From NCBI RefSeq assembly GCF_001565895.1, contig NZ_LSNE01000003.1:1197867-1241453 (forward strand): DNA of 43,587 bases. The letters run 5' to 3'. The notes beneath the pieces were generated by a model. It had not been told where the DNA came from. It saw only the letters and a list, made by a program, of their open reading frames with translations, and searched no databases. The position numbers and the translations under genes were made by a program. Each line of letters opens with the position of its first letter. The first letter of the stretch is position 1. This document shows, piece after piece, positions 1-43,587 of the stretch. The DNA is from Paraglaciecola hydrolytica (GTDB lineage: Bacteria; Pseudomonadota; Gammaproteobacteria; Enterobacterales; Alteromonadaceae).

Positions 1-882
1 GCCCGTTAAAAAGCAATAGCTGCCTTGTAACTGCAAACCATAACTGCTGAGATCTTGGTTAAGTTGTACAAGCTTAAAATCATCAAAACGCAGTTGATAC
101 AAATACTGCTCAGCCAGCAAATGCTGACAGTCGATATAGTCTAGGGAGCTGCTTGCGTCTGCATGGGCTGCGCACACTTGCTCTAATAATTGCACAGGAT
201 AAAAAAGACTTTGCCCTTGCATTTGAAAGGTTCTGATCAAGGTCGCAAAGGCTTGGTATTGCAAGTCGGCGGGTAATTGTAAAAATCTGCTTAAATCAAA
301 AGGTAAAAACAGAATTTCAAGCAGGATGAGATTTTGTGCATGATCAACAACTTGTGGGTTTTTATTAAACTCAAAGGCCGCAGCAAACTTGTCAGTAAAG
401 TTCAAAAAATACAGATCGCGAATGACTCTGTGCCTATCGACCACTTTGTTTTGCCAATTATAACTATTCACCACCGGCACAACCTGTTCGGCGGCTTTGA
501 TAATCTCGATAAAGGTCGACGGGGTTTTACTCTGCCTTGCTAGGGCAAATAAATGAGAGTATTGCTCAATCTCTGCGCTTAGACGGTTTGCCAGTAACTT
601 ATTGAGTTGCAAACCTTCTCGGTTAGGGATCAATAAGGCGTGTTTGGTGAGTTTTTCCTTGCACGCTTTAGTGAGTAAAAAGTCCTTTTTTCCCCCAATT
701 AAAAAGCCTCTACTGGCTAAATTATCGATAAGCAGATCTAACTTTAATTGCCCAATAGGTTTGTACACCACAGCCAATATAATTAAGGTCGTTTGTTCAG
801 CTTCAGTAAGTGTTGAAAAAACCTGATATAAAGAGTCAATTTGTTGATTGATGGTTGGCTGAATTAAAGCGGCAAGTTTCAT
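1..882 (-). CDS. Partial hypothetical protein (N-terminal 294 residues)
   Basis: An uninterrupted minus-strand frame runs from an ATG at 882 to the left edge with no stop, so at least 294 residues of a longer protein are present and its C-terminus lies outside the window. The start reads MKLAALIQPTINQQIDSLYQ; the segment is Leu/Gln-rich, predicted mostly helical, with no signal peptide or membrane span that I can see. Residues about 25-75 look like a winged-helix-type fold, which is only an impression. The two short plus-strand ORFs on the opposite strand are its shadows. No clear Shine-Dalgarno precedes the ATG. I do not recognise the family; the N-terminal part of a large ATPase or helicase-type protein is one possibility. 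It transcribes away from the catabolic island and has no operator motif, so it is probably unrelated to it. Confidence 0.7.
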   Translation of the reverse strand, partial: MKLAALIQPTINQQIDSLYQVFSTLTEAEQTTLIILAVVYKPIGQLKLDLLIDNLASRGFLIGGKKDFLLTKACKEKLTKHALLIPNREGLQLNKLLANRLSAEIEQYSHLFALARQSKTPSTFIEIIKAAEQVVPVVNSYNWQNKVVDRHRVIRDLYFLNFTDKFAAAFEFNKNPQVVDHAQNLILLEILFLPFDLSRFLQLPADLQYQAFATLIRTFQMQGQSLFYPVQLLEQVCAAHADASSSLDYIDCQHLLAEQYLYQLRFDDFKLVQLNQDLSSYGLQLQGSYCFLTG

Positions 883-986
883 TCTGATTTGATTCTTAAT
901 ACATAGCGTTTTTTAAGGAATGGAAATTACCAAAAATGCCGTAGCGAAACAATTAATCTCAACAATACAAAATAAGTCTTTTTGAC

Positions 987-1589
987 TTAAGATTGGGAAT
1001 TTAATCTAAACACTAACCCCGCTTTCACCGCTAACCACTCACTGTTAATAATGGAAAACACCACGGTATCTCGATAACTGCCATCGGCCATCACTTGATG
1101 ATTACGCAATATGCCATCTTGTTTCGCGCCTAAACGGGCAATGGCATTACGTGAATTTTGATTATGCCAATGAGTCCGAAACTCTACCGCTATGGCTTGT
1201 AGCGCTTCAAATGCATAACTCAACAGCAGGTGTTTACATTCAGTATTAACCACCGTTTTTTGAAAGCTTTTGGCGTACCAGGTATAACCAATTTCGACTC
1301 TTCTATTGGCGGGATCCGCATTACAAAAACGTGTCGAACCAATGATTTTTTGACTGGCATTTTCAATCACTACAAAGGCAAGTGCCCTACCTAAGTTTTG
1401 TTGCGCTAGGGCAAACTCAATATAGCTTTTAACTGAGTTTTCCCTTGGCACACTGGTATACCATAAATTCCATAACTCGCCATCAGACGCGGCGTCGACT
1501 AAGGCTGCAGCGTGGTCGCTTGTGAGTGGAACTAGCGTGACATTTTTTCCCTGTAGTTCAACAGCAGCAAGCCATGGTTGAGCATTCAT
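987..1589 (-). CDS. GNAT-family N-acetyltransferase (RimJ/RimL type)
   Basis: A 200-residue protein with the layout of RimJ/RimL-like GCN5 acetyltransferases, which move an acetyl group from acetyl-CoA to an amine. The N-terminal strand (GKNVTLVPLTSDHAAALVDA) begins the domain, followed by the central strand with IIGSTRFCNADPANRRVEIGYTWY and the helix VNTECKHLLLSYAFE. The C-terminal half carries RTHWHNQNSRNAIARLGAKQ, the usual acetyl-CoA-contacting segment where N-S-R-N-A-I is conserved in this subfamily. The substrate cannot be told from the sequence; small molecules, antibiotics and protein N-termini are all known in the family. It stands alone between the left-edge gene and the catabolic island, is transcribed away from the island, and shows no copy of the island's palindrome, so I read it as flanking background. 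Confidence 0.85.
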   Translation of the reverse strand: MNAQPWLAAVELQGKNVTLVPLTSDHAAALVDAASDGELWNLWYTSVPRENSVKSYIEFALAQQNLGRALAFVVIENASQKIIGSTRFCNADPANRRVEIGYTWYAKSFQKTVVNTECKHLLLSYAFEALQAIAVEFRTHWHNQNSRNAIARLGAKQDGILRNHQVMADGSYRDTVVFSIINSEWLAVKAGLVFRLNSQS

Positions 1590-1960
1590 ACTAATTTCCC
1601 TTTTTTATAGTTTACTTTTATTAACTAAGCATGAGCTTAATTCGAGTTTGTTATATTTCCATATTTCCAACTCATCGCAAAGAGGTAATCTATGTTTGCC
1701 TATTAGGACGAAAATGGGAGTTGAATTTATTATCGAGATAATGCCCCTTCCCTATTCGATAATGAGCAAAATAAATCTTCTTTTTTGCCAAGTGTATTAC
1801 TACATGCAGGGTGTAGCAGCCAAAGTTGAGCTCAATTTATGACTTAAAGCAGCTACAAAAAAATAAGCTAATGTTATAACAATATAATATTTACTTGAAA
1901 GCGTCGCCTACTTGATTTGTAATGGTCTTACTAAAAAGATAACAACTGGGGATAAACCAC
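1590..1960. other. Intergenic region at the left border of the catabolic island
   Basis: 371 bases without a convincing gene. It separates the minus-strand acetyltransferase from the plus-strand hydrolase operon and holds the weakest copy of the island palindrome at 1872-1889. A GGGG Shine-Dalgarno near 1948 serves the GTG start at 1961. A 64-codon frame at 1648-1842 has no ribosome site or protein-like composition and is not called. Confidence 0.6.
1872..1889. promoter_or_regulatory. Candidate operator (weak copy), TGTTATA-N4-TATAATA
   Basis: The sequence is TGTTATA-ACAA-TATAATA, 71 bases upstream of the GTG start at 1961. It matches the island palindrome except that the right arm ends in TA instead of CA; flanking AA and TT extend the symmetry. 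It is the least certain of the ten sites. Confidence 0.4.
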
Positions 1961-2647
1961 GTGATTTCACTGTTAAATTTAAGCTTTGCACTTATTGATC
2001 TGTGTTTATTAGTGTATTTGTTAAAAATGCCACTGCCCAAACAAGCCATCATACAACTGCCTCGCGTATTTATCTGTGCTCTGCTGTGTGGCATGACCTA
2101 CGACAACCTCGTGGTCGCAAGCGGTTATTGGTTTATACAAGAAAGCTGGTTTGCCACCATTAATATTCCACGTTTTTATCTACATGTATTAGTGCTGCCG
2201 TTTTTGAGTTTATTTACCTACGCGATTATTCGCCAAAGTGGCATCGCACTTGGAAAAAGCCCCCTGTTTTTTGCTTTTTGTCTGCTCGTCACCATTAGCG
2301 CTTTGGCGTATGGCATCAGTCATGAACTCGTCAACTTACAACTAGTGGAAAAAAGCGCCTTTGGCATCACTCGTATGTCTAATGCCAATTCATCTGCGCC
2401 TATGGCTACCATAGTCACGAATATAGTGACTTTGATACTGGCAGGATATTTATGGCGAAAAAGTGGCTGGAAAATACTGTTTTTAGGCGCGCTGTTTATT
2501 TTTGTGGTCAATGGCGCATCGGCCACCCAAGCCTGGGGATTTCTTGCTGGTAACTTTGCTGAAATCATCTTTGTTTTGAGCCTGATAACAACACTTAAGC
2601 ATTTTTCGACGAGCACAACAGGAGCGACACAAGAGGCTACAAAATGA
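1961..2647 (+). CDS. Multi-pass membrane protein of unknown function
   Basis: A 228-residue protein with about six to seven hydrophobic segments (roughly residues 3-22, 32-50, 65-85, 95-115, 145-160, 170-190 and 195-215), so an integral inner-membrane protein. It starts at a GTG preceded by a GGGG ribosome site (CTGGGGATAAACCAC). I recognise no family. It overlaps the next gene by four bases (ATGA), so it is translationally coupled to a membrane-anchored alpha/beta hydrolase and probably serves the same process, for instance substrate passage or anchoring. A candidate operator lies 71 bases upstream. It is comparable in size and style, but not obviously in sequence, to the orphan membrane protein at 37637-38317 in the same island. 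Confidence 0.7.
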   Translation: MISLLNLSFALIDLCLLVYLLKMPLPKQAIIQLPRVFICALLCGMTYDNLVVASGYWFIQESWFATINIPRFYLHVLVLPFLSLFTYAIIRQSGIALGKSPLFFAFCLLVTISALAYGISHELVNLQLVEKSAFGITRMSNANSSAPMATIVTNIVTLILAGYLWRKSGWKILFLGALFIFVVNGASATQAWGFLAGNFAEIIFVLSLITTLKHFSTSTTGATQEATK

Positions 2648-3603
2648 GAGCCAGGCAGATTATTACCTTTCCTTTAAAGCTGCTAGCCATCGTCGTTGTT
2701 GTCTATGTTTTATGGGTATTGATTGTTTACCGTGATATTCCTGTTGACGAACTTGAACGTCGTTATGGCGGTGATAACTTGCAAACCGTTGATATCGACG
2801 GGGTAAAACTACGTTATAAAGTTGAGGGGCAAGGCCCTGTCTTAGTCTTGATCCACTCCCACTTTTATACCATGCGCCAATGGCAACCTTGGGTTGATGT
2901 ACTCAAACATGATTTCACTGTTGTGCGTTTTGATTTGACTAGTCATGGTCTGACGGGACCTGATCCCAGTCATGACTATTCTCGGCAGCGTAGTAGTGAT
3001 TTAGTCGCTGGTTTGTTGGATCACTTAACCATTCAACAAGCCAGTATAGTGGGCTCATCGACCGGCGCAGGGATAGCTTACACCTTTGCGGCAGCCCATC
3101 CTGAACGTATACAAAGCCTAGTATTAATGAATGCACCGGGCATGCCTAAAACCTCTAATAAATACATGGATCGTACCTTACCCAGTTGGGGTGGTTTTAT
3201 TTTCTATTTATTGCCAGAGGGACTATTTGAAGCATTTCTTAAAGCTCCCATTATCGACGATAGCTTAGTCACCCCAGAGCTACTGACTGAATTTTTTGAT
3301 ATGTATCGCCGCGACGGTAATCGTATGGCTGAGTATGAACGCATGAGTAGTTACGATAAAAATGACATTACACCTTTGTTGGCGCAAATAACGGCACCCA
3401 CGCTAGTGATGTGGGGTGAAGAAAACCCACAATTACCGGTTGAGCATGTTGCGCTGTTTATGAAAAAACTCACTGCTAGTCCTTCAGTACAAAAGATTAT
3501 TTATCCCAATATTGGCCATGTCATCCCGCTAGAAATCCCTGTGCAAGGCGCGCTGGATCTCGCCACATTTGTACAAGCTCAAACAGGTAATAGTCATCCA
3601 TAA
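2644..3603 (+). CDS. Membrane-anchored alpha/beta hydrolase (candidate tetrapyrrole-ester hydrolase)
   Basis: A 319-residue alpha/beta-hydrolase-fold protein. Residues about 9-29 form one hydrophobic anchor (LKLLAIVVVVYVLWVLIVY), so the enzyme domain probably faces the periplasm. The core runs from about residue 48: the oxyanion strand VLVLIHSHF (66-74), the nucleophile elbow GSSTG with Ser139, an acidic position near MWGEENPQ, and the His of NIGHVIPLE near the end. Members of this fold hydrolyse esters, lactones, epoxides or C-C bonds, and pheophytinase of chlorophyll breakdown is one of them. The neighbouring PaO-, NYC1- and RCCR-like genes make a dephytylase or methyl-esterase role attractive, but the substrate is inference. 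It is coupled by an ATGA overlap to the upstream membrane protein and lies 12 bases before a second hydrolase. Confidence 0.8.
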   Translation: MRARQIITFPLKLLAIVVVVYVLWVLIVYRDIPVDELERRYGGDNLQTVDIDGVKLRYKVEGQGPVLVLIHSHFYTMRQWQPWVDVLKHDFTVVRFDLTSHGLTGPDPSHDYSRQRSSDLVAGLLDHLTIQQASIVGSSTGAGIAYTFAAAHPERIQSLVLMNAPGMPKTSNKYMDRTLPSWGGFIFYLLPEGLFEAFLKAPIIDDSLVTPELLTEFFDMYRRDGNRMAEYERMSSYDKNDITPLLAQITAPTLVMWGEENPQLPVEHVALFMKKLTASPSVQKIIYPNIGHVIPLEIPVQGALDLATFVQAQTGNSHP

Positions 3604-3615
3604 GGCACTAACTCC

Positions 3616-4653
3616 ATGTTAAAAACTGCAATAAAAACGAGTGTCGCCCTATTCATTACTTGCTTAATTGTGGCTTGTAGTGAGCCCGTATTGCCAAGCG
3701 CACAAGCTCTAGACGCAGACCAAAAACAACTGGCTCTCATTCCTCATATAGAGGTTGGCCCTTTAACTGTGGTTACCGGGCGATCACTGTTGTTTTCTGT
3801 GCCTGAATCTAAAAGTGATAATGAACGCGAACTTGAACTTAGTGTGTTTTTTCCTGAGCAAGGGCAAGATTACCCTGTCTTGTTTTTCTCTCACGGCAAT
3901 TGGTCAACTAAAGATAAATACGATCAATTGATCACTTTTTGGGTGAGTCATGGTTATGTGGTTATCGCGCCAAATCATCGAGATTGCTGCTCAATGGCCA
4001 GTGGTATTTTTAATAGTTTACGTTATGGCAACTTTGCTTTGATTGAACACAGAGTCAAAGATTTTACCTTTTTAATCGACCATTACACTCAGCTTGAAAC
4101 TAGCTATCCTAAGCTCAAGGGCAAAGGTGACATTAACAACATCGCGCTAGTAGGCCATTCCTTTGGTGCCTTTACCGCCCAACAGTTTGGTGGCGCTGGC
4201 ACCTACAATACCGATGATAAACTCTATCATTTTTATGGTGACGACAGAGTCAAGGCCATAGTGGCGATTTCTCCGCCTGGCCCTATGTTTGAAGAAATTA
4301 CCGCACAAAGTTGGCAGAACTTAAGTACGCCAACTTTTGTATCTACCGGCACCTGGGACGTGGATAGCCATTTTTTTACTGAATGGCAATTACACCTGAT
4401 GTCCTTTGAAACTGCCCTGCCCCACGATAAATATGCTTTAGTCACCCAAGGTGCTGATCATTATTTGGGGAATTTGATCTGTCGTCCTGAACGGGATGTC
4501 GCCCCTCAACAAGACGCATTAACCATGTTAAATGCCAGCTCAACTACCTTTTTGGATGCTTATTTAAAAGGTGATGACAAAGCCAAAAGCTTTTTGCAAA
4601 GTGCACAACTTGAGCAGCTCACTGGCGGTTTTTCGGTGCTTAGATACAAATAA
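3616..4653 (+). CDS. Lipoprotein alpha/beta hydrolase of the chlorophyllase/PAF-acetylhydrolase type
   Basis: A 345-residue secreted hydrolase. The N-terminus is a lipoprotein signal peptide ending in the lipobox IVAC (Cys21), so the mature enzyme is probably lipid-anchored in the cell envelope. The core shows VLFFSHGNWSTKDKY (89-103), YVVIAPNHRDC (114-124), the nucleophile elbow GHSFGA with Ser182, and a C-terminal His in GADHYLGNL. This pattern (strand-SHG, AP-HR, GHS-G) is that of the dienelactone-hydrolase-like group that includes plant chlorophyllase (GHSRGG elbow) and platelet-activating-factor acetylhydrolase. It is the third gene of the 1961-4653 operon and ends at a strong terminator. 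A role in releasing phytol from chlorophyll or pheophytin outside the cytoplasm is plausible from context and unproven; a general lipid or xenobiotic esterase is the alternative. Confidence 0.75.
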   Translation: MLKTAIKTSVALFITCLIVACSEPVLPSAQALDADQKQLALIPHIEVGPLTVVTGRSLLFSVPESKSDNERELELSVFFPEQGQDYPVLFFSHGNWSTKDKYDQLITFWVSHGYVVIAPNHRDCCSMASGIFNSLRYGNFALIEHRVKDFTFLIDHYTQLETSYPKLKGKGDINNIALVGHSFGAFTAQQFGGAGTYNTDDKLYHFYGDDRVKAIVAISPPGPMFEEITAQSWQNLSTPTFVSTGTWDVDSHFFTEWQLHLMSFETALPHDKYALVTQGADHYLGNLICRPERDVAPQQDALTMLNASSTTFLDAYLKGDDKAKSFLQSAQLEQLTGGFSVLRYK

Positions 4654-4680
4654 CGCAGCGACAAGCTAACTAGCTTAACA

Positions 4681-4714
4681 AAAACGCCACAATATGATGT
4701 GGCGTTTTGTTTTT
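4681..4714. terminator. Bidirectional intrinsic terminator
   Basis: A perfect 11-bp stem (AAAACGCCACA at 4681-4691 and its complement at 4698-4708) with a 6-base loop, followed by a T-rich run to 4714 and preceded by A residues. It lies between convergent genes (hydrolase on plus, rubredoxin reductase on minus) and can end both transcripts. Confidence 0.9.
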
Positions 4715-4732
4715 AACAATGATCTATTAGGC

Positions 4733-6394
4733 TCAGTTCATTATGGTAGGACAGAGTTTTTCAAGTTGGACTTTGGCGCTTACTTGATCGCCCGTTAATG
4801 CAAAACCTAAAACTTGCTCTCCTTGTCGGTAAACCGCTTTAATACCCCGTTCAGACTGCTGCTCTATTACCCAAGTTCCAGCCACCAAACTGCCGTCGCT
4901 TTGTCTGGCAGGTGGATTAACCACCACCGGAAATAGCGTGGTTTTTACCATCACCGGCATGGCGGGATAACTCACTAGAGTTTTTTCACCCGCTAAGGTT
5001 TTAGCTAAGGCACGCACCTGAGCCATTAAGGGCAAGATGTAAAACAACACGTGATTTTCAACTTGGGCACAATCACCAATGGCATAGACGTCGGTAACAC
5101 TGGTTTGCAAGCTTTTATCGGTCACAATGCCACGTTCTACGCGAATGTTAGCCGCTTTTGCTAGGCTGATATTAGGCCTTACACCGATGGCGGATAACAC
5201 CAGATCAGCTTGAATTTGGGTATTGTTTTCTAATGTGGCGATGATGCCGGATTGGTGTTGCTCAATTTGCTTAACTACGGTACCAAAATGGAAATTGGCG
5301 CCCGCTTTACGTAAGGCATTTTCAACCGATAGTGAGGCCTGCTGGGGCAATAAACTTGTTAATACGCTTGGCATAGGATCAACCACATCAATCTGATAAC
5401 CCGCTTGCAGCAAGTCGTTGGCGTATTCACTGCCAATTAAACCTGCACCAATGATCAGGATCTTTTTCTTATGTTTAGCAATAGTTCTAAATTTTGCGTA
5501 ATCCAATAAATTGTTAACGCTATAAACATGCTGCAAGCCATTGCCTGTTAGTGGTGGCTGAATACAACTTGCCCCAGTGGCAAACACGAGTTTGCTATAG
5601 GCTTGTGAGCCATTTTGCCCCACAGTAATGGACTTGTTTGTGGTATCAACCGCAGTCACTTGGCTGAAAATATGAATTTGCACTTTGTACTGCTCAGCCA
5701 TGTGTTCGGCGCTTTGACTGGCAAGTTCAGCGGCTGTCTTGTTTTTAGCAAAACCGGTAGATAACAAAGGCTTAGAATAAAAGCTGCCGTCATCGATGGT
5801 ATACAAGTAAATCGCGGTGTTTAGCTCAGTTTTACGGATCTCTTTAACCAAGTTATAGGCCGCGAGTCCACTACCAATAATTACAATAGGCGCTTGTGAT
5901 GGATCAAAAGCGTTTAACTCTGACTCAGCGCTAACGGCGACTTCAACTGTGGAAACTGAAGAGGCAGCGTGTTCAGTTGTGACTTGCACCCGTTTAGTTT
6001 CGAGCATTTCAAAATCTGATTTTTCAACCCCACACTCCGGGCAGACCCAGTCTGCTGGAATATCTTGCCACTTAGTACCAGGAGCAATGCCATCTGCTGG
6101 CCAGCCTAATGATTCATCATAAATCCAAGCACAAACCTGACATTCCCAAATACTGTATTCATACACCTCATTGGTTGCAGTCACAGGGTTTTTAACTATA
6201 GAACTTGCTGGAATGGCGTCACTGATTGCTATCATCTCAAAATCGCTTTTAGCGACACCACATTCAGGGCAAACCCAATCATTAGGGATGTCTTCCCATC
6301 GAGTACCAGATGCTAAGCCTTCTGCTGGACAGCCTTTGGCTTCATCGTAGATCCAAGCACAAACCTGACATTCCCAAATTTTATATTGTGACAT
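4733..6394 (-). CDS. Double rubredoxin-rubredoxin:NAD(P)+ reductase fusion
   Basis: A 553-residue electron-transfer protein. It carries two rubredoxin domains, residues 3-55 (Cys9, Cys12, Cys42, Cys45) and 81-131 (Cys85, Cys88, Cys118, Cys121), each with CxxC and CPECG iron ligands. A linker leads to a flavoprotein reductase from about 168: FAD site IVIIGSGLAAYN, a second Rossmann motif ILIIGAGLIGSEYA for NAD(P)H, and the FAD-contacting DVYAIGDCAQ. In alkane degraders separate rubredoxins and reductase (AlkG, AlkT) feed the hydroxylase AlkB; no AlkB is in this window. The gene is divergent from the PaO-like Rieske oxygenase and shares its regulatory region, so I infer it supplies that oxygenase, and perhaps the RCCR-like reductases, with electrons. 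Two tandem rubredoxins fused to one reductase is an unusual arrangement. The start is supported by GAGGTAG just upstream. Confidence 0.92.
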   Translation of the reverse strand: MSQYKIWECQVCAWIYDEAKGCPAEGLASGTRWEDIPNDWVCPECGVAKSDFEMIAISDAIPASSIVKNPVTATNEVYEYSIWECQVCAWIYDESLGWPADGIAPGTKWQDIPADWVCPECGVEKSDFEMLETKRVQVTTEHAASSVSTVEVAVSAESELNAFDPSQAPIVIIGSGLAAYNLVKEIRKTELNTAIYLYTIDDGSFYSKPLLSTGFAKNKTAAELASQSAEHMAEQYKVQIHIFSQVTAVDTTNKSITVGQNGSQAYSKLVFATGASCIQPPLTGNGLQHVYSVNNLLDYAKFRTIAKHKKKILIIGAGLIGSEYANDLLQAGYQIDVVDPMPSVLTSLLPQQASLSVENALRKAGANFHFGTVVKQIEQHQSGIIATLENNTQIQADLVLSAIGVRPNISLAKAANIRVERGIVTDKSLQTSVTDVYAIGDCAQVENHVLFYILPLMAQVRALAKTLAGEKTLVSYPAMPVMVKTTLFPVVVNPPARQSDGSLVAGTWVIEQQSERGIKAVYRQGEQVLGFALTGDQVSAKVQLEKLCPTIMN

Positions 6395-6531
6395 TACTAC
6401 CTCAGTCTAATTATCGCTGTTCAGTTTTTATCGCCATACACTGTGAGATAAGCTTGGGCGAAGTACTGCAAAATTTTATATTGTGTTAAACAGAGTGCGG
6501 GATAATACCCAAGCCATCGGCATAAAACAAA

Positions 6532-6549
6532 TGACATATAATTATATCA
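6532..6549. promoter_or_regulatory. Candidate operator, TGACATA-N4-TATATCA
   Basis: TGACATA-TAAT-TATATCA: one mismatch from the perfect palindrome, extended by flanking AA and TT. It lies 137 bases upstream of the rubredoxin reductase start and is one of a pair in this divergent region. Confidence 0.65.
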
Positions 6550-6639
6550 TTGCATTCATAATGAAAAACAGCTTCACTTGTTTTAACAAGCAGTCTAGCC
6601 AGATAATTCTGCCAAATGTTTTGCTAAACCCGGCTCAAA

Positions 6640-6657
6640 TGATATATTATTATGACA
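6640..6657. promoter_or_regulatory. Candidate operator, TGATATA-N4-TATGACA
   Basis: TGATATA-TTAT-TATGACA, extended by flanking AA and TT. It is the second site of the pair and lies 217 bases upstream of the Rieske oxygenase start. Confidence 0.65.
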
Positions 6658-6874
6658 TTACATCTAATTACTTGTAACTAGCTAACTATCACTTAAGATA
6701 AATGAGCTTACGAAGATAGTTTGTACAAAATTAATATTTATAAAAAGTGCTAAATCATTAACACATATGTATACAGAGATTTAAGTCATTATAATTAAAA
6801 TTTACGTATTACGAGCCACCTACTGTGGCAAAACGTAGGATACAAAAAACTTAATAATTAAGGGGATAGCGACC

Positions 6875-8095
6875 ATGTTAATGAACTTGTGGTACGTTGC
6901 AGAATGGTCAGAAACGGTTAAAGACAAACCCGTAAAAACCAAATTAGTGGGGCAAAATCTGGTTTTATTCCGTGATCTAGAAGGCAAAGTAAAATGCATG
7001 GCCGATGTTTGTTTGCACCGCGGCGGCTCCCTCTCTGGTGGTTGGGTTAATGAAAAACGCGACTGTGTGGTATGTCCTTATCATGGCTGGGAATATAACG
7101 GCTCAGGCAAATGCCAAAAAATCCCTTCTGAAGGTGACGAGTTCCAAGTACCTAAACGATTCAAAGTAGATGCCTACGACGTAGAAGAAAAATACGGCAT
7201 GATTTGGGTATTTATGGGCGACTTACCCGCTGAAGAGCGCTTCCCTATTCCACCCTTACCAGAATTTGGTGATGAAAATTGGCGCGGACTAAAAACTGAA
7301 TTTAGCTGGAAAGCCGAAGCCTCTCGTGTGGTTGAAAACGGGATTGATATCGCCCATGCCTCTTTTGTACACCCAGTATTTGGTTACCCAAGTACCGCTG
7401 AAGACAACTTTATTGAAGATGTGGAAAAACATGAATGGTGGGGAAAATCCACTAACGTTATGTATCCGCCACAATTAAAAGGTGGCTTTTTAGGCTGGCG
7501 TAATTTTTTACGTAAAGACAAACAAGAAACCAAAGTTCATCCCGAATGGCATTTGCCCGGCATGATAGTCAGAATACAAATTGATATCCGACCTGGTTGG
7601 CACATTGTTATGTTTGATGCCAATACCCCAGTTGATGAACATACCACCCGTACTTTTGCGTGGCAATTCAGAAGTTTCTTTAAATCAAGATTGTTTGACA
7701 AAGGTTCATTAAAACGTCTAAAAACCATCTTGTTAGAAGATGCCACCATAGTGCAAGACTCTCAGCCCTATTATTTACCGGAAACCTTGGCCAACGAGGT
7801 ATCAGTGAAGTCAGATAAATTTATGAGTACCTTCCGTATGGCGCGACGTAAATTGATCGAAGAAAAAGGTTGGCAAATTGATACTAAAGCTCGTGACGAA
7901 CATCAGGGCAAAAAAGTGTTAACCATTGCCTCTCCGGGCAGACGACAAGCCCTAATTGACGGTGATGGTTGGGTATTTGAGCAAATGCCTACGGTTGCAC
8001 CAATCAAAAAAGCCAGTGTTAAAAATGAATTTGAACAACAGGTTGATACCTTAACCACCGACTCGGTTAATTCAAAAGACGTGATTATTGCCTAA
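6875..8095 (+). CDS. Rieske non-haem iron oxygenase resembling pheophorbide a oxygenase
   Basis: A 406-residue oxygenase subunit. The N-terminus (NLWYVAEWSE) leads into a Rieske [2Fe-2S] domain with ligands Cys46-x-His48 and Cys67-x2-His70. The catalytic domain has ENGIDIAHASFVHP (154-167), giving His161 and His166 as mononuclear iron ligands and Asp158 as the bridging acid; the third ligand is probably an Asp in LLEDATIVQDSQP (287-298). The single-component layout and the C-terminal half suggest the PaO/CAO/Tic55-like branch rather than two-subunit ring dihydroxylases. The C-terminal CxxC of the plant enzymes is missing. PaO opens the chlorin macrocycle of pheophorbide a; the co-occurrence with RCCR- and NYC1-like genes supports a similar substrate, but a vanillate-type or other demethylase activity remains possible. 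The AAGGGG site at 6860 fits the ATG at 6875, with the ATG at 6881 as an alternative. Confidence 0.8.
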   Translation: MLMNLWYVAEWSETVKDKPVKTKLVGQNLVLFRDLEGKVKCMADVCLHRGGSLSGGWVNEKRDCVVCPYHGWEYNGSGKCQKIPSEGDEFQVPKRFKVDAYDVEEKYGMIWVFMGDLPAEERFPIPPLPEFGDENWRGLKTEFSWKAEASRVVENGIDIAHASFVHPVFGYPSTAEDNFIEDVEKHEWWGKSTNVMYPPQLKGGFLGWRNFLRKDKQETKVHPEWHLPGMIVRIQIDIRPGWHIVMFDANTPVDEHTTRTFAWQFRSFFKSRLFDKGSLKRLKTILLEDATIVQDSQPYYLPETLANEVSVKSDKFMSTFRMARRKLIEEKGWQIDTKARDEHQGKKVLTIASPGRRQALIDGDGWVFEQMPTVAPIKKASVKNEFEQQVDTLTTDSVNSKDVIIA

Positions 8096-8128
8096 TTAAA
8101 CAGGTATATAACACCATATTAAAAGCAC

Positions 8129-8157
8129 AAAAAAACGCGATTTAGTCGCGTTTTTTT
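8129..8157. terminator. Bidirectional intrinsic terminator
   Basis: A perfect 12-bp stem: an A-run plus ACGCGA at 8129-8140, loop 8141-8145, and TCGCG plus T-run at 8146-8157. It separates the plus-strand Rieske oxygenase from the convergent gene at 8174-8764 and has U-tracts in both directions. Confidence 0.9.
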
Positions 8158-8173
8158 ATGCTCTATCTAATGG

Positions 8174-8764
8174 TTAAACCAAGTGTTGCCAAATACTGGC
8201 TTGAAACTGCGCTTCATGTACATCGCCCACTAGCCCTCTGGGATCTAATTCATGGCGCTTAGTACAGCTGGGCGACAAACGCACCCCTTTCGCTGTCAGC
8301 GTCCGTGTAGCTTGGCCATTGCGATATAACACAGTATGGCGAGTACGATGGCCAGGTGCGGTTACTATAATAAAGTCAGGCTCCATATAGACATTAGTTG
8401 CCTGATTTAGCTGTCTGGCAGTAAAGGTTAAAATTCCCGGCCCGCCAGACATACCGACATTCTCATAACTACCCGGCCCCATAGGATCAAAGACTAATAA
8501 TCCATCGACTAACTTACCGGTAAAAGTCTTGGCTAGCGCCGGACGTCCACGAAAATGCACATTAGTGATTTTAAAATTTAAACCATCAAAGTCGATGTAC
8601 ACAATATTATCAAAAGGCGACAAACCTGGTGTGCCACTACCCGCTTGGGTATCGTCAATTAAGGGTGAGCCGTCTAAATTAAACAACTCAACACTATCGT
8701 GCCAAGTACCGCGTAATTGCATTAGGGTGTGAGCCACACTGCCCACTGGAAAAACAGTTGTCAT
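8174..8764 (-). CDS. Orphan soluble protein, probably beta-rich
   Basis: A 196-residue cytosolic protein with no signal peptide or membrane span. It has many alternating hydrophobic, Gly- and Thr-rich stretches, opening with LRGTWHDSVELFNLDG and ending with a strand pair around YRNGQATRTLTAKGVRLSP. This suggests a small beta-barrel, perhaps calycin/lipocalin-like, as in proteins that hold hydrophobic ligands; that is only a fold impression. I do not recognise the family. The start has an AGGAC ribosome site. The gene diverges from the NYC1-like dehydrogenase with an island palindrome 43 bases upstream, so it very likely belongs to the regulon. A tetrapyrrole-binding or chaperone role is speculation. 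Confidence 0.65.
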   Translation of the reverse strand: MTTVFPVGSVAHTLMQLRGTWHDSVELFNLDGSPLIDDTQAGSGTPGLSPFDNIVYIDFDGLNFKITNVHFRGRPALAKTFTGKLVDGLLVFDPMGPGSYENVGMSGGPGILTFTARQLNQATNVYMEPDFIIVTAPGHRTRHTVLYRNGQATRTLTAKGVRLSPSCTKRHELDPRGLVGDVHEAQFQASIWQHLV

Positions 8765-8807
8765 TAGTTGTCCTATGGAAAATTTACACTATCACCAAGC
8801 TTACATT

Positions 8808-8825
8808 TGTATTAAAGTTATAACA
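8808..8825. promoter_or_regulatory. Candidate operator, TGTATTA-N4-TATAACA
   Basis: TGTATTA-AAGT-TATAACA lies between the divergent genes at 8764 (43 bases away) and 8886 (60 bases away). It keeps the invariant outer TG/CA and inner TA/TA of the island motif. Confidence 0.6.
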
Positions 8826-8885
8826 ATAAGTATCTTACTGGCACTGGTACCAATGTATTGTGCCTAAACTTTTTACGGAGCAAAA

Positions 8886-9683
8886 ATGAAAACAGTCATT
8901 ATAACAGGTAGTACCCGTGGCATTGGCCGAGGTTTAGCTGAGAATTTTTTGAAACGCGGCTGCAAGGTTGTGATCACTGCTCGTAAGCAAGATCAAGTTG
9001 ATGCTGTCGTCGCTGATTTAGCTAGCCAATATGGCCAAACTAACGTCACTGGCATTGCCTGTGATGTTCAGCAACATGAGCATTTAGAGGCACTGTGGCA
9101 ACATGCCGTGAAAACCTATACTAGTATCGATATTTGGATAAATAATGCTGGTATGAGCTTGCCACGTAAGCCTTTGGAACAGCAAGCCGTCAGCGACATC
9201 AGTAATATTATTAATACTAATTTAACTGGCGTGATCCTCGCCACCAGTGTGGCACTTAAAGGCATGAAAGCCCAAAATCATGGTCAAATATGGAATATGG
9301 AAGGTTTTGGCAGTAACGGCGCCACTCAACCAGGTATGGCGATTTATGGTGCCACTAAACGCGCGGTCACTTACTTAAATAAATCCCTGCAAAAAGAAGT
9401 AAAAGGCACTCAAGTGCAAGTCAACACCTTAAGCCCAGGCATAGTGGTAACCGACTTGCTGATCGGTGATTACGACACCGCATCGCCAGAATGGTTAAAA
9501 GTGAAAAAGATATTTAATATCCTCGGTGACAAGGTTGAAACCGTAACACCATGGTTAGTAAACGGCATTCTTGCAGCCAACAAATCTGGTGCAACAGTAG
9601 CGTGGTTAACGGGGGGCAAAGCCTTCTGGCGTTTTATGACAGCAGCATTTAACAAACGTGATTTGTTTGCTGATGTAGGCTGA
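8886..9683 (+). CDS. Short-chain dehydrogenase resembling chlorophyll b reductase (NYC1/NOL)
   Basis: A 265-residue classical SDR. It has the NAD(P) motif GSTRGIG (8-14), NNAG (86-89), and the active site Ser143, Tyr154 and Lys158 (YGATK). The catalytic-Ser segment reads NMEGFGSNG (137-145), which by memory matches the NMDGAGSGG of plant NYC1/NOL. The stretch after it (LSPGIVVTDLL, then KIFNILGDKVETV) follows the same proteins further than general SDRs do. NYC1/NOL reduce the 7-formyl group of chlorophyll b; here a formyl or keto substituent on a tetrapyrrole is the natural guess. An ACGGAG ribosome site precedes the ATG. It is monocistronic, controlled from the divergent region with the palindrome at 8808, and has a paralogue at 15776-16594. 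A general SDR on another carbonyl is the alternative. Confidence 0.78.
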   Translation: MKTVIITGSTRGIGRGLAENFLKRGCKVVITARKQDQVDAVVADLASQYGQTNVTGIACDVQQHEHLEALWQHAVKTYTSIDIWINNAGMSLPRKPLEQQAVSDISNIINTNLTGVILATSVALKGMKAQNHGQIWNMEGFGSNGATQPGMAIYGATKRAVTYLNKSLQKEVKGTQVQVNTLSPGIVVTDLLIGDYDTASPEWLKVKKIFNILGDKVETVTPWLVNGILAANKSGATVAWLTGGKAFWRFMTAAFNKRDLFADVG

Positions 9684-9940
9684 GGTATTGGTTGGAAATC
9701 AAGTTTATAGGCTGCTTAATGCATTTGCCGCTCTACTTGTGACAGTTGCCAAACGATCCCAATTAGTATGAAGGAGACGTTCAACCTGGAACAATAGCAA
9801 GTTTGAGCGTTAAGTTGTGGTTCAAGTATGGTTAGGTTGGATGTTTCCTAAAAAAACGACATTTTATAAATTTCTGAAAATTAATGAACTACCTGCAGTG
9901 TATGGTTACATAAGGTCAACACTAATAAAGGAAATTTAAG

Positions 9941-10528
9941 ATGAAATTATATTGTGTAGCCATATTAACAAGTATTTTGACAATGAATTCACTACCAACT
10001 TTAGCTAATGAAGTTTTACCTGAAGGCTGGTTTAAGGCAGGGAGTGCTCCGACTGACTACAAAATGGGTGTAGATGTAAATATTACTTTTGATGGTGGTA
10101 AATCAGCATTTATTGAGTCTGATAACGCCGAATCAAACGGTTTCGGTACGTTAATGCAAAATTCTAGTGTTGAAGATTATTTGGGTAAACGTGTTCAATT
10201 AACGATTTATATAAAAACTCAGGATGTCACTGGATGGACAGGAGGCTGGTTTAGAATCGATGGAGAACAAACTACTACACCATTAGCTTTTGACAACATG
10301 AACAATAGAGCAATTAAAGACACCACAGATTGGTCAAAATACTCTTTGGTTCTCGACATACCTACCAACGCTAAAAATATGGCTTATGGTGTATTACTTA
10401 ATGGGAACGGCAAAGTTTGGTTCGACAATCTAAGTTTTGAAATTGTTGATAAGAACACCCCTTTAACTGATCTTTACGCATCGAAAAATCAAAAAAAAAC
10501 TAAAAACTTGAGTTTCGAGAACGAATAA
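9941..10528 (+). CDS. Secreted beta-sandwich protein coupled to an ECF sigma factor
   Basis: A 195-residue protein with a signal peptide (cleavage probably after LPTLA, about residue 22). The mature part looks like a jelly-roll, carbohydrate-binding-module-like domain, with recurrent motifs GWFKAGSAPTDYKMGVD, GFGTLMQN, VTGWTGGWFRIDGE, AFDNMNNR and TDWSKYSLVLDIP. I recall such domains next to, or fused with, bacterial regulators, but know no function. The stop and the next ATG overlap (TAATG), so it is translationally coupled to the sigma factor and may be the sensor ligand or target of that system. It starts a three-gene unit that lacks the island palindrome and is more AT-rich than its neighbours, which suggests a separate acquisition. 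The ribosome site AAAGGAA precedes the ATG. Confidence 0.72.
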   Translation: MKLYCVAILTSILTMNSLPTLANEVLPEGWFKAGSAPTDYKMGVDVNITFDGGKSAFIESDNAESNGFGTLMQNSSVEDYLGKRVQLTIYIKTQDVTGWTGGWFRIDGEQTTTPLAFDNMNNRAIKDTTDWSKYSLVLDIPTNAKNMAYGVLLNGNGKVWFDNLSFEIVDKNTPLTDLYASKNQKKTKNLSFENE

Positions 10529-11139
10529 TGAATTCAGTGTTTAAAAGGGAGGTTGATAACACTTTAAAAGTAACACCATTAGCAACTCAAATTTCGTCTG
10601 AGCCATCAGACGAAATGCTCATTTCTCAATTTGTTAAGGGTTCAAAGAGTTCTTATGAACTTCTTGTACAGAGATATAAAAAAAGGGTTTTTGAATTTAT
10701 CTATTTTCAGATAAAACAACATCGTCATGATGCAGAAGATTTAACTCAGGATGTATTTGTTGAGCTTTACAAAAAAGTTGAAAATTTTCGACATGAATCA
10801 AAATTTTCGACATATTTATTTTCAATAGCAAAGAACATTGTGCTTAATTATTTTCGCTCAAATAGTCGGTTCTTTTCTTTCTCTCAGTTGTTAAATAAAT
10901 CGGAAGATGTAGAGATTATTAATTTGCATGACCAATTGAGCAATGAGGCTGAACAAAAACAGATTCTGCTTGCTATCAATAGTCTAAGCGCGGATGAGAG
11001 GCAAATAATCTACTTATGTGATAAAGAAAATTTCAGTTATTTGCAAGTGAGTGAAATTTTAAACATTAAATTAGGTACGGTCCGTTCTCGACTAAGTACA
11101 GCAAGACAAAAAGTCATTAGCGCTTTAAGAGATAATTGA
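10528..11139 (+). CDS. ECF-type RNA polymerase sigma factor
   Basis: A 203-residue sigma-70 factor of the extracytoplasmic-function class. Region 2 spans about residues 35-110: YELLVQRYKKRVFEFIYFQI, then DAEDLTQDVFVELYKKVENF and FSTYLFSIAKNIVLNYFR, the core-binding and -10 recognition helices. Region 4 spans about 150-200: LSADERQIIYLCDKENFSYLQVSEILNIKLGTVRSRLSTAR, the helix-turn-helix for the -35 element. There is a roughly 30-residue N-terminal extension with no recognisable domain. It begins at the stop of the secreted protein and is followed one base later by an anti-sigma factor. Such factors usually drive their own operon; I could not identify a convincing promoter pair upstream of 9941. 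Confidence 0.93.
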   Translation: MNSVFKREVDNTLKVTPLATQISSEPSDEMLISQFVKGSKSSYELLVQRYKKRVFEFIYFQIKQHRHDAEDLTQDVFVELYKKVENFRHESKFSTYLFSIAKNIVLNYFRSNSRFFSFSQLLNKSEDVEIINLHDQLSNEAEQKQILLAINSLSADERQIIYLCDKENFSYLQVSEILNIKLGTVRSRLSTARQKVISALRDN

Positions 11140-11140
11140 G

Positions 11141-11632
11141 ATGAAATGTAACGATATCCAGATAAATTTAGGTGAATTCATGGATAACGAAATGAACCAT
11201 GAAAAAAGCTTAATGATTAAAAAACATGTACAAGAATGTAAGCAGTGTTTTAATCAAACACAAAATATTCTCTTTTTAAAACAGCAGCTTGAAAGTCTGA
11301 AGGGGCCATCATTAAACAGTGACTTCGAAATAAAGCTGCAAGAGCGTATAAAAAAATCAAATACTAAAAGTAATTATAGTAAGTTTTTAGCACTTGCTGC
11401 ATCAATAGCATTGATAGCTCCTTTAGTTCACTATTTAACATTTCAGCCACAATTAAATGTGCAGAAACAATTTATAATTGAACTTGAATCAATAGGAAAA
11501 ACTGCATTTGATGAGTACGAAAGTTTCCATAAATGGACTCAAGTAGTGAGTTCGGAAGAAAGCTTGGTTTGTGGTGACGCTATGTCAAAAAGGTATTGTT
11601 CTCTAGATAAACAATATCTATCTAGAATATAA
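11141..11632 (+). CDS. Zinc-finger anti-sigma factor, membrane-anchored
   Basis: A 163-residue partner of the preceding sigma factor. The N-terminal domain has the HxxxCxxC pattern of zf-HC2 anti-sigma proteins (His29, Cys33, Cys36, with Cys3 near the start), which holds the sigma factor at the membrane. One transmembrane helix follows at about residues 81-100 (KFLALAASIALIAPLVHYLT), with a short periplasmic tail of about 60 residues carrying two cysteines (CGDAMSKRYC). Its small periplasmic part offers little room for a dedicated sensor domain, so signal input might come through the secreted protein encoded first in the unit. One base separates it from the sigma gene. Confidence 0.85.
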   Translation: MKCNDIQINLGEFMDNEMNHEKSLMIKKHVQECKQCFNQTQNILFLKQQLESLKGPSLNSDFEIKLQERIKKSNTKSNYSKFLALAASIALIAPLVHYLTFQPQLNVQKQFIIELESIGKTAFDEYESFHKWTQVVSSEESLVCGDAMSKRYCSLDKQYLSRI

Positions 11633-11847
11633 AACTCTGGACTTAACGATAATTATCCAAAACACAGTTTAAATTCTATATGTTGACTGAGCGCTTTTCT
11701 TAGTAAACCAACTATTGCCGTGAAAGTAGTCGACTGTCTCCTGATGGCTCTTAAATGACAGGGATAATAGCTCACAACCCTTGAGTTCAAAGCGTAAATC
11801 GGATTTGACCTACGACAACAAAACAAATTCTCCAACTCAACGCTCAG

Positions 11848-12582
11848 CTAAAAACCCAAGCCCTGCAAAAACCCTAGGCTATGACTAAAAACTTGCTCGG
11901 CTTGTACGTCAGGGCTGAGCAAACCTTGTTGTTTGGTATTGTCGGCTGAATAAGAGCCAAACTGCCAGTGGTTAGCATTTTCGATAACAACGTATTCTGT
12001 TGTTGCAGGTAACTTGGGGGCATTCGCTGAAATTTTTGCCGGAGTTGATTGCAGATCTTTGGCGCCAGAAATGGACATTACGGCAACATTTAAGCCGCTA
12101 ATATCACTGGCCGGATAAGAAGCCAATAACAGTAAACCTTTTACCTTGGTTAAATCAGCGCCTTTTATGTATTCAGTTGCACCTACCCCACCTAAGGAAT
12201 GGCCAGCGATAACCCATTGTTTGACTGCAGGGTAAGCTGCCATCACATCGTCTGCTTTATTAATACCTAAAAAGGCGGTTTTAAGAGGCATAGGGGCAAT
12301 AACGGCTAGATAATCTTGTTCGGCAAAACGACGCATAAAAGGAGCAAAAGTCGCAGCACTGGTTTTACCGCCAGGATAAAAAATAATGCCACTTTGTGGA
12401 ATATTTTGCGCCGGGCTAAAAACGAGAAAGTCACCCTGACTGACGGTAACGGTAGCAGAGGAGATTAAAGCGTCACTGGTTTGTTGTTGGTTGTAAGAAA
12501 ACGGAATACTCATCCATACAGCCGTAGCGCCAACCACTAATACGATCAGGGCCACAAAGCCCAACAACACCTTTTTCAACAT
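11848..12582 (-). CDS. Membrane-anchored alpha/beta hydrolase
   Basis: A 244-residue hydrolase with an N-terminal hydrophobic anchor (about residues 4-24), so probably periplasmic and tethered to the inner membrane. The fold is compact: SGIIFYPGGKTSAATF (64-79) with the oxyanion region, YLAVIAPMPL (91-100), the nucleophile elbow GHSLGG with Ser129, and the catalytic His in NANHWQFGSY. The lid is minimal. It is the last gene of the minus-strand run 17469-11848, which also contains two RCCR-like genes, a transporter, a NYC1-like dehydrogenase and an epimerase-like protein. It is the third hydrolase of the island. An ester-cleaving step on a chlorophyll-type substrate is inferred from context only. 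Confidence 0.75.
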   Translation of the reverse strand: MLKKVLLGFVALIVLVVGATAVWMSIPFSYNQQQTSDALISSATVTVSQGDFLVFSPAQNIPQSGIIFYPGGKTSAATFAPFMRRFAEQDYLAVIAPMPLKTAFLGINKADDVMAAYPAVKQWVIAGHSLGGVGATEYIKGADLTKVKGLLLLASYPASDISGLNVAVMSISGAKDLQSTPAKISANAPKLPATTEYVVIENANHWQFGSYSADNTKQQGLLSPDVQAEQVFSHSLGFLQGLGF

Positions 12583-12672
12583 AAAATAATCCTCTGTTAA
12601 CGCAACATTTTAAACCCGCACTTAGATAATATTTGTCTCAGTCGAAAAACTCTAAACCCATACACCTAACAC

Positions 12673-13524
12673 TTAATCGTGTGAATAGAACTGACCATTA
12701 CGTTCTTCGCCAGCCAATATTCTGACTAGTCGATCAGCTGCTTCCTGCCCCACTAAACGTGCGGCTATGGGGTTGGCTGGATCTAAATAAACGATATTTT
12801 TACGTTGTTGGTAATCACGATGACGACGTTTAGCGCACTCGGCAGCATCGCTGTCTAGCTTGGCATTTTTTACCAAATTAACCCAATACTCCACCATGGC
12901 CATAATTTTGTCTTCAGCGTGTTGTTTATAAAAGGCTAAAGGCCCTACTCCACAAATACCACAAGGACTAATACTACTGCGGATAAAGGGCATGGCAGCA
13001 TGAAAAGGTTTAACCCCTTCTTGATACAAAGCAGTCAAATGTTCCATGGCCAGTTGATTCACTGGTGCATAGTATTTTTCAACGTGCTCTGGATGGCAGA
13101 CTAATTCGTAACGTGGCATGAGATCGGCGTAATAAAAGGCTTCTGGCAGCGTACCAAAGGCTAGGCCTAAATGGGGGATGTCGGTATTGTCTTTCATCCA
13201 AAAGGTTAAATGGATATTGGTAAAGGTATTTTCTGGAGAACCAATATTCGAATGGATAACCCAATCCACAGGATTATCACCTTGGCCGCTAAAATTGCGC
13301 ATACGGCCTAGTGGATTACCACTGAGATCAGAAAATTCATGGATATCAGCACAGCCTAAATCCTCAGTAAAACTGAGCTGTGATTGCACATAATCCCAAA
13401 TACGATCGCGCAGCGCCAATACCTCATGATAGGTTTCACTGGTGTCTATTTTTTGGCCGCTATCTAAATGGCGGGCAAACTCAGCTGTCATCGTGGGTTT
13501 AGTTTCAATAGGCATTTGTGTCAT
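12673..13524 (-). CDS. RCCR-family (red chlorophyll catabolite reductase-like) protein 1
   Basis: A 283-residue protein resembling RCCR, a member of the ferredoxin-dependent bilin reductase superfamily. The signature segment is DIPHLGLAFGTLPEAFYYADLMPRYEL (115-141), followed by HPEHVEKYYAP (144-154). The other two paralogues share the PH, the hydrophobic strand, PR and the tyrosine-rich helix. The C-terminal segment around ECAKRRHRDYQQ aligns with the plant ERMELERRDKSF region, but the Asp kept in the other copies (and, as I recall, catalytic in Arabidopsis) is Arg234 here. I chose the ATG at 13524, which has an AAGG ribosome site and avoids overlap with the upstream transporter; a longer frame starting at 13602 exists. 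It presumably reduces a linear tetrapyrrole. Four cysteines in CxxC-like spacing (SPCGICG, 187-192) are peculiar to this copy. Confidence 0.7.
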   Translation of the reverse strand: MTQMPIETKPTMTAEFARHLDSGQKIDTSETYHEVLALRDRIWDYVQSQLSFTEDLGCADIHEFSDLSGNPLGRMRNFSGQGDNPVDWVIHSNIGSPENTFTNIHLTFWMKDNTDIPHLGLAFGTLPEAFYYADLMPRYELVCHPEHVEKYYAPVNQLAMEHLTALYQEGVKPFHAAMPFIRSSISPCGICGVGPLAFYKQHAEDKIMAMVEYWVNLVKNAKLDSDAAECAKRRHRDYQQRKNIVYLDPANPIAARLVGQEAADRLVRILAGEERNGQFYSHD

Positions 13525-13547
13525 GATTTTACCTTGTGTAATTACAC

Positions 13548-14846
13548 TTATTGTTCTGTTGATTTTAAATTTGATAGGCGCCTTGATAAGATCAGACTCC
13601 AAACAAAAACGACTAAATTCAGTACGCCAAATAATACAAATGGACTTGATGGCGATACATGTCCAAACAAATAACCTCCGCCCGTAGTGGCAAGTAAAAT
13701 ACCTACGGCGCCGGCAACCCCAAATAAACCTATCACTGCACCTTTGCGATCTTTGGGCGCTTGCTCACCCACTAGCGCCTGACTGGCTACAAAAGCACTG
13801 ATTTCAGCTATGCCCATGACAAACAACAAAGGAAATACCCAACTGGCGGTCGGATCACTAACAAAATACATGGCGCTATAAACACAGCCAGCTAAGCCCG
13901 AGGCTATTGACACAGCGGAGATACGGGTAACCTTATCACTGATATATCCGGTTAATATGGAGCCCACTAAAGCCCCTCCAACCACCATTAATATGGCTGG
14001 CACGGCCAATTGCGCCATGGCATCGCTGGTCGACAACTGCAAGGTCCCGGTGCCAAATTGGACCAACCACAAACCCATAAAAGCGCCAGTTACCGCTAAA
14101 TCACCACGAGAAATAAAAGCAGCGCCATAGGACAAAGCAATGGCTGGATTTTTTGCCGCCTTGGCGCCTTTACTTAACATCACCAACAAAGGCTCTTTGG
14201 TGCTTTGCACCACAGTACCAATCATTTTTGATAAACCAATAAAGGCCACTACGGCAGCCACTGCGCCTAGTGCACCCGCTATGGCAAAGGTGGCTTGTTG
14301 AGCCGTGGCTTCTGAGTAGCCGGACGTCACAAAGCCTTTGGGCAAAGCTGCCAATATGGGCGGAATAAATGCGCCAAAGGTTGCAACTGCTCCTTGCATG
14401 CCATTGGCTTTGCCACGGGTAGTATTGTGTGAATAATCGGCCACCACAGTCACCATCATGCCCACTATGGCGGCGGAGCCAAAAGCGACAATCACCCTAT
14501 ACAAAATCAGTTCTTCAACCGAAGTTGCCGAGCCATATAAAGTGAAACCAATGGCGGTTAGGGCCAAACCAAACACGTATACCACTCGCCTACCAAAAAG
14601 GTCAGCCAATACACCGTAAAGGCCCATCATTACTATAAAAATGGCTTCTTGTAGGCCACCTAACATACCGGTTAAGGTGGCTTGCTCTGCATACGGAATA
14701 CCAATAACTTGCAACAAACCAGGTTGTAATATGGATAAGGCTCCGGCATAACCCGACGAAATAAATACAGCGAATAAATAAGCCAGCCAATTCCGTCGTT
14801 TTAAACCATCAACCAGTTTTACACCCAAAAATGTTACTTGTGGCAT
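13548..14846 (-). CDS. MFS transporter
   Basis: A 432-residue major facilitator superfamily protein with about 12 membrane spans. The cytoplasmic loop between helices 2 and 3 (GVLADLFGRRVVYVFGLALT) is the family's motif A, and a related loop recurs in the second half (GYISDKVTRISAV). It lies between the two RCCR-like genes in one minus-strand run, so substrate or product transport for that step is likely: either uptake of tetrapyrrole fragments or export of end products. It resembles the transporter at 36270-37586 throughout, for example in the stretch beginning AAKNPAIALSYGAAFISR against AAREPGIALAYGAAFVSR, so the two are paralogues with probably related ligands. It differs from the TetA-like pair at 18921 and 26791. 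Confidence 0.88.
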   Translation of the reverse strand: MPQVTFLGVKLVDGLKRRNWLAYLFAVFISSGYAGALSILQPGLLQVIGIPYAEQATLTGMLGGLQEAIFIVMMGLYGVLADLFGRRVVYVFGLALTAIGFTLYGSATSVEELILYRVIVAFGSAAIVGMMVTVVADYSHNTTRGKANGMQGAVATFGAFIPPILAALPKGFVTSGYSEATAQQATFAIAGALGAVAAVVAFIGLSKMIGTVVQSTKEPLLVMLSKGAKAAKNPAIALSYGAAFISRGDLAVTGAFMGLWLVQFGTGTLQLSTSDAMAQLAVPAILMVVGGALVGSILTGYISDKVTRISAVSIASGLAGCVYSAMYFVSDPTASWVFPLLFVMGIAEISAFVASQALVGEQAPKDRKGAVIGLFGVAGAVGILLATTGGGYLFGHVSPSSPFVLFGVLNLVVFVWSLILSRRLSNLKSTEQ

Positions 14847-14905
14847 ATGCTTAAACTCTTAGTGTTTTCATTGTTTTAGTAATTAATAGTCAAATATAAG
14901 TGCGA

Positions 14906-15733
14906 CTATACATACTTTTTATTGGCATCAATTTGTTGTTTACCCATACGCATTTCGATCATTTTTTCTACTTCGTCTTGACCAAAAACATTGGCGGCTA
15001 ACTTGTTCATGGGATCACGGCGATAGCCCATTTCACGAATAATATGGTCGCTGCGTTGCAGCTCTGCGCGCTCTGATTCAGGCACAGGCGTGGCCTTGTC
15101 TAACCAAGATAACCAGCGGTCAACCATTTCATGTAGGTAGGTTTCAAAAATACTGATGTTTTGATCATTTAACTCGCCCATCAAACTTTGGGTGGCAGGA
15201 TTAATTAAGGCACGCATATAGTTGCCGTGGCTTACCGACCAATGAAAATTAGGGTGTGAGCGCAATTTCATATACCAATCGTTAACTTCTTGACCGTAAT
15301 ATTTGTCGAGATAATCTACATTGGTTAACAGGTTTTTGCGGGGCGTGTAATCGCAATAACAGAATAATTGCGGCACAGTACCAAACACGATCACTAAGTG
15401 TGGTACGTCGGTTTCTTGCCCTAAAAATGCCGTGGTATTCATATCCAAAATACTGGCTTTACGATTACCTATCCACGAATTAACCAGCCATTCAACACCG
15501 TTGCCTGTCCAAGCAGCATAAGAGCCCTCAAATTCGCCATTGGGTGAGGTGTAATACTCACGATCAAAGGTCGATGGATGCTGGTCTAAATGAGGAAATT
15601 TAGTGGTAATTTTGTTTTTAAGGGCGGTTAAAATCCCCCAGCAACGTTCCCAATAACGACTCACATCCACATTGGGGTTTTCCGCTAGAAATTCGTCTAA
15701 GGTTTTGGTTTCTTTATTTTTAGTCACTGACAT
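14906..15733 (-). CDS. RCCR-family (red chlorophyll catabolite reductase-like) protein 2
   Basis: A 275-residue protein that is the clearest RCCR relative here. The core segment VPHLVIVFGTVPQLFCYCDYTPRKNL (110-135) followed by NVDYLDKYYGQEVNDWY (138-154) parallels plant RCCR (hydrophobic strand, then LPHRKDL, then NPDYLKEYY). The C-terminal ERAELQRSDHIIREMGYRR (221-239) parallels ERMELERRDKSFRKKS, with Asp229 at the position of the plant catalytic Asp. This alignment is from memory and needs a profile search. RCCR reduces the C20/C1 double bond of the opened chlorin with electrons from ferredoxin. Bacterial relatives in a PaO-containing operon have no function known to me. It lies between a transporter and the second NYC1-like dehydrogenase; the ribosome site is AGAG upstream of the ATG. 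Confidence 0.78.
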   Translation of the reverse strand: MSVTKNKETKTLDEFLAENPNVDVSRYWERCWGILTALKNKITTKFPHLDQHPSTFDREYYTSPNGEFEGSYAAWTGNGVEWLVNSWIGNRKASILDMNTTAFLGQETDVPHLVIVFGTVPQLFCYCDYTPRKNLLTNVDYLDKYYGQEVNDWYMKLRSHPNFHWSVSHGNYMRALINPATQSLMGELNDQNISIFETYLHEMVDRWLSWLDKATPVPESERAELQRSDHIIREMGYRRDPMNKLAANVFGQDEVEKMIEMRMGKQQIDANKKYV

Positions 15734-15775
15734 CTTATTTCTCTTTTATTGACTGTTGTATTAGAAATAGCTGAG

Positions 15776-16594
15776 TTACAAACCAAAGCGGGCAAATTTA
15801 TCCGCAGGCTTACGCCACATTGAAATCAACATGCGACCACTCATTTTTAAGGGATTTAACCAACGAATTTTTGCGCCAGTTTTATTAAAGGCTAAAATTT
15901 CTTTAACGAGGAAAGGCGCCACGGTTTCCACGTGATCACACAAGACGTTGGCGATTTTTCGGCGTTTTTGAAAGTTGTCCCAATCTTCTTTGGCTTCACG
16001 GATCACCCCCTCGGTAATGATCATGCCCGGGCGAATTTTGCCCACTAAGATGTTGTCGCTTTTTAGTTCTTTGCTTAGTGCATCGGTGAAATAATTAAGG
16101 GCGCGTTTGGTGGTACCATAAATACCCATGCCCGCAAAATACTCACCGTCACTGCCGCCGCCTAACATATTAAATATCTTAGGTTTATCGTTTGAACGGC
16201 GCGTGCTTGCGGCGAGTTGCATACCACGAGCAGCCACTTTGCAACCATTGATCGTGCCCAAAACATTGGTACTAACCATTTTTTGAATTTCACCATCTGG
16301 GGTATCTAAAATTGACCATACCGTACGAGCTAAACCTGCATTATTGAGCCAAATATCCACCTGGCCAAAGTGCTGGATAGCAAACTGCCATAAAGCTTCT
16401 ACTTGGCTTTTATCTGTCGTGTCACAGGCCAAACCAATCACTTGCTCTGCTGGATAGGCAAGTTCACTAATGGCGTTATCAATATCACTTTGCTGGCGCC
16501 CGCTAATAACAACCTTGTGGCCTAAACGCGCAAATTCATTAGCCAAGCCCTTGCCTATGCCTTTGGTACTGCCGGTGATAACAATATTAGCCAT
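15776..16594 (-). CDS. Short-chain dehydrogenase resembling NYC1/NOL, second copy
   Basis: A 272-residue SDR with NAD(P) motif GSTKGIG (8-14), NNAG (84-87) and active-site Ser148, Tyr159 and Lys163. The active-site segment FNMLGGGSDG (141-150) and the tail (KIANVLCDHVETVAPFLVKEILAFNKTGAKIRWL) again resemble chlorophyll b reductases more than general SDRs. It differs from the copy at 8886-9683 by a short insert rich in Ser/Arg/Lys before the active site (ASTRRSNDKPK). It follows the epimerase-like gene by 11 bases and precedes an RCCR-like gene, so it acts in the same pathway stage. Two NYC1-like enzymes could handle different carbonyl substituents or opposite redox directions; this is inference. 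Confidence 0.75.
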   Translation of the reverse strand: MANIVITGSTKGIGKGLANEFARLGHKVVISGRQQSDIDNAISELAYPAEQVIGLACDTTDKSQVEALWQFAIQHFGQVDIWLNNAGLARTVWSILDTPDGEIQKMVSTNVLGTINGCKVAARGMQLAASTRRSNDKPKIFNMLGGGSDGEYFAGMGIYGTTKRALNYFTDALSKELKSDNILVGKIRPGMIITEGVIREAKEDWDNFQKRRKIANVLCDHVETVAPFLVKEILAFNKTGAKIRWLNPLKMSGRMLISMWRKPADKFARFGL

Positions 16595-16605
16595 GTGCCT
16601 CCCCC

Positions 16606-17469
16606 TTAAACCGAGACTCTGGCAACAACATCAGCATTTGGATCAGGATGTTTGACCTGATAGCCAGTAGCATAAATTTTAGCGGCCGATATTTTGCGTT
16701 TCGGGGCTTTGATTTGATCTAAAAACTCCAAACGTGGCCACGCATTTTCATCACAGATAGCATCAAATACACGTTTATTGGTGGCGGGCACATTATCGTT
16801 ATCACAAACATTAAAAACCCCGGTAAGTTGGGCGCTGATCACGTGGTGAACAGCATTAACCACATCTTCAAAATGAATGGCATACAAAGGGGCATCAGCA
16901 CTAAAGATGGCTTTACCTGCAAAGTAATCCATGGCCATCTTTACCCGTTGGGGAAAACTAAAATCACCCGGTGCACCATACATATCAGGAAAACGTAATA
17001 CACAGCCCTGAGCTGACTTAAGTACTTGCTGCTCGGCTAGTTGATAGTATTTAGAAGAAGGCTCTTGGTGGTTAGCGGTAGGGGTATTTTCATCAATGGC
17101 TGCACTGCCCTCGCCGCCATCGCCATAAACTGAAAATGACGACAAAAAGATCACTCGTGGGCAAGCCATGTTGGCGCTTGCACAACTACGTACTAATACC
17201 TGCTCATAATGAATTTCGCGTTCTTCTTTGGTACGTGTGTTTCTAACATTGGGCGCGACAGTCACTATGATGGCGTCACAACCTTGCGCGGCAGCCACTA
17301 CTTTTTCGCTCTCTTCACCTTTTAAAACATGTACTGAATCAACTAGTTTTTCCAGCTCTGCTACTTTTTCAAGGGTAGTCGTACTGCCAGACACACTATG
17401 GCCATCTGCTTTGAGTTTTGATGCTAATGCTTTACCTACATGGCCTAAACCGAGAATAAACAATTTCAT
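16606..17469 (-). CDS. NAD(P)-dependent epimerase/dehydratase-like (extended or atypical SDR)
   Basis: A 287-residue Rossmann protein. The N-terminal dinucleotide motif is LGLGHVGKALASKL (7-20), closer to the GxGxxG of the atypical YeeZ-like subgroup than to UDP-sugar epimerases. The body has VIFLSSFSVYGDGGEG with a YxxxK-type pair in SKYYQLAEQQVL, then RFPDMYGAPGDF and AIHFEDVVNAVHHVISAQLTGVFNVCD, typical of this family. The chemistry is unknown: oxidoreduction, epimerisation or NAD(P)H sensing are all possible. It is the first gene of the minus-strand run down to 11848, with the palindrome at 17513-17530 only 43 bases before its start. The divergent neighbour is a VOC-family gene. Confidence 0.75.
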   Translation of the reverse strand: MKLFILGLGHVGKALASKLKADGHSVSGSTTTLEKVAELEKLVDSVHVLKGEESEKVVAAAQGCDAIIVTVAPNVRNTRTKEEREIHYEQVLVRSCASANMACPRVIFLSSFSVYGDGGEGSAAIDENTPTANHQEPSSKYYQLAEQQVLKSAQGCVLRFPDMYGAPGDFSFPQRVKMAMDYFAGKAIFSADAPLYAIHFEDVVNAVHHVISAQLTGVFNVCDNDNVPATNKRVFDAICDENAWPRLEFLDQIKAPKRKISAAKIYATGYQVKHPDPNADVVARVSV

Positions 17470-17512
17470 TTAATGCCTTTTGTATTGTAAAAAGAATGTC
17501 ATATAGACATAA

Positions 17513-17530
17513 TGTATTAATATTATATCA
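17513..17530. promoter_or_regulatory. Candidate operator, TGTATTA-N4-TATATCA
   Basis: TGTATTA-ATAT-TATATCA, extended by flanking AA and TT. It sits in the divergent region, 43 bases before the epimerase-like gene and 139 bases before the VOC-family gene, so it can serve two long operons of the island. Confidence 0.65.
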
Positions 17531-17669
17531 TTTAGTCAAACATAAGATATAAAAAGCCTTTTAACAAACAAAAACAGCAAGTAGATAAGATAAAGATAGG
17601 AAGAGCTTGAGTGACTAAGTAACAGACTTTTAGCACCACACAATAATCGGCAAAGACCAAGGTAAAACA

Positions 17670-18155
17670 ATGAATGGAATAAAACAAAGCTTAGCAGAAC
17701 ACATTATTGGCTTTCAGCATGTGGGGCATATTGTGGCTGATTTGGCAGCCAGTATTGCGGCCTTTAAAAATCTGTATGGCATCAGCGACGACAACATCAA
17801 GGTTATACCACCCTTTACCCAAACCGAAAATGTGCCGACTCGCTTTGCCTTGATCCAAGTACAAGATACCGAGTTTGAATTGATTGAGCCTATTTCAGAG
17901 CACTTTAAACAACTACTAGTAACACCCGGTGCCAGTGGTAGTGCAGGTATTAACCATGTGGCCTGGCGTGTAAAAGATATTGATGGTGCCATGATAATAC
18001 TTGCAAAAAACGGCATTAAAGCAGGCCACGTAACACCGAACGGCGTCATCACTATGACTAAAACCTCAAGCACCGCTAAAAAGATGGTTTATCTCGATCC
18101 GGCTACCACAGGTGGTATTTTGATCGAGCTCATAGAAGTCATTGATCATGGCTGA
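17670..18155 (+). CDS. VOC-superfamily (glyoxalase/methylmalonyl-CoA epimerase-like) protein
   Basis: A 161-residue protein of two beta-alpha-beta-beta-beta modules. Likely metal ligands are His17 or His20 (FQHVGHIVAD), Glu70 (FELIEP), His96 (INHVAWRVKD) and Glu153 (ILIELIE), in the order typical of methylmalonyl-CoA epimerase and glyoxalase I relatives. Enzymes of this superfamily do isomerisations, epimerisations or extradiol cleavage on a divalent metal. In a pathway that may yield propionyl- or methylmalonyl-type CoA esters an epimerase would fit, but the neighbours immediately downstream are an orphan protein and a transporter, so the substrate is open. Its stop overlaps the next start by 8 bases. 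Confidence 0.8.
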   Translation: MNGIKQSLAEHIIGFQHVGHIVADLAASIAAFKNLYGISDDNIKVIPPFTQTENVPTRFALIQVQDTEFELIEPISEHFKQLLVTPGASGSAGINHVAWRVKDIDGAMIILAKNGIKAGHVTPNGVITMTKTSSTAKKMVYLDPATTGGILIELIEVIDHG

Positions 18156-18906
18156 GCAACAACAGCGCTTACATAAGCTACTGCTACCACCACTGCCTAC
18201 TGGCTTCAACATAATTGAAAGTGGCCACTATGTTTATTGGCTTAATGGAACTGCGGCAAAAGTCGTAGAGCCGTGGTGTAAAGCGCAAAATAGCCAGGGA
18301 CAGGTACTTGTGCATTGCGCCCGTTTTGCTGATGACTATGGCATTACAATTTTGGTCAAGCATCACACTAGCCCAGCAGCTAAGGGCAACAATGACTTTT
18401 CGACTCACATTAGTTGGCAGCAGCAAGCTCAGTCAGATATTTGTGCCCAGTATGTTTATAACGCTGAGCAACAACAATTTAGCAGCAACCTTACCTGTGA
18501 TGGACAGCAACTCATTAACAGCCAACAACGTGTTGATAAATTCCTATTTTTCCCTTTAATGCGGGTCTTTAGTGGCGACATTATCCAAGAGCTGACGCTG
18601 CAAGGGCCACTACTTACTGTGGTGCCTGACATTCAAACACCGCAGTTACGCACATCCCTTTTGCACCCTACAGAAAGTATACGCAGTGCCAAAAAGTTTG
18701 GCGATGAGCAAATATTCATAGCTGGAAAACAATATGACACTAGTCGATATGCCTATTTGTCTGAGCGTTATCAAAGTGAAGATGAGGCGGTGTTCTGGCT
18801 TAATTCACAGGGTTTATTGCTCAAATATTGTTGGCAACAAAGCCCGGCCCAACATTGGCAAATAGAACTGCATAATTACCAACAATTTTCTCCAATAGAT
18901 CGCTAG
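18148..18906 (+). CDS. Orphan soluble protein, beta-rich
   Basis: A 252-residue protein I cannot assign with confidence. There is no signal peptide or membrane span. The C-terminal part (KQYDTSRYAYLSERYQSEDE, then VFWLNSQGLLLKYCWQQ and HWQIELHNY) has the look of a half-barrel of long strands, as in DUF3108-type or LolA-like folds that bind hydrophobic ligands. That is an impression, not a match. Gln is unusually abundant. It overlaps the VOC gene by 8 bases and lies 14 bases before an MFS transporter, so it is co-translated with them in the regulon. The ATG at 18148 is preferred over an upstream in-frame TTG at 18142. Confidence 0.65.
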   Translation: MAEQQQRLHKLLLPPLPTGFNIIESGHYVYWLNGTAAKVVEPWCKAQNSQGQVLVHCARFADDYGITILVKHHTSPAAKGNNDFSTHISWQQQAQSDICAQYVYNAEQQQFSSNLTCDGQQLINSQQRVDKFLFFPLMRVFSGDIIQELTLQGPLLTVVPDIQTPQLRTSLLHPTESIRSAKKFGDEQIFIAGKQYDTSRYAYLSERYQSEDEAVFWLNSQGLLLKYCWQQSPAQHWQIELHNYQQFSPIDR

Positions 18907-18920
18907 CAGCAGGACACCCT

Positions 18921-20129
18921 ATGTTAAACATTTTTATTGTCATACTTGTCGACATGATAGGTTTTGGCATCATGATCCCCATTTTTGCCTACTATGTAAT
19001 GCAATTAGGCGGCGGCCCAGAAACAGCCACTTTGCTGATGGGTTTATATTCGTTGGCGATGTTTATCTCTGCGCCATTACTGGGGCGTTTAAGCGATTAT
19101 TATGGCCGTAAACCCATATTGATGTTGAGCATGTTTGGTGCTTGCCTTGGCTATATATTATTAGCCTTTGCCGATACCTTGTGGATGATTGCTTTGTCGC
19201 GTTTACTCAGTGGTTGTATGGCCGGTAATATCGCTGCAGCACAAGCTTATATCGCTGACATTACCGACGATAGTAACCGTGCAAAAGGCATGGGCATGAT
19301 AGGCGCCGCTTTTGGTTTAGGTTTTGTTATTGGCCCTGCGGTTGGCAGCATTATGGCAGGTGATGACTTTGCTAACGCCAACTTCTTTTTACCGGCATTA
19401 AGCTCTGCCGCCCTGTCATTAATATCATTTTTAGGCATCGTCTTTTTCTTAAAAGAAAGCCTGAGCAAAGAAGACCTCGCAAGCTCAAAACTAAAAACCA
19501 GAGTCACCCAATGGTCAGCCATTAAAACCATTTTATCACGCCGTATTTTATTACTTATTATTGGTTGCGGGGTGTTATTCAACTTGGCTGCAGGTTTGTT
19601 TGAAGCCATATTCCCCATCTGGACCAGAGACTTAGGGCTTATTTCTGGGCCCCAAGGGCTCGCTCCTATGTTGCTGGTATCAGGTTTAACCCTAGCCGCA
19701 GTACAAGGTGGTTTAGTAGGTAAACTAAGCAAAAAATTTGGCGAACATAAGCTGCTCAAATTCAGTTCGTGGCTGTACGCAGTGTCTATGCTGTTGATGA
19801 TCTATACAGGCTCCAAGCAAATTTATTGGGCGGTGTTAGTGGCGATGTCCATGCAAGCCGCATCGACAGGTTTGATGACTACCTGTATTCAAAGTCTTAT
19901 TTCGCAAAAAGCCGGTGCCAATGAAAAAGGCAGTGTGATGGGCGTATTTTCATCACTAGGCACTTTGGCTCGTACTATTGCGACCTTTTCAACGGGTTTT
20001 ATCTATGTGGGATTTGGCATGCAGAGCCCCTTGATACTGGCTATTTGTAGCATCATTGCGTTGTTTTTTGTGGCATTGGCCATCCAACGTCAATGGTTTG
20101 CCAGCAATATGCAAAATTCAAGTCTCTAA
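18921..20129 (+). CDS. MFS transporter, TetA-like
   Basis: A 402-residue major facilitator protein with 12 predicted spans. It starts VILVDMIGFGIMIPIFAYY, as in the DHA1/TetA drug-efflux group, and carries motif A in the 2-3 loop (GRLSDYYGRKPILMLSM) and motif C-like glycines in helix 5 (GMIGAAFGLGFVIGPAVG). It is the last gene of the 17670-20129 run. Export of toxic intermediates or uptake of an organic acid are both possible; the family does not decide. It is a paralogue of the transporter at 26791-27966, with which it shares the start and the helix-4/5 region, so the island has two TetA-like and two other MFS proteins. Confidence 0.9.
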   Translation: MLNIFIVILVDMIGFGIMIPIFAYYVMQLGGGPETATLLMGLYSLAMFISAPLLGRLSDYYGRKPILMLSMFGACLGYILLAFADTLWMIALSRLLSGCMAGNIAAAQAYIADITDDSNRAKGMGMIGAAFGLGFVIGPAVGSIMAGDDFANANFFLPALSSAALSLISFLGIVFFLKESLSKEDLASSKLKTRVTQWSAIKTILSRRILLLIIGCGVLFNLAAGLFEAIFPIWTRDLGLISGPQGLAPMLLVSGLTLAAVQGGLVGKLSKKFGEHKLLKFSSWLYAVSMLLMIYTGSKQIYWAVLVAMSMQAASTGLMTTCIQSLISQKAGANEKGSVMGVFSSLGTLARTIATFSTGFIYVGFGMQSPLILAICSIIALFFVALAIQRQWFASNMQNSSL

Positions 20130-20178
20130 GATGCAAACAAATCTACTATTGCTTTGTTAAAACAACACTATAAGATAA

Positions 20179-20196
20179 TGATATAGCATTAATACA
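20179..20196. promoter_or_regulatory. Candidate operator, TGATATA-N4-TAATACA
   Basis: TGATATA-GCAT-TAATACA, 24 bases before the ATG at 20221. It is nearly the mirror image of the site at 17513 (a perfect arm paired with a TGTATTA-type arm), which supports both as binding sites. Confidence 0.65.
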
Positions 20197-20220
20197 AATA
20201 TAGAATAACGGGAAAAACTT

Positions 20221-20997
20221 ATGTCACAAGACTACTATGGTTATCGTAAAAAATTCGCACTTTTAGTGCCTTCTACTAATACCGCAGTTGAGACGGAATA
20301 CCACAAAATGTGCCCAGTAGGTGTGGTACTCGCCACTCGAGGTTGTGTGATCCCGCCCTTTAAAGTGACTAACGAAAAAGAATTTGTGGAAATGGTCCAA
20401 GCCATAGGTAATGCCACTGAACAAGGTTTGCTTGACTCACTTACCTGTCGCCCTGATCACGTCATTTTTGGTTATTCCGCCGAAACCTTTTGGGATGGCA
20501 AAGGCCGCTCCGATCGTGAATTTAATAAGTACAATGACATCGCCCAAGCCAAAGGTAAGTGCAATATTACCTTTGGTGCGCAAGCTATTGTGGATGCACT
20601 GAAGTGCTACCCCAAAGTAAAAAAAATCGGAGTAGTTACACCCTATATGCCAGTGGGTGATAAACAGGTGGTTAAGTTTATGTCCGACATTGGATATGAA
20701 GTGGTCCGTATTGCTGGCCATTGTTCACAAGGGCCAGTGGAGATAGCTAACGAAAGTTTTGCCAAAACTCGCCAACTGGTAGACGAAGTCAATGGTGATG
20801 ACGTTGATTTGATCCTACAAGCAGGCACCAATTTGTATTTTGTCGAACTTGCCGCCCAGCTTGAAAAAGAACTAGGTAAACCTGTGTTGGCCATTAACGC
20901 TCTGACCTTTTGGCATGCGCTACGCAGCAATGGTATCCAGGATCGCATCCAAGGCTTTGGCTCTTTATTGGCCGAACATATTTCCATTCCAGAGTAA
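20221..20997 (+). CDS. Maleate isomerase/arylmalonate decarboxylase-fold protein lacking the catalytic Cys
   Basis: A 258-residue member of the Asp/Glu-racemase superfamily branch that contains maleate cis-trans isomerase and arylmalonate decarboxylase. The N-terminal LLVPSTNTAVETEYHKM (14-30) is the family's carboxylate-binding loop. The first active-site loop reads FGYSAETF (83-90), lacking Cys, as in decarboxylases (GTS). At the second site, where both enzymes carry a catalytic Cys (CGG or CTN type), this protein has QAGTNL with Ala201. Both catalytic cysteines are therefore missing, although fold and oxyanion-type residues are kept. It may be a Cys-independent lyase or isomerase, or a binding partner of the Cys-bearing copy at 33660-34436. 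It is followed 12 bases later by the methylisocitrate-lyase-like gene and has an operator 24 bases upstream. Confidence 0.82.
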   Translation: MSQDYYGYRKKFALLVPSTNTAVETEYHKMCPVGVVLATRGCVIPPFKVTNEKEFVEMVQAIGNATEQGLLDSLTCRPDHVIFGYSAETFWDGKGRSDREFNKYNDIAQAKGKCNITFGAQAIVDALKCYPKVKKIGVVTPYMPVGDKQVVKFMSDIGYEVVRIAGHCSQGPVEIANESFAKTRQLVDEVNGDDVDLILQAGTNLYFVELAAQLEKELGKPVLAINALTFWHALRSNGIQDRIQGFGSLLAEHISIPE

Positions 20998-21009
20998 CGA
21001 TAAAATTTT

Positions 21010-21885
21010 ATGTTAAAACACTCGATACAATTACAACAGGCGCTGGCTAAACCCGGCATCATTAAAGCGCCAGGTATTTTTGATGGTTTATCTGCTCGCT
21101 TAGTTGAACAAGCGGGTTTTGATGTTGGTTTTGTATCGGGTGCAGGCATCGCTTTTTCTCGTTTTGGTGTGCCAGACATTGGTTTAGTCACCATGACTGA
21201 AGTCGCCAATACCATTGAGTTAATTCGAGAAATCACAGAGTTACCCTTGATCGTTGATATTGATACCGGTTTTGGCAATGCGCTAAATACTCAACGTACG
21301 GTTAAAGTACTGGAGCGTGCGGGTGCCAGCGCCATGCAGATGGAAGATCAGGTCATGCCTAAACGCTGTGGCCATATGCGCGGTAAAAACGTAGTACCTG
21401 CTGCCGAAATGGTCGGCAAGATCCATAGCTTTTTAGACGCCAGAGAAAGCGAAAGTACCCTGTTAGTCGCCCGAACTGATGCCCTAGGAGTGAATGGTTT
21501 TGACGATGCCATGGAGCGTGCAAGATTGTATCTTAAGGCAGGCGCAGATTTGTTGTTTATTGAAGCCCCACAAACTCTCGAACAAATGCAGATCATAGCC
21601 AGAGAATTTGGTGCCAAAGTGCCACTTGTGCACAATTTAGTGGAAGGTGGAGCCAGCCCCGTTGCCAGTTCCAATGAGCTAGCCGAGCTAGGTTATAAAA
21701 TCGCCCTCTATCCTGTAGCCTTATTACACGCCTTTGTGCCCAAAGCCCAGGAATTACTTAGGCACATCCAACAAACTGGCGACACCCGCAGTTTTAATCA
21801 AGCCCTTATGGACCTTAATCAAATCAACGCCATACTTGGTGCCGATTCACTGCTCGAACAAGCTAAAAAATACGGTTCAAATTAG
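21010..21885 (+). CDS. Isocitrate lyase/PEP mutase-family C-C lyase (methylisocitrate or dimethylmalate lyase type)
   Basis: A 291-residue TIM-barrel lyase. It has the family signatures APGIFDGLSARLVEQAGF (20-37), the metal-binding VDIDTGFGNA (82-91, Asp83 and Asp85), and the catalytic loop MPKRCGH with Cys120 (the KKCGH of 2-methylisocitrate lyase). Length fits PrpB (about 295) and 2,3-dimethylmalate lyase of nicotinate fermenters. Such enzymes split 2-hydroxy-2-alkyl-succinates retro-aldol fashion to pyruvate (or glyoxylate) plus an acid. With LeuC/LeuD-like hydratase genes in the same island, a dialkylmalate-cleaving role is attractive: a pyrrole-derived ethylmethylmalate would give pyruvate and a short acid. 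No prpC/prpD genes are present, which argues against ordinary propionate catabolism. The integron array begins about 440 bases downstream. Confidence 0.87.
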   Translation: MLKHSIQLQQALAKPGIIKAPGIFDGLSARLVEQAGFDVGFVSGAGIAFSRFGVPDIGLVTMTEVANTIELIREITELPLIVDIDTGFGNALNTQRTVKVLERAGASAMQMEDQVMPKRCGHMRGKNVVPAAEMVGKIHSFLDARESESTLLVARTDALGVNGFDDAMERARLYLKAGADLLFIEAPQTLEQMQIIAREFGAKVPLVHNLVEGGASPVASSNELAELGYKIALYPVALLHAFVPKAQELLRHIQQTGDTRSFNQALMDLNQINAILGADSLLEQAKKYGSN

Positions 21886-22323
21886 GCGCTGCCAATTAAA
21901 TCCCTAACTCAACAGGTAGTTCATACCTATACAAGAAATTGTCAAATTTTGAGCTTTGGTTTGAGCCTACCAAAGGCTGAAGCGGTCGTTAAACTACCGC
22001 ATTCTATACGACGGCAGCTCAGACAAACGGATCTATCATTTCCTCAAACCACTCGCTAATAATTTATACAGGTATAATAAGATTTTCTTAAAAACCGCCT
22101 TTTCCCTTCCTATTAAATAAATTTAATAGGTCTCACTTTGTTTTTCCCATAATTGCTAAGTTATTAATTTAATTATGGAAAATATTCTACACATGGTTTT
22201 TAATAAGAAGCGAAAAAAGTCTCGTTAAAGTCAGGCTCCTTTTGCTTTTTAGATCAAACGCAGCTTTAGTTTAATTGAAGTGAAAAATACCTAATAAAAT
22301 CATAAGGTAAGCACTAAAAATGA
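21886..22323. other. Gene-free stretch before the integron cassette array
   Basis: About 440 bases with no credible gene. The only structure I see is a 9-bp inverted repeat (CCTATTAAA at 22109-22117, complement at 22122-22130) followed by a T-rich run ending about 22146, a possible weak terminator. No integrase gene or recognisable attI is visible here. Confidence 0.5.
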
Positions 22324-22385
22324 CGAATAAAATAATCAAACCGAGCAGTTGCAAATGCGCTTTGCTCGTTAATAAGCGTTATGTT
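22324..22385 (+). repeat. attC-like site at the start of the array
   Basis: An inverted repeat with inner arms CGAGC/GCTCG ends in AAGCGTTATG, a GTTRRRY-like core site just before the first cassette. The left core site is not recognisable (AATAAAAT), so it may be a decayed attC or the insertion point of the array. Confidence 0.5.
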
Positions 22386-22402
22386 TCTAAGGAGGAATCA
22401 TC

Positions 22403-22780
22403 ATGGAATTGAAAAATTTTATTAGCTCTACGATAGAGGAAATATCTAGAGGTATATTGGAAGCAAGCGAAAACCTATCTGATACAAACGCTATCGTTAG
22501 TCCGAAAGACTTCAAAATCAATTCCAAAGAATCTCAGGCTCTTGGCAGAACAAAGCCTGAACATATTCCAGATCATGTTGAAAAAGGTACTCGAGTAGTA
22601 CAAAAAATTGATTTTGATATAGCGGTGACTGTAGACGAAACAGATAAAACCAAAGCGGGTGGAAAAATATCAGTGTTATCAATTGGTCTTGGTGGAGATC
22701 TAGAGACATCTTCTAAAACAGGCACCAATTCTAGAATCAAATTTTCGGTTCCAATAGTATTACCAAGCAAAGAAACATAA
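22403..22780 (+). CDS. Cassette 1: small protein of unknown function
   Basis: A 125-residue soluble protein. It opens with an amphipathic helix (ELKNFISSTIEEISRGILEASENL), has a polar middle, and closes with a beta-strand region IDFDIAVTVDETDKTK, then a Gly/Ser-rich stretch (GLGGDLETSSKTGTNS) and RIKFSVPIVLP. I recall similar small proteins in many bacteria, sometimes near trypsin-like proteases, described only as uncharacterised domains. A good AGGAGG ribosome site lies 6 bases before the ATG. Its TAA stop lies inside the left core site of the following attC, as is usual for integron cassettes. Confidence 0.8.
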   Translation: MELKNFISSTIEEISRGILEASENLSDTNAIVSPKDFKINSKESQALGRTKPEHIPDHVEKGTRVVQKIDFDIAVTVDETDKTKAGGKISVLSIGLGGDLETSSKTGTNSRIKFSVPIVLPSKET

Positions 22781-22861
22781 CAAGCCGTTTAACGAAAACG
22801 CCAGCAAACAACGCTGGCACGGACTCGCAAACTGCGCTCGCCCGTTAACGGAGCGTTAGGT
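22775..22861 (+). repeat. attC site 1 (87 bp)
   Basis: The left core ACATAAC (22775-22781) and right core GTTAGGT (22855-22861) bracket arms CCGTTTAACG and CGTTAACGG. An inner GCCAGC/GCTGGC hairpin lies around 22800-22817. Confidence 0.85.
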
Positions 22862-22884
22862 TTCTATTACAAGGAAAGTAAAAC

Positions 22885-23016
22885 TTGGTAGAGAATAAGT
22901 ACACAAAAATCGCAATTGTAGCTTTGATAGTTTCGAGTTTCCTTGGTGCTTTGTTACTCGGTAGCATTTATTGCTATTCAAACATTCCTGTCCTTACTAG
23001 AGTGGGGTTTAATTAA
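22885..23016 (+). CDS. Cassette 2: 43-residue single-span membrane microprotein
   Basis: A short frame fills the space between two attC sites. It starts at TTG (22885) after an AAGGAAAG ribosome site at 22871-22878 and ends at TAA (23014-23016). The product begins MVENKYTKIAIVALIVSSFL and has one hydrophobic helix (about residues 8-30) with a short charged N-terminus and a short polar tail. It is the only candidate gene of this cassette. No family is recognised; tiny membrane proteins are common in integron cassettes and include toxins and stress peptides, but nothing specific shows here. Confidence 0.5.
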   Translation: MVENKYTKIAIVALIVSSFLGALLLGSIYCYSNIPVLTRVGFN

Positions 23017-23024
23017 GTGAGTGC

Positions 23025-23102
23025 ATATAACAAAAACATCATGGTGGGAATTTTACTCGCTGAAACAGCGCTCCTAAAATCCCCATATGTTAAGCGTTAG
23101 GC
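23025..23102 (+). repeat. attC site 2 (78 bp)
   Basis: Left core ATATAAC (23025-23031, degenerate) and right core GTTAGGC (23096-23102). The inner sequence GGGAATTTTACTCGC closely matches attC sites 5 and 7, showing they belong to one family. Confidence 0.8.
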
Positions 23103-23109
23103 GTACCTG

Positions 23110-23415
23110 ATGAGTTCGAAATACCAACAATATCGACTCTGTTTAAACGAATTACATAATTTGCTTCTTGCTTACAATGAAAGTCACTGGGCAGATTATT
23201 TTATGAAATCAATTTGTCTGTTGAAAGAAGGTAAACCTCATAAGAGCATGCTTCACTGTCTAAGAGCTTATGGAGGGATGGGCAGCTTTAATGATGAGCT
23301 CAACTTTACTGGTGCAAAACCTGAAACAGTTACAAGAGGTATCGAGTTGCGTACAAAGCTGTGGCAACTTTGCCACAATAATTACAATTGGCTTAAACGG
23401 ATGTTTGAATGGTAG
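23110..23415 (+). CDS. Cassette 3: small soluble protein with GGMGSFND motif
   Basis: A 101-residue protein, mostly helical, with a conserved-looking central motif LRAYGGMGSFNDELNFTGAK (about residues 51-70) and a Trp/Asn-rich C-terminal helix. I recall uncharacterised small proteins with a GGMGS-ND signature in several proteobacteria, but no assigned function. It starts 8 bases after the right core of attC 2 and its stop TAG lies just before the left core of attC 3, so it fills the cassette exactly. Confidence 0.75.
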   Translation: MSSKYQQYRLCLNELHNLLLAYNESHWADYFMKSICLLKEGKPHKSMLHCLRAYGGMGSFNDELNFTGAKPETVTRGIELRTKLWQLCHNNYNWLKRMFEW

Positions 23416-23416
23416 C

Positions 23417-23521
23417 GCCTAACGAAACAATAAACATCATTCGCTTTGCTCACTGGGAAAAATCCTCGCTGCAACTTCGTTGCAAAGCACTCAGTTTTTC
23501 ACGTTATTGCAAGCGTTATGT
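23417..23521 (+). repeat. attC site 3 (105 bp)
   Basis: Left core GCCTAAC (23417-23423), a full match to RYYYAAC; right core GTTATGT (23515-23521). An inner hairpin GCTGCAACTTCGTTGCAAAGC lies between the arms. Confidence 0.85.
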
Positions 23522-23548
23522 TTAAGTACGAATTAGGGAGTGCCCTCA

Positions 23549-24034
23549 ATGTCAGAAAAAGGTTTAAATTCTCTAATACCGGCTTATAAGAAAACTTTCG
23601 CTAGCGGAGAAATTCAAAAAACATACCAAAGCTTAGTCAGTATCGTTCAGAACCTCAGAACTGACTTTTCAAAAATATTTGAAAATCAATATACGGTTGC
23701 AAATGTGCTGCACGGTTATATTGACGTTACCTATTTTTATTTGCAAAACGATTATCTCAAAGATCGAAAGCTTAAGTTCGCCATTGTATTTAATCATCAG
23801 CAAGCTCACTTCGAGCTTTGGCTACTTGGCCAAACAAAGAATGTGCAGGTCAGTAACTGGAAAAAATTAAAGGGCTCAAAGTGGGTAACTGGTGAGGTTA
23901 TGCCAAAATATTCAATTTTCGAAATTGTCTTATTGCCTAGTCCCGACTTTGAAAATTACAAGAAATTATCAAAGAACATTCATACTGCGTTTGACTCGGT
24001 TTCGAAAGAAATATTTAAAACGCTTGAAAAATAA
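23549..24034 (+). CDS. Cassette 4: soluble protein of unknown function
   Basis: A 161-residue alpha/beta protein with recognisable blocks IPAYKKTFASGEIQKTYQSL (near the N-terminus), HGYIDVTYFYLQND (about 55-68) and LKFAIVFNHQQAHFELWLLG (about 75-94). These blocks resemble a family I remember as a domain of unknown function found in Firmicutes and proteobacteria (possibly DUF7000). The ATG at 23549 is 9 bases after AGGGAG; a GTG at 23540 would add three residues. The cassette's own attC is shortened (see the 30-bp remnant), so it may be locked to cassette 5. Confidence 0.75.
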   Translation: MSEKGLNSLIPAYKKTFASGEIQKTYQSLVSIVQNLRTDFSKIFENQYTVANVLHGYIDVTYFYLQNDYLKDRKLKFAIVFNHQQAHFELWLLGQTKNVQVSNWKKLKGSKWVTGEVMPKYSIFEIVLLPSPDFENYKKLSKNIHTAFDSVSKEIFKTLEK

Positions 24035-24044
24035 GAACAATAGA

Positions 24045-24074
24045 CCATAACAATGCAATCAAACAGCGTTATAC
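24045..24074 (+). repeat. Truncated attC remnant (30 bp)
   Basis: Core-like CCATAAC (24045-24051) and GTTATAC (24068-24074) are only 16 bases apart, too close to form the usual bulged attC hairpin. It looks like an attC with its central part deleted. Confidence 0.55.
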
Positions 24075-24089
24075 ATCTAAGAGTAAATT

Positions 24090-24410
24090 ATGAGTAAGGC
24101 TTATATAAATTACTATTCAGAGATAAGTCATTTACCTGTCGATGAGCAAGAGAAAATCTTGGAAAAAGCCCGATATGAAGCGTTTGTAAATTTAAAACTC
24201 TCAGGTAGAAGCGCATGCTATCTTTTCGGCTGTCTTAGCCTATTTTTTCTTCCAGTAGCGCTTTCAATATCATTTTTTGGGTTTTTCTCAATACCAACAT
24301 TATTGTTGTTTGTTATTTCCGTTACTGGGCCAACGTTATTAAATAGATATTTGCAAGGTAAGCTTATCCACAATGGCTTAAACAGCGTTTTGTCGGGTTC
24401 CGACGTATAA
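24090..24410 (+). CDS. Cassette 5: small membrane protein
   Basis: A 106-residue protein with a charged N-terminal helix (ISHLPVDEQEKILEKARYEAF) followed by two transmembrane segments at about residues 43-62 and 66-86, and a short polar tail. No family is recognised with confidence. Bacterial cassette arrays carry many such two-span proteins. It begins 15 bases after the truncated attC, and its stop overlaps the left core of attC 5 (CGTATAAC), as expected for a cassette gene. Confidence 0.7.
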   Translation: MSKAYINYYSEISHLPVDEQEKILEKARYEAFVNLKLSGRSACYLFGCLSLFFLPVALSISFFGFFSIPTLLLFVISVTGPTLLNRYLQGKLIHNGLNSVLSGSDV

Positions 24411-24480
24411 CAAAATATCTTGATGGGAATTTTACTTGCAGAAAAAGCGCTCCTCCCCCCCAATATGTCAAACGTTAGCC
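24405..24480 (+). repeat. attC site 5 (76 bp)
   Basis: Left core GTATAAC (24405-24411) and right core GTTAGCC (24474-24480). The inner GGGAATTTTACTTGC and AAGCGCTCCT match attC sites 2 and 7. Confidence 0.8.
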
Positions 24481-24535
24481 CTATTAACTCCTGTATAAAG
24501 GCAAATCTAGTAATAAAAGATTAAGTGACTTGTAG

Positions 24536-25303
24536 ATGAAAAGAAATGATTCAATGCTAATACGGCACTTATCGAATTTTGGTATTTTGTCTGGTGCAAA
24601 AATTATAGAAATTGGTTGTGGAAATGGTGAGCTTACTCGTCAACTTTCTGATCTGGTAGGCTCTGAAGGAATCATTGTTGCAGTAGACAATAATGGAAAA
24701 GCCCTTGAGGTAGCGCAAAGTAAAATCAATACTTTTAAATATAATAATGTTCAGTTTGTTGAAAGCGACATAACAAGTTTTCCTGTGGACATGAGTTTAA
24801 CTGAGGAAAATTCGTTTGATTTTTTAATTGGTAGACGAATTTTAATGTACTTAGCGACCCCCTCAACTGTCATTAAAGACTTATCTAAATACCTTAAAAA
24901 AGATGGGATAGCTATGTTTCAGGAGTCAGATCCTACAATTGTTCCCGCTAGTATTACCCCAATGCCTGCTCATGATAAAGCTGTCGAATTGATAAGAACT
25001 ATGCTGAAGGCGGAATGTGCACATATGACAATGGGGTTTAATTTACCTAAAACTCTTATAAATTCTGGTCTTGAATTTAAACAGGTTTACGCTGAAGCGG
25101 TCATTCAGGGTCAAGGAGAACAGTATATTCTTTCGGATATGATCAAATTATTGACTCACAGGTTGGTAGATAAAGGACTAGCGACTCAGCTAGATATTAT
25201 CAATTTAATTGAAAATTTAATCGACGAGTCTCATGATAAATCAAATGTTTACATTAGTGACATGAGCTTTTGTGCATGGGCAAAAAAATGTAGCATCTCT
25301 TAA
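24536..25303 (+). CDS. Cassette 6: class I SAM-dependent methyltransferase
   Basis: A 255-residue methyltransferase. Motif I is KIIEIGCGNGELTRQL (about residues 22-37), followed by the acidic strand IIVAVDNNGKALEVAQ, the motif VQFVESDITSF, and FDFLIGRRILMYL at the motif IV position, the order of the Methyltransf_11/25 group. The C-terminal part (ESDPTIVPASITPMPAHDKAVELI) probably forms the substrate cap. The substrate (small molecule, lipid or nucleotide) cannot be told. No clear ribosome site is visible. It is the largest cassette gene and AT-rich. It need not act in the surrounding catabolic pathway, since cassettes are acquired at random. Confidence 0.88.
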   Translation: MKRNDSMLIRHLSNFGILSGAKIIEIGCGNGELTRQLSDLVGSEGIIVAVDNNGKALEVAQSKINTFKYNNVQFVESDITSFPVDMSLTEENSFDFLIGRRILMYLATPSTVIKDLSKYLKKDGIAMFQESDPTIVPASITPMPAHDKAVELIRTMLKAECAHMTMGFNLPKTLINSGLEFKQVYAEAVIQGQGEQYILSDMIKLLTHRLVDKGLATQLDIINLIENLIDESHDKSNVYISDMSFCAWAKKCSIS

Positions 25304-25304
25304 T

Positions 25305-25426
25305 ACCTAACAAGGTACTTAAAAGGAAAAAATAACAGTTGGCCATCGCTTCGCGATCTTAGCCACCCATTATTTTCCGCTTAACAAAGCCTTGGCTCAC
25401 ACAAAGTCGTCTAGTTATTGTTATAG
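25305..25426 (+). repeat. attC site 6 (about 122 bp)
   Basis: Left core ACCTAAC (25305-25311); right core GTTATAG (25420-25426). Arms GGAAAAAATAA and TTATTTTCC and an inner GATCGC-type hairpin (CGCTTCGCG) fold the middle. It is longer than the other sites, like Vibrio-type repeats. Confidence 0.65.
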
Positions 25427-25437
25427 GTGTTTATGAT

Positions 25438-26007
25438 ATGAACCAAACTCTTGCAACCGATGATAGCGGTGCTACTGTCGTCATTACACATCGAATACGC
25501 TCGGATAAACATACAGAGTACGAGTGTTGGTTAGGCGAGATTGCTCCGCTGTGCAAAGCATCACCAGGTCATTTGGACTGGCATATAGTACGCCCTATTA
25601 AAGGAATTACTGAGACCTATACTGTAATCATACGGTTCGATACGACGGTGAACCTTAAGAAGTGGATGTCTTCGAGTGAACGCGAAAGACTTATAACAAA
25701 AGTTCAGCCACTGCTTGCTGGAGTCGATGAATTTTATATCAGCAGCGGGCTGGATTTCTGGTTTACTCCCGCCGGCGCCAAAGCAAGGCTCCCTGTGCGA
25801 TGGAAGCAGTACCTGATTACGTGGTCGGCTATCTATCCATTGGCCTTAGTGGTGCCGCTAGTCGTAGATCCCGGGCTTCGGTTGCTTGGGATTCCAAGCA
25901 GCTCACCGCTAACCACGCTTATAGTCACTGGCGTAGTTGTGTTTTTCATGGTTTATTTGGTCATGCCACGCTACACACGCATTGTCCGGCGGTGGCTTTT
26001 CAAGTGA
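25438..26007 (+). CDS. Cassette 7: antibiotic-biosynthesis-monooxygenase (ABM) domain protein with membrane tail
   Basis: A 189-residue protein. Residues about 12-105 form an ABM-type ferredoxin-like domain (VVITHRIRSDKHTEYECWLGEIAPLCKASPGHLDWHIVRP, then YTVIIRFDTTVNLKKWMSSSERERLI), which in other proteins acts as a cofactor-free quinone-type oxygenase or a haem-degrading enzyme. The C-terminus holds two membrane spans (about 125-145 and 155-175) and a basic end. This ABM-plus-two-helices architecture is common in bacteria and of unknown function. No ribosome site is visible before the ATG. Confidence 0.82.
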   Translation: MNQTLATDDSGATVVITHRIRSDKHTEYECWLGEIAPLCKASPGHLDWHIVRPIKGITETYTVIIRFDTTVNLKKWMSSSERERLITKVQPLLAGVDEFYISSGLDFWFTPAGAKARLPVRWKQYLITWSAIYPLALVVPLVVDPGLRLLGIPSSSPLTTLIVTGVVVFFMVYLVMPRYTRIVRRWLFK

Positions 26008-26015
26008 TATCAAGA

Positions 26016-26090
26016 CCTTATAAGGCAGGCCAGCGGGATTTTTACTCGCTGAAAAGCGCTCTTAAAATCCCTATATGTTAAGTATTAGGT
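26016..26090 (+). repeat. Degenerate attC site 7 (about 75 bp)
   Basis: The middle matches attC sites 2 and 5 (GGGATTTTTACTCGCTGAAA and AAGCGCTCTT), but the left core lost its AAC (CCTTATAAG) and the right core reads ATTAGGT instead of GTTAGGT. Both changes should impair recombination. Confidence 0.7.
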
Positions 26091-26095
26091 TTCCA

Positions 26096-26605
26096 ATGCG
26101 AATTAGAGAAATATCCAAGTTACTGCTGATGTGCATATTTTTACAAGCTTGTGCTGTTGGACGTGGGATTTCGTATGTTCCTGATACTGACTCAATTACT
26201 TGTGATGATGTTACGTGGTTCAACCCACAAGGTAGTGCTATTTCTGGCTGGTCTGTGCCTTACTATATTGTTCCTATCTGGTATGAAAAATGGGATAACT
26301 CATCTGAAAACTTGAAGATAAAGCTGTATTTCAAGATTGAAACTGAGGTCGAAAATTTATCTAACGACTCCTTCTATATCAAAGACTTTGCAAGCAACGA
26401 GTCACTTAGTCCGCTAAATGTAAAACTAACAAGTAACATTCCGTACGAACAATCCCATTTTCTAATGTATGAAGCAGAATTCCCAATTTCGTCCGGAGCA
26501 TGGACTACATTTGAGCTTCATTTTAATAAGGAAGTTTATGGCTGTGTTATTCCTCCAGTTACATATACTAAAATCGAAGATGGTTTTAATGGCGCCATTC
26601 TGTAA
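26096..26605 (+). CDS. Cassette 8: lipoprotein of unknown function
   Basis: A 169-residue exported protein. The signal MRIREISKLLLMCIFLQACA ends in a lipobox LQAC with the lipidated Cys at residue 19. The mature part is rich in beta-strand-forming residues (IKLYFKIETEVENLSNDSFYIKDF and AWTTFELHFNKEVYG), as in small immunoglobulin-like envelope lipoproteins. I chose the ATG at 26096, because the upstream in-frame start at 26075 lies inside attC 7. No family is recognised. Confidence 0.75.
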   Translation: MRIREISKLLLMCIFLQACAVGRGISYVPDTDSITCDDVTWFNPQGSAISGWSVPYYIVPIWYEKWDNSSENLKIKLYFKIETEVENLSNDSFYIKDFASNESLSPLNVKLTSNIPYEQSHFLMYEAEFPISSGAWTTFELHFNKEVYGCVIPPVTYTKIEDGFNGAIL

Positions 26606-26608
26606 TAA

Positions 26609-26660
26609 ATCTAACAAGGCGCTCACTGAATAACCGCTACGCTCGTTCTCCTCCATGCAG
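26609..26660 (+). repeat. Half attC site at the right end of the array
   Basis: A full left core ATCTAAC (26609-26615) and following AAGGCGC are present, but no GTTRRRY site is found within the next 120 bases. The array therefore ends in a broken attC. The end coordinate is approximate. Confidence 0.5.
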
Positions 26661-26790
26661 ATTACTTTAAGCACATGAGCTCTTTTTGCTCATTTCCATC
26701 CTAAAAGTATAAGCTTCTATTTGCTGTTTGAATCCAACTCGTTTTAACGATTTGTGCAGCAATATCTTAAACTTCGCGAATTCAAAAACA

Positions 26791-27966
26791 TCAGGATAAA
26801 ACCTTTTGACGCGCTTGATATAACTCGCGCACAGGCCAGGCTATATACAACAAACCCACAATAATCCCTGCTCCCCATGCAATAGAAAAACCCGCTAAAG
26901 TTAATAGACTGCCAGCCAGCAAGGGCCCAACCACTCTGCCCCATGCTCCTAATGCACTAGCACTGCCCATCATTCTGCCACGGTATTCTAGTGGAGTACG
27001 TTTAGACAAAATGGAATTCATCACCGGCGCACAACTACTGGCCCCTGTGATACACAAAAAGAAACTGGCTATCATCCAATGTTCTTGTTGGGCCTGACTG
27101 GCCAACAAAAAACCTAAGGTTAAGGTGGCAATGGCGGTACTTAATACGTTTAACTCACCAAATTTGCGGCTAAGAATACCTATGAGTTTGGCTTGTAGTA
27201 TCGCCATTAATAAACCCTGAATGCCAAACACAATGCCTATTTGTTTTGGGCCCCAATCCCATTCAGAGCCCATCCACAAGGGGAATAAATACGTCACGGT
27301 GGAGACCACCATAGAATGAAACAAAAACTCAATGATCAACCAACGGTTATGGGTTTGTTTAAGTAAGCTAATAAAACTCACTTTACCGGTTTCTTTGCGC
27401 CACACTTTATGGGCTTGCCGTTGCTCCACGCCGTGGGACTCACGCAAAAAGAAGGCGGCATAAAGGCCTGCCATTACCGAAAAGCTGGCGGCTACCATGG
27501 AAGGAAGAAAAAAGTTGATATCATCACCGGCTAATACTCCCCCTAAAAAAGGTCCGCCTACCATGCCTAAACCAAAGGCTGAACCAATCACGCCCATGCT
27601 CTTGGCGCGGTCCTCGGGGTTTGATATGTCTGCCACCATGGCTGATGCCACACCGTAAATACCTGCCACGCTGCCAGCCAAAATTCTGGCCATATACACA
27701 GCCGTGAGTGTGTGCGCAAAAGCCAGCATTACGTAAGAAATAGCCGTCACCAACAAACAAAAGATGATCACGGGTTTACGACCAAATTTGTCACTCAGTT
27801 TGCCCCACATGCCACCAAACAAACCGGCACAAACAGAATAGGCAATGATGATCATGGCGATGTCAAAGTGACTGGCACCTAGCTGAGGCGCCATAAAAGG
27901 CAGGATGGGGATCACCATACCAAAACCGATTAAATCAATTAATACGGTAAAAAATAAAATCGGCAT
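26791..27966 (-). CDS. MFS transporter, TetA-like, second copy
   Basis: A 391-residue major facilitator with 12 predicted spans. The start TVLIDLIGFGMVIPILPFM and the motif A loop GKLSDKFGRKPVIIFCLL are those of the TetA/DHA1 group, and GVIGSAFGLGMVGGPFLGG is the helix-5 motif C region. It is the last gene of the minus-strand run beginning with the CoA transferase at 32384, 108 bases after the LeuD-like gene. Transport of a dicarboxylic acid or export of an end product would fit, without proof. It is related to the transporter at 18921-20129. Confidence 0.9.
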   Translation of the reverse strand: MPILFFTVLIDLIGFGMVIPILPFMAPQLGASHFDIAMIIIAYSVCAGLFGGMWGKLSDKFGRKPVIIFCLLVTAISYVMLAFAHTLTAVYMARILAGSVAGIYGVASAMVADISNPEDRAKSMGVIGSAFGLGMVGGPFLGGVLAGDDINFFLPSMVAASFSVMAGLYAAFFLRESHGVEQRQAHKVWRKETGKVSFISLLKQTHNRWLIIEFLFHSMVVSTVTYLFPLWMGSEWDWGPKQIGIVFGIQGLLMAILQAKLIGILSRKFGELNVLSTAIATLTLGFLLASQAQQEHWMIASFFLCITGASSCAPVMNSILSKRTPLEYRGRMMGSASALGAWGRVVGPLLAGSLLTLAGFSIAWGAGIIVGLLYIAWPVRELYQARQKVLS

Positions 27967-28074
27967 AGCGGATATCCTGACAGAGTTATTTTTCTGATAA
28001 AACTACATTACCAAAATGGCGCGTTAATCTAGTGGATTAACCCTTTATTAAGTTGCTGCAGACAAACAACGGGC

Positions 28075-28719
28075 TTAACGTAAGGGAGTAAAATAATAGG
28101 GATGAGTTTGTTTATGTTGCTTTTCAAAGTCCTGAATAGCTTGTTTTTTTAACAAGGTAGTAGCGACATTATCTAAGCCATTTAACATTTTAAAACGACG
28201 ATTTTCTTCAAGCTCAAAGCTATAAAATTCACCATTAGCCAGGGTTACCCGTTTTTCTTGTAAATTCACCGTTAAGCTCATGGCTTTATCACCCGACAAC
28301 TCAAACAAACGTTCAATTTGTTCAGGCTTTAATGTCAGCGCCAAGATGCCATTATTAAAACAATTGTTATAAAAAATATCGGCAAAACTAGTGGCAATAA
28401 CGACTTTAAAACCCATGTCGCGTATGCCCCACACCGCATGTTCACGGCTAGAGCCACAACCAAAGTTTTCTCGCGACAGTAAAATACTGGCACCTTGATA
28501 GATGGTTTTATTGAGTTCAAAATCTGGGTTTTTGCGCCGGGTACTCACATCAACATCCACATCACCGGCATCTAAATAGCGCCAATCGTCAAAGGCCCAA
28601 TCACCATAACCACTTTTAAAAATACATTTCAAATACTGTTTGGGCATCATGGCATCGGTATCCACATTGGATCTATCCATGGGTGCTACCCACCCTTGAT
28701 GTGCAACAAAAGCAGCCAT
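28075..28719 (-). CDS. leuD: LeuD-like small subunit of an isopropylmalate-type dehydratase
   Basis: A 214-residue small subunit of the aconitase superfamily. It has the swivel-domain signatures NVDTDAMMPKQYLKCI (18-33), the LLSRENFGCGSSREHAVW segment (about 80-97) that bears substrate-contacting Ser/Arg residues, and FADIFYNNCFNNGIL. Length matches LeuD (about 200). It is encoded directly after the large subunit, sharing one base of the TAATG overlap. Not being next to leuA or leuB, and lying in a regulon of degradative genes, it is probably a paralogue used on another 2-alkylmalate/maleate pair, as the DmdB subunit does in nicotinate fermentation. That reassignment is inference. Confidence 0.85.
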   Translation of the reverse strand: MAAFVAHQGWVAPMDRSNVDTDAMMPKQYLKCIFKSGYGDWAFDDWRYLDAGDVDVDVSTRRKNPDFELNKTIYQGASILLSRENFGCGSSREHAVWGIRDMGFKVVIATSFADIFYNNCFNNGILALTLKPEQIERLFELSGDKAMSLTVNLQEKRVTLANGEFYSFELEENRRFKMLNGLDNVATTLLKKQAIQDFEKQHKQTHPYYFTPLR

Positions 28720-30155
28720 TAATGTATTCCTTCTAACTGTGCCAATTCAACCTGCCTGATATCGACAAAATGCCCGGCTATGGCGGCAGCTGCTGCCATG
28801 GCTGGCGAGACTAAATGCGTACGTCCACCCTGCCCTTGGCGACCTTCAAAATTACGGTTGGAGGTAGAGGCACAACGTTCACCACTGGCTAATGAATCTG
28901 GATTCATGGCATTACACATAGAACAGCCAGCAAAACGCCATTCCAGTCCAGCCGCCATAATGATTTTGTCTAAACCTTCAGCTTCAGCTTGTTGTTTCAC
29001 TAAGCCTGAGCCTGGCACGACCATAGCGCGTTTTATAGTTGATGCGACTTTTTTGCCTTTAACGACCTTGGCTACTTCGCGAATATCTTCAATGCGGCCA
29101 TTAGTGCAAGAGCCAATAAAGACTTGATCTAAGCTCAAAGAGGAAATAGCAGTACCTGAGTTTAAGCTCATATAAGACAAGGCTTTTTGCCAATCAGCTT
29201 GTTGTACGGCGTCTTTAGCAGAACTTATCTCTGGTACTTGTGACGTGACAGCTACAACTTGGTCGGGTTTGGTTCCCCACGTGACTTGCGGCAGAATATC
29301 CTTAGCATCTATGATTAATTCTTTATCAAATACGGCATCGGCATCACTAACTAAAGTACGCCAGTATTGTATTGCTGAGTCCCACATTGCACCTTTGGGC
29401 GCATAAGGTCTGCCGTGTAAGTAGTTTTCGGTAACCTGATCATAAGCAATCAGGCCACTTCGAGCGCCAGCTTCTATGGTCATATTACATACGGTTAAAC
29501 GCCCTTCCATGGATAGGTTTTCAATGGCTTCGCCAGCATATTCAATGGCATAGCCTGTACCACCTGCTGTACCAAGTTTGCCAATAATATACAAAATGAG
29601 ATCTTTGGCGGTGATACCTAAGGGTAAACAGCCGTTAACCAAGACCCGCAAGTTTTTGCATTTTTGTTGCTGTAAACATTGGCTGGCTAATACGTGTTCA
29701 ACTTCAGATGTGCCTATACCTTGGGCTAGAGCGGCAAAAGCACCGTGGGTTGAGCTATGAGAATCTCCACAAACTATGGTCATACCGGGCAATGAAGCCC
29801 CTTGCTCTGGACCCACCACATGGACTATGCCTTGCCGTTGATCATTTAATTTAAATTGCACTATGTTGTTTTTGTCGCAGTTGTCGTCAAGTGTGGTGAC
29901 TTGCAACAGGGCTAATTTATCTACAAATCCAGCCTTGCCTTTTTCTCGCTCAGTGGTGGGTACCTGATGATCAGGCGTCGCAAGTATAGAGTCGCTGCGC
30001 CATATGCTGCGGCCCGCTAGCTCTATGCCTTCAAAGGCCTGAGCCGAGGTCACTTCATGAATAATGTGCCGATCAATATAAATTAACGCCGCTTCATCAT
30101 CCCCTGACACCAAATGAGATTGCCAGATTTTGTCGTATAAAGTTTGTCCGCTCAT
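28719..30155 (-). CDS. leuC: LeuC-like large subunit of an isopropylmalate-type dehydratase
   Basis: A 478-residue [4Fe-4S] hydro-lyase subunit. It begins [16 protein letters not shown], as in proteobacterial LeuC, and has [29 protein letters not shown] and the cluster ligands Cys350 (IGSCTNGR), Cys411 and Cys414 (GCSMCNAMN). The ATG at 30155 gives the canonical LeuC N-terminus; an in-frame GTG at 30176 would add seven residues. LeuCD isomerises 2- and 3-isopropylmalate through dimethylcitraconate. The same fold hydrates dimethylmaleate in Eubacterium barkeri. Here it sits with a CoA transferase, an HMG-CoA-lyase-like enzyme and, elsewhere in the island, a dimethylmalate-lyase-like enzyme. 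Hydration of an alkylated maleate is my preferred role; plain leucine biosynthesis is the alternative. Confidence 0.88.
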
Positions 30156-30224
30156 AGAGTTTCTTATTGGTTGCACAGAGTATTAAGGTAAAAAAGAGGC
30201 GTAATTGAAGTTTTTAGCTAGGCC

Positions 30225-31151
30225 TTAAAATAAAGCTTTGCCTTTGTCTAACTGTAACTGACGCCAATTATGGGCTCGCCCACCGGTTTGGGTATGGGTC
30301 ATTTGCCCTGCGAGTTGGCCTACAGCCATGAGTTTTTCCAAATCAATGCCTGTATTAAAGCCCATTTGGTGCAACATCATCACCACATCTTCGGTGGCAA
30401 CATTACCCGTGGCCCCGGGGGCAAAAGGACAACCGCCTAAACCACCCACTGAGGCATCAAAACGCCGAATACCGGCTTCTAAAGCAGCATAAACATTGGC
30501 TAACCCCATTGCTCGAGTATCATGAAAGTGACAAGCCAAACTATGCTGACTATGTTGTTTGCTTAACTCAGACATCAAGCTAAACACAGACTTAGGCGTA
30601 GCCGCACCTATGGTATCGGCGATCACTAGCTCTTTTGCACCAAAGCCTGCTAACTTTGCGGCCAGATCAATAACTACTTTAGGCGAGGTTTTACCTTCAA
30701 AAGGGCATTCCCACGCCACGGCGATACAAGTTAGTACGTCAATCTTGTCAGTTTTGGCTTGGCTGATTATGTCTTGCGCCTGCGCCAAACCGTCATAAAT
30801 GCTCATGCGTACATTTTTTTGGTTCATGGTTTCAGTGGCGCACACCACCAATAACACGGCCTCGGCACCTGCTTCTTTGGCGAGCTCATAGCCTTTTTGA
30901 TTTGGGATCAAGGATTGTAAATAAGCCTGCTTATTGACCCCATCCTTATTCAGGCTAGTCACAATCTCGCTAGCGCCCGCCATGGCAGGCACAGCTTTAG
31001 GTGAGACAAAACTACCAACTTCGATGGCGGGTAAACCAGCAACAACTAAAGCATGAATTAACTCTAAACGCTGTGCAGGGCTGAGAATAGTGGCTTGATT
31101 TTGCAAACCATCACGGGGCCCAACATCATTAATTCGTACAAATTCAGTCAT
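30225..31151 (-). CDS. Hydroxymethylglutaryl-CoA lyase-family enzyme
   Basis: A 308-residue DRE-TIM metallolyase. It has the N-terminal RINDVGPRDGLQNQ with catalytic Arg13 and metal-binding Asp14, the metal-binding CHFHDT (His208, His210) and the signature loop GGLGGCPFAPGATGNV with Cys241. Length and motifs fit bacterial HMG-CoA lyase (about 300), which yields acetoacetate and acetyl-CoA and serves leucine catabolism. In this operon, next to a class III CoA transferase and a LeuCD-type hydratase, it could cleave a related 3-hydroxy-3-alkyl acyl-CoA such as a citramalyl-CoA-like ester. No leucine-degradation genes (liuABD) accompany it here. It starts 33 bases after the CoA transferase stop. 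Confidence 0.88.
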   Translation of the reverse strand: MTEFVRINDVGPRDGLQNQATILSPAQRLELIHALVVAGLPAIEVGSFVSPKAVPAMAGASEIVTSLNKDGVNKQAYLQSLIPNQKGYELAKEAGAEAVLLVVCATETMNQKNVRMSIYDGLAQAQDIISQAKTDKIDVLTCIAVAWECPFEGKTSPKVVIDLAAKLAGFGAKELVIADTIGAATPKSVFSLMSELSKQHSQHSLACHFHDTRAMGLANVYAALEAGIRRFDASVGGLGGCPFAPGATGNVATEDVVMMLHQMGFNTGIDLEKLMAVGQLAGQMTHTQTGGRAHNWRQLQLDKGKALF

Positions 31152-31184
31152 ATTTATTACACCGTTTTTTATAACGAGTGACGA

Positions 31185-32384
31185 TTAAGCCACTATGCCT
31201 TTAGTTTTCAATTCGCTAATTTCGTCTTTAGACAGTTTTAATAACTCAGACAAAACTTGCTCTGTGTGCTGACCTACATGGGGAGCCGCAGAAAAACTTT
31301 CTTCATTTGAACGTGACATTTTGATGGGATTGCCCGGACCTTGGGTCTTTTTGCCATCAGGGTGAAGCAAGTCAACCACCATATTACGATGACGTACTTG
31401 AGTGTCGTTTAAGGCATCACTGAATTTATTGACAGGGGCACAGGGAATACGTGCTTGCTCTAATAAGCCAATCCAATACTGATTAGTATTAGTGGCAAAC
31501 AAGACGTTGAGTTTATCATCTATCAGGGCCTTATCAGCAAAACGCCCCGGTTGGGTATCGTATTTATCATGCTCAAATTCAGCAATATTCACTACGGTTT
31601 TCAGGTTTTGCCAAAAATTGTCGGTGATCACCGCTAAAATAATATGACCATCCTGAGTTTTATAACTGTTATAGGGCACGTGCACAAAATGGGAGTTACC
31701 AATTGGATAAGGATTTTCGCCGGATAGAAAGTGCATGGTAGCCATGTAATTCAACATAGATATTTGGCAATCAAGCATAGAAATATCAACATGCTGGCCT
31801 TTGCCACTGGTAAAACGTTCTATTATGGCGCCCAAAATACCCATCACGCTGAACATGCCGCCACCTAAATCACCAATGGGAATACCGGCACGCAAAGGAT
31901 CTTCAATATTGTGGCCGGTAATTGACATACCACCGCCAAATGCTTGTGCCACTTGGTCAAAGGCTGGACGTTTTGCACCCGGACCTTCAGAGCCAAAACC
32001 CGTGATAGTACAGGTAATAATTCGTGGGTTATGAGTAGCTAAAGTGGTGTAATCAATACCTAAACGCTCAGGTACACCGGGCCCAAAATTACTGATGACC
32101 ACATCGGCTTCTTTAACCAATTTATAGAAGACTTGTTTTCCTTCTTCGGTTTTTAAATCCACAGCTATTGAGCGTTTGTTACGGTTTAAGGTAATGAAAT
32201 ACGCACCAAAACCGTCCAATGAATTATTGGGATCACGAGCCAATAAACTGCGTGTGCCCTCACCTTTTAGTGGCTCAACTTTAATAGTATCTGCCCCCAT
32301 ATCGGACAATATCATCGAGCCGTAAGGCCCAGATAACATATGGGTTAAGTCTATAATTTTAATGCCAGCTAAAGGTTTGCTCAT
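31185..32384 (-). CDS. Class III (CaiB/BaiF family) CoA transferase
   Basis: A 399-residue family III CoA transferase. The N-terminal GIKIIDLTHMLSGPYGSMIL, the ADTIKVEP strand, NRNKRSIAVDLKT and NFGPGVPERLGIDY are family signatures, and the nucleophilic Asp is Asp172 in IPIGDLGGG. The C-terminal IPCAPVNKF is also typical. These enzymes move CoA between carboxylic acids, for example succinyl-CoA to an itaconate- or mesaconate-type acid. It is the first gene of a five-gene minus-strand run (CoA transferase, HMG-CoA-lyase-like, LeuC, LeuD, transporter) with a perfect island palindrome 38 bases upstream. It most likely activates the organic acid formed by the upper pathway before the lyase step. 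Confidence 0.9.
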   Translation of the reverse strand: MSKPLAGIKIIDLTHMLSGPYGSMILSDMGADTIKVEPLKGEGTRSLLARDPNNSLDGFGAYFITLNRNKRSIAVDLKTEEGKQVFYKLVKEADVVISNFGPGVPERLGIDYTTLATHNPRIITCTITGFGSEGPGAKRPAFDQVAQAFGGGMSITGHNIEDPLRAGIPIGDLGGGMFSVMGILGAIIERFTSGKGQHVDISMLDCQISMLNYMATMHFLSGENPYPIGNSHFVHVPYNSYKTQDGHIILAVITDNFWQNLKTVVNIAEFEHDKYDTQPGRFADKALIDDKLNVLFATNTNQYWIGLLEQARIPCAPVNKFSDALNDTQVRHRNMVVDLLHPDGKKTQGPGNPIKMSRSNEESFSAAPHVGQHTEQVLSELLKLSKDEISELKTKGIVA

Positions 32385-32422
32385 ATTTAGATCCCATAAT
32401 GCAGAGTCACATGTTGACGCAA

Positions 32423-32440
32423 TGATATAACTTTATATCA
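32423..32440. promoter_or_regulatory. Operator, perfect palindrome TGATATA-N4-TATATCA
   Basis: TGATATA-ACTT-TATATCA, with symmetry extended by flanking AA and TT to 9-bp arms. It lies 38 bases before the CoA transferase start and is one of two perfect copies that define the motif. Confidence 0.75.
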
Positions 32441-32584
32441 TTAATGGTTGCCCAGCAACATTTATCTGTTTTATTCGTCATGAGTTTTGCGGGTGGAGAC
32501 TTATTGGATGAGGATTTTTTTGGCTAAGGTATTTGAATGCGAGAGAAACAAACAATGATTTCCCGCATTGCAAACAACGTTTAT

Positions 32585-33598
32585 TTACTGTTTGTTAGTA
32601 TTACGTAGATTGCTGAGGCGATAGATGAGACTGCCGATAAAAAATAAGCCCAACATGATAAATACCCCGCCATAGATTGCGGCAGGAATGCGAAAAATCT
32701 GTGTGGCAGAGGCGATGTTGTTTTGATAATAAAAGCCAACCAAGACAGCAAACAGTAAGGTTAAACTGTAGATCAGCGGTTTTTTTAAACCTAATCCATA
32801 GATTTGGGTGACAAAAAATATCACAGCAAAACCAAAGGCAAACATGGATACGGATTCACCATGTACCGAGGCATACGCCACCAAAGCCCCATGCAACAAT
32901 ACAAAGGTTTCGAGTAACAAGGTCCAGTATTTATTGCGATGAAAACGGGTGAAAAACAAACTACCCTGCAGCATCAACATAAAAGTATAAAAGGTACCTA
33001 ACAAATGCCCCAGTGTGGTTTCGATGGGGTGAAACCAAAAGGTATAGATAATCGCCCAAGCGAAATAATAACCGTGATAGTCCTTCACTAGGGCATAAGT
33101 ACGCTCAAGCACTTTGACCTTTTTGCCAAAAAACAATCCACGACGTTGATGTTCAATCATCATCACCATCACCAGTAAAATGATCACTGAAAATTGCGCG
33201 CTTAAGTTACTCACGTCTTGCGCCAAACCATCGTAAAAAATTTTGGTTTGTACGATATGTAATAAGATAAAAAACAGGTTAAGACCTAAGGCGTAAATAT
33301 TGACTTTATGTAAACCAAAGGTTTGATAACTGGCAGTGTTAGTGGCTGTATCCCTAGCTTTAGCAGAGTAACTTTGTTTAGCTGAGTAGATTAACCACCA
33401 AATGGCAATTTGGTGGCAAGTATAAAAGCTCCACGCGGTAAAATGTGTCCAAAAACTAGGATTGGGCAGTTTCCAGTAATACCACAAAGCTCCCTGATCT
33501 TCGGCAAAAGTGATGTCGGCGTTATAAGGTCCCAATAGGTAAATCAAGGCTATTAACCCAAAACAAGCGGCGATACCCCAAGGTAAACTAAAACGCAT
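32585..33598 (-). CDS. Histidine-rich multi-pass membrane protein of unknown function
   Basis: A 337-residue integral membrane protein with about 9-10 hydrophobic segments. Histidines are unusually frequent in or next to the predicted helices: His52, His62, His114, His190 (in WFHPIETTLGH), His198, His236 and His246. Such placement is seen in haem-, quinone- or metal-binding membrane enzymes, but I recognise no family and no full motif of a known one. I chose the ATG at 33598, 6 bases after AAAGGAG, over an in-frame GTG at 33604. It follows the Cys-bearing isomerase/decarboxylase-like gene by 61 bases in the same direction, so it is in the regulon. A membrane redox or transport role is only a guess. 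Confidence 0.7.
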   Translation of the reverse strand: MRFSLPWGIAACFGLIALIYLLGPYNADITFAEDQGALWYYWKLPNPSFWTHFTAWSFYTCHQIAIWWLIYSAKQSYSAKARDTATNTASYQTFGLHKVNIYALGLNLFFILLHIVQTKIFYDGLAQDVSNLSAQFSVIILLVMVMMIEHQRRGLFFGKKVKVLERTYALVKDYHGYYFAWAIIYTFWFHPIETTLGHLLGTFYTFMLMLQGSLFFTRFHRNKYWTLLLETFVLLHGALVAYASVHGESVSMFAFGFAVIFFVTQIYGLGLKKPLIYSLTLLFAVLVGFYYQNNIASATQIFRIPAAIYGGVFIMLGLFFIGSLIYRLSNLRNTNKQ

Positions 33599-33659
33599 AG
33601 CCACTCCTTTAAGCCTTTAGTTAAAACAGCCTGTATTTGCTTTGGCTCGAAACCAATTT

Positions 33660-34436
33660 TTAGAACTCTTCTAATAAACGGCCCATACCGGTAATTTTGT
33701 CATTAATGCCACAAGCCCTTAAGGCATGCCAGATAGTCGCGGTATTAATGGGTAACATGGGTTTACCTAGGATGTGTTCGAAACTTGGAAAAATATCCAC
33801 CGTGGATAAATTAGTACCACATTGAATAATGCAATCCACGTCATCTGCATCTACTTCGTGAATAGCATCAACCACTTGTTTGATGCTAGTTTCCGCTATG
33901 GCGGTGGCTGAAGGACGATTAAGCCCTTTAACCTTATGCACCTCAAAACCAATATCACTAAAAAAGCGGATAACGTTTTCGTCGCCTACTTGTGGATAAG
34001 GCGTGATCACCGAGATTTTTTTACATCCAAACTTTTGCAAGGCATCTTTAGTGGCACCTGCCCCAGTGGTTAATCCTAAATCGCCGATTTGATCTTTAAT
34101 TTCCTTCTCAAAAGCGATATTGCCTTCGAGCCCGCCCCAAAAGGTTTCAGCCGACATACCCAACATAATGTGACTGACTTTGGCACTTAATATATTACGG
34201 ATTGAATAAGGAATTTCGCCGCGCATAATTTCCAAAAAGCGTTCAAAAACCTGATTGTCTGATTCACCTGTTTTGGCCACTTCATCAGCCCAATTACGTA
34301 ATTCAATAAAAAACCGCGATGGATGCCAAGTTACCCCATCAATGCGAAGTTTTTGCAGATCGTATTCAACACCAGTATTGGTTGAGGGAATAATAACGCC
34401 GATTTGCGCACGACGAGCTATTTGGTAATTATCCAT
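33660..34436 (-). CDS. Maleate isomerase/arylmalonate decarboxylase-fold protein with one catalytic Cys
   Basis: A 258-residue paralogue of the protein at 20221-20997. The N-terminal loop VIIPSTNTGVEYDLQK (14-29) is the family signature. The first active-site loop is LGMSAETF (92-99), without Cys. The second is IIQCGTNL with Cys206, aligning with the single catalytic Cys of arylmalonate decarboxylase. True maleate isomerases carry a Cys in both loops, so this protein should be closer to the decarboxylase or racemase mode: proton transfer on one face of an enediolate. A substituted malonate or maleate is the probable substrate. It is first in its operon, with an operator 57 bases upstream; the GntR gene diverges from the same region. 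Confidence 0.82.
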   Translation of the reverse strand: MDNYQIARRAQIGVIIPSTNTGVEYDLQKLRIDGVTWHPSRFFIELRNWADEVAKTGESDNQVFERFLEIMRGEIPYSIRNILSAKVSHIMLGMSAETFWGGLEGNIAFEKEIKDQIGDLGLTTGAGATKDALQKFGCKKISVITPYPQVGDENVIRFFSDIGFEVHKVKGLNRPSATAIAETSIKQVVDAIHEVDADDVDCIIQCGTNLSTVDIFPSFEHILGKPMLPINTATIWHALRACGINDKITGMGRLLEEF

Positions 34437-34493
34437 GTTGATCCTTAAAGTGAGGCATTAAATTGAGACATGCGTAGTATGCCATCCGCATTT

Positions 34494-34511
34494 TGACCTA
34501 ATGCTATATCA
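34494..34511. promoter_or_regulatory. Candidate operator, TGACCTA-N4-TATATCA
   Basis: TGACCTA-ATGC-TATATCA, 57 bases before the start of the isomerase/decarboxylase-like gene. The right arm is perfect, the left has two changes. Confidence 0.6.
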
Positions 34512-34644
34512 TTAGCTGCATTTATTCAATATTGCTTAAGGTCGGCGATGACGATGTGTCATCCCAATGATTTTGGCTATAGAAGCGGGGTTGATAAAAT
34601 CTGTTTGCGACAGTAATTGATTATCCTGCTGAGTTTGTTATATT

Positions 34645-34662
34645 TGTACTATGCCTATAACA
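34645..34662. promoter_or_regulatory. Candidate operator before the GntR gene, TGTACTA-N4-TATAACA
   Basis: TGTACTA-TGCC-TATAACA, 107 bases before the regulator start. The arms resemble those at 8808-8825. Its position suggests autoregulation. Confidence 0.55.
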
Positions 34663-34769
34663 TACAAAATAACCATTTTTTGTAGCTTAGGTATTTATAG
34701 ATTAGATTAAAGTAACTGGCTTAATTGGTCTAAAATCCTAAGCACTCTCCTTAAAGTAGACATGACATT

Positions 34770-35543
34770 ATGACATTTGAAGAACTGTTAAAAGATCCTC
34801 GTTTGAAACACGCGCTAAAAAGCGATGTGCCAACGCCTTTGTATCATCAGGTTTATTTATTTTTAAAAGAAAAGATTCACTTAGGTGAGATCCCCTTCGG
34901 CGACAAAATGCCAACAGAACATCAATTATCTGATGTGTTTGGTGTTTCTAGAATTACCGCTAAACGCGCCATGGATGAGTTAGCCGAAGAAGGCTACATA
35001 AGTCGTCGTCGTGGCAAAGGCTCCCATGTCACATACAAACATCGAGCAGAACAACTCGCTGCGCCTATTTCAGGTTTATTAGAAAATCTGGCCGTGATGG
35101 GCCGCGAAACCCAAGTGCAGTCGTTGATGTTTCGCAGTGCAATTCCTCCTCTTGATATCCAAGAGCGTTTTGGCATCGATGGCAATACTGAACTCATTCA
35201 ATCTCAACGTATTCGTTTATCAGACGGTGTACCCTTTGGATATTACGGCAGTTGGACCAGAGACATAGGCGGTTTGTACTGTGAAGAAAACTTATTAAAA
35301 ATGTCGCGTATGGAGATTTTTAGAAAGTCAGGTATTGAGATTGAACTTGGCAAAGTAAAACAATCTGTTACTGCAACCTTGTCCAATGTGGATACCGCCA
35401 TGCATTTAAGCATTCCAACGGGCAAACCCTTGTTAGTGCTTGACCGTTCAATGTATGACAAAAATGGCGAATTATTTGATCACATGTATGCGGTTTACCG
35501 CCCTGACCAATATCAATTTGAGATGGAATTTTCGATGAAATAG
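34770..35543 (+). CDS. GntR-family transcriptional regulator (HutC/UTRA type)
   Basis: A 257-residue regulator. The N-terminal winged helix-turn-helix (about residues 21-88: PLYHQVYLFLKEKIHLGEIP, KMPTEHQLSDVFGVSRITAKRAMDELAEEGYI, then RRRGKGSHV) is the GntR DNA-binding domain. The rest (about 95-255) is a UTRA ligand domain, with ELIQSQRIRLSDGVPFGYYGSW and the closing DHMYAVYRPDQYQFEMEF typical of the HutC subfamily. Such proteins are usually repressors released by a pathway metabolite. It is the only single-component regulator in the window and diverges from an island operon, with palindromes on both sides. I infer that it binds the TGnnnTA-N4-TAnnnCA motif. No ligand can be deduced; an organic acid or a tetrapyrrole product would fit. 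Confidence 0.92.
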   Translation: MTFEELLKDPRLKHALKSDVPTPLYHQVYLFLKEKIHLGEIPFGDKMPTEHQLSDVFGVSRITAKRAMDELAEEGYISRRRGKGSHVTYKHRAEQLAAPISGLLENLAVMGRETQVQSLMFRSAIPPLDIQERFGIDGNTELIQSQRIRLSDGVPFGYYGSWTRDIGGLYCEENLLKMSRMEIFRKSGIEIELGKVKQSVTATLSNVDTAMHLSIPTGKPLLVLDRSMYDKNGELFDHMYAVYRPDQYQFEMEFSMK

Positions 35544-35619
35544 TAGCGTATTACACGCAACTTTTTTCATTGCTTGAATTAGTGTTGTTTGGCTACTTGT
35601 TATTGTAATAGGAAATATT

Positions 35620-36075
35620 ATGAACCTTAAGTTTAGCCTACTAACAGGCAATGTTTTGGCGCTTAGCCTACTTTCTACTGGGGTTTTTAGCCAAAATATC
35701 AAGGTTAATTTAACCGAAGTATTATCGGAAAAAGGTCAACTAATGGTCGCTGTCTACAATAAACAGGATCATTGGTTGTCAGACAAACCAACAGAAATTT
35801 TTGCACAAAAAATTATTTCGCTGGAAGGTCAAATAACAAATAAAACGCTGCAATTTACCCTTGAGCTACCAGAGGGCGAATACGCCCTGTATTTATTTCA
35901 GGACAAAGACAATAACGGTGAGCTTAAAAGCAATTGGATAGGCATTCCCAAAGAACCCGTTGGCACCTCAAATAATGCCAAGGGCACCATGGGGCCACCT
36001 AAATATAAAGATGCAAGCTTCCAAGTTGCCGCAGAGGATATTGTGCAAAACATCACTTTGGCTAATATGGATTAA
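35620..36075 (+). CDS. Exported DUF2141-type protein
   Basis: A 151-residue secreted protein. A signal peptide (about residues 1-22, ending near STGVFSQ) precedes a small beta-sandwich with the DUF2141 pattern: GQLMVAVYNKQDHWL, PEGEYALYLFQDKDNNGELKSNWIGIPKEPVGTSNN and MGPPKYKDASFQV. The aspartate-rich DKDNNGELKSN segment resembles a calcium-binding loop. Function is unknown in the family; these proteins are frequent in marine bacteria. It follows the regulator by 76 bases and ends at a terminator, so it may be co-transcribed with it or stand alone. There is no sign that it belongs to the catabolic pathway. Confidence 0.85.
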   Translation: MNLKFSLLTGNVLALSLLSTGVFSQNIKVNLTEVLSEKGQLMVAVYNKQDHWLSDKPTEIFAQKIISLEGQITNKTLQFTLELPEGEYALYLFQDKDNNGELKSNWIGIPKEPVGTSNNAKGTMGPPKYKDASFQVAAEDIVQNITLANMD

Positions 36076-36129
36076 ATCGCCAACAAAGATGCAGTTTCAA
36101 GCGGACCTCGCGCGGGTTGAAAGGGTTAC

Positions 36130-36167
36130 AAAAAAGCCACTAAACTATATGAGATTAGGGGCTTTTT
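36130..36167 (+). terminator. Intrinsic terminator after the DUF2141 gene
   Basis: A 13-bp stem with one mismatch (AAAAAGCCACTAA at 36131-36143 against 36155-36167), an 11-base loop and a TTTTT end. A-rich sequence on the left makes it usable from the minus side too, where the transporter gene ends at 36270. Confidence 0.75.
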
Positions 36168-36269
36168 AATTTTCTACTCGTGCTTTCTACTCACAGTCTT
36201 TACTCGCACTTTCTGCTCACACTCTCTACTGTCCAATAGGGCAAGTCTAATCTGCTAGTTAGTTTGGAA

Positions 36270-37586
36270 TTATTTTGCTATCACTTGTTCGTTCAATGGA
36301 ATGATTTTGTGTCTCACAATTAAACCCCACACAAATACGACCAAACCACAAAATCCTACAAATACAAAGGGCCCTGAGTGATCCCAGTGATCATACAAAT
36401 AACCGCCGACCACACTAGAAACTAAGATACCAATCGCTCCACATAAATTAAAAATACCAATCACAGCGCCGCGTTTTTCTTTGGGTGTTTGTTGAGAGAT
36501 TAATACGCCCGAGGTGATAATGGCGCCAATTTCACTTAAACCAATAATCACTACCACCACTATCATGCCGCCACCAAAAGGGTCATTAACCAAGTAAGTG
36601 CTGCAATAACCGATAAAGGTAATACACAAGGCTATCAATAACGCCGAAACTCGATTGATCTTATCCGTTAAGATGCCAAAAAATGGAGCGCCAAATAAAG
36701 CCACACTTTGCGCAATCGCCACTATGATGCCAGCTTTTTTGAGTGCGTCGGCCGCTGACATGCCCGCTTCTTCAGTACCATAATTAGATAACCATAAGGT
36801 CATAAATGCCCCCACTATGGTTAAATTAGCGCGAGATACAAAGGCCGCACCGTAAGCTAAGGCAATACCAGGTTCGCGGGCGGCTTTGATGCCATCTAAC
36901 ATCATCGTCGAAATAGCTTGTTTGTGAACGTTGACGGCAGGTTGATGGGCTTTCAAACCACGAATGGATAATAAGCCCACCACAACGGCAAAAACTGCCA
37001 CGATGATATAAGTTTTATGACCTGCATCAATAGCCGACATGCCCTGTTCTTGAAATACCGCAGGTAAACGTAACAATACAAACAGGGCAATAACTGCTCC
37101 AATGCCGTTACATACACCTTGCAATCCAGCTGCTTTACCGCGATTAATGTCCTTAGCGTAATCAGCCAGTAAAGTAACAATCATGCAGGTGCCAGCGGCA
37201 ATACCTAGACCGTAAATAATACGGTAAATAATCAGCTCATTAACACTTTTGGCCTGTGGGTAGAGATAAAGCGCCGCGGCAACTAATAAAAAACCAATGA
37301 CAATAATGGTACGGCGACCGATCTTATCCGATAAAGCTCCCCATATGCCCACCGAAAAAATGATGGCCATTTCGCCCCAAAAATTTAATTTTCCGCTGAC
37401 AACACCTTGCTCTGCCTTAGGAATATTCATGATTTCGCTAAACAAAAAAGGCTGGAAAGCATTAATAAAAGTGGCTAACAAAATACAAGCAATACAGGTC
37501 AAATAGAAAGTCGACATATGCCACGAATTGACCCCCTCAGAGAGTTGGATCCCGAGATATTTTTTTTCTATTCTTGAGTCAGACAT
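36270..37586 (-). CDS. MFS transporter, paralogue of the one between the RCCR-like genes
   Basis: A 438-residue major facilitator with 12 predicted spans. The 2-3 loop motif A is GALSDKIGRRTIIVIGF and a second copy is GILTDKINRVSALLIAL. Sequence parallels the transporter at 13548-14846 along its length (for example ADYAKDINRGKAAGLQGVCN against ADYSHNTTRGKANGMQGAVA, and QQTPKEKRGAVIGIFNLCGA against EQAPKDRKGAVIGLFGVAGA), so they form a paralogue pair unlike the TetA-like pair. It is downstream of an orphan membrane protein (50-base gap), and the shared divergent region upstream has a perfect operator. Ligand unknown. Confidence 0.9.
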   Translation of the reverse strand: MSDSRIEKKYLGIQLSEGVNSWHMSTFYLTCIACILLATFINAFQPFLFSEIMNIPKAEQGVVSGKLNFWGEMAIIFSVGIWGALSDKIGRRTIIVIGFLLVAAALYLYPQAKSVNELIIYRIIYGLGIAAGTCMIVTLLADYAKDINRGKAAGLQGVCNGIGAVIALFVLLRLPAVFQEQGMSAIDAGHKTYIIVAVFAVVVGLLSIRGLKAHQPAVNVHKQAISTMMLDGIKAAREPGIALAYGAAFVSRANLTIVGAFMTLWLSNYGTEEAGMSAADALKKAGIIVAIAQSVALFGAPFFGILTDKINRVSALLIALCITFIGYCSTYLVNDPFGGGMIVVVVIIGLSEIGAIITSGVLISQQTPKEKRGAVIGIFNLCGAIGILVSSVVGGYLYDHWDHSGPFVFVGFCGLVVFVWGLIVRHKIIPLNEQVIAK

Positions 37587-37636
37587 GGTATTTCCTAGTG
37601 TTACAGCTAAGTGATAAACGCGTATGCATTCCCGAC

Positions 37637-38317
37637 TTAATCAATTTTTTTATGTTTTTTATAAAGTAAGTAAGCCGCAACTAATAACGCACCTTGTGTA
37701 AAGGCATTAAGGATCTGTTCTATCCATTGAGTTGCTTCATCTTGATGCCCTGCCCGTGCTAAACCAGCAAGCGCAAACACGCCGACCAAATTAAGAATAA
37801 ACAACAGCGCACTCGGTTTGAGTTTTTGTTGCCAACAATGCCTTACCGCATGCCAAATAAAAACAATGTTAGCCAAGGTGACTAAGGTTAACAGCGCAAT
37901 AAACCACAAACGTTTTTGTGGAAATTGCACAGCAAGATACCCTGCTGCGCCAGCGCATAGTGCAATAACCAGTAAGGGTAAGAATATGGCGTATTGAGAT
38001 ACCACTCTGTGTCTATAAACTTGCCTTGCAGACCACAAATAATAAGTTAATAGAGTAAAACCGGGTGCCATAAAGATAAAAAAGCTATTGTTCAATACTG
38101 GGTAATGCACGTCAGTGCTAGCAATGAGAAACTTCCAAAACACCTTACAAAAACCACCGATAATGATCAGTATGGCAGAGAAGAGTGCGAACTTTTTAAC
38201 CTGAGGATTGATCAAGCCAATGCTTAAGGCCACCAAGATCAGGCCAACGCTAGATAACAGCACGGGGATAAAATCAAACAAAGCTAATCCAATACTGTAT
38301 TCAAATTCATCTACCAT
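37637..38317 (-). CDS. Multi-pass membrane protein of unknown function
   Basis: A 226-residue protein with about seven hydrophobic segments (roughly residues 10-33, 40-60, 75-95, 108-128, 135-155, 165-185 and 200-218), a polar N-terminus and a basic Lys-rich end. I recognise no family. A few aromatic and His residues lie near membrane ends (WHAVRHCWQQ). It begins 45 bases after the perfect palindrome at 38363-38380 and precedes an MFS transporter by 50 bases, so it is first in a two-gene regulon operon divergent from the amidase-like gene. It resembles the 1961-2647 protein in size and number of spans only. Confidence 0.7.
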   Translation of the reverse strand: MVDEFEYSIGLALFDFIPVLLSSVGLILVALSIGLINPQVKKFALFSAILIIIGGFCKVFWKFLIASTDVHYPVLNNSFFIFMAPGFTLLTYYLWSARQVYRHRVVSQYAIFLPLLVIALCAGAAGYLAVQFPQKRLWFIALLTLVTLANIVFIWHAVRHCWQQKLKPSALLFILNLVGVFALAGLARAGHQDEATQWIEQILNAFTQGALLVAAYLLYKKHKKID

Positions 38318-38362
38318 TAATTACTCCTGCCATGAACATTTTTGCTGATTTCCTTCAATATA

Positions 38363-38380
38363 TGATATATTGTTATATCA
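38363..38380. promoter_or_regulatory. Operator, perfect palindrome TGATATA-N4-TATATCA
   Basis: TGATATA-TTGT-TATATCA in the divergent region, 45 bases before the membrane-protein gene (minus) and 104 bases before the amidase-like gene (plus). It is the second perfect copy of the motif; the two differ only in the central four bases. Confidence 0.75.
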
Positions 38381-38484
38381 ATCAATTAGTCATTACTGAA
38401 TAGATAGTTTAATGTCATTGCTTTATAACAAATAAAACATGTAATGACAGAAACGTTGATCTACCTTATCAAAAAGGAAATAGC

Positions 38485-40167
38485 ATGATCCGAGTTGCAG
38501 CTGCCCAATTTGCCGTTACCAATAATGTGCAAGACAATTTAAAAACCTGTGTGCGCATGATACAAGAAGCTGCAAAGTGTTCACCTGACCTGATCGTGTT
38601 ACCTGAATTTATCAATCATAATTCTTGGTATGATAATCAAGAGCATTGTTTTGATGTGGCGATAGCCTTGGATGGTGAATTTTTATCTAGCATTAAAACC
38701 GCGGTTATCGCCGCTAAAGCCTATGTGGTCATCAACGCTACTGTGCAACGCCCTGGAGTTGGACAACATCAATGTACTGGCACCAGTTTATTAATTTCTC
38801 CCCAAGGTGAGTTACTCGGCCAAAACAACAAACAAGTCTTAGTCGGTCATGAAAATGACTTTTTAGACATTGCCGACTGTGAAGGCCCCATTATTGATAC
38901 GCCTATTGGCAAGTTAGCCATGTACTCCTGCATGGACGGGGTAATCAATGAAACTCCGCGTGGTTTGTCTTTACGTGGTGCACAAATTTTATGTAACAGC
39001 TTAAATTCTTTTGCCCTAGATGAAGGTGATTTACATATTCCGGTTAGAGCGGCAGAAAATAAAGTTTTTATTGTTGCGGCCAATAAAGTTGGGCCACTTA
39101 TCCCCGAGCCATTATTGGCTCCTGTATCAGAAGCCACCAATATTCCAGTACACTTTTTAAATGGTGCTGGCGACAGCCAAATTGTTGCACCAGACGGCAC
39201 TGTATTGGCCATTGCCGGTAAATCAGAACAAGTCATCTGGGCCGACATTGATCCGCAATTAGCCGATAGTAAAACTCGTCCCGATGGCACTGATATATTT
39301 AAACAGCGCCGCCCTGAGCTTTATCAAAGCTTGGGTGACGATCCTGCCAAACAAACTCTAGCTGAATTTACAGGTGCCATCGATTTACAGGCCTCGGCCA
39401 TCAGTATTATGGCTAAAGGGCACGCCGCGCTAGATGAAGTCGTGGCCGCGATTACCGCACTACCAGAGAGTAAATTAATCTGTTTGCCTGAATTATTTTG
39501 GCTAGACGATATAGCTCAAGCCCATAAAGAACTTGCAATGAGCTATGAGGTCGTCAAACGCATTCAACAAGCCTGTGTTGACAACCAACTAGTGGCAACC
39601 AGCATAATTGGCAAAATTAACAATCAACTGGCCCACTGTGCGGTATTGATTAGTCATCGTGGAATAGAACTTCAGCAAGGCCAAGTACATTTTAGTCAGC
39701 GTTTTTCGTGGTCCGCCTTGGCCGATAATTTTGTCACCTATCAGAGTATTTATGGCTGTATCGGCCTAGCCTTAGAAGACGATGCCATCTATCCCGAAAG
39801 CTTTCGTTTGATCGCCATGCAAGGCACCGAAGTGGTACTGGCACCTGTGTCTCAACAAGAAAAATGGCAATCCACTACCGGCTTGCTTGAACGTGCCTCA
39901 GAAAACCGCGTGAATATCATCTCTGCCAGTCAGCATTCACAAGATAATGTCATTTGTAGCCTGCAAAAAGAATTTACCATTATGACGCCATGGCAAGAGC
40001 GTAAATTTGACGGGCTGTTAAGTGCGGGAGTGCAAGTCAGCGGTGTGCAGGATTGCAAGATCACCAGTGCGCAAATTCACCCGCAAGCGGCGCATAACAA
40101 AGTATGTTCACAAAACACGGATTTAATTGCCAATCGCCCGTGGAAACTCATGCAAGCCATGCTGTAA
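38485..40167 (+). CDS. Tandem nitrilase-fold amidohydrolase (active N-half, degenerate C-half)
   Basis: A 560-residue protein made of two carbon-nitrogen-hydrolase domains; single-domain members are 270-300 residues. The N-terminal half (about 1-275) has the full triad: Glu41 (IVLPEF), Lys116 (LLGQNNKQ) and Cys149 (MYSCMDG). The C-terminal half (about 300-550) repeats the fold and keeps the LPELFWLDD glutamate, but at the nucleophile it reads GCIGLALEDDAIYPES, where the Cys of the usual ICxDxxxPE motif is missing. The first half should hydrolyse an amide or nitrile to acid and ammonia; the second is probably structural or regulatory. Opening of a maleamate-type amide from a pyrrole ring is a plausible job in this island. 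It leads the plus-strand run 38485-43587 and has an operator 104 bases upstream. Confidence 0.85.
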   Translation: MIRVAAAQFAVTNNVQDNLKTCVRMIQEAAKCSPDLIVLPEFINHNSWYDNQEHCFDVAIALDGEFLSSIKTAVIAAKAYVVINATVQRPGVGQHQCTGTSLLISPQGELLGQNNKQVLVGHENDFLDIADCEGPIIDTPIGKLAMYSCMDGVINETPRGLSLRGAQILCNSLNSFALDEGDLHIPVRAAENKVFIVAANKVGPLIPEPLLAPVSEATNIPVHFLNGAGDSQIVAPDGTVLAIAGKSEQVIWADIDPQLADSKTRPDGTDIFKQRRPELYQSLGDDPAKQTLAEFTGAIDLQASAISIMAKGHAALDEVVAAITALPESKLICLPELFWLDDIAQAHKELAMSYEVVKRIQQACVDNQLVATSIIGKINNQLAHCAVLISHRGIELQQGQVHFSQRFSWSALADNFVTYQSIYGCIGLALEDDAIYPESFRLIAMQGTEVVLAPVSQQEKWQSTTGLLERASENRVNIISASQHSQDNVICSLQKEFTIMTPWQERKFDGLLSAGVQVSGVQDCKITSAQIHPQAAHNKVCSQNTDLIANRPWKLMQAML

Positions 40168-40210
40168 CACACACGCCAATTTTGTTAAGACTTAAATAAA
40201 GAGAATAACT

Positions 40211-40942
40211 ATGTCACAACTATCTTTACCCAGAGAATTATCCGACAGCACAGTAGATAAAATCGTCACTAAGTTTGCCATGCAAGAAGTCCTCGAAGCT
40301 GACGGTGGTGCTTATATGACCTTGATTAGTCACATGCCCATGGCCCAAGGTGAAGTGGGTAAAGTCAGAGTGTTTGAAGGTGGTCCACTGCAAAAATTGG
40401 TCACTTGCTCAATAGTGGTGCCACAAATTCACTTGGACTCACACATGTTGTACGGTTTTATGCCAGCAAATAGTGCAGTGCCCCACTTCACCTTAGATTC
40501 GGTAAAAGCCGGTGAGCATTATGCTTTTCACTTAGATATGACTCCTCGTGTCGATTTGGGCGCCCATACCGATTATATGAATGAAGTATTTTTGCCACTG
40601 ACCGAAAAATTTGATGCGGCTGAAGCCATTGCAGGCATAGAGCGCGCGCACATTTCTCCGCGCCAACGCGCCATTATGTCGCCGTGGATGTTAGTGCATC
40701 GCGCCAGTGAAGAGGCCTTCAAAACTTTGTTTTCCCATGCTGAAGGTTACCTGCATTATTGGTACGACTTAGTGGAAAACGGCGTAACCAGCCCAGTATC
40801 TGGCGACGAATTAGCTGCCAGAGATAAGGCCAACCGCGCTGCCATTTTCAATCCAGAAATCGATCCCGTGTGGGCACGTGTCGGGGGTTTAATTGGTAGC
40901 GATGCCAGCGAACAATTGCGCGCCTTACTGCGTGGCGAATAA
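40211..40942 (+). CDS. RCCR-family (red chlorophyll catabolite reductase-like) protein 3
   Basis: A 243-residue protein, the shortest of three RCCR-like paralogues. The shared core is VPHFTLDSVKAGEHYAFHLDMTPRVDLG (90-117), aligning with VPHLVIVFGTVPQLFCYCDYTPRKNL of the copy at 14906-15733. The C-terminal DELAARDKANRAAIF (199-213) keeps Asp205 at the position of the plant catalytic Asp. The N-terminal region is shorter, and the tyrosine-rich helix after PR is altered (DYMNEVFLPL). It sits between the amidase-like and acyl-CoA-dehydrogenase-like genes, far from the other two copies, and so links the tetrapyrrole half of the island to its lower pathway. Reduction of a smaller or later bilin-type intermediate is an inference. 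The family assignment is by eye and less certain than for copy 2. Confidence 0.68.
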   Translation: MSQLSLPRELSDSTVDKIVTKFAMQEVLEADGGAYMTLISHMPMAQGEVGKVRVFEGGPLQKLVTCSIVVPQIHLDSHMLYGFMPANSAVPHFTLDSVKAGEHYAFHLDMTPRVDLGAHTDYMNEVFLPLTEKFDAAEAIAGIERAHISPRQRAIMSPWMLVHRASEEAFKTLFSHAEGYLHYWYDLVENGVTSPVSGDELAARDKANRAAIFNPEIDPVWARVGGLIGSDASEQLRALLRGE

Positions 40943-40999
40943 GCAAGATAAAGTAACAAACTAGTTAACCATAAGAACTAAAACGAGTTGGGGAAAAAT

Positions 41000-42268
41000 A
41001 TGAAATTAACCGCCGAATATTTTGTCGATAATATGAATGCCGATGAAAAAAAGCGCGCACAAATAGTCGAAAGCGTATTGCCTGCAATCAAGGCCGCAGC
41101 AAGTGAAGTAGATCGCAGCGGCGAATTTCATTTACCTCATGTTAAAACCCTTAGTGATTCTGGGCTACTCGGTTTGATCATTCCTAAAGAATACGGCGGT
41201 TTAGGTGGCTCCTTGCGTGATATGGCCGCCGCGACTTTTGCTTTAGGTAGCGTTTGCCCTTCCACTGCCATGTGTTTCTTTTTTCATTGCTCTTCTGCCT
41301 CGCGCGGACTCTTAGCCTTAGAAGCCCTCGAAGCAGGTTTATTCAATTCAGAAGATGCAATTGCCGTTAAAGCCTTTGCGGAAAAAGTGCTCTACACCAT
41401 GGGCCGTGATGGCCGTTGGTTAGCCAACTTTGCCAGCGAAGCGGTTAAATCTGAAACCGCCGCTATTACCATATCCACTAAAGCCACAAAAGTGCAAGGT
41501 GGTTATCTGTTAAATGGGGTTAAAGCCTTTGGTTGTGCGACCGGCATTGCCGATCAATACCTAGTGACTGCCAGCCTTGATGGCTACGAAGATGCCAGTG
41601 GCTTAGCCACCTTTTTTGTTACGCGTGATGCTGCCGGTGTCAGCGAAAGACAAAAGTGGGACGCCATCGGCATGCGTGGCTCTGCCACTCACGGTTTAAT
41701 TTTAAAAGATGTATTTGTCGCCGATGTTGACTCTTTAGCTGTGCCGGCCGCTTTTGTACGTTGTATGCAAATGAGTCGTGGTAGTTTTGTCGGTAATCAA
41801 TTAGCCAGCATTGCTGTGTATTTAGGTCAAGCTTGGTCTATTTACCAACAAACCTTAGCCACTATAACGGCGGCTAAATTTGGTGACTCAGGTAAGTCCA
41901 TCGCCAGCTCACCCATGCATCAACAACTTATAGGGCAAATGATGTGCGACTTAGAAACCGCCATGTTGTGGTTACGTCGTCAACTCGAATTAGAAACCGC
42001 TCAACCTGAAATTTTACCCAAACAAGAAGTGGTGAAGCGTTGGAGATTGTGTAAAGGCGTAGTGTCGGAAGCAGGCTTTAATATCGCCGTTACCGCGCTC
42101 AAATGTACGGGTACTACAGGCACCGGATTTTCCAACCCAAGCGCTCACGGTTTACGTGAAATGGCCATGGCCTTGGTGCAAGCATTTCCAGCCGAACGCG
42201 GACGATTAATGGCAGCGCAAATGGAAGTGGAAGGTGCCGAACAAAACCAATTTGGCGTAAAAAGCTAA
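41000..42268 (+). CDS. Acyl-CoA-dehydrogenase-family flavoenzyme
   Basis: A 422-residue protein with the three-domain acyl-CoA dehydrogenase layout. The N-terminal helices include LSDSGLLGLIIPKEYGGLGGS, the middle beta-domain has YLLNGVKAFGCATGIADQYLV and WDAIGMRGSATHGLILKDVFV, and the C-terminal helices end with LKCTGTTGTGFSNP and HGLREMAMALVQAFPAERG. Phrases such as GMRGSATHGLILKDV occur both in dehydrogenases and in the flavin-dependent monooxygenase branch (DszC/HpaB-like), so oxidation or hydroxylation cannot be separated by eye, and no catalytic Glu could be placed. I chose the ATG at 41000, 6 bases after GGGG, over an in-frame TTG at 40988. It lies 57 bases after RCCR-like copy 3 and just before the aldehyde dehydrogenase. 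Confidence 0.85.
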   Translation: MKLTAEYFVDNMNADEKKRAQIVESVLPAIKAAASEVDRSGEFHLPHVKTLSDSGLLGLIIPKEYGGLGGSLRDMAAATFALGSVCPSTAMCFFFHCSSASRGLLALEALEAGLFNSEDAIAVKAFAEKVLYTMGRDGRWLANFASEAVKSETAAITISTKATKVQGGYLLNGVKAFGCATGIADQYLVTASLDGYEDASGLATFFVTRDAAGVSERQKWDAIGMRGSATHGLILKDVFVADVDSLAVPAAFVRCMQMSRGSFVGNQLASIAVYLGQAWSIYQQTLATITAAKFGDSGKSIASSPMHQQLIGQMMCDLETAMLWLRRQLELETAQPEILPKQEVVKRWRLCKGVVSEAGFNIAVTALKCTGTTGTGFSNPSAHGLREMAMALVQAFPAERGRLMAAQMEVEGAEQNQFGVKS

Positions 42269-42314
42269 GGCTTGTCACATAATTTAATCCAAAATTAAAG
42301 GTAGAGGCTTTAAC

Positions 42315-43587
42315 TTGATAACTGCATTACCAGAACAACAAAATTACATCGACGGACAATGGCAACTGCCTAAGCTCGATTTGCACAGGGCTTTATGCAA
42401 CGCCAATAACGGCCAGCCCATAGGCCAGCAATTGAGTAGTGATGAACAGCAAATAAACAGCGCTATTCGAAGTGCCGCTGCAGCCTTTGTCAATTGTTCG
42501 TGGTCTGAGTTGAGTTACACCGAACGTGCTGACTATTTAGATAAAATCGCCTCAAATTTAAGCCAATATGCTGAGCCAATAGCCATTGCCGATGCCCTAC
42601 AAACTGGCGTCATTATTAGCCTGACCAAACAGTTTGCCAAGGTTTGCGGGCTGGCTTTTAGTGGCGCCGCCGCTTTGTTGCGCTCTTTACCAGAAGAACA
42701 AGAATTAGTGGGTAACACTAATAATAAAATCATAATGCAGCGTTTGCCCTTGGGTGTTACGGCGATTATCGCCCCGTGGAATGCGCCTTCTGGTATTGCT
42801 TGTCACAAATTAGCCAGTGCTTTAGCTGCCGGTTGTACCGTCATTTTTAAACCCTCTGAATGGGCGGCGGGTTCAGCCCAAGCTATTGCACAGGCCATAG
42901 TCGCCGCAGATTTGCCCCATGGCGTTTTTCAAATGTTACAAGGTGATGGCGCAGTGGGTGCGACCTTATGTGCCGACGACAGGGTGGCTGCGGTCTCTTT
43001 TACTGGCGGCGCTTTGGGTGGCCAAGCGGTTGGCAGTAGCTGTGGCGCCAAAATTAAACCAGCGCAACTCGAACTGGGCGGTAATAACGCCTTAGTGGTC
43101 TTAGCAGATGCTGACTTAGACGCTGCTGCCGCAGGTGTGCTCACCGGGCTAACCACCTTAAATGGTCAGTGGTGCCGTGCCTTAGGTCGTTTGATTGTGC
43201 ACGAGTCGGTATATGATGAACTGCTTAGCTTAATCAAACAAAAAATGGCGCAGATTGTGATTGGTGAATCTACCGATACCAGCAGTCAGATGGGGCCGTT
43301 AGTGCACCAAGGGCATTTACAGCATGTGCAACAACGTGTGACTGACTATGTCAAACTAGGGGGCAAAGTACTGCAAAACACAGTCTTACCCGCGCACCTC
43401 ACAGGCTGGTTTCATGCCCCTACCCTGATCACTGGTTTAAGTGGAGAGCAATGCTTAGAAGAAATTTTTGGCCCCGTAGCCACGGTACATACATTTACTG
43501 ACGATCAACAAGCCACAGCTTTGGCCAATCAAACCGTTTATGGTTTGGCGGCTTATGTCTTTGGTGCAGAACAACACGCTTGGCAAG
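42315..43587 (+). CDS. NAD(P)-dependent aldehyde dehydrogenase (C-terminus cut by window edge)
   Basis: The frame is open from a TTG start at 42315 to the right edge, giving 424 residues of an enzyme usually about 480 long. Key residues are visible: the oxyanion Asn156 (IAPWNAPSG), the cofactor-binding Lys179 (FKPSEWA), SFTGGALGGQAVG for the dinucleotide, the general base Glu253 (LELGGNN) and the nucleophile Cys287 (GQWCRALGR). GQWC replaces the common GQ-C-x context but keeps the cysteine. AGAGG lies 8 bases before the TTG, and no in-frame ATG competes. It oxidises an aldehyde to an acid; in this operon it may finish a side chain released from the pathway. It is 46 bases after the flavoenzyme gene. 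Confidence 0.92.
   Translation, partial: MITALPEQQNYIDGQWQLPKLDLHRALCNANNGQPIGQQLSSDEQQINSAIRSAAAAFVNCSWSELSYTERADYLDKIASNLSQYAEPIAIADALQTGVIISLTKQFAKVCGLAFSGAAALLRSLPEEQELVGNTNNKIIMQRLPLGVTAIIAPWNAPSGIACHKLASALAAGCTVIFKPSEWAAGSAQAIAQAIVAADLPHGVFQMLQGDGAVGATLCADDRVAAVSFTGGALGGQAVGSSCGAKIKPAQLELGGNNALVVLADADLDAAAAGVLTGLTTLNGQWCRALGRLIVHESVYDELLSLIKQKMAQIVIGESTDTSSQMGPLVHQGHLQHVQQRVTDYVKLGGKVLQNTVLPAHLTGWFHAPTLITGLSGEQCLEEIFGPVATVHTFTDDQQATALANQTVYGLAAYVFGAEQHAWQ

Follow-up and report, generated by a model that had tools for sequence, protein, structure and literature searches.

An island in the genome of Paraglaciecola hydrolytica is probably a regulon for the aerobic breakdown of a chlorophyll-type tetrapyrrole to central metabolites, as judged from protein families, co-inheritance and a shared promoter palindrome. 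The window, meaning the whole stretch of DNA analysed, comprises 43,587 nt (GCF_001565895.1, NZ_LSNE01000003.1, 1,197,867-1,241,453, forward strand), and the island continues for at least 22 kb beyond its right edge. Feature coordinates are positions in the window, and labels such as L009 and L051 denote compared loci. A sequence-only reading had likened the island to plant chlorophyll breakdown; that core observation holds, with more support than first stated, and all genes it named are open frames at the positions given (Table 1). The gene set is large and jointly controlled, occurs in rare but distantly related bacteria, and looks like a route that opens chlorophyll-like pigments and passes the pieces into metabolism. 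A tetrapyrrole is the likely substrate and chlorophyll the best guess, phaeophorbide a being most likely within a chlorophyll-type reading; other possible substrates are phycobilin, bilirubin or a different heterocycle.

Table 1. Genes and operator-like sites of the island within the window
Feature	Position	Strand	Basis or remark
Weak operator, 3 mismatches	1872-1889	.	upstream of esterase operon
Membrane protein, first gene of esterase operon	1961-2647	+	no family above cut-off
Membrane-anchored alpha/beta hydrolase	2644-3603	+	Abhydrolase_1
Lipoprotein-like alpha/beta hydrolase, Chlorophyllase model	3616-4653	+	PF07224; lipobox by eye
Two rubredoxins fused to NADH:rubredoxin reductase	4733-6394	-	divergent from Rieske gene
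Operator, 1 mismatch	6532-6549	.	between rubredoxin reductase and Rieske genes
Operator, 2 mismatches	6640-6657	.	between rubredoxin reductase and Rieske genes
Rieske non-haem iron oxygenase (Rieske + VanA_C), candidate for macrocycle opening	6875-8095	+	Pfam; co-occurs with RCCRc
Calycin-like barrel protein	8174-8764	-	next to Rieske/RCCR; 9/41 loci
Short-chain dehydrogenase 1	8886-9683	+	core gene, in Actinomycetota too
Membrane-anchored alpha/beta hydrolase (Abhydrolase_5)	11848-12582	-	adjoins RCCR in 6/41 loci
RCCRb, RCC reductase family protein	12673-13602	-	PF06405
MFS transporter between RCCRa and RCCRb genes	13548-14846	-	by eye; recurs beside RCCR
RCCRa, RCC reductase family protein	14906-15733	-	PF06405; Arabidopsis RCCR
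Short-chain dehydrogenase 2	15776-16594	-	Pfam; recurrence in loci
NAD-dependent epimerase-like oxidoreductase	16606-17469	-	Pfam; recurrence in loci
Weak operator, 3 mismatches	17513-17530	.	between epimerase-like and glyoxalase-like genes
Glyoxalase / methylmalonyl-CoA-epimerase-like protein	17670-18155	+	family scans
Conserved protein, no Pfam match	18142-18906	+	recurs in clusters
MFS transporter	18921-20129	+	by eye; recurs in L022, L041
Two overlapping weak operators, 3 mismatches each	20171-20196	.	upstream of 20221
Arylmalonate decarboxylase / maleate isomerase superfamily protein 1	20221-20997	+	family scans
Methylisocitrate lyase / 2,3-dimethylmalate lyase family	21010-21885	+	family scans
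MFS transporter	26791-27966	-	by eye; recurs in L025, L041
LeuD paralogue (hydratase small subunit)	28075-28719	-	family scan
LeuC paralogue (hydratase large subunit)	28719-30176	-	distinct from higher-scoring copy elsewhere
HMG-CoA-lyase-like enzyme	30225-31151	-	family scans
Family III CoA-transferase	31185-32384	-	best NCBIfam match, sub-cut-off: succinate-glutarate CoA-transferase
Perfect operator	32423-32440	.	upstream of CaiB-HMGL-LeuCD genes
Maleate isomerase / arylmalonate decarboxylase superfamily protein 2	33660-34436	-	family scans
Operator, 2 mismatches	34494-34511	.	between maleate-isomerase-like gene and gntR
GntR-UTRA regulator, proposed operator reader	34770-35543	+	operator at 34494 in upstream region
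MFS transporter	36270-37586	-	MFS_1 match
Perfect operator	38363-38380	.	upstream of amidase-RCCRc-flavoprotein genes
Double carbon-nitrogen hydrolase (amidase)	38485-40167	+	PF00795, two stretches
RCCRc, third bilin-reductase/RCCR superfamily protein	40211-40942	+	profile comparison; co-occurrence with Rieske protein
Acyl-CoA-dehydrogenase-fold protein, possibly flavin monooxygenase	40988-42268	+	family scans

Reductase-fold proteins and the Rieske oxygenase

RCC reductase is best known from plants, and three relatives of it had been claimed for the island. RCCRa and RCCRb were above the curated PF06405 (RCC_reductase) cut-off of 24.9 bits (53.0 bits, E 3.7e-14 and 51.2 bits, E 1.3e-13, respectively), and a single-sequence search from RCCRa recovered Arabidopsis RCCR at E 2.9e-10. 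RCCRc scored below the cut-offs of both PF06405 (16.4 bits) and Fe_bilin_red (20.0 bits against 31). Profile comparison aligned RCCRc with RCCR/bilin reductases (hhalign probability 97.6, E 3.7e-12), four of six members of its family matched PF06405 at E <= 0.1 (best 7.6e-5), and PDB matches at E <= 1 were confined to RCCR and phytochromobilin synthase, all weak (0.015-0.022). On these profile data RCCRc is a member of the RCCR/bilin reductase superfamily, and the presence of three proteins of this superfamily is supported. All three are predicted to reduce red chlorophyll catabolite or another open-chain product. The RCCRb frame opens with TTG, and its real start may be internal.

Glu154 and Asp291 are, on the numbering we assume, the catalytic acids of Arabidopsis RCCR. 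In a 53-row alignment the Glu154 column contained Ala (17), Ile (16), Val (13), Asp (6) and Glu (1, Arabidopsis), the RCCRa/b/x rows having Ala, Ile or Val and the six RCCRc rows Asp. Asp was present at the D290 column in all 53 rows and Pro at the D291 column in 52, neighbours that the alignment cannot separate; the Asp of these columns is the sole invariant one of the two acid sites.

The oxygenase encoded at 6875-8095 carries the Rieske Cys-His and D..H....H motifs and exceeded the cut-offs for Rieske and VanA_C (81.1 and 81.6 bits). Both domains were matched by all 13 scanned homologues, with PaO (PF08417) not among their families at E <= 1, and at the level of family models this corresponds to the placement among unrelated demethylases that the sequence-only reading had named as counting against it. 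A genome search at E <= 10 likewise gave no PaO match at this locus. Of the PaO-like Rieske oxygenase proposed earlier, the Rieske part is borne out by motifs and domain, the protein being co-inherited with RCCRc, and membership of PaO is not supported at the level of family models, by which the protein is a VanA-type Rieske oxygenase. The rubredoxin-reductase fusion, which adjoins Rieske/RCCR genes in L009, L010, L021, L022 and L041, is its likely electron donor.

Operator and candidate regulator

The palindrome TGATATA-N4-TATATCA was found at gammaproteobacterial promoters of the island genes. Within the window, 12 operator-like sites were observed against 2.5 expected, a number reached in none of 100 shuffles, which upholds the description of the island as regulon-like. 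Four of the five best palindrome sites of the 5.2 Mb genome fall in the island, and the fifth sits between another HMGL/CaiB pair. No such operator was found in the four actinobacterial and deltaproteobacterial loci scanned. The GntR and UTRA domains of 34770-35543 were above their cut-offs (61.8 and 65.0 bits), and this protein may read the palindrome.

Distribution and co-inheritance

The RCC reductase family is rare, occurring in 2 of 147 relatives and in 4 of the 369 genomes from the class (own genome counted in both) and in none of 14 control genomes. RCCRc and this Rieske type were both found in the identical 21 of 37 genomes holding RCCR relatives, and these 21 range from gammaproteobacteria to Nocardia and Nocardioides. 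Gene order in the latter two genera is RCCR, ester hydrolase, Rieske, bilin-reductase-like, calycin, SDR, and in Actinomycetota the Rieske gene overlaps or adjoins RCCRc. Rheinheimera sp. 1928-s and Nocardioides soli DSM 105498 are examples of carriers that can be cultured. Among the matches listed from open-licence PMC texts, a set without preprints, no paper on a bacterial RCCR-Rieske cluster was found.

This arrangement bears on whether the substrate might be a tetrapyrrole that is already linear (phycobilin, bilirubin/biliverdin or phyllobilins released by plants and algae), with the Rieske protein hydroxylating or demethylating rather than opening a ring. Linear tetrapyrroles are what RCCR/bilin-reductase folds work on; RCCRb, RCCRc and a Nocardioides RCCR matched Fe_bilin_red, albeit sub-cut-off, and the same lower pathway would serve any such pigment. 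However, RCCRa matches the RCC reductase model well with no Fe_bilin_red match at E <= 0.1, and an esterified ring precursor accounts better for the actinomycetal Rieske-RCCRc adjacency and for the ester hydrolase that separates RCCR from Rieske. We consider a linear substrate unlikely, at roughly one chance in five.

Hydrolases, dehydrogenases and calycin protein

Three anchored esterase-fold hydrolases had been described as pheophytinase/chlorophyllase analogues. Their fold and anchoring are supported, all three having a G-x-S-x-G and a membrane or lipoprotein signal at the N-terminus, the latter judged by eye; the chlorophyllase analogy comes down to 3616-4653, which matched PF07224 at 43.5 bits (cut-off 26) with a best stretch covering positions 23-130 of 301 only, and the other two gave no PF07224 match at E <= 0.1. 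This match is weakly specific: two genes in the own genome and at least one gene in 4 of 14 control genomes exceed the cut-off. The 3616-4653 gene recurs next to the cluster only in L041 among 41 loci, and relatives of 11848-12582 lie beside RCCR in L021, L022, L023, L025, L026 and L041. The proposed likeness of two dehydrogenases to NYC1/NOL did not show in the family models compared: both gave generic adh_short matches, and the NCBIfam scores were sub-cut-off. Staygreen Mg-dechelatase (PF12638) had no match in the own genome and likewise none in the control genomes. The predicted structure of the calycin-like protein (pLDDT 65.7) best matched BFA1/DUF3598-type barrels.

Candidate lower-pathway genes

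The window and the right-hand part of the island hold genes for imide, amide and maleate chemistry, which would suit remnants of pyrrole rings. This lower pathway and the operator were both absent from the sequence-only reading. The island holds two LeuCD pairs, and the amidase is present over most of its length in 8 of 41 loci. A pair of proteins on the right flank (L051:8310-10459) scored 86.4 and 99.7 bits with the PuuE model (equivalog cut-off 424.6), and L051:9383-10459 matched the PuuE allantoinase structure at E 4.5e-20 and 3qbu at E 3.5e-8. By these matches the pair is related in sequence to PuuE-type cyclic amide hydrolases, and it is predicted to hydrolyse a cyclic imide. Strong PuuE-like matches (E < 1e-130) occurred in 11 of 11 gammaproteobacterial and 0 of 10 other cluster genomes, and also in 8 of the 16 genomes lacking RCCRc; on this distribution the protein is not part of the universal core of the cluster.

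The same genes could belong to catabolism of an unrelated N-heterocycle or aromatic, with lower steps like NicC/D/F/E and RCCR folds recruited for another reduction. The FAD monooxygenase, alpha/beta hydrolase, isochorismatase and maleate-isomerase-like genes resemble nicotinate catabolism, and the structures solved for relatives of the Rieske protein are of NdmA, SxtT, KshA and DdmC types. Three separate bilin-reductase superfamily members in one island, calycin proteins whose folds lie near those that bind tetrapyrroles, and LeuCD and methylisocitrate-lyase-type enzymes suited to branched maleates argue against this, and we judge it improbable. Known bilin reductases serve mostly pigment synthesis. 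A cluster making or modifying a bilin-like pigment, for which that role and the heterotroph clusters with bilin-binding globins described in excerpts of PMC10151467 would speak, is very improbable given amidases, lyases, a CoA-transferase and two LeuCD pairs that look catabolic, several behind the shared operator.

Proposed pathway and comparison with known systems

The analysis shows family or superfamily membership, co-inheritance and a palindrome common to the promoters; chlorophyll degradation by the strain, the substrate, each reaction below and the reading of the palindrome by the GntR protein are inferred. Membrane- or lipid-anchored hydrolases would take off phytol and other esters, material being moved by MFS/TonB transporters. 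With electrons from the rubredoxin-rubredoxin reductase fusion, the Rieske oxygenase would open or oxygenate the macrocycle, taking the part that PaO plays in plants, and the three RCCR/bilin-reductase-fold enzymes would reduce the open-chain product bond by bond, with calycin barrels as putative carriers. SDRs and flavin oxygenases may assist cleavage to one-ring pieces (hematinic acid, methyl-alkyl-maleimides). PuuE-like imide hydrolases and isochorismatase-/nitrilase-type amidases could convert the imide to an alkylated maleate, to be acted on by the LeuCD-type hydratase or a maleate-isomerase-type enzyme and then split by the methylisocitrate-lyase-type enzyme, hematinic acid giving pyruvate and glutarate, and CaiB and HMGL would take up the remainder. 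GntR-UTRA would repress the promoters through the palindrome until released by an intermediate. Counted against this pathway are the VanA-type Rieske, the Glu154 site not being kept, the unspecific chlorophyllase match, the PuuE-like protein outside the universal core, the lack of a Staygreen match (shared with the control genomes) and the operator not found in the scanned actinobacterial/deltaproteobacterial loci. Excerpts of a chlorophyll study (PMC7318184) cite maleimides from older work, undetected there, and ascribe its products to oxidative, non-enzymatic breakdown.

Complete mineralisation of chlorophyll, with ring opening by a VanA-type Rieske oxygenase whose evolution was independent of plant PaO, three ancient lineages of the RCCR fold acting in series as reductases, passage of all pyrrole rings via maleimides to pyruvate and acyl-CoA units, and horizontal transfer between gammaproteobacteria, Myxococcota and Actinomycetota, is a tentative extension to which we give somewhat less than an even chance. 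If confirmed, the island would make RCC reductase part of a bacterial catabolic system, offer marker genes for bacterial chlorophyll turnover and an operator and candidate regulator open to direct test, and supply enzymes for chemistry beyond phyllobilins, for which we know of no assigned genes. Chlorophyll is made and degraded at 10^12 kg a year, according to excerpts of PMC7318184.

The island shares with the plant PAO/phyllobilin pathway its RCC reductase family proteins, accompanied by ester hydrolases and a Rieske oxygenase, and the logical sequence of the reactions. It differs in its VanA-type Rieske, three reductase-fold proteins where the plant has one, a bacterial operator, SGR not being found in the own genome (nor in control genomes), and a lower pathway that would lead to organic acids, for which we know of no counterpart in the plant route. 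Ferredoxin-dependent bilin reductases and pre-PcyA clusters, in excerpts of PMC10151467, share the fold superfamily and heterotrophic hosts; those clusters contain bilin-binding partner proteins, globins and V4R proteins, whereas the island has two RCC-reductase-scoring proteins, Rieske and calycin partners and a catabolic-looking setting. Nicotinate catabolism (NicC/D/F/E; HxnM, an imidase in Aspergillus according to excerpts of PMC9304392) similarly opens an imide or amide before dicarboxylate chemistry, but the island has no visible pyridine dioxygenase and does have branched-chain hydratase and lyase enzymes. The island also resembles 2,3-dimethylmaleate metabolism in an aconitase-family hydratase and a 2,3-dimethylmalate-lyase relative. 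That branch exists in anaerobic nicotinate fermentation, whereas the island appears aerobic, with a CoA-transferase and HMGL, and is joined to tetrapyrrole-type enzymes.

Gene set and reductases

The sequence-only reading had likened this island to the plant PAO/phyllobilin route of chlorophyll breakdown, and the reductases, Rieske oxygenase, two dehydrogenases, three ester hydrolases and transporters that it named are all present as open frames, of the kinds described except for the PaO and NYC1/NOL labels. To that finding, the present analysis adds co-inheritance, an operator and a proposed lower pathway. Two of the three proposed RCCR-like reductases scored 53.0 and 51.2 bits against a curated RCC_reductase cut-off of 24.9, and a single-sequence search with one of them matched Arabidopsis RCCR at E 2.9e-10. 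The third, RCCRc, fell under both family cut-offs and is placed in the superfamily by profile comparison, its profile (with five homologues) matching that of RCCR with 97.6% probability (E 3.7e-12). The RCCR model touched four of six RCCRc members at E <= 0.1, and the only PDB matches of RCCRc at E <= 1 were RCCR and phytochromobilin synthase, both weak (0.015-0.022).

An alignment of 53 proteins showed an invariant Asp at the Arabidopsis D290/D291 pair; in the Glu154 column the six RCCRc rows have Asp, and the RCCR types have Ala, Ile or Val. In Arabidopsis RCCR, Glu154 and Asp291 serve in catalysis. Because the Glu154 column differs, reduction by the bacterial enzymes may take place at positions other than in plant RCCR. 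RCCRa and RCCRc each formed a firm group in the tree (both 100/100); the RCCRb group is less certain, as is the position of the remaining sequences, and Arabidopsis RCCR has no fixed place. PMC10151467 refers to bacterial RCCR-like sequences in themselves, as an outgroup; among the matches listed in the literature searched, none described a bacterial cluster of the present kind. The protein encoded at 18142-18906 had no Pfam match; relatives aligning along the greater part of it, at only 24-47% identity, are found in 7 of 41 loci.

Features of the island and operator sites with at most two mismatches
Feature	Position (strand)	Operator sites
RCCRa	14906-15733 (-)	
RCCRb	12673-13602 (-)	
RCCRc	40211-40942 (+)	
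Rieske protein	6875-8095 (+)	
Fused rubredoxin-rubredoxin reductase	4733-6394 (-)	
Between rubredoxin reductase and Rieske genes		two
Short-chain dehydrogenase SDR1	8886-9683 (+)	
PrpB-like protein	21010-21885 (+)	
CaiB operon (CaiB-HMGL-LeuCD genes)	28075-32384 (-)	one, before operon
GntR-UTRA protein	34770-35543 (+)	one, before gene
Amidase-RCCRc operon	from 38485 (+)	one, before operon
Segment between SDR1 and hydrolase 11848	9684-11847	
Segment between PrpB-like and MFS genes	22403-26700	

The Rieske protein and its likely electron donor

The description of the Rieske protein as PaO-like was not borne out, as Rieske and VanA_C were both matched in 13 of 13 homologues and PaO was among the families matched in none of them. 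Its solved relatives include NdmA, SxtT/SxtDIOX, KshA and DdmC, and its metal-binding motifs are intact. The protein may act like PaO though no member of that family, and the analogy to the plant route holds through gene context, not common descent of the Rieske step. The likely electron donor is the fused rubredoxin-rubredoxin reductase, whose gene adjoins the Rieske gene divergently with operators in between; such a fusion also lies near Rieske in loci L009, L010, L021, L022 and L041.

Rarity and co-inheritance

The genome around the window (5.2 Mb, 20 contigs) was one of only two among 147 relatives to match the RCCR model, with no match in any of the 20 other listed genomes of the genus. 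In a sample spread across the class the model matched four of 369 genomes, own genome included, and it matched none of 14 control genomes; the right-flank calycin protein was found in one of the 369, its own. Scanning named genomes turned up 41 loci that hold relatives of RCCR, in many gammaproteobacteria, a 'deltaproteobacterium' (Myxococcota in the tree labels), a Rhodospirillales MAG, an Acidimicrobiales MAG, Nocardia, Nocardioides and Mumia. In flanks no longer than 10 kb, RCCR was accompanied by the same type of Rieske protein in 13 of these loci and by the right-flank calycin protein in 11.

Of 37 genomes searched (the genome of L022 left out), the 21 with RCCRc at E < 1e-85 are also the 21 with the Rieske protein at E < 1e-130, the E-value lines having been drawn after the gaps were seen. 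Both were on one contig in 19 of the 21 and within 150 bp in nine. Query alignments took rows from eleven of these genomes and none from ten, and, because the genomes form related groups, the number of independent events is smaller. In the other 16, nearly all gammaproteobacterial (L019, L020, L024, L028-L037, L039, L040, L045), RCCRc matches reached 9.8e-26 at best, one genome lacking any, and Rieske matches 8.1e-112 at best, yet each had 2 to 16 matches to the VanA-type Rieske profile at E <= 1e-60. The RCCR gene of L019 and L029 is close, by eye, to two-component genes and a [2Fe-2S] ferredoxin-like gene. A second close Rieske copy (E about 1e-180) lies elsewhere in G516 (Halioglobus japonicus, L013), G514 (L011) and G515 (L012), in two of the three about 21 kb away.

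Nocardia aurea and Nocardioides soli carry, in this order on one strand, genes for an RCCR, an alpha/beta hydrolase, the Rieske protein, RCCRc, calycin, SDR1 and an Amdase-type protein, the last preceded in Nocardioides soli by an extra membrane protein. The two hydrolases are 52% identical over 291 aligned positions and belong broadly to the chlorophyllase/PETase/dienelactone-hydrolase group, that of Nocardia aurea scoring 23.0 bits for Chlorophyllase (under the cut-off of 26) and that of Nocardioides soli 30.4 for PETase (over the cut-off of 28). With its ester hydrolase, Rieske oxygenase and two RCCR-fold reductases, this single gene run is a bacterial counterpart of the reaction order in plants.

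A shared operator

The pattern TGATATA-N4-TATATCA was taken from a dyad common to two intergenic regions. The window holds 12 sites at <= 3 mismatches, two of them the source of the pattern, against a shuffle mean of 2.5 and maximum of 7 (0/100 shuffles reached 12). Two of the 12 are intragenic (5797 and 26316); the five at <= 2 mismatches are all intergenic. Genome-wide, five sites were found at <= 1 mismatch (three for the reversed control pattern), four of them in the island, which covers about 64 kb (1.2% of the genome); one island site precedes the second LeuC frame of the right flank by some 40 bases. The fifth, with one mismatch, lies about 80 kb off between a divergent HMGL/CaiB pair (G000:C3:1117892; L076:7892). 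Fourteen gammaproteobacterial cluster loci gave 21 sites at <= 2 mismatches, in 10 of the 14 (shuffle mean 0.45, largest 2, 20 runs); 15 RCCRa-only loci gave none against 1.55 expected, and four actinobacterial and deltaproteobacterial loci none with 0 expected. From the position of its gene, we infer that the GntR-UTRA protein reads this operator.

Right flank and proposed lower pathway

The island reaches at least 22 kb further right, up to a second LeuC/LeuD pair, with genes for an aldehyde dehydrogenase, an alpha/beta hydrolase, two isochorismatase-type amidases, an FAD monooxygenase, two PuuE-like hydrolases, a flavin reductase and, by eye, a TonB receptor. PuuE allantoinase and 3qbu, both of which the PuuE-like protein matches, are given in PMC9304392 as related to the cyclic imidase HxnM, and HxnM shares 64% identity with a P. 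putida cyclic imide hydrolase homologue. The island also encodes maleate-isomerase-family proteins, a methylisocitrate/dimethylmalate-lyase relative and two LeuCD pairs, besides a higher-scoring LeuC elsewhere in the genome. Such a set would suit alkylated maleimides, the one-ring remnants of tetrapyrroles. PMC7318184 reports that hematinic acid arises from chlorophyll a, both in vitro and in leaves, and describes the breakdown as oxidative; maleimides it cites from older work, and they went undetected in that study. From known reactions of these enzyme families, hematinic acid would pass from imide to diacid, then be hydrated and cleaved to pyruvate and glutarate. Strong PuuE-like matches (E < 1e-130) occurred in 11 of 11 gammaproteobacterial cluster genomes, in none of the 10 other cluster genomes (two had weak matches, 3.3e-45 and 1.2e-33) and in 8 of the 16 genomes without RCCRc, which counts against a universal role. 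The substrate is likely a tetrapyrrole, chlorophyll being the best single guess.

Segments within and beside the island

The 2.2-kb segment following SDR1 (33.8% G+C) holds, by eye, an ECF-type sigma factor gene and an apparent anti-sigma gene. It looks like an insertion because its flanking genes adjoin in Rheinheimera L041, where the starts of SDR1 and the 11848-type hydrolase are 816 bases apart. The segment following the PrpB-like gene (38.6% G+C) has, by eye, small uncharacterized genes and a methyltransferase-like gene; in Rheinheimera L125 the matches to PrpB-like and MFS genes end 24 bases apart. By eye, the DNA left of the island (L050:3394-11108 and 14794-15783) encodes TonB receptors separated by sigma/anti-sigma-like genes, followed by a transposase-like gene.
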